This document shows positions 1 to 64,000 of a DNA stretch of 64,000 bases, piece after piece (within the stretch, counting starts at the first letter, position 1; each line of letters begins with the position of its first letter). The notes below the pieces were generated by a model. The model did no database searches. It was not told where the DNA came from and worked only from the letters and a program-made list of their open reading frames with translations. The position numbers were made by a program, and so were the translations under genes. The stretch is from positions 25,193,493 to 25,257,492 of the forward strand of contig OY821793.1 in NCBI GenBank assembly GCA_963682175.1, written 5' to 3'. Origin of the DNA: Triglochin maritima. Its lineage: Eukaryota; Streptophyta; Magnoliopsida; Alismatales; Juncaginaceae.

Positions 1-124
1 AATTCATACACTTTTCTATTCTAGCATAGAACACTCCCAACAGACAAGATCGACAGAGCCGACTTATGTATACACAGGTAATAAGATGGTCAAAACCAGT
101 CCCGACCAAGCCAAAAGTGATTAC

Positions 125-3100
125 TCACACAGAGGTCTTGGCAGCAAGGTGGATGAGAGCCCTCTTGTGGTACAAGGTGCGAAGCTTCTTGTACCTTTGG
201 ATGAAAGTTGTCATGTCAATATCACCAGCAAGAAATTGCCTTTGCAACGCTTCAGATTCATCGTCTGTCTTCTCCATCAGATCTGAGCAAACAACATGAC
301 CATCAGCGAAATGTGTAAGGGAAAAAATATTTCGTTCAAGAGAGGAATCTAGTCCCAACATTGGAAGATTTTTCTTTTTGATGATTTTGTTCATCTACTC
401 TAGCATCCCTGGACTCTGTATATGTCTGCATTTTCATGAATTGAAAGAAGTGATCCTATGATCATCCTCTCTACCTGCTAAGTTTTTTTACAAAGTTGGA
501 AACTTGGATCATTCAGATAGGGTTGGGCACGTCAGAAGCCCAACTGACTCAATTTTGCAAGGAAAAAAAACTTAATGAAAGGAAGAATACTACACGTCAC
601 ATGGCAAAACACTTGCATCCTCTCGTCTAATTTTCTCTAGATGAGTGACTGTTGTATGGCACAAAGGGAATACACAAAATCGGATCAATGTGGTAAAATA
701 AAAGGAAATAAAAATGAGTCACACCAAGGTTTTACTAGTTGCACCAACTTTCTCGTCGATTTCTCAAAATGTTGACTTTTTTAATCTAAAATGTTAATAC
801 TTAATACTTATGCTCCAAAGAAGAAAAATAGAAGAATAAAACCATGGTAATTTTTTGTCCATTTCCACTGTGTCAAAAATTAAGTTGTTTTTTGACATTT
901 GAAGCATCATGGACTATATCAAAGGGTTATTTAAACGATATGCATTTCTTTTATTGTGAAATTGCAGATGGTCAATTGTATTTGCATCATTTGGGTCAAT
1001 TGGAAACAATCTCACTGTTTTACAGTGGTAGGGTTGCGTACATCCGACCCCCCCCCCCCCCCCCCCCCCTACCTCGCTTAAGGCGGGAGCCTCTTCTGAG
1101 GCATTGGGGTTATGTTGATGTTGATGTCAAATCCGAAGTCATGACTTCCTAAAACACTAATTGAAATACAAACCAAATGCAGTTTGACATACTTTAGTAC
1201 CAAACATAATGAACCAGACTATCCACTTACCATGCAACTTCTGGAGTATAGATGGTGGAGAATAAAACCTTAAAATTTCCTCCTTTTGTCTCTCCAACTC
1301 ACTTAACTTCTCTTGAGCAGCAGCGAGTTCAGTGGTTCGAATAATCATACACTAGAAAAAAAATAAAAAACAATCAGTTAAATTTCTTGGGCAAAAATGA
1401 AAAATGCAATGGTGAATATGATCTACCTGGTTATGAAGCTCCATTATTCGAGGCTCTTTTTCCAGATTCTCCTCTACAAGCATAGGCAAAGGATAAGTTT
1501 TAAGAATAATGCTGATTATGTATATAAATACAGTTGAAAAAGAGAGGAAAGTACAGACTTACTAGCAAGTTGCAGGGTTTCCTTTCGAAGTTCATCGCGT
1601 ATCTGATTGTCCACAAAGACAGTGTAAGTACTTGTCATAGCTAAAAAAAAGTAGGGTAAATGACTTCTTTAAGAGGCGTAAAGAATTTTTGTTTATAAAG
1701 GAAAATGAAGCAATGATAAAGAGAATTCGCAAATTCAGAGAGAACATAACAAGCTAGAGTTGGCACATCAATAAATAAGCATCTGCCTTCCTAACATAGT
1801 GACCGGATGTTGTGATCGGGCAATTGGATTCAGAAATTTGTTGTTCAGTTTGGTGGGGGGGGGGGGGGGTTGGGAGAGGTGGAGCATGGTGCAAATTCAC
1901 TAAGAGTGATTGCAACTGCATATATGCGTAAAGCAACCACCAACCAAACTTTTACCGGTTAAACCTGTTTGAGCTGCAAAAGATTAGAAGGTTGAATCAT
2001 TGTGTTTCTGGCTGACCCAAGGCCAATTAACGACTAATCAACCTGACTTTGAATCATAGGTCCCTAAGATTCCCAGTTATTTATAACCAATTGTAGCAGC
2101 TAATCGAACCATTTCAATGGTCAAGGTGAGTGTTAGGGGCAAGATTAACATGAGCGCAAGTAGTGAAGAAAGACTTGAAGGATTGAATATAAGCAAATAC
2201 GACAGTAGATAAGAGCACATGAACAAAGCGACTCATGTTGGAACCATGATCCTAGATGACTTCCAGTCTTAGTCCAGCCAAACTATTTTGGGATTGAAGT
2301 GTAGAGTGTTGTGGTTGTCGTTGTCGTTGTAAGGTGAGAACACCATCCAATTGAAAAAAAGAAGTAACTTTTGATTCATTGTGGATTCTAACATCTACCT
2401 CACCGATGAAAGTGAGGCTTGTCAATATGCAATGATACCCAAGTGAGATCCCTTATGAATTAAGTTATGAATGCACGTGATCTCTATTTTTTGGTGCAAT
2501 ATACCATTTTTACAACAACAAAAAACATACAGAATATAACACGGCTTAACATGAAAATATGTGAGAGATCAAAGGAATAGTCCCGGGTGATCATCATGGA
2601 AATAAAAACCATTCATGGCTATAATAGAGCATAAACAAAGAAACATACACTGTTTTGGGTCTTCACTTGATCGAGTGATTGAAAAAATGTTTGATATGCA
2701 TCCTGGTCATTCAAGAGCTTCCTTAGCTCATCCACACTGCAGTGGCCAAAAAATGAAGGAAAGCATGTTGAAATTGAGATAAAGTCCCAGCCAATAAACA
2801 GAAAAATGGAAATGAAAGCTTATTTATGCATTATCAAGTCGGACATATATATCCGATCTAAATAAAAATATTTTCAACTTCTATTCCACAATACACCTCA
2901 CTACTTGCAATCTCAGCCAATTCTCACAGTACCTGTCATCCAGCATTGACATTCGGACACCACCAATGTACCTGCTACCAACTATGATATTCAATAAGCA
3001 CACTACCACATTCATCGAGGCCTCAATTGCAACTAACTGCCGTTAAACAAAATTACATCCCACATGTTTATCCAAGGGCAGCATATCTCGTTAATACATT

Positions 3101-5098
3101 ATGCTACTTTTAACATGATAACTGTTGGTAATTATATTCTCATCGATCTCAGTTTGACCGTTTCTGTAATATTCTTTCTGGTTCGGCTTGCCAAGATATA
3201 GCTAGGCCAGTTGACAGGAGCGGCGATCAGTAACTGGGTTTGAGCGCTGGCCGGTGATCTCCAAGTTGTGAAATGTAGTATCATTTCATGTAATTGAGCG
3301 CGAGCTCTTCTATATCACCAGCAAGGTTCGGATGGGCGGTCGCCTAGGCGACATGTGCTGTGCACAACACATAGCAACGGCTAGTGTTCTAGTTGTTGCT
3401 ACGGTAGCCACGAATTTTTATTTTTTAAATGTTTTTAACCCTCCCCCTCCAAGTGCATCGAGTTCTGAAGCTTTCCAGGATGTCGATGAAGACTTCATTG
3501 CGACCGATGATGAAGAAACTGACGAGGAGGACGTCTACGTTGGCGATCCAAATGAATCGGAGGAAGAGGACGATACTGAAGTTCCTAATTGGACTTTAGA
3601 ACAATGTGTCCAATTGAATGACTAGAAGTCTAGGACACTTGTATGGTGATTTTTTGTCTTCTAAATTGTATTACAAACTCTAGCATTAATAAAATAAAAA
3701 CCTAAGTGTTTGAGTGGGTAAAGGAGGTACCTAGTGAGACTTTGGTTGGTGAACTAGATGTCTTTTTGAAAGCCAAATATGTAAGGTTTGTTTCTATAAT
3801 TTTTGGGCATTTTTCCCGATTTTTTCCTTGTTTTTTAATTAAAACAAAAAAAATGAAAAATTGGGTCGCCTAGCACTGGGCGACCGCACAATCGCCTAGG
3901 CGTTACCTGAGCATTGATCACCAGTTTGCCATACTAAGCATTATTTTGGTTTTGAAATAGATGTTAAGTCAAGAATAATTTAGCAAGGAACAACATAATA
4001 GTATGTAAAAATGGTGATAAAGAGTGACCTTTTGTCTTTCAACTTGGCAATTACTCCAGCTGCTTCAGCAGGTGAAGGCTGTCCACGTGAAGGAGTCTGT
4101 AATCCATCTCTGTGGTGCATACTGGTAGTGCTTGTCGAGAAACTGCCAGGTGTAGATGGGCGTGAAGAACCAGGAGATGAACCAGCAGCAGACGGAGGAG
4201 GGTACCATGAATGTGAGGGCATATCCTGCAGATTTTGCTGACTCTGCTGGTCCTGACCACCACTATGCGAAATGTAGTATCATTAGAAAAAGACAAACTG
4301 AAACCAACTTAGCGGTGTAGTTAAAAAAAAATACGCTCCAAATTAATCTGCAATCCTATGACAGCATTTCTGGTTTATATTGAACTCCTTTAAGACCAAA
4401 ACCGCATTAATATTACACATACTCGTGTTAGACCTGGTTAGAACCAAAACCTCGTCAATATTACACACATCCGTATGATGTATCGGATTCATTTCGAACA
4501 AAATTCGCATCAACATTATGCATGGTAATGTTAGGAGATATTCCACACAGCAGCTGAATTAAAAAATTAAACTTCGTTGGGAGTACTTGAACAAGGCCCG
4601 TGGTTTCCATCCTTCACAGACCAAGTGCTAAACACTTGAAATGGCATCTCCTACAATGCAACAAAACAAGCCCACAGGCCACAACACTTCCTACACCATA
4701 ATTGTACAGAAAACAACCACGTCGAAAATAACCACATACTCGTGTTCCGAAATGTCCCGCAAAGCAAAACCATCGAAAACTGAACAGTGCGTATTTTTGT
4801 ATTTGAACTTAAAATCTCTATCTTCAAAATTCATTGACACTTGAGCATGGACTCTTAACTATTCCCTTCCATTGCTCGACAACCAGAGCTAAACACATGA
4901 TATTCCAGCATCTACGACGCAACCAAACCCCACACAACACCTCCTACACCTTAACCCTAAACCAAACAATCGCGTCGAAAAACTCTTTATTCGATCAAAT
5001 TTTAACCTAAAAAAACCAAATTTGTCGCTAAATTTTACTATTTCGAGAACGATTCCGGGAACGTACCCAATGAAATTGGTCGGGAATTTCCACTGCAT
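125..5098 (-). CDS. VPS37: VPS37-type ESCRT-I subunit, seven coding exons
   Basis: Encodes a 239-residue VPS37 (Mod(r) domain) protein, a core subunit of ESCRT-I, which sorts ubiquitinated membrane cargo into multivesicular bodies on endosomes. Coding exons on the minus strand, in order: 5098-5067, 4262-4029, 2736-2649, 1602-1563, 1473-1427, 1351-1231, 282-125. All junctions are GT-AG and phases match; the sum is 720 nt with stop. Residues 1-75 are a Pro/Ser/Gln-rich linker; the Mod(r) coiled-coil domain follows, with recognisable blocks SVDELRKLL, KEPRIMEL, IIRTTELAAAQEKL, ERQKEEILRFYSP and YKKLRTLYHKRALIHLAAKT near the C-terminus, as in plant VPS37-1. The donor after 2649 (GT-ATGT) was preferred because it joins exons as in the family; an alternative donor (2651) with acceptor at 1640 also stays in frame and would add about 13 residues. 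A 5' UTR intron lies at about 5119-5207. Introns hold a SINE and a transposon remnant. Confidence 0.93.
855..1128 (+). repeat. SINE copy 1 (TS-like, TTG-type 3' end)
   Basis: The last 110 bases carry the signature of a TS-like plant SINE: GGTAGGGTTGCGTACATCCG, a C run, CGCTTA..GGCGGGAGCCTCTTCTGAGG, and a tail of TTG-like triplets (here TGTTGATGTTGATG). A second copy lies in the VPS50 gene and a partial third near SCPL51. It sits in the last VPS37 intron, opposite in strand to the gene. The internal C run is about 20 bases here against about 7 in copy 2. Confidence 0.75.
1855..1870. repeat. Poly-G/poly-C tract
   Basis: A run of about 15 G lies in the VPS37 intron between exons at 1602 and 2649. 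No surrounding element is recognised. The rest of this intron shows nothing else that I can name. Confidence 0.7.
3190..3925 (+). mobile_element. DNA-transposon remnant with acidic ORF
   Basis: Lies in the VPS37 intron 2736-4029. Both sides carry inverted copies of the GGTCGCCTAGGCGAC type (about 3340 and 3865-3905). Between them an ORF at 3332-3625 (97 codons) ends in a strongly acidic tail (EETDEEDVYVGDPNESEEED) followed by WTLEQC and a stop, then an AATAAAA signal. An acidic C-terminus of this kind is often seen in hAT-type transposase remnants, but no DDE or dimerisation motif is visible, so the superfamily is a guess. No convincing TSD was found. Confidence 0.4.
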
Positions 5099-5400
5099 GT
5101 TCGAATCTCCGGCAACACCTGCAAAATAAAATTAAAAAAAAAACCAAGTCAAATCAAACCACAGAAAACAACCTACGAAACCACAAACCATCCCGAGAGA
5201 TTCTTACGAGATCCCCAAATTGGACGTGGGGGGAATTGGGCGTTGTGGGGTACCGGTAGGGTCGGTTACTAGGATTTGTGGTGGTTATGAATCGGCGATA
5301 GGAAGGGGAAGGAGAGATTGGACTCGAGGATGTTAACGAGATTTCTTCCGATTGGGGATTTGGGCTTTTATGTTTACTCTCCTCTCTCTCTCGTTTGGGT
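5099..5400 (-). promoter_or_regulatory. VPS37 leader and proximal promoter
   Basis: Upstream of the VPS37 start codon a 20-nt UTR exon (5118-5099) is preceded by a good acceptor (TTTTGCAG) and, further up, a donor (CTC|GTAAGA) at 5208/5207, so the leader is split by a short intron. The region 5380-5400 reads on the minus strand as a GA-rich tract, common in plant leaders. The MULE begins only about 40 bp further out, at 5442, so the promoter is either very compact or partly supplied by the transposon end. The transcription start is inferred, not seen. Confidence 0.5.
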
Positions 5401-5594
5401 CAAGTCAAGTAACACGTTTATAAATTACTTTTGTCAAAAAAAGAAACTACTGTTCGTCGCCGGAAAACTACTTAAATCGCTCCAAAAATGACATTTTTGC
5501 CCCTAACAAATAATTAATACCGATTTCGTCCCGTGTCTTTAAACAAGGTGTTTGACTCAGTTTTACTCACATTCCCAGTACAAACACCACGAAA

Positions 5595-6240
5595 ATGTCC
5601 GACGAAGCACCAGAATCCGGCGAGGTAACGGGGGCGGAATTTTTTTTCCGACTCGGGCGTCTGGCTAGGCCGCCTCCACATAGGTGGAGGCGTGTTAGGC
5701 AGACGCCTCCACCATGGTGGAGGCGGCTAGCCAGCCGCCCGTTTTTTTTTTTTAATTTTTTGTTAAATTCAAAATTTTCAGGTTCCGTTGCAAGATTTCG
5801 GTGGTGATGGAGTAGATTACAGTGAGTTTTTTGACAGTAAAGAAATATTTACAACAATCGAGGAAGGTTGTAAATGGGCGAAACAAATTGCGAAAGGAGC
5901 CAGATTTTTTTTGGTTATATCATCGTACAAACCAAAAGCAGATAACCGGATGGATTGTTACATGAGGAGGACGAAATCTGAAGACAGGAATCCCGCGCAG
6001 CAGTTTCTCAGAGAGGCAGTGCAACATAAGTATTTGCATTGGATTGTGGCAGATGAAGAAACTAATGTCTTGACTCACGCATTTTTGGCACATCCGACTT
6101 CAGTTCAGTTGTTGCGTACATACCCATTCGTGATCTGTATGGATTCGACGTATAAGACGACCAAGTACAAGATGCCTTTGTTTGAGATGGTTGGGGTTAC
6201 TCCAACAAATATGAATTTCCTCGTCGGATATGCTATCTAA
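5595..6240 (+). pseudogene. MULE transposase N-terminal fragment
   Basis: Exon 1 (5595-5624, MSDEAPESGE) ends in GAG|GTAACG; exon 2 starts at 5782 after TTTTCAG and reads in frame to a stop at 6240. Exon 2 contains a FAR1/MULE-type N-terminal region and the start of the MULE transposase fold: a block with HAFLAHPTSVQLLRTYP followed by VICMDSTYKT, where the Asp is expected to be the first catalytic acidic residue. The reading frame stops at FLVGYAI, so the remaining catalytic residues and the SWIM zinc finger are missing. The intron of this gene carries the CCATGG-centred palindrome block. Normal members of the family continue into an OTU domain, which is found just downstream here; an internal deletion most simply explains the gap. 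Mobilisation by this copy is not expected. Confidence 0.8.
5642..5742. repeat. GC-rich palindrome block, CCATGG core (MULE left side)
   Basis: A cluster of inverted repeats built from GCCTCCACC/ATGG/TGGAGGC units inside an AT-rich surrounding. It lies in intron 1 of the transposase gene. The same unit type recurs in the element at 60483-61771. Confidence 0.8.
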
Positions 6241-6324
6241 TATATATTAGTAATCTAAATGGGGTTGAATATATTATCTCCTAATTTTGTTGTTTTAATG
6301 AATTGTTATTTACCTATCTTACAG

Positions 6325-6932
6325 TGTCCGGACGGGTTGACGTGGACAACTTCCCATATAATGATAGACGGTCAGGAATCATTTTGCCATTTCTGCATAG
6401 GTGGAATGACGTACGTGCTGATGGCAACTGTGGATTTCGATGTGTTGCCGATGTCTTTCATGGTGGTCAGGAGAACTGGTCGTACGCCCGTCGTGCGATT
6501 TCTAATGAGATAGGTGCACATCCTATTTATGAGACAGTCTATTTCGGCCATGTGAGAGAGGCTCGTCAACGAATTGATTGGGGCGGGGGAGGTTGTGGCG
6601 AGGATCATTATATGGAGGTTTGGTCCGACTTGTTTCCTATTGCGAATTTTTACAAGTGTGCGGTCATGTATTTCGCAGTGGGAACGGATGGTTCGTTGTT
6701 CCCGTGTCTTACTGTTCTACCCTGGGAGTGTCCCTCTACCATGACGAGGCATGTCAGAGAGTTGGTCATTGCTCATTTAGGGAGTTACGCTCATTTTATT
6801 CGTTTGGAATTACTTGATGATTTCCCAGTACCACCTATAGCGACCTTATGGTATCAAATGCGAGATGAGAGTGTTGTTGGATGGGAGGATCAGTACCAAA
6901 GTAGGATGGAGTATTGGAACCGGTTACGTTGA
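6325..6932 (+). CDS. OTU-type cysteine protease domain of a MULE
   Basis: An open frame from an acceptor-like TTACAG at 6324 to a stop at 6932. The motif DVRADGNCGFRCVADVFHG contains the OTU catalytic D-G-N-C block (Cys within NCGFR), and the end PPIATLW...W...Y..RM matches the C-terminus of plant MULE proteins in which a transposase is fused to an OTU domain. A His expected in the C-terminal part falls in the segment HFIRLEL, the usual position for the catalytic His. The frame is uninterrupted for about 200 codons although the transposase part upstream is deleted. Whether it is transcribed on its own is unknown; an ATG exists in frame at 6303. OTU proteins cleave ubiquitin chains; the substrate of this transposon version is unknown. 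Confidence 0.75.
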
Positions 6933-7209
6933 TTGTAATTTGTAATGTTTTGTAATGTATAATATATCGTGTATTTGTACTTATATCGTGTTGTTTTTTT
7001 ACCGTATTTTAAATTTAAATATTATTTCATATCTAAAGAAATAAGTTGAAAATCTTTTCGTGAAAAATAAATATTAAAAAATACGATAGTCAAAGAAATA
7101 TGTAGAAGATATGTTCGTCAGAAATAAATAATAAGAGTACACAAATAAACATAAGCATATACCAACAAATGTACTAACAGTGCAACAAACGAAAGTAAAA
7201 GCAAGACAA

Positions 7210-7850
7210 CTACAGCTCAGCATCTGAATCATGGTCTGCAATGCCCAACTGGCTGTTCCAATCCTCGATCAGGCGATCCCAATCTGTACATGCAAGTCTC
7301 GTCGCCTCACTCGCAAGAACGGCTGCGTACACCGTATCGCCCTACTCATCCACTGTATGTAAAATAAAAATTAGCGTACAATAACAAAATATACTTTACA
7401 ATTAAATATAAAATTAGATAAACTTACCGCATCGGCACATGTCTTATCCAGTGCTCTCTCCGGTCTCGGAATGATACCGCGTACGAGTAGTGGATGTGAG
7501 CACCTACCGAACTACTGCAAATAATCTGGAGCACAAGTGGAGGGGTCGCGGCTACGACTCAGATCGGCCAGGTGTAGTCGTCCTAGTCTCGGAAATGTCC
7601 TCCAAACCGATTCCGCAGACGAAACGCTGTGCTTGACGTCGTACATCGTGGCAGTCGCAGACCGTACTGCATGCTCGGGCGTCGGAATGTCAACCGGGAT
7701 CACCTGAACGTAGCCTAACTGACGTAACACGCGATCAGGTATATAAGGCTCTGTGATATCCCTATAACGAATAATGCCGGCAAATGTAGTCCTCGGCACA
7801 GCTACAGCAGGATCGGGACCGTACGGTAACCACTCCACCTAAACGTTTAT
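7210..7850 (-). pseudogene. Plant mobile domain (MAIN-like) pseudogene
   Basis: Read on the minus strand, 7838-7512 encodes a block with WLPYGPDP, then IPDRVLRQLGYVQVIP, both typical of the plant mobile domain (PMD, MAIN/MAIL1-like, also carried by transposons). The frame is stopped by TAG after DYLQ where the family has Trp (TGG to TAG), then continues as FGRCSHPLL. A donor (GCG|GTAAGT, about 7428) and a last exon to a TAG at 7210-7212 follow; that exon has a further stop near its start. At least two breaks make it a pseudogene. It runs antisense to the OTU ORF, tail to tail. Confidence 0.65.
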
Positions 7851-7999
7851 ACGTTAGGTGGCCCCAAGTCGTATCGGCCCCCATCGTCACTGTCGTCGTG
7901 ACTCCTCGCCTCATCTGAATCATCCTCGTCGTCGAAAGACTCTCCAGGTGTCTGACGACGACGTAACAGATCTCTCTCTCTCCTAACTGAAGCAGAAAT

Positions 8000-8393
8000 A
8001 CCACGTGTACGTGGATGACGAGGACCTGACTCGTCTGCTATACTACGTACCGGGCGTAAGGGAATTGATTTCCCTTTTCCTCCACGGTAACCCGATGACT
8101 ATTAATTCAATTTTAAAATACAAATTTATTAATGATTTTACTAAAACAATTAAACTAATTATTAACTTAATAATCGATTTATTTAGCAATTATCACAATT
8201 AATCAATAATCCGTTACTAAAATCGTACACAACTAATTACTAACATAATAATCAATTTATTTATTAATTAACACATTTTATAATTAATAAACGATTATCT
8301 AAACTAATTTAACTCATCATTAACATAATATTCAATTTATTTAAATTTTATCACAATTTATAATCAATTTAAAAAAAATTAAAAAAACAAATC
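8000..8393. other. AT-rich stretch, nothing recognised
   Basis: Strongly AT-rich (ATTAATTTATTAAT-like) DNA between the PMD pseudogene and the GC-rich block. No coding or structural feature is visible. Confidence 0.5.
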
Positions 8394-8535
8394 CAGGCGT
8401 CTGCGGGAGACGCCTACCCTACGTGGTAGGCGTCTGTCGGAGACGCCTGCCCTACGTGGGAGACGTCTCCCGCAGACGTCTGTGCCATGGGTCGGGCGAC
8501 CGCGGGATCCGCCCGACCCAACGAACGGGTGGTCG
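8394..8535. repeat. GC-rich palindrome block (MULE right side)
   Basis: Inverted repeats of AGGCGTCT/AGACGCCT and GGGTCGGGCG..CGCCCGACCC around short cores, about 140 bp, followed by inverted GTCGCGGGATCC units. Similar in design to the left block but different in sequence. Confidence 0.7.
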
Positions 8536-8539
8536 CGGG

Positions 8540-9130
8540 ATCCACATCATTTTAAGGTCGATATTGGAAAAAATTCTAAAAAATCAAAACAATTAGAAAA
8601 ATATATTTTCAAAAAATAATAATTAAAAAGATTAAAACTAATTTTAAAAAAATCAAAACAAAAAAATATCTTTAAAAACGTGCTCTCTCACAACGACCAC
8701 GTCATCACGACCGAGTCGTTAGGGGTTGTCTGGCCAGGATGACCCCCGTTATGTCTTACGACCATCTTTAGTCATGACCTGGATGACCTTGTCATGAGTT
8801 TTCTTTCTCTTCTCTTTCTTCCAAATCAATTTTCTCTCTATTCCACATCGGTTTTCTCTCTCCCCAACCCACTTTCTTCTATTTCCTACAATATTCATCT
8901 CTTAACCACAACCTACTACAACTCATTTCTTTCATCCACATCATTTTTGAGGCGATCTTGGAAAAATTCTAAAAATAAAAACAACTAGAAAGCGTATTTA
9001 AAAAAAAGATTAAAACTAATTTTAAAAAAAATCAAAAAAAACTTTAAAAAATATTTTCTATCACAACAACCCGGACGACCGGGTTGTCAAGGGTCATCTG
9101 GCCGAGACGACCCCCGTTACGGGTGGTCTA
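8540..9130. repeat. Direct duplication (about 190 bp, 400 bp apart)
   Basis: The block starting CACATCATTTT.. at 8543 and ending near GGCC..GACCCCCGTTA (about 8755) recurs diverged at 8938-9120. Both copies end in a similar segment with GACCGAGTCGTT/GACGACCGGGTTGT. I infer an old tandem duplication or two copies of one small element; the family is not recognised. Confidence 0.55.
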
Positions 9131-9232
9131 AGGGGTGGTAAGAATTTAGTTTTGGTGATCAGAATTAGTAACGACGATATGTACTTTATAAAGTCGAACG
9201 GTTGGTGGTAATCTTGACGTAGTACATTTGCC

Positions 9233-9465
9233 TAGGGGTGAGCTTCCGGTCCGGACTGGACCAGAATTTTTTCCAGGGTCCGGACCGAAGACCGGACTGG
9301 ACCGGATGACTTTGGACCGATGACCGGACCAGACTGATCCGGTCCAAAAACGGTTTTTTTTTAAAATAAAAAAACGAAAATCAGACCGGTCCATACCAGA
9401 TCGAACCGAAATTTCAAAAAGTTCTGAACCGGAACCCGGACCGGATTGTGTTATGCTCACCCCTA
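9233..9465. mobile_element. hAT-type MITE, 233 bp, 8-bp TSD
   Basis: Ends are TAGGGGTGAGC and its exact reverse complement GCTCACCCCTA. Both are directly flanked by CATTTGCC (9225-9232 and 9466-9473), a perfect 8-bp target duplication as made by hAT transposases. The inside is rich in CCGGACC/GGTCCGG units. A diverged piece of the same family lies at 43450-43525. Confidence 0.85.
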
Positions 9466-9909
9466 CATTTGCCCATCAAGGTTAACATGACAGTGCTGGA
9501 TTCGAGTGCCTGTTGGCCTAACTCCTCGTTATGCAATAATACCTCTAGGTAGAATCCAACACGTTGGGAGGAACATATTTTTTAAAGCTCTCACCTATCT
9601 AACAAAGGCGATATGTATTGTGTTGCAAACGGTGTATCATTTGTTATTCTTTGGTTTTTAGCGGAAGTCAGGTAAGTCAACCTAAGATGTTAAGTTACAA
9701 AATATCATTGAAAATCCACTCTTTAGTTTTTCATAAGAACCAATTGCACCATGAAAGTCGAATTCCTTTTGTCGCTTACAAACCAATTACACTCTAACGG
9801 GAACTGATGTATAAAGTGTTCTTTTTTCTATCAATCATCTTTAATTTAAAAAACGTTGGGTAAACTACCACACACATTACCCATTCCAACTCTTAAACCA
9901 CATGGACTT

Positions 9910-10264
9910 TGAGGTATTTGGTTGGTCTACCATCTCAACAAAACTTAAACGCTTAGGTGAAGAGTAACAGATTCAACTCTATTATAGAATGTTTCACACA
10001 ATTTGTGTTTAACAATGTGTGACTATTTTCTCAACACTCTCCCACACGCGTGACCAGGATTATTTTTCCGTGTCTTCTCGTGGACAATATAGGTTGGAGT
10101 GGGCCTCCACAGGTCAATCGACCCGCTCTGATACCATGTTAAATTTGGTTGGTCCACCACCTCAACAAAACCTAAACACTTAGGTGAAGAGTAATGAATT
10201 CAACTCTATTATAGAGTGTTGCAAACAATTTTGTGTTTAACAATGTGTAACTATTTTCTCAACA
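9910..10264 (-). mobile_element. TRIM retroelement, 355 bp
   Basis: Two direct repeats of about 127 bp (9910-10036 and 10137-10264) run, on the minus strand, from TGTTGAG to CA. Next to the right copy lies TGGTATCAGAGC (minus strand, 10136-10125), the classic primer-binding site for initiator tRNA-Met. Next to the left copy a purine tract (GTGTGGGAGAG on the minus strand) fits a polypurine tract. The internal part is only about 100 bp and non-coding, which defines a terminal-repeat retrotransposon in miniature. No matching 5-bp TSD is seen. Confidence 0.8.
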
Positions 10265-10565
10265 ATTATACTCAATAATTTTTCGATTTGCAACACCTAG
10301 CTCCTTTCTCCATTGTTTTAATTAATATTGTTTATGTTGGTACAGTAACCCTCAATAATTCTATTGGTTTTTCGATATATTCAATGTTATTTCTATTGTT
10401 TCCGATGAATACTTATATTTTTAATATTTTGACAAAATGAATTTTAAAATTACATCATATTTTGTCAAAAATGCATCATGTAGGTATCAAATTTATATTA
10501 GACGCAACATACAAATTCAAATAAAATGCCACCTAATTTCACATTCAATTCGACTAACTAGGGTT
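10265..10565. other. AT-rich spacer, nothing recognised
   Basis: About 300 bp of AT-rich DNA between the TRIM and the solo LTR. No feature is seen. Confidence 0.5.
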
Positions 10566-12077
10566 TGTTGGCTTTTTGGCCTTAATCTTATGTTTTGATG
10601 ATTTAATCAACCGAATCTTAATTAGAGTAGCACACACTATGCATTACATATATATTGTATTGTGCTAACCTCTACAGGTGATCAAGACTCAAGAAAGATG
10701 GAAATGAAGTCAAGACATGTAATTAAAGCTAAATCGAAGACATGTAATCTTGATTTCTTTTGAGTCTTAGGAACAAAGTGTAATTGAGCATACTTGAGCT
10801 AAAATCAACTTAATCACACACTAGGTTCCCTATAGAAGTCACACACGAAATTTCACATAATTTGGACTTCAATAGATCACCCAAACTTAGACCGGAAAAC
10901 ACCAAAACTTGAATTGCATAGTCTGCCCACATTCGGTCGACCGAAACATGCCGTTCGGTCGACCGGATGATCAATTAATCATGTTTGTGTTTCCCTGTCT
11001 TGTTTCGGTCGACCGCACCATATCTTTCGGTCGACCGTCAGATCATATTTTCTCGACCGTTACTTTTGTCGTATATACCCAACGGTCGTATTCGTATTAA
11101 TCAAAATATACCCCTTATACATTTTATGTATCGGTCGACCGAGGACCAAGATCGGTCGACCGAATGAGCGTGTCCAGACAGTCCAGAATCTCCTGTCCAA
11201 AATCGGTCGACCGGAAGAACCTGTTTCGGTCGACCGTTCACATATTTGTTGTCAACCCCAAAGTGCCTGGACGAAATCGGTCGATCGAACCCTCTTAGTG
11301 TGTTCGACCGATGACTTAAGTTTTCTTAAGTCGTAGCGTTGGGCGGTCGACCGTTGCTTAACCGGTCGACCGAACTGAGTGTAAAACTGCCTAACGGTCG
11401 ACCGATTGTCCCGATCCGGTCGACCGAATTCAGCCAGATTTGGGTTCTGAATTTTCTGTTTTGTGTAATCACACTTCAACTCATACCCAATCAATCCCAA
11501 CGGCTCTATTCTCTCTAATGCCTATATAAAGAGTTGTAAAACACATTTTAACACAACTCTCCCACTACAAACTTGTCCCAAAACATTAGAGAGAATCCCA
11601 AACACTCAAAGCCTCAAACCCTTCCACACTTAGTGATCATTTCTTCATCCTACTCAAGTGTGCTCAAAGTTTAGAGAGTGTTGTTCCACTCAAGTTCTCA
11701 ATTGTTGTAAAGGAAGCAAGGACTTCGGTGAAAGCCCGAAGTGTCCCTCTCGGATTGTGAGAGGAGGAGCCAAGCTCGGCGAGGGTTGTTCGCGAGCTTG
11801 AAGACTTGTAAAGGCGTTCTCTCCCGGCCCGGAACGGGGAGTGGTTAGTGAAGTCGTAGGCGGAGCTCGGTGATCCGAGCGGAGCTTGCAAGAGAGGATT
11901 AGGACCCGGGTGGGGTGCCGAACCTCTATAAAAATCGACCCGACTTCTTATTGTTTGCATTTTCTATTCCTTACTTGTTTGTTTGTTTTAATTCCGCTGC
12001 ATTTACTCGATTGCTTAAACAAGTAGGTGATTAGATTAAGAAGTGATTAGTGGACCCACAACCCACACGATCCTACA
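10566..12077 (+). mobile_element. Solo LTR A, 1512 bp, TSD GGGTT
   Basis: Begins TGTTGGC and ends CCTACA; the 5-bp duplication GGGTT flanks it exactly (10561-10565, 12078-12082). Layout is that of an LTR: U3 with the palindrome array, a TATA box (CTATATAAAG at about 11521), then a transcribed R/U5 part with the AATTCCGCTGCATTTACTCG-like 3' part. No internal coding region, so it is the product of LTR-LTR recombination. The start and layout resemble Copia-type LTRs, but that is inferred. Confidence 0.88.
10934..11426. repeat. Paired CGGTCGACCG palindrome array A
   Basis: Palindromes start at 10934/10956, 11006/11028, 11132/11153, 11204/11227, 11278/11301, 11344/11363 and 11395/11417: seven pairs, 19-23 bp start to start. 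Several pairs repeat at 72 or 74 bp. Some members are one base off (CGGTCGATCG). It occupies the U3 of solo LTR A, directly upstream of the TATA box. Confidence 0.93.
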
Positions 12078-12082
12078 GGGTT

Positions 12083-12643
12083 AACTCAACTGAGAGATAA
12101 ATTTGTCTTGATAATTTTAGGCAGGCAAGCCTTAAGACCATCCATCAAATCCTAATAGTATCAATCACATGTTTTAAATTTAAATGAAGTGGGTAATAGA
12201 TAAAATCAAATAAAAAACATTTTAATTTGTTAAAAAATAATTATAATTTCTTACTTGAACTATATTTGATTTCATTTTGTCACGTTAAAATACGACAATC
12301 ACTAATCGTACGCTTTCTTCGTGCAACATTTTTACCTCACTCGTGAGATCCATAAAATTTGGACAAATTAGGCGTTATTTTGCGAAATTTGTATTGCATG
12401 TCTAATCACTCAAATCATAATATTATGTTTCGGATCAAATCAAACATTACTGATTTACTGCACGTAAAATTGTGAAAAACAATAACCATAACCACCGATC
12501 GGAAATTGGGAAGATCCAACCAAAGTAACCATAACACAAGTCTCGAGTAAAAGAAGGTTTTGCCTCAAAAAACACCACTCTCGCCGATCTTCACCTCCTC
12601 TTCTCCTCCGCCGGCGTCTCCCCCAAACCCTCGATCGCCGCCG
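12083..12643 (+). promoter_or_regulatory. VPS50 upstream region and leader
   Basis: The 560 bp between the solo LTR and the first VPS50 ORF. The distal part is AT-rich; from about 12560 a CT-rich leader (CACCTCCTCTTCTCCTCCG) begins. The whole intergenic promoter is short because the solo LTR ends at 12077. No TATA box was assigned. Confidence 0.4.
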
Positions 12644-12670
12644 ATGGATCTCGCCGGAGATCGCCGCTGA
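12644..12670 (+). promoter_or_regulatory. Short upstream ORF in the VPS50 leader
   Basis: An 8-codon ORF (MDLAGDRR, stop TGA at 12668-12670) ends one base before the VPS50 ATG at 12672. Such a placement would require reinitiation or leaky scanning for VPS50 translation. Its use depends on the true transcription start. Confidence 0.55.
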
Positions 12671-12671
12671 G

Positions 12672-15600
12672 ATGCTGCCGGGGCTGTCCGGGGTGAACTC
12701 GATCGTAGGAGCTGGTCTGGCCGAGGAGCTCGAGAGCCCCGGCGCGTTGTTCTTCCTCTCCGCGCTCTTCCTCCAGAGCGGGGGGATGGATTTCTCCCGA
12801 GTCGGCGAGAGGCTGCTTAGCTCCGTCCGATCCGCCCGATCCCTAGGCGTCGGGATCCTCCCCTCCGCCCCCCATCGCCCCGAGGTGCGTTCATGATTTT
12901 GGGTTTTTCGAGTTTAGGTTGACTTTAGGTTGGTTGGAAAGTGGATTTGGTTGGATTTTGGGTAATGCGGACTGGACTGTTTCTGTGGTTGAAGAGGTCG
13001 AAAAGGTAAGCGATTCGTAAAAAAGTCGAAAGGTAGTGTGATTTCGACTCCTTAGATTTGTCGGCCGGAGGTCTGTAAGATAGTGTCGTTTTGTGTCAAG
13101 AGATAGATAAACAATTTTCATAAATCTTCCGACGGAATCGATCAAATTGAAATAACATCGTAGTTGCAACGGGCAACGTGTCACGTTATATAGTTCAACA
13201 GGGCAAAGTGAAAGGTGTCCAGTTGAAACATTGTCTTGACTTTTGAGTTTGGGATTGGTAAATTGGATAATATGTGTTTCCCTGGTTAAGGAGGTCAAAA
13301 GGAAGTGTGATTTTTGACTCGGTAGATTTGCCGCCCGGAGCTTGTTGAGGTAGTGTCATCATTCAAAAGATAACGGTTTCTGTCGGTTTTCTAGTGCATT
13401 GGATCAAACTGAAACAATATCATGGTTCATGGGGGGTAAAGTGTTTCCTTCTATAGCTTAAGAGGGTAAAACTGTAATAATGTCATAGTTGAATCATTGC
13501 TTTAATTTTTGAGTTTGGGATTGGTGAATTGGGCAATGCAAACTATTTTTTTGGTCAAGAAGGGTAGAAGGTAGCTGCATTTGATTAAAGTTAATCAAAG
13601 CGAGGACAAGAAAGGAGCAGTAGAAGGCTACAATCAATCTTATTGTCTAATTTTGCTCTTGTTATTATTCTCGCAGGTTCCCGCTCGAGCAGCTGCAGCT
13701 GCTGCTATTGCGCGTGCTCTTGCAGGAATCCCTCCACATCAAAGAATTAATCTCTTGTCAAGCTCCGAAGAACTGATTTCAATCTATGGTAGCAGGCCTT
13801 CTGGCCAAAGTGTTATAGAGGACCTCGAGGAAGACTTCTATGAGGAGGTTTGTATCATGTCTTTGTACCAAGATTTGGTCAGTATCTCCAACATTGTGGC
13901 GTATGCCTTCAAACGAACATTTTTGATATGGGGTTCCCCTGATTTAGCAACTGCATGGTAGTTCAAAATCTGATTTCCACAGTGATTTGACTACTTTCAT
14001 CAATTCCTTTTTTTATAGGATTTTGATCCTGTGAAACATGTCCTCAACAACATTCCATCCGAAGGAAATGAACTCAATTATCTAGAGGAGAAGGTAAACT
14101 TAGAACCTGGCTGTGGCATATAATATCATAAATCTTTTGTTTCAAAAAAATATTGTTTGCTTTGAAAAAGAGAGCAAAGCTCACTTCCTATTTAGTAGAT
14201 ATTATACTTAAACTTTTCTGGTAGGGTTCAACGACCAAGGCCGGGATTGGTTGGTGTGGTTCTTTTCCACTAATGTATTGTATTATCAAACCATGACGTG
14301 GAAAATATGACAGAAAAGCACTATTGGCTAATGATTGTGGGAACTCATGTTGCAAAACAGTTGATTCTGTTTCTTAATGTGAATATACTTACATGAAAAA
14401 GATGTATTAGCTGGAACTTGCCAGGCAACGTGCATTACGGAAAGGGGCAATGGGTAGCACACACTTAATCAAACAGGAAATAATATGGAGTAGAACATAG
14501 ATAGGTTGGTAAGTTAACATCTAAAGTTTAAACAACTGAGTTTACGTAGTTCTCATCATAATTACAAGAGTTTTTATTTTTCACTACAACAACCATATAC
14601 CGATTATTGTTAATTGATGTCCATAATTCACTGTTACCTAAGGAAAACAAAATTTGTTTTTATTTCTTATATAATGTTAATTCGTGTTCTCGTGGCTCAA
14701 TACTTTGCCCCCATTGCTGCAATGTTCATACTTCCTCTATACAAGTGGTATTAAAGGAAATGGAACACTACATGCAGAGTTGAATTGAAAGGAAGGACCA
14801 ATGCTGCTGGAACAGTAATGGTCAATGCAGGCTAGTTAGCCAGAAACAGCAGCCAAAAGTATACCAGAGCAACCAGACTCTAGTCTATTCTATACAGATA
14901 CAGTAGTCTTAAAGCATATCACAGCACTCTTTACATTTATAACATTATATTTGGAAAGTACTTTTAGATTTCTGGCCTATTCTTTCGTTTGGTTAATTGG
15001 GATGTTAACACCTGCCTGCCACCCTGCCACTAATATTTGTCTGGGACATCTATTGTCCTCGAGGTTCATGTGATATTTTTGTCAATATAGATATTTTATA
15101 GGGAACTGCCAAAGACTAGTAAGGTTCATTATGGCAGATGAACTGTAGGAATCCCGTCTAGGCTTGAGATTGCAGGTTTAGCGTCAAGTAAAAGTTCTAA
15201 CCTGTGTATGTCAAGAAGGATAAAGATGACAAGTTTTGACAAATTTGATGCTTAAACTGATCATGAATTCCTTCAGTTCCATGCTTAACATGCATGTTAT
15301 TCCATTTCTAAATAAACAGGCCACACTTAGACTGATGCAGCTGGATAGGATAGCAGAAAGATTGTCACGTCATGTCATGGAACACCATGAAGAGATGGGT
15401 AAGTACAGTTCTTCTGTTATTGCTGGGGACAGATTAAACTGATGCGAGGTCAAGTTGGCAATGGGCGAGGGTACAGAAAACCAACTACCCATCTTCCTTT
15501 CCGCAACACTCTTAACTGTGTCATTGTAGATCACATGTTGCTTGCTTTCTTCTTTTGCATAACTTGACTTGGTCATCTTTTGATAATGATCAGCTACTTG

Positions 15601-18600
15601 TTTTTATGTTCCTGATTCATTACAATTTGGCACTTTCTATATAATATTTAAATAGGAATCCAATACAACTTAAAAATGATTTGCAGTCTCAAACTTTCAG
15701 ATGGTAGAAAATTATCATTGTTCATTTTGCTTGGGTACTGAAAACTTCTGATCTTGTTAATGTTGAATAAAAGCAGCTCCTTATTTTAGGTTATTGACTA
15801 TGTGTTCCAATTTCCATTTAACTAAGGTCTATGTCTATGCGTATGCCTTTGAGCAGTTAAGGGAATGCAGTTGGTCATGGAACTGGAGCAGGATTTGAAG
15901 ATTGCAAATGTCATTTGCATGGTCAGTCTATTTTTGTGAATCTTAGACATTGTGCTCTTGCCAATTGTGTAATGTTGACCTTTCTTGTGAACTAATTTGA
16001 TGTTGTCATTTGCATGGTCAGTCTATTTTTGTGAATCTTAGACATTGTGCTCTTGCCAATTGTGTAATGTTGACCTTTCTTGTGGACTAATTTGATGTTG
16101 TAGGAATGATTAATCATAGAAATGATTAACATACACAGCCTTATTCGGAAGTGTGTTGTCACATGACTGCTCCTTTTTAAGATGCTATGATGTGGAAAGT
16201 GAAACAAAAAGATTAAATGAAAAAAACAATTTTTTTAAATGTTTTCGCCTTTTGGAAATATTGATAACATAATATTTTGTCAGTAATGACACATAATTAG
16301 CCTTTTTCTGAACTACTATGAAGCATAAGCTGCAAGGTCTTTGGACCTGCTGCTATTGTCTTTGTCTAATCCCATTAGCTTCTTCGTACTATGATGCCAC
16401 ATCAGCTCATGATTTGCAGTCATTCAATTCTAAGCAAAAAACATTTACTATATGGACATGGTTAGTGATATACAAAGTAAGAACATGTTATGGTCCACAA
16501 CTGTGAGAACATATTTATACTCTTCATTTTCCCAGAATGGACGAAGGCACTTGACATCGTCAATGCATGAGGTATCACAGGATCTCGTTGTCCACTCAAA
16601 TGCAAAAAAGAAGCAAAATCTTCTGGTAACTTCTTTCAAGCATGCCAGGCTGGTCTGATTTATATTATTATTCTTAGATTATAGTAATTTTGACCAATTG
16701 TTAGTTACTGATGAGGAGTCAAAGCTTTTTAACATCCTGTCTTGCTACTACACCAAAATCATCATCCTTTCTAGGATAGGTCTATTGAGTATCCTGCATA
16801 GGACGCCATTCCATTCAAAATCAAAGTCTTTTTTATTATAAAAATGTGAAGCACATCTACTAGTAATCACTTTCATAATATATGGTTTCTTGGTTATGAG
16901 TGTCTAATGGTCTAGACTCTCCAATTTTGTGTATCATAATTACATCTTCATGCCTTCACAACCAAATGCCTGTGGCAATATTCCGATCTTTAAGTGTTTA
17001 AGATATCATATTTCATGAGACTAGCACATTATGTGATATTGTCTGTTGCAGGATATGCTTCCAATTCTAACAGAACTTCGTCATGCACTGGACATGCAAA
17101 TGGAACTTGATGTCCTTGTTGAAGAAGGGAACTATTTCAGGGTGTGATACTTGTTCTTCCTGCATTTTATGCTGTGAAAATTTGATATTCTTCTCCCATG
17201 TTGTAGAGCATTTTTCAACTAATACACGTTCTTCTGTCATGTTTGTATCTATCAATCTTTTCTTTGTTCAGGCATTTCAACTTCTTTCAGAGTACTTACA
17301 GGTGCTGGATAGTTTTCCTGATCTTACTGTGATGCATGAAATGAGCCGTGGAGTGGAGGTGGCACTTTCTCTTATACTAACACACTTTTTAGCACATTTA
17401 CTGTAGCACATTTTTTTTGCCTTCTTTCAGTTTAGAATTTTCCATTTTTTCCAAATAAGACCAAGTGTACATGAGGTGGCACAGTTGGAGACCTTTTGCA
17501 TTACTCAAACTAGTTGCTCTTTTCAGTTTCTGGCTCTGTTAGCGGAACAGAGTTGACTCTTTAGTATATTTGTGTCTGCAGGCCTGGTTAGAAAGGACTT
17601 TACAGAAGCTTGATTCACTTTTGTTGGGTGTCTGTCAGAATTTCAAAGACGAGAACTACTTAACTGTTAGCATCGTTTCTTGCCCTTTTAGTTGTGCGAT
17701 TTGCGTATGATTATCTTTTTTTTAAAGTACCAAATGATAATTCTTTGATGGTCAGGAATGATTGCTTTGCCATGATATTTTTTATTCAGGTTGTGAGGGT
17801 TTATGTGTATCTTAAATTTTCTTTGTTGACTTTGCAGGCTATAGATGCTTATGCCATTATAGGTGATATGTCTGGACTAGCAGAGAAGATACAAAGCTTC
17901 TTCATGCAGGAAGTACTTGCGGAAACACATTTGGTATTGAAGAATATAGTGGAGGAGGTACTTATGAGGTTACCATTTGGAGGTGGCATGATTCTTTATT
18001 GTGGCGTTTTAGCATAGTCTTGTCTCTCATGTACTAATTTGGTACAATCTGTATGTATTCTTGTCTCCATTATCAAGAAAGTTACTGTATTTGTTTAGCA
18101 AATGAGGTTTATACTTCCATACCTTTTTTCGGTTCTATCTTGTAATCTGATACACCATTTCGATGTAAATTTGTTCCCAATTCAATCCTAATAGATATAA
18201 GATACAACATCATGTAAATAACTCCCTAGATATCTTAGAGGTTGGATCAACAGTAGTGCTTGGTGGTCACCATTACCATAAGTAGTACCTTAAGTCTGAA
18301 CCATGTTATCATTCCAAAATTGTTATCGAGGTGTCTGTGTTGGATCCATTAACAGAGTATTTTAGTCTCTCAGTCTCCTCTGAATTGCTGTTGACATTGA
18401 ACTGCTTCCTTGGTCAAAGATGAATTTGGGATTTTCTGTGGCACGGATGTCAAATTTAATGTTAAGATAACAGGCTTTGTTGTGCTAACCCATCTTATGT
18501 TGTTCCTTGGTGATTTTTTCTGATGATACTTGTTGAAATTTAACAAATACAGAACTCCTCAATCAGTTTGTTTTGTTTTATAGAATCCTGAATTGTCAAA

Positions 18601-21600
18601 ATACAATTTGAAGCTCTTAAAATACATTTTAATGGCGATGTGTTTGTAAAATATCTTTGATCTCAAATTCAACTTATGTATATGATATTACCCAGTAGCA
18701 ATATTGTCTCGTCAGTGCATTTTTTCCATATTCACAGTGGATGCAATCCTTTTTGTATTGTGATTCTAATATCTGTCTTTTGGCCAGGATATTGGGCAAA
18801 ATATAAACCGAAATAGGTGCGTTATCATCCATTTTATTGTGTTGCATGTTAATTTAGATGGCCTTCTCTTCAATTCCAGGCTTTACGGTTGATTGTTTTG
18901 ATATTACATAACATCTAAGTTACATGTTTTGGGCATCACCAGACCTAAAAATTAACCCATCTTTTAATTCAGACAATTGTGCGAGTGAACATGTGATGGC
19001 TGATAAATAATAAGAGTGTATTACCTTTTTCTTTTGGATTATTGTGAATGATTTGATCTGTGCAAAAAAGAAGTTAATCACAACTTAAGAGGAGTGTCTA
19101 TGCTGCACTTGTTAGGCAAGTGGTGCTTGAACTGGTATAGTTGTAAAGTTTTATCTGAATCCAATGATGGAATGATATGGTGCCATTATATCCCCTATTT
19201 CATTCCCTTTTTTTAGTTTGCTATAGATATGATCATATGGTGGTGGCAAGAGGCAAAGATGAATAGATGATCAAGTTGACAACATGGCTTTAGTTTACTT
19301 TATAAAAACATTCTTATTCTATTTCCCTGTCATTGTGCTCTTATTAATCAACAAATAATTCCTATCAAGACAGAAATCTGTCTTGTTATATGGTAGCTTC
19401 TTATTAGCAATATATTTTCTTAACATAACTATGTTGCAAGGAATAGTAGCAATTTTTCAAGAAGTTAAAATATGGGATATCAATTTGCAGGAAAATCGGA
19501 AAAAGCTGCTCCACCAATTTAATATGGGGATTTTTTTATACTTCAGTTTTGATTAAATGGTCTCAATGTGTTTCTGTGGTCATGTAATCCTTATTGAACT
19601 ATGGCAGCTTTTGTATAGTACCATAAATCAATGTTTGCTTATGAAAATAGGATACTGTAGACAATTTTTTTATTTATGTTCACACTCTTCTTGTTTGACT
19701 TGGATACTTTGATAAAAAAAGAAGTTTCTTAATTGTTTCACTGATAAAAAAGAAGTTTCTTAATTGTTCCACTTTCATGACTTTGACTATTTTCCCTTTC
19801 AATTTAATGGTAATATATATGTCAAGCCATGAATCCTGGTGGTTGAGGTTTAGAAGTTGCTTGTTTCGGTAGATTGTTCTTTCGTAATGACCTAGAGGTT
19901 ATCAGCAGTCAAAACTACGAGTTACATTGGTGTCCATTCCTATTTTTCTTACTGCAGGTTTACTTACAGTGATCTCTGTGGAAGGATACCAGAATCCAAG
20001 TTTCGACAGTGCTTGCTGAGTACACTGGATATCTTATTTAAGTTGATGTGCTCTTACTATGCAATTATGAGCTTTCAGCCAGAAAATAATGTAAGACTTC
20101 CGAGCCTTTTTGGACTTTTAATCATGTAGTTTCTGTTGATCAGTGAAGGGCTTCCGTTTGTCCTATAGAGATGCCAACTTCATTTTTTTACACTACTTTG
20201 GTCTTCAAATCAAAATGGCATCCTAATTTTGAATTTTTGGAGTTCAAAAAAAAACTCAGTGATTTTTCCCTTCTGATGATGATTAGTCTGCTCTCTGTAT
20301 CACTTGTTGATTTTGACTTATTGTTTTACCTATTCAATTCCCGGGTACTACTATTATTGGTCTGTCTGCAACTTGTCGAAGTTGACATTGAATTCTAGTT
20401 TGAGTTTGACATTGTATTCTTCCCTAGGTTTGTGATTCCCTTTTATTTATATAATTATATATACCGGTAAATGTATTTGTACTATCGGGAACTTTTCCAT
20501 TGTTTTTGTATTTTGTTCATTATTTGCATCACTTCTGTAGTTTCACATAGCTATTGCTTATGGCCATACTATAAACTATGTTTACTCAGGTACCTTGTAA
20601 ATGCAGTTGAACATAGTTTGTCCATATCTGCTTAAGTTTTTGGTCTTTATGTTCGTACTATGTCAATGAAATTGTGTAACCTTTTAGCCTTTCACTGGAA
20701 TTTTCTTATTGCTGGATCTGTTGTTTCATCTGTCATTGTGTTATGGTTACTTGATTTTAATTTTTATGTTATTTTCCATATATTTCCACCACTCTGTCAG
20801 TCTGTCTATCTACCTATCTAGCACACACTTTTGGCATGTGTTCACACACAAACACACACACGCAAAACCACATATATGAAGGGAGGTGGGGACTCCCATG
20901 CTGTCTAATTCCTAATGTATGATAATCTAACTCTTTCCTCAAGTGCCTATATTACTTCTTTTTTGTCATCAGGATTCAAAAAATGCATCCTTAGGCACAA
21001 AGCTGAAAGCATTAGACGCTTCTGAAAGTTCAGATTCTGTTCTTTCTCTTCCTAGTGTTTCAAGTCAGAGAAACATGGATGATGGACTCCATTCCGAGTT
21101 CATCTTGCAAGCAGACCCACCATTTCTCGAAGAGGAATTTTCTGCCCAGAAAAATCCAGGTCATTCAGAGAATGGAAATCCAGCATCTCCAAAAGCTAAG
21201 AGGGTTGTAGGTTGTGCTAGTGAAGATGTTGGTGGTAGTCGCTATTCACCCTTCTATCAGCTTAGGAAGGACACTACAACATTTGTTGCTAAAACACTAG
21301 ATCGAGGCAGAAAAAATTTATGCCAACTTACAACCAGTCGTCTTTCAGTTCTACTCTCATCTCCTGCAATTTGTTCAACCAGTACACATCAATTTCTGAG
21401 AGTTTACGAGGATCTGAATATTTTCATTTTGGCCGGTGAGGCCTTTTGTGGTGTGGAAGCTGTTGAATTCAGACAAAGATTGAAGACAATCTGTGAAAGT
21501 TACATAACTGCATTCCACCGCCAAAATATACATGTACGACTGTCATTCTCTTCTTTCGCTGCGTTGTGTTTCCACTATTCCGGTCTTTGTCTGTGTATAA

Positions 21601-24600
21601 TTTATTTCCTTCTGTTGTGTTTCCTAAAACAGTGCGCTTATTGTTGAAATGAGCACGGGTAGGTGAATTACTTTGAATTTGATATGTTTCAGGCACTTAA
21701 GTTGGTTTTAGAGAAGGAAACATGGGCAAAAATTACATCTGATGCAATGCATGTGATAAGTTTAGCTGGTCTTGTTGGTGATGGAGCTCCGCTTATTGCC
21801 CCATCATCAAACAATTCTATGATGTCATTTCTTCATACAAAAAAGACAAATGATCCAATCGAATCTGGATCAAATAAGAATGGATTTGCTAATTGGCTCA
21901 GAATTGAGAATCCATTTGTATTAAAAGCATTAAGCAGCCCAAGGGAGACATCTTATACATCAAACCTGCCCAATGAGGTAGTACGCCATGGTTTGACTAC
22001 TGGAAGTGCTAATATCTTAAATGATGGTGGTGTTCCAAATAACGAGAGCTCTAGTAATCATTCAAATAGAAGCAATTCTGCTTTGGAAGATGAAAATGAG
22101 GACCTTCTGGCCGATTTTATTGACGAAGACAGTCAGTTGCCAAGTAGGATACCAAAACCAATGCTGTCAAAAAGCACTTCTGCTCACTGGAATGACGAGG
22201 AAGTAAACTCACAGACAGGATCATCACTATGTCTTCTAAGGTAAATCATTATCATTTGATCCAGGAGATGGTTACCACTTAGTGTGGCCACCATGAATCT
22301 TATTTTTATCTCTAAAACATCTGATTTCATCAGGTTGATGGATAAGTATGCAAGACTAATGCAGAAGCTGGAAATAGTTAATCTTGAGTTCTTTAAGGTC
22401 TGGCAATGTGCATAAATAATTCTTATTGTGTTCCTTTTGTTTGGTCATGTTCATGCATCATCATGCTCTACAATTTTTGGTTGTAGAGACTGCCCTTTGT
22501 TTCCCTAGTCGTACTAAGCTCATGATGCTATTGTATCACAGGGAATTTGCCAATTATTTGGATTTTTTTTCCTATTTGTTTATGAAACATTTGGTGAAAG
22601 AGACATAACTGTGAATGGAAAAGGCTTCTCTGATCCTCCAAGTTGTGAGTAAATACTTTTACTGTTCTTAGTATATATGTTTTTTGTTGAATACATCTGT
22701 CTTCGGGGTGCTGATCTCAATTTTTATTGTAATAAGCGTATGTTTTCTTGAGATACCCAGCCAGGCTGAAATTAGCAATATCAAGAGTATTGCAAGACTG
22801 TGGCCAATTGATTAGACAACAAGGCCTGCCTTGTTCCCCCACATCTTCATTAACACTGAATGGAAATTTTACTCAAATGGATGTGACACTCACTGCTCCC
22901 AACAGCTCCAGTTGGCATTCGCCAAATACTAATATTGGGCTGAAGGTAGGTTTATGTACTTTTTTGTGCAAGTAAAAGGGAGGTCTCTTGTAAGCCTCCA
23001 AGTATATTGCAAAAGGCAAAGTTTGAGTACATAAGCTATCGGTAGGTTTATGTACTTGTTCAAATGTTTCTCAGAGAGCTTGTTATCTTTGTACTATAAC
23101 CTACTTGTCTCTGTTTTTTTCCTTCAAATTTTAAGGATCATTATGCATCCAAATTTATAAATTTACTTGCTGTTATTACTTAAAGCCAATTGTGTCAAAG
23201 ATTAAGTTGTTTTTTGACATTTGGAGCATCATGGACTATATCAAAGGGCTATTTAAACGATCTGCATTTCTTTTATTGTGAAATCGCAGATGGTCAGTTG
23301 CATTTGCATCATTTGGGTCATTTGGAAACAACCTCACTGTTTTACAGTGGTAGGGTTGCGTACATCCGACCCCCCCTACCTCGCTTAGGCGGGAGCCTCT
23401 TCTGAGGCATTGGAGTTATGTTGTTGTTGTTGATTACTTAAAGCCAACCTCAACTAGTTGGGGCTTGAAGGCTTTGTTATTGTTGCTGTTATTACACATC
23501 TGGGTATTCATTTTAGTTCATTGTAATGGGAAAAGGTATTGACCTGAATTTTGTAGAATAGTAATATTTTTGTCTGATTGGCCTAGCAGCAGGCATTCAT
23601 TACTTCTATAACAAATTACTATCAGTTAAAATTGGTGACTCTTCTCCAGTAATTAGCCCATTTGACATGTCATTGCAGTCCGGAGATTGACACTAACTAT
23701 TATAAGTGGTCTGAACAATAAACCATGTTTCATCTTTTGACATATTGAAAGGATAATGAAATCTGAGGTGAATGTTCATTCAATACTTGAGTGGTAAGGT
23801 GATCAATCCTGAGTTTTACTTTCCTAATTTATCATCAAAATTGCTAATAAATTGTTTTTAGTCAATATCAATAGACATAGAACATTTCCAAAGCAACCTT
23901 CTTTCCAAGTGCTTAGTGCTATACGAAATCTAATCGATACATCCATAAAATGGTGCAAGGACTTAAACTTCTGTAGGGTGCAAATTCCAGTTTCTTTGCC
24001 TCACAATCTCATGCTCGAAGCTTTGTGATACTATTTTAGCCTGATTCGTAATTCAATAATTGTTTTTCATTGTTCCCTACTTTTATCCTTGAAGAACCTA
24101 TATATAAGTTTGTGCATGATGCCAATACGAATATATTTACCATTTAATTAGACTTCACTTGATATTGAAAGTGGAATATAGGCACGAAATAGGTCCAACA
24201 TGAACTCGAATGGTGCCCTAAAAGCTTAGATTTCAATGTTTGTGACAACTAGCTGAATTTGATACTAACTTCCCAAAATTCATAGGGGGAGGATACTATG
24301 CGATCTCAAGCATGCTAACTCACATTTACATCTTAATTCTTGAAATGACCTTCTGTTCCCCCATCTTTTTTGCATGCTATGTGAAATACAACGAGTTTTA
24401 TTAACTGATTCAATTTTCGCAGGAAAGATGTGCTGGTGCAGAAACTATATTACTCGTTGCTCGAGTACTGCACAAAGCGAGATCTCATCTTCAGTCGATG
24501 CTTTCGTCAAATAATGCATCCCTTGTTGAAGAATTCTTTGAAAGTTTGGTAAACTTCTTCACCACACGTAATATTAATAATTTTTCAATCTAATCCTGAA

Positions 24601-27600
24601 CTGAGCTTTGTTCTCGTCTTTGCAAATTCTTGGCATCCTATTTTGTAGATTACATATCCGAAAGTTATAAGTTGGATTACTTTAAGTCAATCTCTTGTTC
24701 AGGTGGATGCGGTTCCAGATCTAGTAACATATATTCATCAAACAACTGCCAGACAGCTGCTCCATATCCATGGGTAAGCATCATGTATGTTGGCTTCTAA
24801 ATTTCTGTTGCAATTTGTAGAACACAAGGTATTTAATGTTTTTTATTTATTTTACAAATAACTTGTTTTTAGTGTACCTTCTTCCACAATTTTCGCTTCC
24901 TTTGCCCTTGATAGATTTTCCTTGTGCTTGCTATAAGTACAGTAAAATACATGATTTTTTTGTTATGAATAGAGCCAAAGCAAGCATGCATCTCAACACA
25001 CATATATAGATAAAATATCCATTTAGTTTCCTTACATCCCTTGTGGTTAAGGTCTTCATTCTATATTCTGTAAAATTTGAATTATATTAATAATATATAT
25101 ATCGGCTATGAACCACGGCAGATAAATGGGAGTCTTAAAACAAAACTACAGCTAATTTATTTTGCAAAAGAAGTTAAATATGAATTCTAAGCATTAGAGC
25201 AGTTACTAAATTTAAGAGCCATGATAATCTATGGCCATAGAATGTGCCCAAACCATCCATTAGTTATGGTGCTTCATCCTCCAGGATTGGAATCGGGAGA
25301 TACCCAATTTTGGGGGTTTAGTTTCTTCGAGATTGGTTAGATTTTCTGAATGAATCGATTTTGCACTCGGCACATCACATAGGATAAGTGGCTTATGGCT
25401 ACCTGCCCACCAAATCAAGTGTGGAGAAACACATGTTTGCCTGCAGTTTAGGAATTATTGAATTTAGTGTTATTTCTTGCTTTTCACATTTCTCTCTCAT
25501 CCCCCACCCCCCACCCAAAAAAAAGAAAACAGAAGGATATACCATTTTTTTTCCTGATATCAATCATATAATAAGATAAACCCATTCATGATATGTTACC
25601 CTCTCACACTATTTTAAACACTTCCATAGTTTTGAAATGTGATTTTGTGATGTGGATATACACTAGATTTTCATATAGCAAGTGTATTTGTGCCATTCTT
25701 CAGCCAAAACTCTATGCATTGTCAAAATTAGATTGCTTTTGCGGATAAAAAGTTTTTTTTTGTTCTTGGAATTTGGTCATTAATACGATTGGTTAGTCGG
25801 AATCTTACATTTGGGATGGATTTTATTGATCGAAACATTGGTAGATTTCACTTTCACACTATTCCTATTTTAGTATTTTTGTACTTACTAACACCCCTCT
25901 CCTTGTCCCATGCCCATTTAAAGTTATATTTGATTCAAAGCAGTGTTTTTGCTGCTATATATCTTGGAATTTGTGTACAGTGTTATGCATATTGGCTTTA
26001 TTTTCATTATTCAGAATGGATGTCTACTTTTCAGGTATGCCGATAGGATTGCAAGTGCGAAATGGGAAGTTAAGGAACTTGGATTAGAGCACAACAGGTA
26101 GGACTCAGTTCCCTCATAACAACATTAAAATGCAGTAATGAGTGTGAGCAACAGAAACCCTTCCTTGTCAGCATAATAATATTGCAATTAGTAAGGTGCA
26201 TGGATCATAGTATCAGCAAAAGCCAAAACTACCGATTTATTGGTAAACTTGGTGAAATTACTTCATTTTATCAATAGGCATACTGTTCTGTGGGTTTTTC
26301 ATTTTTTTATACTGACCTCAATTTTCTAACTACAGTAGATATCTTATTGTTCTTGCATTTAGTTTAATGTTTTGTTCTTTGTTGATTCCATTGTACTCTC
26401 ATAATAATGAGATTTAATTCATAAAATTTCTCCACTTCCGTCAACAATCGTCAGTGAATTTGAACATATGATAGTTCATTGTTGATCTCAGTATTATTTC
26501 CTTATTGCAGTCATGTTGATCTCTTGTTGGGAGAATTTAAACATTACAAAACAAGACTAGCACATGGAGGCATTCAAAAGGAGGTAAAACAAGACTAGCA
26601 CATGCAAGTGCTCAACTTACGGAAGTATTTTGATTAGATTCAATTGAACTAAAATAAAAATAAAAACAACCTTTTTCTTAAGATGACGTTCATTCTTCAT
26701 CTCTTGAACATTCCTTTGAGCTCTAATTTGATTTCCATCTAGTGTTGAACTTGAACTCATCTCTATTTCATCTTCTTTTTGTTCTTCTCTTGACTTGAGC
26801 TTGAATTTGTTACTCAATCAAATCCGTGGCATCGAAGTTTCATCTTCTCGTATATGTTTGATATGATTTTCATCTAAGTAATACATTTCAACTCAAGGGA
26901 ATCACTAATACTTTATCAATGTTATTATTAAAATCAATTGCATCAAGGCTTTGCAAATGCTAACTCCTGCCTTGATTCTGCTGTGGTAGAGGCCTCTTGG
27001 GAAGTTTTAGGTTTCGTGGTAATTTGTCTGTTTAAATCATCGCTCAGTTGGCTTACTTGGAAAGAAAAAATCAACATAGAGTTGTGATTTGATTTTTTGG
27101 TTTGGAAATGGAGGTTGTCATGCCTATACTAAAACAAGGTTTGGAATTAGATTTTCCCCATTCACTGTAAATACTTAAACCAGGGCCGAGTTGGATTTCC
27201 TTAGTATTGCAATTGGATTTTCTTTAATTTAAGCTGATGACTTTTATACTATTTTCCAATTGAGTGGCTTACATCTTGCATTTGAATTCATTCAAATTGG
27301 TCTTTACCTCTTATACACCAGGTACAAGACCTACTCCTGGTTCATGGGCTAGATAATGTTGCAGAAATACTTGTTGAAGGCTTATCTCGTGTAAAGAGAT
27401 GTACTGATGAAGGAAGAGCTTTGATGTCTTTGGATCTTCAGGTTTAATAAACTTAATATAAACAAATGGTTCATTTTATGAGTTTCTTTCTTGGTATTGT
27501 TTGAACAAATTAATCAGCCGACGTCTTTGTGGTTTCAGGTTCTTATCAATGGACTACAGCACTTTGTTCCCATCAATGTACGACCTAAGTTACAAGTTGT

Positions 27601-28604
27601 AGAAACATTCATCAAGGTAACAAAATTAGATAGTGTGATTATATGACTTGATAGAAATGTGTTGGGTTCTTTTTATTTACAATTTGCCCCCTGAACTATG
27701 TCTTGGTGTCACTTTGCCTCCCTGAAATTTCAAAGTTAACAGTTACATCCCCCGAACTTTAATTTGTAACACTTTGCCCCCTTGAACTTCAAAAACTCAT
27801 TATTTAACACATTCGATGTTTTTTTTCCTAATTTTTTTTGTTGTATCTCTAATACACTCTTAAACCTATATTTACGTGAAAGTTTGAATCAAAACGAATG
27901 TCGGATATGGTTGAAATCTGGGTCATATTGACACTCAATCCGACCCAAATTCCAACAATATCCGACTTCCGTTTCGATTCAAACTTTCACGTAAATATAG
28001 GTTTAAGAGTGTATTAGGGATACAATAAAAAAAATTAGGAAAAAAACGTTGAATGTGTGTTAAATAATGAGTTTTTGAAGTTCAATGGGGCAAAGTGTTA
28101 CAAAATTAAAATTCAAGGGAGGTAACTGTTAACTTTGAAACTTCAGGGGAGCAAAGTAATACCAAGACATAATTCAGGGGGGTAAACTGTAATTAACCCT
28201 TTTATTTATTATTTTATGAGCCACAATCCTTTTGGAGTATGTCTTCGATATGAATAGATCATTGGAAGCAACATTACACCAGCTACAGCATTTGATAGAA
28301 TCATAGGACTGCTCAATTTTTTCCTCGTATCTTTTAATCTTAATAGTGTCTTATGCGCCATAGGCTTACTATCTTCCGGAAACAGAGTTCGTCTACTGGG
28401 CACGCTCTCATCCTGTAAGTGCTGATTCTCTGTTGTCATATGTTGGTCCCGGTAATTATATGTACTTAGTTTTGACTTCCTGTCCCTTTACAGGAATATA
28501 ACAAGGGGCAAGTCATCGGACTTGTTAATCTTGTTGCTACCATGAAAAGTTGGAAACGGAAAACAAGACTAGAAGTGATAGAAAAGCTCGAAGCAGGCAC
28601 CTAA
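12672..28604 (+). CDS. VPS50: VPS50/syndetin, EARP tethering-complex subunit, 25 coding exons
   Basis: Encodes 1137 residues of the plant VPS50 (syndetin) protein, the subunit that distinguishes the endosomal EARP tether from GARP and acts in endosomal recycling. Exons: 12672-12884, 13677-13847, 14019-14093, 15320-15398, 15857-15921, 16536-16625, 17052-17141, 17272-17358, 17582-17665, 17838-17957, 18788-18816, 19958-20090, 20973-21533, 21693-22240, 22334-22397, 22542-22644, 22737-22945, 24423-24548, 24703-24773, 26035-26097, 26511-26583, 27322-27441, 27539-27616, 28364-28414, 28494-28604. All phases fit. N-terminus has MDFSRVGERLLSSVRSA and ARAAAAAAIARALAG; residues about 100-370 form the Vps54-N-like coiled-coil region (ERLSRHVMEHHEEM, RRHLTSSMHEVSQDL). 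The middle (about 600-780) is Ser/Asn-rich with an acidic patch. The syndetin C-terminal domain ends in IGLVNLVATMKSWKRKTRLEV. The gene looks intact despite transposons in introns. Strong match to Arabidopsis At2g27900 from memory. Confidence 0.95.
15909..16101 (+). repeat. 95-bp tandem duplication over a VPS50 splice donor
   Basis: The segment from GTCATTTGCATGGTCAG through TTTGATGTT is present twice with a 95-bp period and almost no differences. The first copy contains the last 13 bases of exon 5 (ends 15921) and its donor; the second copy repeats exon end and donor at 16016/16017 inside the intron. The acceptor is not duplicated. Confidence 0.92.
19690..19768 (+). repeat. Short tandem duplication in a VPS50 intron
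   Basis: GATAAAAAAAGAAGTTTCTTAATTGTT is followed directly by a second near-identical copy, period about 33 bp. No known function. Confidence 0.75.
23187..23442 (+). repeat. SINE copy 2 (TS-like) in a VPS50 intron
   Basis: Highly similar over its whole length to the copy at 855-1128, including GGTAGGGTTGCGTACATCCG, GGCGGGAGCCTCTTCTGAGG and a TTG triplet tail (TTGTTGTTGTTG). Located in the intron between exons ending at 22945 and starting at 24423, in the gene's sense direction. Shared 5' half (AAGTTGTTTTTTGACATTTG) shows the repeat is at least 250 bp long. Confidence 0.8.
27664..28208. mobile_element. Foldback MITE in a VPS50 intron
   Basis: Two arms of about 250 bp are reverse complements of each other with a short centre near 27935. 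Paired segments include TTGCCCCCTGAACTATGTCTTGG on the left and CCAAGACATAATTCAGGGGGG on the right (shown in part), and TTTACGTGAAAGTTTGAATC with its complement at the centre. A 9-bp direct repeat TTTTATTTA (27671-27679 and 28200-28208) could be the target duplication, which would fit a Mutator-like MITE, but the two ends are then offset by about 11 bp. Located between exons 23 and 24. The RNA would form a long hairpin. Confidence 0.85.
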
Positions 28605-30599
28605 TCATTGGTGATTCAGACTTCAGAGTTTTCTGTATGTATTCTTAGACTTTTCTGTCTTTGCCTATATGTTTGGGATAAAGCTTATTAGTTGTAAGTG
28701 CATATATAATACGCTGCCAAAAAATGGGTCCACCCATTAATTTACTGGTGTTCACAGAATTGCCGTTCTGGAAAATACAATTACATCTCTTAGGAATGAT
28801 CTGCTGGTATGGATCCGAACCATACTTAACTAATAATTCCTTCAACAAGTGACACATTACAATGTGCAAAAAGTACTTTTATTTAAAGATTGATGAGAAA
28901 AAAAAGGGTTATGTGTGTCACATGTAAAACTGAGCTGGACCAGTATGGATTGGAATCATGCTAGCAGATCCAAGGTATTCAGCTGAGGTGATTAAACCAG
29001 TCTCCCAAGATAGAGAAATACTGAATTTCTTTGCCACGATGACCAAAACTACAACCAACTGCCAAGCTTATGATGGATTACTGAGGACAATAGGAAAGGG
29101 ACTGCATTACATCATATATATGTGATACGGAAGAGAGAGAGAAACTAACCATAGGGATCATAGGATGCATGAATAATATGCCATCCCCAATCAAAAAAGA
29201 AAGAAAATGAATAATATGCCATCCAGTTCCTGGTACCGTCAGTCATTGTCATTGAGATCATTCACTTCATTGTGTTATTGCTTTAAGGTTTCATGTATCT
29301 AGACTTTATTCATCTTGGAGTCCTAATAGTGTATTAATGCCCTAAGAAGAGACTAACTACATCTGCCTTTCCATAAATGCAGGTCCATGTTTCTCTGTGA
29401 AGCATGATTTTGATGAATCTCTGATCTGGTTCTCAAAAATGAATCTCTCGACCTGGTGAGAAGTGATAACTTAAGATGACATGATATCCTCTTGGAGCAT
29501 GACAAATTTTCATAATCAATTTATGGAACATCATGCCATAGTGTTGTGAAACCTAAGGCAAGTTCAGCTCTAGAAGAAGCCAATCAAGCTAATTAAGTTG
29601 GTACATATGATTATTGCCAAGTCATATTTCATTCTTTTGTTATTTTTCTTTTATATTGGTTTTGAGTATATCAGAATAGGCAGGGATCTTATTTACGTTA
29701 TTTGTCCCTGATGTATATTTAGAACGTACGCACAGATCTCCTGTTTTGTAATATGAGATGCACATAAAATGGTTATCTCCCATAGTGTTAATATAATATC
29801 TCTGTACAGATCATTCTGTCATTGCAGCTTCCTTTTTTATGAAGTTTTATTTATCCTGATGTAACTATACATCAGAATGCCAACCTGTTTGTTGGCCTGT
29901 TGGGCTTCATTCTGAATATTGAAATAGCTTACACTGCGGTGGTTGTCTTTTTTCGTCGATTGCTCTTTAGATTGTTCTTTGTGGCCTACTGACCTGCTTA
30001 CCAAAGTTGAAATGATTTCGCATCTTCTCATCTTCTGTACTACTTTTAATGGTCTTGAGTGCAATACTGATGTGTTAAGACTTTTAGTATTATCTCTTAA
30101 CTTGACTGTCAGAGTTGTAGCTCAGCTAAAGTTATCTTGAGTGTTGACACCTAAACTTGGTTCCTCCTATCATTCTGTTGGCCACAACCTGTGGTGGCTT
30201 TCTTTGGTTTTGTATTCCAGCAAAAAGGAACCTTCAGAAACTCACAACAAGCTGGAGATCTCAGCGGGATTTACCATTGTAACATGAATCTTCTTATTGG
30301 TAAGGTAATATAGGTGGAGGTTGGTGATCTGCGATGCTTAAGCATTTTTTGGCATCTTATGATTACCCTTGTTTGGCTGAGCTGATTTTTTTTGACTTTC
30401 GCAAATGTTCCATGCTCTGTAATCTGAACTTTGAAGTTTTTTCACTTGTAATTTTCAAGTTACAACCTTCTGAAATAGGAATGACAGTGAATGGAAGCAT
30501 TCCTTGGTATAAATCATTAATGGTGTTGGTTACATTCCTCCCAGGCTGTAGACTGTAATTATTTCGTTGTCATTTTTCTCTGAGCTAACCTGTCGTCCC
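28605..30599. other. Tail-to-tail intergenic region VPS50/SCPL51
   Basis: About 2 kb between two stop codons facing each other. It must hold both 3' UTRs. AATAAA-like words are present but no polyadenylation site can be fixed. No other gene is visible. Confidence 0.5.
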
Positions 30600-33500
30600 T
30601 CACTTCAGAGATGATAAAAGAGAAGGACTAGGTGATTGGGTGATCTCCCCCAACATCTTCAAGGCTATGCATGGTTGGTCCACAGGTACCTGTCAAAACC
30701 ATAACCAAATTATTAAAAAACTTGTCGGTCGTAATGTTTGAGAAGAGGCCATCGTGTCATGCAATGGGTCTTTCACAAGAATTGACATATACTTTTCTGA
30801 TTATAAATTCTTTCTCTCTCAGCCTATTTATTTCTCGGTTGAAATCCATGTGTGCCTTGATGACGAACTCTTTTAGTACAACTGAGAAATGAATAAAGCA
30901 CGGAGTCCCCACTCCACGATTGAATATCTGGGGCAGTTGAGAAATAAAACACCACGAGGGGTGTCTATTAGTGTTTCGTTTCTACTGTCTTAGGAATTTC
31001 CTCATTTGACAGACCTAAAATTCCCTGATATCCATGCTCATTTTGAGATAGGCTAGTTGTCATTCTGAATTGAGCGCCCAACGTTAGATTCACAAGAGCA
31101 TGGAAATTTCCAACCGGAATTCGACTTTGCACCTTGGATTGTAATACTAATACTGCGTGCTTTACCAACTGGACTGCATTTCTTCAGAGGCTTTTCTACT
31201 TTATTTTGATAAAACTTCAAAACTACAATTCACATATCAGATCTCTTATCTTGGTCATTCCAATATATGTATGCAAAAAATGCACATACGTTAACTATTT
31301 GAAGGTGGACCGTTGGTTAAAGAAATGTGCTAGAAAGTAATGACTTCAAGGGTAAGCGTGCTTTTAATGGAGCTTGGACTTCTGAAAGTCAAACAATCGT
31401 TTTGGTACCGCGTAAGTATAAATATTTTGTTAGTGATTTGAGATGATTTTTGCTAAGGATCGGAATAAAAATATTTAATAATTTGTACGTTAGAAAAGGT
31501 TTAAAAAAAGGAAAGAAAAAAGACAGTAGCTACTTACAAAGTGTCCAGCTCCAAGGATCCAGTAGAAATGCAGGTTCTTATAGGACTTGACAAACCCTTT
31601 GGTTCCTCCTTTTTTCCCCTCCCCACAGTATAATGGGGTTCGCTTCGAGTTGGTAAAATTCTGTAGTCCTTCCCATCTGTAAGATAACGAAAGATTAGTG
31701 TTTTTCAAACCTTAACTTTTCATTTGAAAACCAACTGATACTGAATGACAGAGTCTATTACAACAAGATAAGTTAGCTCAGGCCACAAAGAGTCTATTAC
31801 AACAAGATGAGTTAGCTCAGGCCGTCGCTTCAGAACAACTTCAATGAAAATTTGTAGGTTTAAATCCCAACAACGGTCTAACATTAGGATTTCCATCTTT
31901 TCCTCTTTATACCTTCTTTCCTCGGAGTTTATGTGCACTTTGCAAATATAATAATAATGCTTTTGGTAGGTAAGTTAAGAACCAATTTCAGCCTACTTAT
32001 AGTTCATTGGTAACATGTTTAGAATTGATGTTAGAGTCTTAATTACCATCTTGTCTAGTGCTTAGGAATTAACGTAAGTTCTTTATATGGTGAAGGATGT
32101 GCACCAAAGTGGGACGAGTTCTTACTTAAGTTTTTGAACCCATGCTTCAGTTCCAATTGTTGCACAAATAACATCTACCTGCGTTAGTCAATAAACAAAA
32201 TGTTAATTAGGACTTGAAAAAAAAGAAGAGAAAGCAACTGAAGTACAATATGTCGTATCTTTCCATGTGACTTGCAATTAACAACATGTGCCACAATCCC
32301 GTGAGTCAATCACAAAGAAACGTATAATTTTGGTTCTTAGATTGAAAAGAAGAAAGTTGACTTTCAAAAGTGAAATTGTAGGCTCCACAGAACAAAAAAA
32401 TGGTAATAGGAAGGACTTACAATAAATTTTGGATAAATTGTTGTTGTTAAGAGTTGCAGCTTTGGGACGAGCACCTATATGCTAGGAAGTTGCTTAAAAT
32501 TGTTTCGATTCATGGATTTTGTAATGAAAAATGTTGAAATTTCACCTCACATGTAGATTGTGGGATGCGAATTTAACAACTAAATTTAGCTCCTGGTTTA
32601 AAAAAAACTAAAATTACCTCTCACGGCTAATATAAAAAGTTTTTTTTGGAATAATATTTTAAAAAAAGATTGTCATACTAAACATGCCAAAAAATATTTC
32701 TCACACTAGACGTGAAACCACCACGCCGCGACACGTGACAGCGGTGTATTTCAAATTTCATTGTTTAAAGAACCCGACATCCCAAAGTCAAGTTCTAACA
32801 CTTTGGATTTTTTCCGCCCAGCCAAAAGTGTAAGCTGCTAGTTTGGAGTTTATGCTGAACTTGACAGATCTAATGCCGAGTTCATTACACAGAACTCGTC
32901 AAATACAATGTCGAGTTCATTTAAACTCGACAATCAAAATACCGAGTTCAAACACTTAACATTTTCCTCCCGGGACGATTTTGTGTGTTCACAGTTTGAG
33001 CACTGGAATTGAACACGTCTTGAATACCTAGTTAGTGATACATAACTCGACATCCAGAATGTCGAGTTCCGTCGGCCTATATGAGTAGCGCGACACAACC
33101 TTTCTCCCCCAACCGAGTGAAAACTGGATAAAGGTAAAAACTTTTCACCATAATCTTCGTTTCTAGCCTTTTCCCCATATTTCACTTCATTTTATTTGTA
33201 AAAGGATGATGATTATTCATGTTTTATGTTAGATTTGTATGATTTGTTTATTTGTATAATTTAGTATTAGAACTTTACAAAAAAAACTATTTCAAAAAAA
33301 GTTCCTAAGAAAATTGGAGGAAACTTTAAAAATAATTTTTTTATTCTTTTTATAAAAATCAATTGCATGTCAAGTCTAAAGAAACTAACACTCTCTTTCC
33401 TCCTATTCAACTCCAAAATCAAATCATGTCACCACTTACATGTGTAAAGCTTTGGCATCAATCTTCTTGTGTCTTTTGACCAATGTAAAAATTCCATGCA

Positions 33501-36500
33501 AGGTCCACTACCACTTAATCAAAACTACTGTTCATATATGTAATATGCTAAAATTGACAACGTGCTTCTGCTAAAAAAGGAGATAATATTCTTGAAAGTT
33601 TTGACAGATGAGCCCAAATCTTCTTTGATTGTTGCCAACTATGTTGACAATGTTGGTTTCCTAATTCTGACAAACATGTTAGAATTCTTTTATAAGTTTA
33701 TCACGTTCTCTTCCCTTCTAATAATTGCACATGGTCTACCTACAAAATATATGTCCCACTAGGCCACTAGACTTTTTCTCTCTCCTTAAATCAGAGAAGT
33801 TTGTGAAAAAGAATCTGCCAGAGAGTCCATGATTGGATTTTGCTTATCTGAAGGTCCACCATGCAGCAACCACACCACATACAATGGTTGAGATATTTTG
33901 ACCCAAAAAGGAACCTACAACTTGGTTTCTTCTCAGCTTTCATAGTTTTCACCTCAAGAATATAATTGGATATTCCTTTTTTTGTAAGTTTAGGTTAGAA
34001 GTTCCACTTGCCAAAATTTAAACAAATGAATTAAGAAATCATAAGAGGTAAGAATTAAGATCTTTGTATCTTAACTGTTCTACGTAAGACTGGGATGTAA
34101 CTTCAATCTTCACCCTAGTAACAACTCAATTTCATAATTAAAATTATTCCATACCACTTATCAAATAAAAACACAGGTGAGTATTAAGTATTAATCCTAG
34201 GTTTCCCATCAAATCTATGTTCTTTCTGTATAGTTCATAAATCATAATTACAAAGATGTTGGAATGGGTACCTGTCCATTGTACACTGTGACATTGACTC
34301 CCTCAGCCAAAAGCTGATCAACCTGCACAAAATACAAGTAAAAAAAGAATCAGACCACTTTTCAGACTACTTCTTTCTGTGAATTCAATTTCTTTAGACT
34401 TTTTAAAGTTGTAAGAAGAAAATGTCATTAATCAATTCAGGTGTACCTCATTTATTCTGGGCTTCATAAAGTCTCCAGACAAAACTTCGAACACTTGATC
34501 AGACTGCCCTCCCCAACTGAATCAACATTCAGACACATGAACCTTAATTGCCAAACAAAACTTGTAATTTTCAATGTGTTGATGATTCAATTTCTTACCT
34601 GACATTTTTGGGAATGATCTTCAACTTCTCTCTGATTACTCCATTCATGAAATCACCGAATCCGTCTCCGTTTGAGGGTGATTTCTCGGTAAGGTATCTC
34701 GAGTACCTTTTCATTGTCACCATGTTGGCTATTTCTACGGTAGATGCTGAGACCGGATCCATATCTTCGTCGATCAGAAAATTGTAGAAGTCCTGAAATT
34801 TTCAGGTTACAGATTGTTGGTCTGAAATGTGGAATATGTACAATCATATAACATTGAGCACACAATCCTACCACAGAATTACTGCTTCTTATGATAAAGT
34901 TCTCGAGATTGCTCCATGTATCGGTAGCCTCACGATACTTTCCGGCCGCAATTTGTTGCTTGATTTTCTCAGCCATGCTACAAACAGATTATGATTTTTC
35001 GCTTGGAGAAGTTAGACATCACAGCAAATTCTGCTTTCTTTGTTGTTTTATTTCTGATCTGGAGGAATTCATACCTATTTGATTGACGCAGACCGTTTTC
35101 ATCTAAACGCGAGACATCCTTAAGCAAAGGTCCCCAGGAGAACTGCATTACCCAATTCAGAATTAATCATATCACAATTTTCCAAATCAACTTGTCAAAC
35201 GCAATTTTCTTATCAAAATTAGAAAATTAAAGAGAATGATACATATATGATTGGAAGAAAAAGAATTCGTACCACGAAATCCTCTGGCGAAATCCAACTA
35301 TCACCCAATGCAACTCCTGCATCACACATTACAAGTTCACAACCAACAATTCAGTTCACCACCAAAACACTTTGTTGGTCAGTACAAAACTTATTTGTCC
35401 GAAGAGTCCAATCAATTACCTCCGAATTGGAGCTTCAATTCTCCGGCCCGTATCGCCTCCACGACCGAAAGCCCGAGAGTAACAGCATACTTCCCTCCAT
35501 ATGATTCAGCAATAAGATAGAGAGGGTTCTTTTGGAGCTCCTCATTGTGATTAAAAAGTTTCTTCAAAAGAGTGGTCAAGTCTGCAGCAGCTTCTGTATC
35601 AGTCTTTACAAATAAATTAGGATCCTCCACAAAGCTAAAACCTGTCCCCACTGGATTGTCCTGTACAACATAAACATAAACAAAACACTGACATCAAGCA
35701 AAACAAGACAAAAGAAACAACCATGTAAGGACACGATTAGTGTTGGAAATAGTATAATAATTACCACAAAAAGTAGATCAGCTTTCTGCAACCATGTAGT
35801 GTTCCTTGGCTTCAGCTCTTGGTCTAATGGACCAACCTCCTGGAAATTTCCAATCCCAACACCAGATGCTCCCTGATGTTAAAAAAAGAAGTTGGTTTAT
35901 TGGTCTGTTTGGATGGACTTAAATATCTGATAGTTTCTTGAAAACACAAGATTCGATTTTGGAATTTCTAAGAAATTTATTACATCTCCCAATGCAGCCT
36001 TCATTGTGTGTTTCAGATAGCTTCTGGGGATCTCTCAGGATTTCTAGAAATCCTGAGAGATTAGTTGCCCAAAAAATAATGCCAACAATTTGTTGTCCAT
36101 TTCAAGTGGGTCAAAGATTAAGCTGTTATTTGACACTTAGATTATCATGTTCTAAATCAAAATGGCTATTTAACCCTCCTGCATTGAGCCTCTTTCGAGG
36201 TACTGGGTTGTTGTCGCGCCAAATGTAAATGAAAAATTAAGAGTATAAGAATCTTACAGGACCACCCTGGAGCCAGAGAACGATTGGCCAAGGCTTTGAT
36301 GAATTCACCACTCTTTGTGGACTTCTATATAGCAACCAAAACATGTGTGCTTCTGCAACAAACCAAAAAAAATCACCAAAAGAATATAAACAACACCATG
36401 GATCTGAATTCCCATAATCTAAAACTCACTTGGCCTGACTTCCACATATCCCCACTCCTCCGATCCATCGGCTGTCTTACCGGCGTCGGCGGCCTTGCTT

Positions 36501-36568
36501 TCAAGAAAATTTAGAAGAAGAAGAAGAAAACAGAGGAGAGAGCAAAAGTCAAGAGTAAACCTCCTCAT
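30600..36568 (-). CDS. SCPL51: SCPL51-type serine carboxypeptidase, 13 coding exons
   Basis: Encodes a 465-residue secreted or vacuolar serine carboxypeptidase-like protein (family S10). Exons, minus strand: 36568-36430, 36352-36258, 35872-35765, 35660-35420, 35316-35273, 35142-35075, 34977-34872, 34792-34599, 34516-34447, 34322-34272, 32178-32126, 31676-31538, 30689-30600; all phases fit. The N-terminus is a clear signal peptide (MRRFTLDF then a Leu-rich core). Landmarks: WPIVLWLQGGPGASGVG, NPVGTGFSFVED, catalytic Ser167 in AESYGGK, Asp374 in YNGQVDVIC, His435 in GAGHFVPVDQP. All three triad residues are present, so an active hydrolase fold is expected. The protein matches Arabidopsis SCPL51 (At2g27920) along its length, including the short C-terminus. 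The substrate is unknown. The largest intron (32179-34271) carries repeats. Confidence 0.94.
31060..31190 (-). repeat. tRNA-like sequence, possible SINE head
   Basis: On the minus strand CCAGTTGGTAAAGCACGCAG resembles a tRNA D-arm/A box and, about 40 bases on, AAGTCGAATTCCGG resembles a degenerate B box. No full cloverleaf forms, so it is not called a tRNA gene. It lies in the last SCPL51 intron, in sense. Confidence 0.35.
31748..31822. repeat. Tandem duplication in a SCPL51 intron
   Basis: AGAGTCTATTACAACAAGAT[A/G]AGTTAGCTCAGGCC occurs twice in a row (period about 39 bp). Confidence 0.85.
32860..33075. repeat. Cluster of GTCGAGTTC / AACTCGACA units
   Basis: Within about 210 bp the word CGAGTTC and its complement occur at least seven times in both orientations, as in TGTCGAGTTC and AACTCGACA. 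It lies in the long SCPL51 intron. It resembles subterminal repeats of a DNA transposon, but no ends were found. Confidence 0.5.
36094..36217 (+). repeat. Partial SINE copy 3
   Basis: Starts like the other two copies (TGTCCATTTC..GTCAAAGATTAAG..TTTGACA) and ends with GAGCCTCTTTCGAGGTACTGGGTTGTTG, but the middle is deleted. Located in the SCPL51 intron between 35872 and 36258, antisense to the gene. Confidence 0.55.
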
Positions 36569-38725
36569 TGGAGAAGTGTTGGTCCAAATGGAGTCTTACC
36601 CAACTTAGAGGGAGAGTTGTAGTTAAACAAAACACCAATCAAACACCTACAGAGTTAGGTGTGAATTGGTGTCTAATAAATATATGGTTCTGTCAGAAAC
36701 AGGGTAGGACAGAGAAAACAGGCAAAAGTACAAAGTTGAAGAACAATGAAAGAAGCCAAGGATTGGGGTATGATTTGGTGTTGGGTCTGTATCAGATTGG
36801 GGTTATGGTTTCTATCTTTGCCACCACTCCACTCTTTCTATTTATGGCTGGGAAAAGATAGTAACTGTTTTTACGTTACTCTGCTTGATTTCTGAACTTC
36901 TCTGGGGAGTGTTTATCTCTTGGATTGAATTGCTTTATGTGGAGTGGGAGTTTTGGTGATGGATTTTTTTTAGGAAAATGTGGATCTTGTGTGAGCTGTT
37001 GAGGATTCGACTTCCTTTTTTTTGTTTATGTTGAATATCCTAATGTTTTTGTCTGTTTTTTGTAGGCTATTAGCTATAATCTTTGTGTGAATCTCTTCTT
37101 TGGATGGGAAACATGAATTCTTGTTTTTTTATTATATAAAATATGTTTGATTTTTTTGGTAGGATGCAAGATTATTCACATTTTTTACACATTTAATTTG
37201 CAGTTTGACCTTCTCCTTAGGAACGTTACAATTTTTTCAAGTGTTACAATTTTTCTCTGACCTTTGTCAGCAGTTAGCATCCATTGGTTTTTGATTGTTA
37301 AGTTAATATTGCCCCCAAACTACCCTTAAATTGAGTATTTACAATACTTAAATACTGCATCTTCATAACTGAATTAACACAACCTGACTTGAATACCCAA
37401 GAAATAACCCATTTATCTTCTATTTCTCAACTTAACATGTTTTTGGAGTATTTTAGCTGATTCAAGTAAATAAAGAGCAGTTTAGGATGATTTTTTTTAC
37501 TTGATGGCAAAACATCACAGCCGAACTATTTGAATACTTGTGCGATAAATTTTCTAAATTGGCTTGCCATTTCCATAAAAGATATAATTGACAACTCTAT
37601 ATTGGACATTATCTTTTTCCGGCAACGAATACAAATCAAATAGATTCATAACAGAGGCTGACGAACGAGGTAAACTATCAACACTGTAATGATCAGTTGA
37701 TAAATGCAACGTTTCAAAGATCACAAGTATAATGTACAATCGAGGTTCATGACAAGAAGCAAACTACGTTAACACATTCTATCCTTCTATTACCTTCATT
37801 CAAAGCGGTCTTAACCTTCTAACAGCCCACAATGGGACAACTCCAAAATTAGAGCCCAAAATAAACAAGGTCGAGTCCATATGATACGTGTTGTAGTCAT
37901 GTTCTGTCATGAGCCTTCATAATACTTTAGATCTTCTGATCTATGGTGGTTTCTCTCCACTCCGTATTAGCTTCATCCGAACACAGTTTAATGCAACACT
38001 TCAGATAGGATTAGAAAATGGAAATTATGGAATGCTTTGGATCAGGAATTGCTAATCCGACTCCTTCATAAATGGCCATAAATTCGAATTGCTAACATAG
38101 CAAGGAATTTTCAAACAATTGATGGAATTCCTTTGGTGATTATGAACAAGTCGACAACCACACCAACACCACCTCCATTCCTACTGATTGCCCAATCAAC
38201 ATTAAATTATGTAACACCATTGTCTGGAGGTATCCAATCCATGTATCTGAGTTCTGATTATGGTGAAATTAGTTTCGAGTCCTTTGAGGTTTCCTTATTT
38301 GCTAGCAAACTCTTTGGAAGAGGGTCATCAAATCGTAATTATTTGTTACTTATTTCAGATGACTAGCTAGTTTGATGCAAGTCTTCCCGATCGGAGTCGT
38401 TCCTTGGCTCAATGCCTACTTCCAATCTATGTTCTATTCATCTAATTTTTCCAAGTGGCGTGCTTCAATGATTGATTGTGCTTGGTGCATTTGTGTCTCA
38501 GCTCTTTCATCAAAGTGGTTGGTTGTCCTGGAGTCGATTAGTCACCTTGAGATTCATACCTTTCTTCGTTCTAATGCCACAAATTTATACCGAAGTGTCG
38601 ATTGATCAACGATTGTGGAAATGATTATCTAAATTGATTATCCCCATTAATCACACACATGTTTGATATTTCCATGGCCCATGGACCCAACCCACGAAGA
38701 AATAAACGAAAGGTTTCCTGTTTTA
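36569..38725. other. SCPL51 upstream region and intergenic DNA
   Basis: About 2.1 kb containing the SCPL51 promoter side. A TATTTATGG-like word near 36838 lies about 270 bp before the start codon, but no TATA box was assigned. Small ORFs at 37554-37739 (minus), 38133-38366 and 38372-38605 (plus) match nothing I recognise and are not called genes. Confidence 0.4.
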
Positions 38726-38776
38726 GTCCCACATCGGTTATTTTCATTTCTGCAGGAGGCATGGGAGGTATAAATA
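38726..38776 (+). promoter_or_regulatory. snRNA-type promoter: USE plus TATA box
   Basis: GTCCCACATCG (38726-38736) is an exact plant upstream sequence element. TATAAATA follows at 38769-38776, with 32 bp between them. In plants this longer spacing marks RNA polymerase II snRNA genes, whereas polymerase III genes (U6, U3) have the two boxes about ten bases closer. The start site is expected about 30 bp past the TATA box, at about 38800-38805. Confidence 0.85.
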
Positions 38777-38804
38777 GGCAGGTATGGTCGATATATTAAA
38801 TCAT

Positions 38805-38941
38805 GATCCTTCAGGCAGAAATGGGATATGATGATGGGTAAACTTTCGCCTTCCCGATTAAGGGAATAGCATGCGAAATGGGTGTCCAACCCATGCCTGG
38901 TTACGACACACTGGGCACCCCAATCGTTTCGATCTGATCCC
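38805..38941 (+). ncRNA. U13: U13 (SNORD13-like) C/D box snoRNA
   Basis: The RNA expected from the USE/TATA promoter starts at GATCCTTC. ATGATCCTTC (38803-38812) is complementary to the conserved 3' end of 18S rRNA (GAAGGATCAT). Box C is ATGATGA (38828-38834) and box D is CTGA (38934-38937). Blocks shared with human U13 as I recall it, in the same order: GATCCTT, TGATGA.TGGGT (gap-adjusted), GTTACGAC, TGGGCAC, and TCTGA near the end. U13 is not a methylation guide; it helps acetylation of a cytidine near the 18S 3' end. Length of about 137 nt is longer than vertebrate U13 (about 105). The 3' end is inferred from box D. Confidence 0.8.
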
Positions 38942-41089
38942 TATTTATTGCTTTTTAATTAGATTAGTTATAAAACAAACATGTCCTATTGGTTGGTGTT
39001 ATTTTAATATCATTTGAAGAGGTACATGATGCCTCTAAAGTTTAGTTAGTTAAATCTTCCACCAGATTATGCTATCGACATCCGAGAGAGAAGAATAATG
39101 ACAAATCCCGAAGGGCCTAATTCTTCACCAGATTCCATGCTGTGTTTTTAAATCGTGGGCTCGTATTGGGGCTCTAATGATGGGCCTGTTCCTGTTATCC
39201 TGTTTATGCGAATGGAAATACCACAAAAGCACCAAGATCCCGAGTACATTGCACCAAGATCGTTATTCACTGGTGCAGGTCGATTTTTTTTAATAACTAT
39301 TATCCAGAATTTTAATAACTATGACCCGCAGGACACAAAGTTTTAATTTTCTGTATGGACTTTCAAAAGCACCTTCTCAGGAACTTACTCCGCAAGCTGA
39401 AAGGAAGCAACCAACTGGTTGGGTAAGTAATGGGAATATTACTCTTAAACCATGTTAAGTAAAACGCGGGCAATGTGGGACTAAAATTTAAGGCACCAGA
39501 CACACAAACCAAATCTATGTATAATGCTAAACATCCAATATACAAAGAAATTGCGTTTAACTTAGTGGTCAGGTGTGCCTTTCTAAGAGATTTTGGTGCA
39601 GGTTCGAATCACCCTCAGGACACTTTCTCCGTTTTTTAAATTTCTAAAAAAAATTTGGGCACAACTGGAATCGAACCTGGAACTACATGTCTTTCTAACC
39701 GTGGTTCAACCAATGCACCAGAAGAACAATTCTGTTTAAAGTTATGTTTTATATACTTAGTATTATTCGTGTACTTTTCAGGTACTCGAATAAGATACAC
39801 GAAAACGACACGAAAAACATTCCGTGTACCCATGACACGACACGAAACACGAAATCAGCAAACCCAAACACGGATTTTTCTGTCGTGTTCGTGTCGTGTT
39901 TCGTGTCAAATTGCCAGGCATATTCCAAACTTCTAGAAGTGACCTAATACTAGGTACTCGACGTGTTTTTTTTGTGTGTATTGGAGATTTGATCTTAAGA
40001 CTTGAGGGTATGATTCCACTCTTAACCGAGTGTACTCCACTCGGAGGACATTCAACTCGATTTGTTGCTAAAATATTTCTTGGATTTTACTTTTTTATTA
40101 TCGTCATTTACTTAATTTCTAATATATAAATTCTTTTATAGGAAGCAATTGAAGTTAGAGCATGGAGAAACACAAAAAAACTAAAATGTCTTTGCTATAA
40201 CGAATTCTGACCAAATTTAGAAAAATAAAACCAAAAATAATGAGACTGTATTTGCAAAATGATTGCTCTCGTGACCAGCAGCAACAAATGGTTGGATCCA
40301 GTCAAACGTGTCGATAATTTGACTACAATTAATTATGACCACCGACAAACTCTTCAATATGTACATATACGCTGATCAAGCTTAAAAAATAAAAAAATGT
40401 ACACATTAATTAATCATGTGTTTTTCCTCTATAAACTAATAATCATGTCAATCCATCTCATTCATGCATTTCCTTCATGTTTGAAATTGTATACAGCGAA
40501 TTCCTACACAAATCTATACCACTTCATTTTCCTTCTTACAGATCATCATTGTTACTTTGATCACAAAAAAGTTGCACAAAAAAACGTAAAAGATTTAAAA
40601 ACAAAATGTTACATATTAGGGGCATCGAGACTTGCAAACAGAAACAAAAAAATTAAAAAAAATTACTCAGATTAGAAGCCATGCATGTTTTGGTGCAATT
40701 AACCATCCAAATCATCAACCACTACTTGCTGTATACATCAGTGTCGGATTATTGCTTTGTATAATACCTACCACGAATTCAAATCGTGGAAACAACTCCT
40801 TTTCCAAAAATAAGAAAGAAATTACATGCGAATATATCCTCCTTTTACCTTTGCAAACTGGAATCTTAATTTGGTAAGTTTTTTTTGTCACAAGACCACA
40901 ATTTTTCACAGTGCAATACCAATTGCACACAAAAAGTACTGCAAAAGAATGTGAGAAATTTCACAGTGCAATACAAATCTCGTGTGAGGATTTAAAAATG
41001 AGTGATCTCAAAATAAAAATGAGCATACTAAATCATACAAACAAAAATATATTCCTCGCTGAGAACTTTTAAAAAAACTATCACAGAGT
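38942..41089. other. Intergenic DNA with repeat debris
   Basis: No gene is recognised. Within it, 39541-39620 contains a tRNA-like piece (TTAGTGGTCAGGTGTGCC..GGTTCGAATCACC) and 39660-39735 a second one on the opposite strand (GTGCATTGGTTGAACCA..GGTTCGATTCC), probably decayed tRNA-derived SINEs. 39770-39910 has inverted copies of CACGACACGAAACACGA, a motif frequent in plant repeats. The rest is AT-rich. Confidence 0.4.
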
Positions 41090-43003
41090 TTCTGTTCACA
41101 TATTAAAAAAAACCCACCCACATGAAATTTAAAACCTAAAACTAACCATGCAAGAACAAGTACCTACTAGGCTACCATAAATAACGTAGTCTATAAAATT
41201 ATTGAACCTCGTGAAGATAACAACGTTTGCGCTTCTTGTTGATGATGGTAGAAGCTAACAACTCTTGGAAAAAGCCATCGGTCTCTTCATTCTTGACATG
41301 GACGACCTTCACATCCAAGTGTAGCCTCCTCTTGCATGTCGTTGCCACCAAGCTTGGCTTGACCTTCTTGGGTGCTGGAGGACAACTATATGTGATGGGT
41401 ATTTTGCATTGTTTGGCATTTGGTGTTTGACATTCTTCCACTTCCTTCTTGGGCATGGTTTGTGGAAGTGTTTGGTACTGATCTTCTTCTTCTTCTTCTT
41501 CTTCTTCTTCTTCTTCTTCTACCAAGTTGATTGGGGTAGTAGTAGTAGTTAAAGGCCCACGTCTCATCTCTGGTGAAGAGGAAGAGGACATGATTGTTGG
41601 TGAAGAGCTAGCGGTAAGAAAGACTTGCAGGTATCTATATGTGACATGTCTTGTTCTTGCTCATGTTAGTTATATATATAGTTATAGTTATGTTGTCATG
41701 TATGAGAATCCAAGACTACAAGACATTGAATGCTGGATATGGTTTTATGAGGTTTAAGTATGCATGCTTTGGATTCTAATTACTTTGGATTCGGTTGGGA
41801 AGGGTATGGTTTGGAGTTGAACGTGGTATCTTATGTTTATTTTCATGTGGAAGATTTTGGACCGTTGATGAGGTCGAGATGGGACAGTTTTAATTAGGTG
41901 GTGATGCTGCCAAGGGTGCAATCTTGGATGCTGTCCGGGTCCGGCCGGTCCTAATAGACCATGTGTTATTTACTATGCTTTCATTGACAAGTTTTGGAGA
42001 ATTTAGTCATTTATAAGCTAGGATTAATCAGAGAGAGGAGTAAGGCCACTAGTTCAAATTCAATTTCAAAAGGTTTGTTAAAAAACAATAGTTTAATAAA
42101 ACAAATAAGATTGTATTTCAGGTCTCAAATTAGTCAAGACAAAAGATTAATTCCAATAATAACGAGAATTTTTTAGATTACAACAAACACAATAAGTAAT
42201 AGTATATCGTGTTTCATTATATATATGCATGTCGCATAGTTGTGACACCCGTCGGGGATCCCATATCTATGATCTCCAATCTCCAACTAACACATGCACC
42301 ATTTCTACAGAACACCAAGACACAAATTGTGTTTGGTATTTTGTCTCCATCTATATATTGTTGCATCATATTCATCGAACAATATAGTGTTTTCAATATA
42401 TTTCGGGATTTGTTTAACATTCTAAGAGATGATGGTGTAGTTGGCTATAAACAAGACAAAACATTGGTAACTCTGAGGAACCATTATTAACTTCCTAGCT
42501 CGAGTACTGTAAACAAGACGAGTGGTAAATTTTCAAAATTTCAGCAGGTTTAGCGTTACTATGTAACAACTACAAAATATTTTAGCATATACGATTTCAA
42601 ATTAAAAAAAGAAGCATGAAGAACAAAGAAACTGGTATATATATTTCTCTTCTATCAAAGATCCAAATGTCAGCTTTTCAACTGTTGTTATGCAAAGATG
42701 CAGCGGATGTCCGTCCACTGAGTGTTTGTAGAGGTTGCAGCTTTCTAGTTAATTTCTACTGCCAAAATTCTGGTGTAATTCATATTGTTTGGGTCAATTG
42801 TATAGTAGTTACCCCTGGAATTCGGTTCAACTGTAGTGGTGTAGTTGTTGACGTGCACACGGGTTTTGTGACAGATTTAATTGGTCAGAAACCATAACTT
42901 CCAAACCATTTATTTGCAGACATGAAAGTTATTGTGAGATGCAGTGGAATGTGTGATCGATGACTGCATCAGAACTACTACCCATGTGGGGTCAGCCATT
43001 CCC
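41090..43003. repeat. Left arm of a large inverted duplication
   Basis: The reverse complement of this stretch matches 46637-48720, including the SMR gene, about 1.4 kb of its upstream DNA and a weaker 3' part. Inner similarity fades at about 43003 (left) and 46637 (right); outside the genes it continues with indels. Translated copies of non-coding parts differ in only a few percent of positions, so the duplication is fairly recent. Confidence 0.92.
41199..41591 (-). CDS. SMR: SIAMESE-RELATED CDK inhibitor, copy 1
   Basis: Single-exon ORF of 130 codons. Plant SIAMESE/SMR proteins bind and inhibit cyclin-CDK complexes and drive the switch from mitosis to endoreduplication, often in stress response. 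Family motifs in order: a CQTPN block, KIPITYSCPPAPKKVK (the core SMR motif), CKRRL, an acidic NEETDGFFQELL block, and a basic KKRKR tail. The N-terminal third is low-complexity with a run of 12 Glu encoded by a GAA microsatellite. It is a paralogue pair with 48085-48474 (four substitutions and one Glu difference) in an inverted duplication; the two genes are transcribed away from each other. Which SMR clade it belongs to is not decided. Confidence 0.88.
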   Translation of the reverse strand: MSSSSSPEMRRGPLTTTTTPINLVEEEEEEEEEEEEDQYQTLPQTMPKKEVEECQTPNAKQCKIPITYSCPPAPKKVKPSLVATTCKRRLHLDVKVVHVKNEETDGFFQELLASTIINKKRKRCYLHEVQ

Positions 43004-43026
43004 CCCATCACATGAAAAATTTGGAT

Positions 43027-43054
43027 CCCCCCCCCCCCCCCCCCCCCCCCCCCC
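43027..43054. repeat. Poly-C tract of 28 bases
   Basis: An uninterrupted C run just inside the end of the left arm of the inverted duplication. Confidence 0.95.
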
Positions 43055-45095
43055 ACTTCTTACGTATCTATTTTGTAAAAATATAATGTAAAAACAACTA
43101 AAAATGAAATGATCTAACCTGATTTGAACTAATTTTATCAGGTCGGGTTGAGTTTAATTTCTTATGTCTTGAGATTATTATTCCGTGAGATTATTACATA
43201 TCAAACTTGGGAAAATTAATTATTACTACTCTAAATGATTACTCTCATATTTGTTACTTTATAAATTTTCTCTTTTTAATTTTTAATCTGGTTTCTAGCG
43301 CACCCTAAGTGTATAGCCTCAGATATAATTGTACCCTCGTTATATTTGAGTTACTTCGGTATACTTTCCTCACACTGAATCGTAGACCATATAAAAAAAT
43401 TATTCAGGTTAATTTGAATTTTAGATTACGTTGAAAATATACCTACATATAGGCATCCGACCGGACCATATATTTTTCCAGGGTCCGGACCGGAGACCGG
43501 ATCGGTTGGATCCGGATTGCAACCCTTAAGTTCCTTTGTTATACTTTTATTCCCCATACCATGTACCTCACACTTGAAAAAAACTTTGTAAAAAGTTTCA
43601 AAGTCTAGAAACTATGAATCTTTCCACAAACTTCCATTTACATCTATAAATAAAGGTGTCATCTTCCATTCCAAACCATTCAAGTGAAAAGTTCTCTACA
43701 ACACAAAAAGTGAGTCTTGTGTAGTAGTGTGAGCGTGTAGTCGATTTAGCTAATCCTTTGTTATAAAGTGTGAGTAAAAGTCTTGTACTGAGAAGAAAAA
43801 TCTTGTAATGAGTTGTGTTGTTTTAATAACATTAGTTAATCAATACAAGTGTCACCGACAAACTTTATCCGTCAGAGTTGGTTATCACATTTGTCGGTGA
43901 TTGTTTTCCGCCAAGAAACTTATTTTGCCACCGTCTGTGTATTTTGAAACTAACACCGATGCTACTCATCTGTCGATGTTAGTCCGTTAGTGTTAAAAAA
44001 ATTACGATTAAGATGAAAAAAATACCACTGACATTTATCTGTCGATGTTTCTTGATATATCCATTGGTTATAAGTTCCACCGACGGTCACTCGTATTTGT
44101 CGGTGTACACCAACGTTCTCCGACGGATAGTTACCCGTTGGTGTATGGTATACTATTATGTTTTGTGTTTTGAAAAAAGTAAAAATAACTACAATTAAAT
44201 TTAATGACTCGGATTTAAAGTAGTATATCATTATTTTGCTATCTTGTCTGGAATTATGTCATTTTTATTTTTGTTTAAGAGACGGTCATAATTCATTATG
44301 ATAATAAAAAACGAATCCTATAATAAGTTGAAATGTTAAACAATATAGATGAAGGTTTACAACAACAAAATTAGTGTATGCACATTTCTAAAATAAGTTG
44401 GAATGTTTAAAAAAAGTGCATATTGGAATTCTTTAGAAAAGTGAGAGTTTTCAGAATACCCTAAGCCAAGCGTTGATCCCTCCCCAAGGGTGGATACATG
44501 AACGAGAACATATTTCGCTTGTACAGTCCACGGTAAGTTTTTGGTATCTTTAATTCTGAAAAAGCAATGGAACAAGAAAAATAATGTTTTGCACTTTAAT
44601 TCTGAAGGCCAGAACGTTCCATGTGGCCATCTCGTTCGTACAGTAGAAAATATTGTTGACATTTTCGTAGCGATGTGATACAATACTCTGAATTGTGCTA
44701 TTTCTCATGAACGCTCGAATCACAGTGTGAAGCCATAATTGCTAAAAACACACTCTTTTTATCCTTCACTTCAATTCCTGATACATCATCTTGTTGCTTT
44801 GCTATTTAGATGTACTACAAAAAAAATTATTTCTATATATACTGAAAATCTTAGAATCGTTCCAAACCAACATATATGGTATCCTCCTTATCGTTACACA
44901 GTTGAAATAACTCAATGAAATATCAATCTAGCGTAACTTAAAATCATACTCGTATATCCAACTGTGCCAATGTATTTCAATGTTGCTTCATGAATTAAGA
45001 CCGGCGAGTTGACTCCTACCAGAGTCTCCATGATAATTTTTTGATTTTCAATTTCTAGAATTGGAATCGGCTCACAATTGAGAAACTTGACTATG
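43055..45095. other. Spacer of the inverted duplication, mostly unassigned
   Basis: 43450-43525 is a diverged piece of the CCGGACC-rich hAT MITE family seen at 9233. 43850-44150 contains a set of ACCGACGG/TGTCGGTG units in both orientations, like subterminal repeats of CACTA elements, but no CACTA ends were found. The remainder to 45095 shows no feature I can support. Confidence 0.4.
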
Positions 45096-46505
45096 TGTAA
45101 CGTCCCGAAACAACAGAAAATTTAAAACTTTTAAAAGATAGGAATCAAACACAGAGACGTTACAAAAATCACACACGCACGCGCTCACACACACACACAC
45201 ATATATCGACAGGTACACTGTATATGATACATGAAATAAGAAGTGTGATTACAACAACAAAAGATATACAACATGTACAAATGTAATCACAACAACCTCA
45301 AAAACAAGGAAGACAAAATCTGGTCTAAGTGCTCCCGCTATCAGTCACCACCTTCTAACGACGCTCATGACCTGAAATACAATAACATACTATACCTGAG
45401 TTTTCCATAAGGAAATTCCGTATGTCAAACTCTTAAAACATGAATTAACAAATGTATGACATGATATGAGAAATGCAATGCATCAAAACTGCCACCGTCC
45501 AACTGGGTTCTCGAGATCTCTCTCCCAACCACAATCGACACCACAACACGGGTCTCAAGAGTCCACTCACCCTAACCCCACAATCACACGTGCATACAAG
45601 GCACCGCCGGAAAATCATCGATCACGGATCTCAATGGTCCTCTCACCCCCAACCTCACAAATCACACGTGTACGCAAGACACCATCGGAAAATCATCAGC
45701 CAAACAAAACACACGTGCTCCTCAAAGCCACAACCACGATCTCTCTCAGGCCGGAATGTCCGTACCGTTGCCCTAAAAATGTCAGGGACCCATTGCCCTC
45801 GAGGCAGATCCAAACCACAATCAACACAAGCAATATATGCAAAATTGGGCAGAAACGGTTGAACGAAATCCACAGACAGTCGACCGAAACCCCACAACTA
45901 TTCCAAAAATAACCAAAATAACCAACACCCGGTCGAACGGCAATGAGGACCGTTCAACCGAAAACCACCAGTAAATCCTCTTCTTGCTCAACAAGCACAT
46001 TCGGTCGAACTAAAATAAGGTCAACGGTCGACCGAACATTACCAGTAAAACACAAAATCAAACCAAACTACACCGGTCGACCGAAACAATAACGGTCGAA
46101 CAAACATTAAGTTAACTTAAGTTATCGGTCGGACGAGTCAAACATGCGATCGACCGTTTGGATAGTCAACGCCCCTAACCGACTTACGACAGTGCTTCCG
46201 GTCGAACGACAAATGGGACCCGTTCGACCAAAACCACCAAGAGTCTCCATCTTCTCGCTCAAAATGCACAACCGGTCGACCACCAAAGGGTATCGTTCGA
46301 CCGGTGTGAGAGATACCACCCAAAATACAGTACAACCGGTCTACCGAACCAATCAACGGTCGACCATTACAGTGCAAAAATCTGTTGCATAACCTCCGAC
46401 GAGCCTTTCGGCCTACCGTCGACTGCTCAAACACTCACACTAACTAGGGTGAGCATAAAAGTAAAGCTTGACATACCTTTAAGGTTTCCCACACCAACCC
46501 TTCCT
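45096..46505 (-). mobile_element. Truncated LTR X (TGTAACGTCCC..type)
   Basis: On the minus strand the element ends in TTTCGGGACGTTACA (left edge 45096), as does solo LTR Y. The part with GTATGTCAA, TCGACGG.AGGCCGAAAGGCTCGT matches solo LTR Z (58630-58705). It holds a palindrome array. Its 5' part is missing: homology stops at about 46505, shortly before the right arm of the inverted duplication begins. The right limit is approximate. Confidence 0.75.
45860..46430. repeat. Paired CGGTCGACCG array X (decayed)
   Basis: Pairs begin for example at 45930/45951, 46001/46025 and 46074/46093, so 19-24 bp within pairs and 71-73 bp between pairs. Many members show single changes such as CGGTCGAACG. 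Confidence 0.85.
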
Positions 46506-47931
46506 TCCATTGATGCTGCCAACACTTGCTGATCAAACAAATGCAGATATATTCTCCCCAGACATTGACATTTTACCGAGCGTCATGTTATATGCGCATC
46601 TATCTCGCATAAAAAACACACGACTATCTTACAAATTCAGCTCCCCCATATGGGTAACATTACTAATGCAGTCATCGATCACACATTCCACTGCATCTCC
46701 CAATAACTCTCATGTCTGCACATAAATGGTTTGGAGGTTATGGTTGCTGACCAATTAAGTCTGTCACAAAACCCGTGTGCACGTCAACAACTACACCACT
46801 ACAGTTGAACCGAATTCCAGGGGTAACTACTATACAATTGACCCAAACAATATGAATTACACCAGAATTTTGGCAGTAGAAATTAACTAGAAAGCTGCAA
46901 CCTCTACAAACACTCAGTGGACGGACATCCGCTGCATCTTTGCATAACAACAGTTGAAAAGCTGACATTTGGATCTTTGATAGAAGAGAAATATATATAC
47001 CAGTTTCTTTGTTCTTCATGCTTCTTTTTTAAATTTGAAATCGTATATGCTAAAATATTTTGTAGTTGTTACATAGTAATGCTAAACCTGCTGAAATTTT
47101 GAAAATTTACCACTCGTCTTCTTTTACAGTACTCTAGCTGTGAAGTTAATAATGGTTCCTCAAAGTTACCAATGTTTTGTCTTGTTTATAGCCAACTACA
47201 CCATCATCTCTTAGAATGTTAAACAAATCCCGAAATATATTGAAAACACTATATTGTTCGATGAATATGATGCAACAATATATAGATGGAGACAAAATAT
47301 AGATGCAACAATTTGTGTCTTGGTGTTCTGTAGAAATGGTGCATGTGTTAGTTGGAGATTGGAGATCATAGATATGGGATCCCCCACGGGTGTCACAACT
47401 ATGCGACATGCATATACATAATGAAACACGATATACTATTACTTATTGTGTTTGTTGTAATCTAAAAAATTCTCGTTATTATTGGAATTAATCTTTTGTC
47501 TTGACTAATTTGAGACCTGAAATACAATCTTATTTGTTTTATTAAACTATTGTTTTTTAACAAACCTTTTGAAATTGAATTTGAACTAGTGGCCTTACTC
47601 CTCTCTCTGATTAATCCTAGCTTATAAATGACTAAATTCTCCAAAACTTGTCAATGAAAGCATAGTAAATAACACATGGTCTATTAGGACCGGCCGGACC
47701 CGGACAGCATCCAAGATTGCACCCTTGGCAGCATCACCACCTAATTAAAACTGTCCCATCTCGACCTCGTCAACGGTCCAAAATCTTCCACATGAAAATA
47801 AACATAAGATACCACGTTCAACTCCAAACCATACCCTTCCCAACCGAATCCAAAGCATGCATGCTTAAACCTCATAAAACCATATCCAGCATTCAATGTC
47901 TTGTAGTCTTGGATTCTCATACAAGACAACA

Positions 47932-47935
<4 letters not shown>

Positions 47936-47999
<64 letters not shown>
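47936..47999. repeat. TA microsatellite, about 32 units
   Basis: Located about 85 bp upstream of the second SMR start codon. The left arm has only a short, interrupted version at the same place (41670-41695). Confidence 0.95.
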
Positions 48000-48000
<1 letters not shown>

Positions 48001-48084
48001 CCAACATGAGCAAGAGCAAGAACAAGACATGTCACATATAGATACCTGTAAGTCTTTCTTACCGCCAGCTCTTCACCAACAATC

Positions 48085-48474
48085 ATGTCCTCTTCCTCTT
48101 CACCAGAGATGAGACGTGGGCCTTTAACTACTACTACTACCCCAATCAACTTGGTAGAAGAAGAAGAAGAAGAAGAAGAAGAAGAAGAAGATCAGTACCA
48201 AACACTTCCACAAACCATGCCCAGGAAGGAAGTGGAAGAATGCCAAACACCAAATGCCAAACAATGCAAAATACCCATCACATATAGTTGTCCTCCAGCA
48301 CCCAAGAAGGTCAAGCCAAGCTTGGTGGCAACAACATGCAAGAGGAGGCTACACTTGGATGTGAATGTTGTCCATGTCAATAATGAAGAGACCGATGGCT
48401 TTTTCCAAGAGTTGTTAGCTTCTACCACAATCAACAAGAAGCGCAAACGTTGTTATCTTCATGAGGTTCAATAA
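48085..48474 (+). CDS. SMR: SIAMESE-RELATED CDK inhibitor, copy 2
   Basis: Single-exon ORF of 129 codons, almost identical to the copy at 41199-41591. Differences seen: one Glu fewer in the acidic run, PRKE for PKKE, two Lys to Asn changes in the HLDVNVVHVNN stretch, and TTINK for TIINK. The core motif KIPITYSCPPAPKKVK, CKRRL, the ETDGFFQELL block and the KKRKR tail are all unchanged, so both copies should be functional. The promoter region carries a long TA microsatellite that copy 1 lacks, so expression of the two could differ. Role as for copy 1: nuclear inhibitor of cyclin-CDK, promoting endoreduplication. Confidence 0.88.
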   Translation: MSSSSSPEMRRGPLTTTTTPINLVEEEEEEEEEEEDQYQTLPQTMPRKEVEECQTPNAKQCKIPITYSCPPAPKKVKPSLVATTCKRRLHLDVNVVHVNNEETDGFFQELLASTTINKKRKRCYLHEVQ

Positions 48475-48834
48475 TTTGAGAGACTACATTATCTGTGTTT
48501 TGGTTGTTTGGTAGGTTTTCTTGTTTTCTGAAGCATTTTATACTTTTTAAAATTAAATACTGAGATTCAATCTTTGGTCGGTTGAGGCTACTAGCTCTCA
48601 CGCAAGAAACCTACCATCTGTGTGTTGTGATAGTTTATTAGTTGTTTCTTGCATGGTTAGGTCATGTGGGTTGATATTTTTGTTTGTTGATTTTGAGTTA
48701 ATATGTAAATGAACTATAAGAACGTCTATAAAAAATATTCTATGCCATAAAACATTTTTCTCAATCTGAGCTATGTTTTTGCAGTTCACCATAGGCTGAA
48801 CTCTTAAGGAGTTGCAACTACATTCGTAAGAATG

Positions 48835-48880
48835 AAGAGACCAATGGCGTTTTCCAAGAGTTGTTAGCTTCTACCACCTG
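48835..48880 (+). pseudogene. Fragment of a third SMR copy
   Basis: AATGAAGAGACCAATGGCGT followed by the CCAAGAGTTGTTAGCTTCTACCACC-like segment repeats, with few changes, the part of the SMR coding region at 48377-48427. Only about 45-50 bp remain, 360 bp downstream of copy 2. Confidence 0.85.
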
Positions 48881-49154
48881 GAATTTTTTTAAGGAATTCA
48901 AAAATCTAATATAAGCATACTTAATTATGCATACTTTTATTTTATTTATCTACTCTTCTATACATTCTCATTTTAAATCCCAACATCCTAAACATTAGAA
49001 TAAAATTGATGATGTTCAATTCATAATTTTGACTATCTAAAGACACATAATTCTCAACTGAGCTACATCAAATATTGGTTCAAGTATATTTCTCAAAAGG
49101 TGAAATGATTAAGTGTACTTCAAGTTTTAATTATATATGTCTTAGTTGTTGTGA

Positions 49155-49156
<2 letters not shown>

Positions 49157-49205
<49 letters not shown>
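49157..49205. repeat. TA microsatellite, about 24 units
   Basis: Directly next to the left end of the TIR element at 49212. Confidence 0.95.
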
Positions 49206-49211
<6 letters not shown>

Positions 49212-49246
49212 ATTATAGAATGAGCCCTGGACTCATTTAAGCTTAA

Positions 49247-49762
49247 GGGGGTGTTAGTGGCGCGGAAAGCTCCGGAAAGTGATTTTCGGAGTCAATGGGA
49301 AAGCAGAGGAAAACAGAATCCAGTGGAAAACAGTTTCCCTTTGACTGAATTCTGTTGTTTGTGCCTGCTTCGGAAAACAATTTGGATAAGAAAAACGGAC
49401 GACCGAACTAGTTTCGGTCGACCGAAATGCGACTTCCTCATAGTGAACGTAAACGGAAGACCGAACTAAGTTCGGTCGTCCGAACGGGTCATTCTAGTTA
49501 CGAATTCGGTAGACCGAAATATGTTCGGTCGTCCGTTATATTCATTTTCGGTGGACCGAATGTTTGACGGTCGACCGAAAAAATTCGGTTTCCGTGGTTT
49601 TCCAACCTCAAAGTGACGGAAAACTCAAAGAAAATTTTATACATACCACAGAATCCGACGGAATCCGTGTTTTCGTGCACAAACGCCCCATTTCCGGAGT
49701 CAACCGGAATCCAAATTCCGTTTCCGTCGGATTCCCTCGGAATCCATGTGCACAAACCCCCC
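49247..49762. mobile_element. Tourist-like MITE, 516 bp, TSD TAA
   Basis: Ends GGGGGTGTTAGTG and, inverted, CACAAACCCCCC, flanked by TAA on both sides (49244-49246, 49763-49765), as expected of PIF/Harbinger-type elements. The outer parts are rich in GGAAA/TTTCC and TCCG words in inverted arrangement. The centre carries four pairs of CGGTCGACCG-like motifs. It is nested near the left end of the 49212 element. Confidence 0.75.
49396..49577. repeat. Paired palindrome array in the MITE
   Basis: Four pairs at 49396/49415, 49454/49473, 49507/49526 and 49549/49568: each pair is exactly 19 bp start to start. Members are CGGTCGACCG or variants such as CGGTCGTCCG, CGGTAGACCG and CGGAAGACCG; flanking TT..AA extends most of them. 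Confidence 0.9.
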
Positions 49763-51075
49763 TAAGTGAGCCCCCTAAACATCCACCATCTAAATTTAAT
49801 CCAACAGTTGTTATAATATCTTATTAAAATTACAAACACAAGGGTAATATTGGTATTAGGCAAACCTAAAACCCTTTCACTCTCACCAACACAAAACCCA
49901 TACCTTCGCACCCTTCTCTCTCCTTCTCTCTCCCTCCCAAGCCGAAATGGAGGTCGGTGCTGGAACGCACAAATCTCCACTTCCTTTCTAGGGTTCGACT
50001 CCCTTCTTTCCGGCGAATTTGGTTTCCGCTACGACTTCTCCCCCACCCCGTGAGTTTCTCGATCTTTACGCTCCCTTCCACAACTTGTCACATTCCATTC
50101 CTGCCTCATTTACGATTTTGAATTTTGATTCCTCGTTGGTTTTGCCTATTTGGAAATGGGCTCTTGTCGATTTCTAAATTTATTGGGAAAATCCACTTGG
50201 ATTTTGGGTTTTCGTGTTGTTCTGTTGATCCAAGATGGGATCTTGCTGGTTGCATCAAAAAAGGTGGCATCGTTTTGGATTTGGTTTGTGTCTGGTTCGA
50301 TTTGGTATGTGTTGTGCTTGTAATTCAGTTTGGATGTTGTTCTAATTTGCTTGCTTGATTTTTATGTTGTTTGGATCTTGCAATAACTGAAACGGTGATA
50401 TCTTTCTATAGCTTGTGGCTCCCCTTTGGTTTGATTTAGTATGTGTTATGTTTTTGATTTTGCATGTTGTATATTGCTCACTTGTGATTTTCATTCTGTT
50501 TTGATCTTGATGCAACTAAAAAAGTGGCATCTTTATGTCATTTGTGCCTCTCCGTTGTTTTGTTTGTGTTTGGTTGGTTTGGTGTGTGTATTCTTTTGGA
50601 AATTATGACTTAGTTTGAGGGTTGCTTGTATGTTGTGATTTGCTCATTAATGGTCTTCATGCTGTTTGTGACTTGCAATAACTATAAGGTAACATCTTTC
50701 TGTCAATGAGATTGTACTGCACTTTTCGTAATATAAGGTAATATTACGGCTAATCATTTAATTTCATTTTACTGTTTTACATATATTGTTACAATTTATT
50801 ATTGATATTGTAGTAATCAACTATTTTCGTTTCCTGAATTTAGTTGGTATGATTTCAATCATTATTTAGTTTAATAGTTTATATGGAATTCCACTACTTA
50901 TGTCGAACTTCTTTCACAACTAATTACCTTTGCAATCCTATAATTGACTAAATTCAGGACATGCAAAAGCTGGAGTTTTTTAGTGGGTATGTCGCTTCCT
51001 GTTTTTTGGTTTCTATTAAGCATGCATTTAGAGTTTATTGTTTCTACCACTAATTAGTTTAAATTTTTTTTGCAG

Positions 51076-51318
51076 TCTAAGTGGGTTGCTAAGTACTTCG
51101 AATTATCACATAATTTTGAGAATATGAAGAACATGGACATAGAACACGTGTCTTGCCCTGAACAATCAGCCACAAGTTTGAATTGTGGATTGTATGTATT
51201 GAAGCTTGCACAACATATTTCTGAAAGAAAATAAACATTTGATTTCGAGGAAGAAGATATGACTCGGTTCCATGCAGAATTCGTGGCTATGATACTTCGT
51301 GCAACAACTTCAAACTAG
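51076..51318 (+). pseudogene. Ulp1 (C48) SUMO-protease C-terminal remnant
   Basis: After an acceptor TTTTTTGCAG, 81 codons read in one frame: WVAKYF.., then SCPEQSATSLNCGLYVLKLAQ, where the Cys of NCG sits at the catalytic cysteine of Ulp1-like proteases (usually DCG), and EEDMTRFHAEFVAMILRA to a stop. A TAA interrupts the frame after HISERK. The upstream catalytic His/Asp part is not visible. Only the last part of a transposon-borne protease remains. Confidence 0.75.
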
Positions 51319-52350
51319 TGTTGATGAAATGGCATTTTTTTGGGATTTTGTGTTTCTTGACCGATACATTATTCATGTATTTGTTGTATAATGTACTCCT
51401 TATAGTGAATATTACATACTAGAAAATTGAGACTTCTAATTTGTGGATCTTTAGTAACAGGGTTCACTCTCATCCTTCGTATTTCTTTTCTTGTTTTCAA
51501 TTATATACATTAAAATAGTTCGAGTTTCCTGTTTTTGGGATTTATAAGTACTGAAATCAGATTTTGCTTGCTCCTTTCTCATGTTCCACATTTAATAAAT
51601 TATTTTTTGACTACGTTATACGAATTGATTGAAACCAACTTCTTGAAATTTGATGAACTTTTGTAAAAATAATGATTATAGCTAACAAAATAATATTACG
51701 ACAACAACATTATATTACGATTTAGAACGTAATATTAATCTTTTTATGAACAACGATTTTCGTTACACATAACGTAGTCATCCATCAGTATTTGCGAAAT
51801 GTTAATAAACAAAATTACATTATATTACGGCTAACGATATCATATTATTACAACAAAATTATATTACAGTTTCGAACGTAAATATTATTTTTTTTACGAA
51901 CAACAATTTCTGTTACACATGTTGCTCTCATCCATCACTTCATGTGACTTTAGTAAAAAAATCACTATATTACGACTAACAAACTAATACTACATCATTA
52001 TATTACGGTTGTGAATCTAATATAATATTTAATACGAACAACAGCACATGTTACATAAGTTGTAGTCATGTACCATTATTTGAGGAATATTGTACCATAT
52101 TATTACATTGACAAAAAATATATATTAAAGTATGTATGTTCAAAACATCACATTGAAAATTGATAAATCCTATCGTGTACTCAAGTATAATTCATTTTTA
52201 CAAAGAACATTAACGACTAACTTTTCTTATCTTTGCTAATAGTATATGTTCTCGAGTTGTGGTCCGAATATTGCATACAAGTTTTACAATGTCTTTGGTA
52301 TGCTCCACATTTCGGTTGTCCAAATTCTCCTAAATTGTTGCTAAATTAGT

Positions 52351-52815
52351 AGTACAATACAATTGTTGCGAACATAATATTACTTGTGTTCAACTAAATC
52401 GATACATGTGACTGTAATTCACTTTTTTGATATTTTGAAAAGGTGTTACAGGAAAGTTAAGTGATATTATAGCTAGTAAAACAATATTACAATGTAGTAC
52501 AATACAATTGTTGCGAACATAATATTACTTGTGTTCAACTAAATCGATACATGTGACTGTAATTCACATTTTTGGTATTTTGAAAAGGTGTTACAGGAAA
52601 GTTAAGTGATATTATAGCTAGTGAAACAATATTACAATGTTATATCCACAGAATTGCACTATATTACGGCTACCAATGTGATATTACGGTTGAGAACATA
52701 ATATTACTTTCGTTTCAACTAAATAGCTGCATGTTACTGTAGTTCACATTTTTGTATGTTGTCAAGGATTTCAAGAGAGAAAAATGATATTATAGTTATT
52801 GAAACAATATAACAA
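52351..52815. repeat. 145-bp tandem repeats
   Basis: AGTACAATACAATTGTTGCG and the next 125 bases occur twice in a row (52351, 52496), nearly identical; a third diverged unit follows to about 52815. All are rich in ATATTAC words. The surrounding 51660-52350 holds looser versions of the same ATATTACG words. Confidence 0.85.
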
Positions 52816-52827
52816 TCAACGAAATCA

Positions 52828-53290
52828 GCCCATTTTCCCAAAACAAATTCGGAAAACAAACCAAACCAAAATAAATCATTAAATCCAATCTCAAATCAAA
52901 TATCCACGAAATCAACCTATGATCCCCCCAAAAAAAATCCCGAAACCAAACCAAAAATCCACAAAACCAATACCAATGAAATCAACCCATGTTTTCCCAA
53001 AAAAAATTCGAAAACCAACCAAACCAAAAGAAATCATCAAATTTAATCACAAATCAAATAACCACGAAATCAACCCATGATCCCCCAAAAAACCCCGAAA
53101 TTAAACCAAACCAAACATCCACAAAACCAATACCAATGAAATCAACAAATGTTCTCCCAAAAAAATTCGGAAAACAAACCAAAAGAAATCATCACATATA
53201 ATATCCACGAAGTCAACCCATGATCCCCAAAAAAATCCCGAAACTAAACCAAACATCCACAAAACCAACCAAATATCTTAAGATCCTACA
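52828..53290. repeat. Tandem repeats of about 145-160 bp
   Basis: The block around CCACGAAATCAACC.ATGATCC recurs at about 52903, 53062 and 53206, alternating with CCAATGAAATCAACCCATGT blocks. Located just inside the right end of the 49212 element. Confidence 0.8.
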
Positions 53291-53573
53291 ATTCCCAATG
53301 ATTCTCCGACGAAATGGATGGCGTAGGAGGAGACGACTTGGATGGGAGATCGTGGGTAGGGTTGGGAGGGAGAGGAGAAAGACAATGAGAAATTTGGGAG
53401 GAATAGTGAGAGGGAATTTGGGTTTCTTGGAATAAATGAATAAGGATGACGAGGAAGATTCTCAAATTTACTTTACTACCCTCACTTTAAGTAAAATGCT
53501 CACAACCATTCAGATTGAGATGAATGGTTAGATCTTGAGGAGCTCATTTAAACAAAATGAGCCCTGGGCTCAT

Positions 53574-54269
53574 TCTATCCTATTAGGTACAGTGACTTTC
53601 TTTCTAATACTCACTGCATTGAAGATGAAGTGCAACTCATCATGACTCGATCACGAGCACTTCAATGTTAGTTGACACTTGTAATTAAGGGGATGCCAAC
53701 TTTTTGTGCAACATACAAACATATAAACCATATGCTAAACTTGTTGGACTTTTAACTATATAGATGATGCAATTAACATGTCGAATTCTTTGACTAATTA
53801 TTCTATCTATAGGATTATCTAAAGCTCTAGCTGATCACATGGTCATCCCTAGCTAGTTGACCCACGATGGAGGTGTGAAAAGCTTCTGTAGACTCTAAAA
53901 TAATTGAAAAATCAAACATGATGGCGTGCCTTCGACGTAATTTCAGATTGGTGTAATATATGAATGAGATGATGGTATCGAGAAAAGATTAGTCTAACAC
54001 TATGGCGCACATATTTTCTTTATTACGCAAGCAATTAAGGACCACAATTGCATGGCATTCGATGTATCCAACTCATTCACACTTGGAAACGGTTCATCAC
54101 CACATTTAATTTGTAGATCACTCGCCACGTGAGTTCTAGTTAAGCCTCGTACGTATGCTTTGGTAGAACTTCGTGTCTGTGTATAGCCCTTCTTTCGCAC
54201 GTAAGTCTGATCTACCAATAGTTGAATTCCCAATTCTTCACCGTTTACCTTAATCCCTAGGTAAATACT
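53574..54269. other. Intergenic DNA, nothing assigned
   Basis: A minus-strand ORF of 77 codons at 54000-54233 matches no family I know. Nothing else is visible. Confidence 0.4.
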
Positions 54270-54288
54270 TGTTGGGAGGGGGATCTAC

Positions 54289-56137
54289 TGTAAAGACGTG
54301 TGAGAGAGAGAGTGAGGGTGAGGGAGGTATGGAGTGGAGTGAGGTGAAGTATGGGTGGAGATATGATGAGGGTGTGGGTTAGGTGTTAGGGTTTGTTTAT
54401 AAAAACCAAAAATCTCACCATTTTTACTCTTTTGTTTGCCATTTCGTTTTCCACCCCAAACTCACCCATCTTCTTGCATTCCGGCGACCAGAGGACGAGG
54501 GAGGACGCCGGCGACGTGGTGAAGTCGACGCATGCGAAGGAGCGCCGGGAACGGAGGAAAGAAGGAGAAGAAGCTAGAAGCGACGCCGGAGGAGGAGGAG
54601 CTCGCCGCACACGTCTTCTTCGGGGTGAAAGGTATGTCAAGTCTTCATAGTAACTCCCCAAGAGGTGTGGGAGTGTAGGGGGGCGGCGTTGGTGCCGTTT
54701 TCCCCGGTGTAACCCACTGAACCAAGGTTGAAGACGACTGGTTCGGTCGACCGTTGTGTGTCTCGGTCGACCGAACAACGTCTAAATGATGCCTGTTCAG
54801 TGGCGATATTGTAGTGTTTCGGTCGACCGTGTTAGGTTCGGTCGACCGATATTTTATAAAAATAACTTGCTGCCCGAAAACGGTCGAACGACGTCTGTGT
54901 GACGGTCGACCGTTTATGCCAAATTTTAGCGGGAATATTTTATAAGGGTTACATTATTCCAGTCGACCGGTGGTTGTTCGGTCGACCGATCCCAGTAGAT
55001 AGGGTAGACAGACCTTCGGCCGACCGAGTGTGTGTCTCGGTCGACCGAACTGCGCAAAGTCGGTCAAGAGCGTTGACCATCTAAACGGTCGACCGCTCTG
55101 GATCCGTTCGTGTAGTTTTCCTGTAGTGAAGTGCCTGCTGATCCGGTTGACCGAAAGAGTTTCGGTCGACCGAATGCAGTGGGCAGGATTCATGCAGTTT
55201 TCCTTATCGGTTGAACGGACCCTGGTTCGACCGACAGGATATATATGTATAGAAAACGTAGCGTAGACCTTCCAAACGGTCGACCGCTAGATTTGACCTT
55301 GTTCGACTGGTGGGTCGAATTATCTTTCCTTGGTGGATTTATCCACATGCGGGACGTCGAGCAGAGGCGACTACCGGCTGCCGAGCCCACGGTCGATCAC
55401 CGGACCTCGGAGCTACGGATTTCACCTACGACGAGAGCGTATTTCTGTTGGACCCTTCGTGGATGCCGGTGCGGCAGAGGGATGCCTGTCATGCCTGTGT
55501 GGGTGGTATATGCCTTCTTCCCTGATGGGGGAAGGGGATGCACTTTCCCTGTGGAGGAGAGCGGAGACCCCCTCGTGTGGGCCTGGATTGGCAGGGGGGA
55601 TGCCTTCCATGCCCCTGTGTGCGGCTGGGAGATGAGAGCGGCGACCCCCCTCGTGTGGGCCTGGATTGGCAGGGGGGATGTTTTCCATGCCCCTGTGTGC
55701 GGCTGGGAGATGGTCCGTGGCGGTTGGAGCATTCATTGGGCCCGAGGCGGATTGCATTGCATGAGCATTCTTGGCTTTTTCATCTGTATTTCTGTATATG
55801 TAGGAGATGTTGGCATACGGGGTTCCTTTCGGGAACTCATGCAGATTTTATGTTTCATTTTCAGGGAGCAGGCGGTCTTAGGTTGGTGGTGACCGAGGGG
55901 AGTGCCTCCGGGATCGGGTCCTGTCTCTTTATCTTTTTGTAGAGGTAGTGATTACTGTAGTTATGTATTAGACTAGTAATCGCTCTTTTGACACTCTGTA
56001 TTATGACTTCCACGTGGAGATATTTTATATATATATTCTGTTGACTTTTCCAGTAACGTGCCCCGGTTGACCGTTGACGGTCGTATGTTTATGTTTTAAA
56101 TTTTGAAAAATTTCTTCCGCTGTTTCGGGACGTTACA
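54289..56137 (+). mobile_element. Solo LTR Y, 1849 bp, TSD TCTAC, nested in E
   Basis: Begins TGTAAAGACG and ends GGGACGTTACA, flanked by TCTAC (54284-54288, 56138-56142). TATA-like TTTATAAAAACC lies at about 54396. A GC-rich stretch at 54480-54650 and the palindrome array follow. 55555-55715 is a tandem duplication of about 86 bp (CTCGTGTGGGCCTGGATTGG unit). LTRs with TGTAAC..TTACA ends are common in Tekay-type Ty3/gypsy elements; this assignment is inferred. The 215-codon ORF at 55245-55892 lies over repeats and is not a gene. Confidence 0.9.
54744..55300. repeat. Paired CGGTCGACCG array Y
   Basis: Pairs at 54744/54764, 54820/54839, 54881/54903, 54960/54979, 55017/55038 and more to 55300: 19-22 bp within pairs, 57-79 bp between pairs. 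Located downstream of the LTR's TATA box, unlike in LTRs A and E. Confidence 0.9.
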
Positions 56138-56578
56138 TCTACGATGCACTAACTCGACACGGATTACACGCACCATGAAAAACGAATATTGTATGCGGAA
56201 ATTAACTTCTGACCCTATCCTAAACTTAATGCAACAAGCAAACACAATTAAGATGGAAATAACAAGCAATCACACAACACACCTGAAGCAAACCACGACA
56301 CACACGATTTTACAAGGTTCGGCAAGATGCCTACGGTCTTGGGGGGTCTCCTGCGGGTTTCCTTTCCTTGAAGCTCTTCTCCAATAAGAGAAGTCTCCGA
56401 GATTACACAAGTTTGGAAGCAATGCGTCTCCCAAAGCACTCTAGATCTCTCTCTAGCCTAATCTCTCTCAAGGAAATAAAGATTGTATGTTGTATTACAA
56501 GATTAGGGCAAAAAACCTATTTATAATGGGCTAAATTCGTACAGAAAATAAGTCAGATCGTGCATAACTGTCTCCAAA

Positions 56579-56966
56579 TGGTCGACCGGAATTGCCCATT
56601 CGGTCGACCGTTCTTCGGTTAATATGCATAACCGTCAATGTTCGGTCGACCACTCGCCCCGAGCCGGTCGACCGTTCCGCGCTTCTGAATAGCGCCCGAA
56701 GCTCCTGGACGTTTTCGGTCGACCGCGAGTCCAACACCGGTCGACCGTTCTGCAAGTCGATTTTCATCTCCCAGCTACTGTCGCTTTTCGGTCGACCGCG
56801 TGCCCAGCACCGGTCGACCGGATCTCGAACCATCCCGAGCTCCAAATCTACTAACGTTTTTCGGTCGACCGATTTCCCCGAAACGGTCGACCGTTCCTCG
56901 ATCTGTTCTGAGCTTCCAGGCTCCTGGAGTAAATCGGTCGACCGTGACTTAAGTTTCGGTCGACCG
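56579..56966. repeat. Paired CGGTCGACCG array E, strict 22/73 spacing
   Basis: Pairs at 56579/56601, 56643/56665, 56716/56738, 56789/56811, 56862/56884 and 56935/56957. Start-to-start distance within every pair is 22 bp; between pairs it is 73 bp (first step 64). Almost all are the exact palindrome. Sequence between palindromes is much less conserved. Confidence 0.95.
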
Positions 56967-57017
56967 TTTCTCCCTATTTTCCTGTATTAACAATTATAAA
57001 CCAAAACGAACAATACT

Positions 57018-58168
57018 TCATCTTCTTTTTTAGATATGATATACATACAAAGGGAGCGGAAAATCATGTCTAGAGGTCTAGCCAAGACTCAGATCGTGTA
57101 ATTAACTTTCGGTTGATTGGTGATACTTTAGATGATCAGCTGAGATAATTCAATTTGTCTGCTTGTTGCATCTCTTGGAAACAAATCGGTGAGAAATCCG
57201 GAATTGGAAATCGGATTGGACTAATCTGGTTTGGAACTAAACCCCTTGAGCTTCGGAGCATGACAATGGTTATTGATAAATTGCATATAGTTAATAACTA
57301 AAAATTATGTGTTGTAAGATGATAATGTGGTAGTTTAGAATAACTTGTAATTGGATTGTGCCTTCTCCCAAGAGAACCTTTCGATTTCTCAAAGATTATC
57401 AATGTTTTTTTTTATGGATTCTCAGCATCATGCTATTGTCGGTACCAATTCGTCCTCAAATAATATTGATTGTCCTAGGTTGGATATCAATTTGGTTGCT
57501 CCACCACTTAATCATTTTCTTAAGCTAGCAAAGAAGAAGCTGTCCAATCCAAAACTGGGATATCATTAGCTTCAAAAAAATAATCTCTTTAATTAAATTA
57601 TTGACACATGACAACATTGCCCCCACGTATATGCTAATTGCCTAATTATCTGTAGTGCTCTTTATACATAACACAAGACATAAGGATGAATACATGCAGT
57701 AAACATGCAAACAATTTAATATATATATATATTCTGTTGTTATCCTTATGGGTAGTTTAATTTGATTGTGTTCATATACTCTTCAGAACTTCTGATTTTA
57801 AGTTAATACGTCGTAAAAATCAACGTCAATTATCCACCAAATTAACCCTTATTTTTTATGCAAATTTTCATTTCTCGGAGGACCAAGGTCATCATAGATA
57901 TTTAATTTTTTGTCTATGAAAAATTAAAAATCATGTGTAACTATATATATATATATATATGTTCCTGAACTTCTCCATCAATATATCCATTTATTATTGA
58001 TCTGGAAAAATCAAACCAACTATCACTGTTATACGCGAAGCTTCAACTGTCAAAGTTCGACAAACCGACAAAAACGAAAATGTTTGTTGGTGTCGCAAAA
58101 TAATAATATTAGTTGTTTTTTTCTGGGTTTTTTAATAGCACTACATGGTTGGTCAACTCTCCCCAATT
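57018..58168. other. AT-rich intergenic DNA
   Basis: Contains short TA runs (57718-57732, 57942-57960). No gene or element is recognised. Confidence 0.5.
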
Positions 58169-58173
58169 ATCTC

Positions 58174-58328
58174 TGTAATATCCTAATTAGGTTTTAATTG
58201 ATATTTAGGTAGTTGATTGTTGGTTTGGAGGAGAGAAAGTGAACGGTGAGGTGGAGACTCTTGATTGGTGGTTGGTGAGGGGTGAGTATAAATGAGATCT
58301 ACATTTTTTTCTCTTTCTCACTCTCACG

Positions 58329-58359
<31 letters not shown>

Positions 58360-60059
58360 TCCGTTGCTCCAGCGATCTCGGGCGAGAAGAGGTGTTCGAC
58401 GAGTGTTGGTCGTGTTGCGAGGTGAGTCGATTCTCAAGCTAAACCCATCTCTCTTGCTTTGTTCTCTCTCTCAATCCGTCTCCCTCTCAGTGGTTGGTGT
58501 GGTGATCGACGAAGGTGAAAGGGTTGTTGTGGATGGATGAGGTGGTGTGATCGTTGATCGAGCGAGAAGTTCGTCGGAAATCGTGTTTTGGAGAGAAGTG
58601 CTCGTGGAAGCGTCGTTGAGGTACGGTATGTCAAACTTGTTGTTGTAGCTCACTTATGTTGTGTGAGTAGTTGAGAAGTCGACGGTAAGCCGAAAGGCTC
58701 GTTGCAGGTAACATGCAACCGTTTATCTGCTGGGTCGGTCGACCGTTGCACCAACCGACTGAACGATGCCTTTGGGCGGTCGACCGATGGTGCATTAGAG
58801 GCAAGCCCTGGTTGTTTCCGGTCGGACGAGCCCCCTTTGCCGTTCAACCGTGTGCACTGTTGTAGGTCGGTTGAAGGCATTGACCATCTAAACGGTCGAC
58901 CACCCGTTGACTCATTCGACCGATAGTACATGTAACAAGTCGATTGGAGCCTAGACCATCTTAACGGTCGACCGCTTATTGATTTCGTTCGATCGATGAC
59001 ATAAGTTAACTTAATGTTGGTTCGACCGATGGTGGTTCGGTCGACCAGTGTTGTTTGGATTCGTTGGAGGTTTTACTGGTGGTTTACGATCGACCAAGTG
59101 TTCTTGGTGGTTCAATCGATTAATATTGTTGAGCGATGGGAGATTCTACTGGAGATCTCTAGTCTAACGACCCCCCTTTGCCGTTTGACCAATTGTTAGT
59201 TGCGTTCGTTGAACCTAGGAGGTGACATTATAAACGGTCGACCGGTCGCTGACTTTGGTTCGACCGAACGTGGTGTTGTTGGTGGGAGGTGTTTAACCGA
59301 TGGAGTGCCGGTCGAGGCACTTGCCTGGTTTTGATGAGAATCGGTGTACCGGGACTCTTGGTTTGGTCGACCATTATTGTTCAGTTTTGCACATGTTAGG
59401 TGTGTTTGGTGTGGTCGTCCTTGTGAGACGAGTTGTGATGCCGATGTTCTTCCGACAAGTGTGCTTGTGGGCACGGGTGTTGCGGGGGTTGAGCCCTGGA
59501 GCCCCGTAACTGTTTGTGAGAACTGTGGTTGGGTGAAAAAGCCTTGGAGCCCAGCTAGTCTGTGCGGGGTTGGGTGAAAAAGCTCTGGAGCTCCGTAGTG
59601 CGTTCGGGTTGGGTGAAAGAGTCATGAAGCCCGAGCAAGGACCGCATGATAAAGGTTGAGTGAAAAAGCCCTGCAACCTAACCTTGTGTTTATGCTTTTC
59701 TTTGCTGATAGAATTGCATGCTAGAGTATTTTCAGTTTCATGCATTTGTAGAGTTTGACATACGAGGTTTCATTCTGGAAACTCAGGTATTGTTGCATGT
59801 TTACCTTTCAGGCCGTGACCGACGTTAGGGGGTGGAGACCGATGAGAGGAGCGCCGTTACCAGATCCTGCTTTCTCTCATTTTGAGATCGGTGTGATTAC
59901 TTATACTTTTGTATAACTTTTTGATGTAATCACACTTTTGAAACACTCGAATATATATTATATATGTTGGTGCACCGTTTTTCTTGTGTTTTGAGTATTA
60001 TCTTCTGTTTAATTGTATGTTTAAAAATTTTAAAATTTTTCGCTGTCGAGGATGTTACA
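58174..60059 (+). mobile_element. Solo LTR Z, 1886 bp, TSD ATCTC
   Basis: Begins TGTAATATCC and ends GGATGTTACA, flanked by ATCTC (58169-58173, 60060-60064). A TATA box (GAGTATAAATGAG) lies at about 58283, followed by a CT microsatellite at 58330-58358 as in a leader. A decayed palindrome array covers 58736-59370. 59500-59690 has diverged tandem units of GGTTGGGTGAAAAAGCCCTGGAGC type. Shares ends and layout with solo LTR Y and the truncated LTR X. Confidence 0.9.
58736..59370. repeat. CGGTCGACCG array Z (decayed)
   Basis: Exact and one-off copies (for example 58736, 58778, near 58889, 58962 and 59234) mixed with forms such as CGGTCGGACG, CGTTCAACCG and TGGTTCGACCG. Many changes are C to T or G to A at the CpG steps. 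Confidence 0.8.
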
Positions 60060-60064
60060 ATCTC

Positions 60065-60473
60065 TCTTGCCAACGCAAGCTTAACTCGGACTAACACTAA
60101 TAATGCATGGGTAATTGGGTATATCCTTATATTTTAAAGGAGTATGTCCATCTTAATTAGGGAATATTATCCTCAAATACCCTTTTTAATCATTGTTTAT
60201 TTGATCAAATTTTAATATCATCCTAGAAGTCAATACTACCTTTCTTCAAAGGGATAAGAGGGTTGTTTTGCGGCTGTGTCCTCGCATGTAGAAAAATGAT
60301 GCACTTTTACTTTCTATTGTATATTTTTTTGACGCACTTTCATTTACTTGTGCTTCTACCATCACAGAATACCAAGTAAAATAACTGGAAGTTAAACTCG
60401 CGATTTAGATATTTCAACTCAAGGGGAGAATGGAAGATATTTCAAGTCTTTATTGTGTGCTAAAATCAAGTGA
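60065..60473. other. Spacer, nothing recognised
   Basis: About 400 bp between solo LTR Z and the MULE. No feature is seen. Confidence 0.5.
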
Positions 60474-60737
60474 TATTTATAACTGAATTGCTAAACATCG
60501 CCCCAAAATTACTTAAATCGCCCCTTGAAATTACCAAATTGCCATTCTCTCATTTCTACTGCTATAACGCGACATTTTACACTCCTATCACACATTTCTC
60601 TTCATCTTCCTCTTATAATCATAAAAAATAATGTTTTGAAGGTCAGTAATGAGCCAACGGACGCCCCAGTGTACTCGAATCTGGTAAAATATCTAACATC
60701 TTTTTAATAAAAAAATAATAAAAAATAATAAAAAATT

Positions 60738-60962
60738 ACGGACGTCCGACGGAGCCGCCCCCACGTAGGAGGGGGCGTCTGGGTAAGACGCCTCACCCAT
60801 GGGGGAGGCGTTTTACCCAGACGCCTCCCCCATAAGGGAGGCGTTTTACCCAGACGCCCCGCCCAAGGGGGAGGCGTCTGGGTAAAACGCCTCCCCCATG
60901 GGGGAGGCGTCTTACCCAGACGCCCCCCTCCTACGTGGGGCGGCTCCGTCGGACGCCCGTAA
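60738..60962. repeat. CCATGG-centred palindrome block, left
   Basis: Units such as GCCTCCCCCATGGGGGAGGC alternate with TTTACCCAGACGCC spacers in both orientations. The block as a whole is also nearly palindromic (outer arms ACGGACGTCCGACGGAGCC and GGCTCCGTCGGACGCCCGT). Confidence 0.92.
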
Positions 60963-61337
60963 ATTTTTTATTTATTATTAAGATAATTGATTATAATTTT
61001 AGATAATTGTTAAATTAATTAATTAATAAGTTAATAATTACTATATTCGGGTGACTGATACCCCTTCGGTACACCGAAAATTCAAAAATTTTGTAAGTAT
61101 GTTTGTAAGACCCCCGACCGACCTGTCGAGGTGGTATTTGTAAGTAAGGATGTTTTACCGCCAGGGGATTTTGGATCTTAAAAAATGTTGAATCTGAAAA
61201 TTATTTGAATCTTCATCACTTGCAAAAAACTCATTGTAATCCGACCGGTTACCACCAAAAACTTGCAAAGAAACGTCAAATAATTTGAGATAACACACCG
61301 TATAATTTTAATTTAACAAAAAAATTAAAAAAAAACG

Positions 61338-61567
61338 GGACGTCTGGCTAAGACGCCTCCACCATGGTTGAGGCGTCTGGCTAAGACGCCTGTACCATGG
61401 TGGAGGCGTCTTAGCCAGACGCCTGCACCATGGTCGGGACGTCTGGCTAAGACGCCTGTACCATGGTGGAGGCGTCTGGCTAAGACGCCTGTACCATGGT
61501 GGAGGCGTCTTAGCCAGACGCCTCCACCATGGTACAGGCGTCTTAGCCAGACGCCCGAGTCGGAAAA
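61338..61567. repeat. CCATGG-centred palindrome block, right
   Basis: Units such as GACGCCT[G/C][T/C]ACCATGGTGGAGGCGTC repeat about every 40-50 bp, linked by TTAGCCAGACGCC in either direction. Close to the block at 5642-5742 in unit sequence. Confidence 0.92.
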
Positions 61568-61780
61568 AAAAATCCGCCTCCGTTATTTCGCTTAATCTAG
61601 GTGGTTCGTCAGATATTTTCGTGGTGTTGGTACTAGGAATGTTAGTAAAACTGAGTCAAAAACCTTGTTTAAAGACACGGGACGATATGGGTATTAAATA
61701 TATTGTTAAGGGCAATTTGGTAATTTCAAGGGGCGATTTAAGTAGTTTTGGGGCGACGTTTAGTAGTTCCCTATTTATAA

Positions 61781-62560
61781 TTCATACTTCGTAAGCTTTC
61801 ACCATAAAATACAATTTTTATATTATACCAAAATTGAATTAAAATTTCAACTGAGGACTCTTCAAGCATTTTCAAGTGCAAACCTTCACCACACACACGT
61901 TCTCGGTCCCAATCCAACCCAATTGAAATAGTCGTGTAACATGCAAAATTCACCTGCAATTAAAATAATACATTTCATGGGATAATTGCATATAACCATT
62001 GCAAATATACCCTAACCCTTACCACCTTAAGACATCATAAACAACGAAGGCGAGAACTATGTCGACCCAACCACATCTATAACATCTCTACCATGTTCGT
62101 TGTCTCTATTCACCCAATCGCCAATGACTTTCCATTCCAAGTCCTACCACTGACTTCACCGAAATAAGGCGAAATTCAATGAACTCGAACACTCAAAAAA
62201 TTACAAGCAATTGTGTAACACCACAAGGCATGTGTTGCAAAAGTGATTAAAAGTTGTAAGTTACCTTAACCCCACGATCCCATTATTACTCCATTTTTCC
62301 CATCACAAACATTTTGTGCTTCAATATCACTACGATGTTCCTTGCCTTTTGCTCACACAATTAAAAATCAATAACTTCACATTACAGGTTCTATTACCGC
62401 TTCACCAAAGTATGACAAATTCATCGAAATGAGGTGAAATTCGATGAACTCGGACATTTAAGACAATATAAGCAATTGCATAACACTACGAGGGCGTGTT
62501 TGCAAAAGCGATTAAAAGTTGTAAGTTAACTTAACCCCATAATCACTCCATTTCCCCGTC
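61781..62560. repeat. Diverged tandem duplication upstream of the last gene
   Basis: 62150-62320 and 62420-62585 share GATTAAAAGTTGTAAGTTA, TTCAATGAACTCG-like and CACAAACATT segments in the same order, about 270 bp apart. The stretch 61781-62150 shows nothing recognisable. Confidence 0.6.
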
Positions 62561-62569
62561 ACAAACATT

Positions 62570-62712
62570 CCATTACCCCACTCGACCACTTAAACCTCCC
62601 AAACGCCATTCCATCTCCTTCTCCGATCCTCCGCTTCCATTCCCGTCCCGTCCTTCTAGGGTTTCCCCGGTTGCCGTCGGAGACCCTGCTTCGGATGCTC
62701 CTGTGAGCGGAA
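62570..62712 (+). promoter_or_regulatory. Probable leader exon of a gene leaving the window
   Basis: CT-rich, GC-higher DNA (CCATCTCCTTCTCCGATCCTCC, TTCTAGGGTTTCCCC) ends in a consensus donor GCGGAA|GTAAGT at 62712/62713. This is the usual look of a plant 5' UTR exon followed by a first intron. No coding start is evident: the only ATG there opens a 3-codon ORF. The gene product cannot be told. Confidence 0.45.
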
Positions 62713-62779
62713 GTAAGTAAGTGCGTCGATCTGGTTCCCTCTTTTGCTGATGTCACCGGAACGGTTGTTTTCGTCTGAT

Positions 62780-63500
62780 TTTGATCTTTTCGAGTTTGGT
62801 TGATGTTGAACTTTTGGTGTGTGATTTTGAATTGGGAGAAATGTGGTAGGAGGATTGGAATGGTTGTTTATGGGATACAAATTGTCTAGTTTATGTATTA
62901 ATGTATGTTTTTCCAGATTTCCGTTGCGAATTCTGTACGGATATTGCAGGTTGGGAAGACTGGAAGAGTGAGAAGAGAACGTAGTTTTCACGAGGTTCGC
63001 TTTGATGTTGGACTTTGGTGGGTGATTTGGAGTTGGGAGAAAGCTAGGAAGATCATTTTGGTAAATTTGAAGGTTTGGAATAGTTGTTTGCGATATCTAA
63101 GTTGTCTAGCATATGTATATGTTTTCCGGATTTCCACTACAATTCCTCTATATGGATATTGCCAGTTGGCAAGACTCGATAAGTGAGGGGAGAACATAGT
63201 GTTCACGAGGTTTGCTTTGTTGTTGGACTTTGGTGGATGATTTGGAGTAGGAGAAAGATAGGAGGATCGTTTTGGTCAATGTTAGGGATTGAAATAGTTT
63301 TTTGTGATATCTAAGTTGTCTAGCATATGTATATGTTTTCCGGATTTCCACTTCAATTCCTCTATATGGATATTGCCGGTTGGGAAGACCGGATGAGTGA
63401 GGGGAAAATGTAGTTTTCTCGAGGTTCGTTTTGTTGTTGGACTTTGGTATGTGATTTGGAGTTGGGAGAAAGGTAGGAGGATCAGAATCATAGTTGTGGT
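62780..63500. repeat. Tandem repeats of about 215 bp, 3.3 units
   Basis: Units begin near 62780, 62998, 63215 and 63430 (partial). Each contains TTGGACTTTGGT.GGTGATTTGGAGTTGGGAGAAA, TGTCTAG.ATATGTATATGTTTTCC and GGATATTGC.GGTTGG.AAGAC. Units 2 and 3 are the closest pair. They fill the start of the putative first intron. 63500-64000 shows nothing I can name. Confidence 0.85.
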
Positions 63501-64000
63501 CGATTTGGTGTGCGTTTGGGTGGTGACTTTTGACTCGGAGTTTCCCGCAAAAACCTTGACCTGTCGGTCTAGTCATCCAAACAACATTTTTGGTAATATA
63601 GACTTTGGCTCTGACACAAAGTTTAAAATAGGAATTTGTATTGCAAAAACTAAAACCAGAAGCTCATGAGGGGAGTTTCTGGACGTAGAGAATCTCGTGA
63701 TTTCTAGGTTCACTTGTACAAATTGGGTTTATGGGCTTCTGGAAACTGGTAACCGACACATTCAAAAGTTTAAATGCACCCATAGGGATTGGAATAGCAG
63801 TTCATATTCTGGTTTGACAAGCTGAGCTCCCGTTTCATGGAAATTCAGCCATTACCGTCCTGGCGGTTTCATTTCGGTTTTTGAAGATATTAACGCTAGA
63901 TGACTTTAAACATTTCTTTAGAGCATTTTCTCGGTTGTTGATTATGTTGGAATGGCTATATAGTTATTTTTCTCTTAAGGATTTGTGATTTTGTAAAAAA

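Follow-up and report, generated by a model that had tools for sequence, protein, structure and literature searches.

Why should one 10-bp palindrome, CGGTCGACCG, recur in closely spaced pairs at six loci within a single stretch of DNA, in transposons of different kinds? The following sections consider how far the pattern extends, which elements carry it, what might bind it and how it compares with the palindrome arrays known from other plant elements.

Palindrome arrays in the window and the genome

The window, the whole stretch of 64,000 nt under analysis, contains 65 sites of CGGTCGACCG with at most one mismatch, against 0.28 expected. All except three (62/65) fall within six arrays, located in the LTRs A, X, Y, E and Z and in a MITE (Table 1), which confirms the six loci with paired palindromes named in the first-pass annotation.

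Table 1. Transposon features of the window and their palindrome arrays. Sites are counted with at most one mismatch.
Feature	Positions	Strand	Sites	Description
LTR A	10566..12077	+		1512 bp; TSD GGGTT; unclassified family; copies L019 and L039 have the same ends
Array in LTR A	10934..11426	.	13	Pairs 19-23 bp
LTR X, partial	45076..46477	-		Assigned to gypsy through homology with Z and L017; ends approximate
Array X	45856..46418	.	10	Degenerate; CGGTCGAACG often partnered by CGTTCGACCG-like sites
MITE	49246..49764	.		Imperfect GGGGGTG-type ends; TAA target duplication; ends approximate
Array in MITE	49396..49577	.	7	Pairs 19 bp; without helical phase
Solo LTR Y	54289..56137	+ (orientation inferred from LTR ends)		1849 bp; TSD TCTAC
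Array Y	54744..55309	.	14	Begins 346 bp past a TATAAA pattern at LTR position 110
Solo LTR E	54270..57012	-		889 bp minus the Y insertion; TSD ATACT
Array E	56579..56966	.	12	Pairs 22 bp; steps 64 then 73 bp
Solo LTR Z	58174..60059	+ (orientation inferred)		1886 bp; TSD ATCTC; gypsy-type by homology
Array Z	58736..59373	.	6	Decayed or degenerate; without strict pair

Across the 1.06 Gb of genome scanned, 95,718 pairs were recorded, a pair being two perfect copies of CGGTCGACCG with a gap of 5-20 bp. The great majority (86,109) lie 19-23 bp apart, start to start. The control patterns, namely the reversed pattern and the same-composition palindrome CGGACGTCCG, each gave zero pairs genome-wide. 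A chance origin of the arrays is ruled out by these controls together with the excess in the window. A generic effect of GC-rich palindromes is likewise ruled out, as CGGTCGACCG has 372 sites in 335 kb, mostly of selected loci, where 63 other GC-edged palindromes have 16. In IMG/VR, nine stretches were found, each with one CGGTCGACCG pair.

Host elements and the placement of the arrays

The hosts L001 and L002 are Ty3/gypsy elements by their coding regions (RVT_1, RT_RNaseH, Ty3_capsid), and Ty1/copia hosts were also recognised by coding regions. The internal regions of the copia hosts measure about 4-4.4 kb, which seems short for Sireviruses. Within the window, solo LTR E groups with the copia LTRs of L005 and L007, while solo LTR Y, nested in E, groups with the gypsy LTRs of L001 and L003. 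Family A, with three full-length copies (the window, L019 and L039), stands apart from the other families. The MITE appears PIF/Harbinger-like, judged from its ends only. The LTRs of X, Z, L011, the Y type and the L002 type are homologous, and X, Y and Z form one gypsy lineage whose likeness extends outside the arrays. Because of this, the supposedly unrelated hosts amount to a few lineages, and six independent families are ruled out. The first-pass claim of a motif common to unrelated transposons therefore survives for gypsy and copia, by coding regions, and for the MITE, by its ends, but not for X, Y and Z among themselves. The matches still reach beyond one LTR lineage, the hosts comprising Ty3/gypsy and Ty1/copia elements, a MITE and the unclassified LTR family A.

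The position of the array relative to the TATA box is unlike between gypsy and copia. In L005, L007, E and A the TATA box follows the array. The array ends 54 bp before TATAAATA in L005, L007 and, read in the transcription sense, E, and in LTR A a TATA pattern stands at LTR position 958, 97 bp past the array. The order is reversed in L001, Y and Z, where the TATA pattern comes ahead of the array, and no such pattern occurs early in L002.

The coding capacity of L002, the sole element examined in full, bears on the origin of any binding protein. Its gag-pol ORF spans 96% of the internal region, its chromo domain scores below Pfam's cut-off, and seven other frames of at least 140 aa are without Pfam match. 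As L002 is thus gag-pol without any other recognised gene, the predicted binder is probably a host factor rather than element-encoded, and the transposon-encoded protein that the earlier annotation brought in by analogy found no support.

Site conservation, helical phase and the predicted binding protein

Site identity stays at 0.935-0.977 across all bins, while that of the spacers drops from 0.984 to 0.660 (192 non-independent comparisons). There is a flank preference beyond the 10-mer, with A or T favoured at ±2 and G avoided at -1. An asymmetry between inner and outer halves, in which G3 changes to T on the inner side of the pair (28 inner versus 2 outer), is nearly restricted to gypsy; when only the window is counted, mismatches are balanced between outer (30) and inner (36) halves. 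A companion palindrome, ACTTAAGT, occurs 16 times in 18.3 kb of array DNA versus 13 times in 290.7 kb outside. It sits midway in strict pairs in copia arrays only, including one pair of array E, and distances of 18, 40 and 45 bp are among those at which it departs from the helix.

The sites hold helical phase, with a period of 10.5 bp, in seven of 13 families, and coherence peaks at 10.5 bp with one array taken per family. The phase of array A at this period has a Rayleigh p of about 2e-4. The mean cosine at 10.5 bp is 0.567 in seven chosen lineage arrays, the gypsy lineage being represented by a phased array (L011), whereas 1000 jitter draws never exceeded 0.318. Pairs at 50-53 bp number 28,483 genome-wide versus 10,862 at 45-48 bp, a contrast weighted by copy number. 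The remaining six families are unphased at p < 0.05; the MITE and the Y-type gypsy family are among them, and several of the others have only 4-6 sites. The gypsy arrays L040 and L041 are likewise unphased, and between-pair gaps alone are best fitted by 10.7 bp, not 10.5.

Helical phase in these seven families, along with the conservation of sites while spacers diverge, points to a protein acting on double-stranded DNA. The preferred reading, to which a probability of roughly 0.6 is given, is that the arrays serve as enhancer-like platforms to which a sequence-specific multimeric DNA-binding protein attaches, most likely one transcription factor of the host or a small family of them. The earlier prediction that a multimeric protein binds the sites is supported, not proved, by the phase, by sites that outlast their spacers, by the flank preference and by a stem that is not extended. 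One dimer would occupy each palindrome, adjacent dimers would act cooperatively and the bound array would boost LTR transcription. In copia it would do so immediately ahead of the TATA box, and in part of the gypsy LTRs from inside the transcribed leader. The pattern suggests that several transposon kinds exploit the same putative DNA-binding protein, with several LTR-retrotransposon lineages and a MITE drawing on one predicted host factor. The literature matches listed gave no known plant factor for the CGGTCGACCG site. A bolder version is offered tentatively, with the odds somewhat against it: a single host protein, cooperative on one helix face, would be the common transcriptional key for gypsy, copia and the MITE, some 86,000 two-site modules would belong to one regulatory code, either converged on or passed between lineages, and ACTTAAGT would mark a partner protein.

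The palindromes might instead act in RNA. Self-complementary 10-mers could pair in the transcript as 10-bp stems and provide a small-RNA signal or functional RNA element, an idea put forward for the palindromes of maize Sireviruses (Bousios 2016, as cited in PMC10760457). Any two copies of CGGTCGACCG can pair, and the placement past a TATA pattern in L001, Y and Z agrees with this. Eight of 16 folds beat their spacer-shuffled versions at z <= -2, most strongly the MITE and one L011 strand (z -4.3 to -4.7), and with spacers permuted six of 16 are more stable, Y being the strongest; the A and c0 arrays, however, show no extra stability versus spacer shuffles. The flanks fail to lengthen the stem (none of eight positions above z 1.9 and three below -2, over 94 distinct perfect pairs), and double changes in the window retain Watson-Crick pairing in four cases and lose it in four. 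Helical spacing over 50-200 bp is also unexpected from local hairpins, and this explanation is considered unlikely.

Descent rather than convergence could also account for the likeness, if a single ancestral array, whole or in pieces, had passed between LTR families by recombination; this would fit with or without a binding function. The homology among the gypsy LTRs noted above agrees with such exchange, and a spacer word centred on ACTTAAGT is shared by gypsy L002 and L016 and copia L014. Between the copia and A arrays on one side and gypsy arrays on the other there are 20 alignments of at least 200 bp (E <= 1e-10), a count inflated by correlated family copies that the shuffles lack. Shuffled-spacer controls give none in seven of eight draws and one in the remaining draw, while controls that keep half-sites and degenerate sites give 0-10 in 20 draws. 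Exchange stays in consideration because of this excess over the shuffled-spacer controls. The top single score (71 bits) is nevertheless one that shuffles can reach (up to 91); beyond their arrays, the LTRs of copia L005 and of A do not match those of gypsy elements; and neutral spread would not conserve sites alone. Exchange is judged improbable. An anti-silencing platform is likewise rated as improbable. By analogy with VANC of VANDAL elements, a transposon-encoded protein would bind the array and strip silent marks; the targets of VANC are described in part of PMC10398659 as arrays of short motifs within the non-coding DNA of transposons. They are family-specific in that description, whereas the present motif spans superfamilies, and the gag-pol content of L002 also speaks against it.

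For the preferred reading, a binding platform for a host factor, cross-superfamily sharing and the helical rule open the predicted factor to a direct test, for which a bait already exists. A factor that drove several transposon lineages would give one point of control over transposon activity and would be a source of tens of thousands of genome-wide binding sites.

Relation to known systems

Among the literature matches listed for the exact CGGTCGACCG, only PMC2829016 appears relevant by title; GGTCGACC in PMC12316476 is a primer. The matches listed for LOB-domain, gypsy and copia, or Sirevirus palindromes, and for broader topics, contain no binding factor. A study by Bousios et al. (2010; PMC2829016) reported, in the sections available, the identical CGGTCGACCG in a Sirevirus of Vitis (grape) as Sirevirus-specific, and, for lack of a common binding factor, did not settle what such arrays do in plant LTRs. 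The repeated motifs (RM) described there resemble the present arrays in the palindrome itself, in many copies per LTR and in a position upstream of TATA in copia LTRs. The arrays here are also palindromic repeats with a CGG-CCG core, and A, Y, E and X reach the eight copies per element or more given for RM, while the MITE and Z fall short. The RM description further includes extra copies ahead of an ENV-like gene. The present arrays differ in occurring also in Ty3/gypsy LTRs (L001 and L002 are such hosts, though copia hosts exist) and in a MITE, and pairing, helical phase and ACTTAAGT do not appear in those sections of the 2010 account.

The likeness to VANDAL elements ends with short motif arrays in non-coding DNA, as VANC is element-encoded in the same part of PMC10398659. 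The classified hosts here are LTR elements and a MITE rather than VANDAL MULEs, and L002 encodes no recognised binder. The LTRs of ONSEN/COPIA78 carry heat-response elements bound by HSF. They provide the parallel of an LTR enhancer made of host-factor sites, with a different motif and a factor that is known. Against these systems, cross-superfamily sharing, the rule of pairing and helical phase, and the companion palindrome ACTTAAGT are new here, the palindrome itself having been known since 2010.

Abundance and pairing of the palindrome

The array of the 10-bp palindrome CGGTCGACCG is a real, strong and genome-wide feature. Across the whole assembly (1,063 Mb, 167 contigs), 95,718 perfect pairs were found at gaps of 5-20, and none with the reversed pattern at these gaps. 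Gaps of 9-13, corresponding to 19-23 bp start to start, account for 86,109 perfect pairs, compared with 0 such pairs for the same-composition palindrome CGGACGTCCG. The genome-wide pair counts and controls thus bear out the excess at 19-24 bp on which the first-pass annotation had made its reading depend. Among the first 100 matches listed the pair distance was 18 to 25, with 22 in 50 of these. Within 335 kb of collected sequence, mostly loci chosen for pairs, CGGTCGACCG occurred 372 times versus 16 in total for 63 other palindromes with GC-rich edges. An array was present in two of nine blindly taken 5-kb stretches.

The window contains 65 strict sites (at most one mismatch), compared with 0.28 on average over 100 shuffles; of these sites, 62 fall in LTRs A, X, Y, Z and E and a Tourist-like MITE, the six loci originally said to carry the palindrome. 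The claim that the sites are paired stands for A, Y, E and the MITE, where strict pairs at 19-23 bp are plain, and for two pairs in X; Z contains no strict pair. Once degenerate sites are allowed, 40 pairs can be drawn in the window. Measured between pair starts, degenerate sites included, steps of 72-74 bp make up 4/5 in E, 5/7 in X, 3/6 in A, 0/7 in Y and 0/3 in the MITE.

Host elements and neighbouring features

Arrays with at least four strict sites number 43, the two LTRs of one element counting as two, and form 13 clusters by shared 14-mers. Among the comparison loci (L001-L041), Y clusters with L001/L003 and E with L005/L007. L001, L002 and L003 contain an array in each of both LTRs. 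L001 and L002 encode Ty3/gypsy proteins, the chromo-domain match of L002 being below the Pfam cut-off (23.2 vs 25.1 bits). Ty1/copia protein pieces lie between the arrays of L005, L006, L007, L014 and L018. The L002 LTRs have all 25-mers in common over 2.19 kb at a single offset, so this copy is young. The Y solo LTR (TSD TCTAC) inserted into E, itself a solo LTR of 889 bp (TSD ATACT). To judge from the LTR types, the host genome is that of a plant.

The arrays of X, Z and L011 align at 64-68% identity over 575-609 bp, Y-type L001 and L017 at 70% over 250 bp, and L002 aligns with L017 across 458 bp. Judged from their sequence, X, Y and Z are one gypsy lineage, because LTR matches persist with arrays masked (X-Z, X-Y, L001-Y, L001-Z, L002-X, L002-Y, L002-Z and L001-L002). 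Under the same masking, copia L005 and A had no match to any of the seven LTRs compared. The hosts do differ, as first described, in that gypsy, copia and MITE elements are involved, but X, Y and Z do not count as separate hosts.

Array position also varies, with TATA positions taken as pattern matches rather than mapped transcription starts. L005, L007 and E have TATAAATA 54 bp past the end of the array, and A has a TATA pattern 97 bp past it. In L001, Y and Z a TATA pattern comes first (LTR position 110-141), followed after 298-449 bp by the start of the array. This early pattern is absent from the L002 LTR, and L003 has only a TATATATA run.

The 33-bp-unit arrays are a second palindrome-array type, unrelated to those of CGGTCGACCG. 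The first two in the table flank a region that contains a MULE transposase ORF (5767-6240), and the last two flank about 370 bp.

Features beside the palindrome arrays
Feature	Location	Positions	Strand	Identity or score	Remark
33-bp CpG-rich palindromic unit (GGCGTCT..AGACGCC), tandem arrays	window	5620-5751; 8393-8524; 60738-60968; 61336-61566
Inverted duplication	window	46644-47700; 41938-42991		97%	query stopped at 47700, possibly longer
Similar ORFs, 140-153 aa	window	48052-48474; 41199-41660
snoRNA snoZ279/snoR105/snoR108	window	38823-38941	+	67.8 bits
Nested direct and inverted repeats, large region	L039	889-2940		68-95%	

Spacing, companion palindrome and site conservation

Nearest-neighbour distances peak at 22 bp, then at 42, 51, 63-64 and 73 bp, and site autocorrelation oscillates up to 200 bp. 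With one array per cluster, coherence is maximal at 10.5 bp (0.432; 0.02-0.11 at 9.5-10.0 and 10.9-11.5). Between-pair gaps on their own peak at 10.7 bp (0.505 vs at most 0.471 in 5000 jitter draws). Seven chosen lineage arrays gave a mean cosine of 0.567 at 10.5 bp, versus at most 0.318 over 1000 jitter draws that shifted between-pair gaps by no more than 5 bp. By family, Rayleigh p at 10.5 bp was below 0.05 in 7/13 and about 1e-3 or less in 5/13, values that are too small because the sites, being paired, are not independent. The A copy in L039 is phased (p 0.005); the Y-type family (p 0.47), the MITE (p 0.43) and gypsy arrays L040 (p 0.12) and L041 (p 0.58) are unphased by this test. Genome-wide, 28,483 pairs lie at 50-53 bp versus 10,862 at 45-48 bp, several of the latter listed being two steps summed (e.g. 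22 + 25) in dense arrays. A dense stretch of one gypsy array (L040:3764-3904) has sites every 21-26 bp, a layout unlike the 22/51 pattern.

A companion palindrome, ACTTAAGT, has 16 copies within 18.3 kb of array sequence versus 13 in 290.7 kb outside (duplicate LTRs counted). Copia E-type and L014-type arrays place it halfway between the two sites of a strict pair, 11-13 bp from either centre, and gypsy L012, L015, L016 and L017 place it 11-12 bp from one site. The remaining distances are 21, 31, 33-35, 42 or 52-53 bp, together with three that do not match the helix (18, 40 and 45 bp). LTRs related to copia E-type (L018:716-992, L016:7006-7196) carry sites like CGGTCTACCG, CGGTCCACCG or CGGTTCACCG; the palindrome centre can therefore vary inside one family.

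Over 192 directed array comparisons, each spanning 150 bp or more and with sites defined in one array, site identity between arrays was 0.935-0.977 in every bin while spacer identity fell from 0.984 to 0.660; array pairs with spacer identity of 0.999 or more were outside the bins, and choosing loci for perfect pairs biases towards high site identity. With 4 comparisons, the closest bin has sites (0.977) slightly below spacers (0.984), a deficit that CpG decay after insertion would give. Perfect sites make up 288/422 distinct sites. The commonest change, G3 to T (34), is not a CpG transition; it falls 28 times in the inner half of pairs versus 2 in the outer, chiefly in gypsy. Flanks are enriched in A or T at +-2 and depleted in G at -1.

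Origin, possible function and known Sirevirus motifs

Arrays may have been exchanged between copia and gypsy. At E <= 1e-10, copia E-type, L014-type and A arrays matched gypsy arrays 28 times, 20 times over at least 200 bp, versus 0-12 and 0-10 in 20 draws of shuffled spacers that retained sites, half-sites and ACTTAAGT. However, the top single score (71 bits) lies within the range of the shuffles, and correlation among family copies is confined to the real arrays. Copia-gypsy spacer identity in site-anchored alignments (0.50-0.62) overlaps the weakest gypsy-gypsy value (0.57-0.58).

The arrays may act in RNA, as hairpins. Folds were more stable at z <= -2 in 8/16 against spacer-shuffled and 6/16 against spacer-permuted controls (25 mononucleotide shuffles or permutations per fold), but the flanks of 94 distinct perfect pairs add no stem beyond shuffled expectation. 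The best reading is that a putative host multimeric DNA-binding protein would occupy the arrays.

The later literature covered on Sirevirus/LTR palindromes, which took in a minority of subscription papers, yielded no binding factor. As cited in PMC10760457, Bousios 2016 linked palindromes in maize to an excess of small RNAs, and Grandbastien 2015 saw the palindromes as the cis-regulatory region. The study of Bousios et al. 2010 (PMC2829016) lists stress-factor core matches for the repeated motifs, for which a common single-factor site could not be identified, and reports a CGG-CCG signature in 12/13 Sireviruses having such motifs. For a Vitis Sirevirus the repeated motif it gives is CGGTCGACCG itself, so this palindrome array was already known. 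In that study the motif is said to be absent from classic retrotransposons, whereas here the array is found in gypsy, copia and MITE elements. Within the literature covered, this common occurrence, the pairing and helical rule, and the companion palindrome appear to be new.
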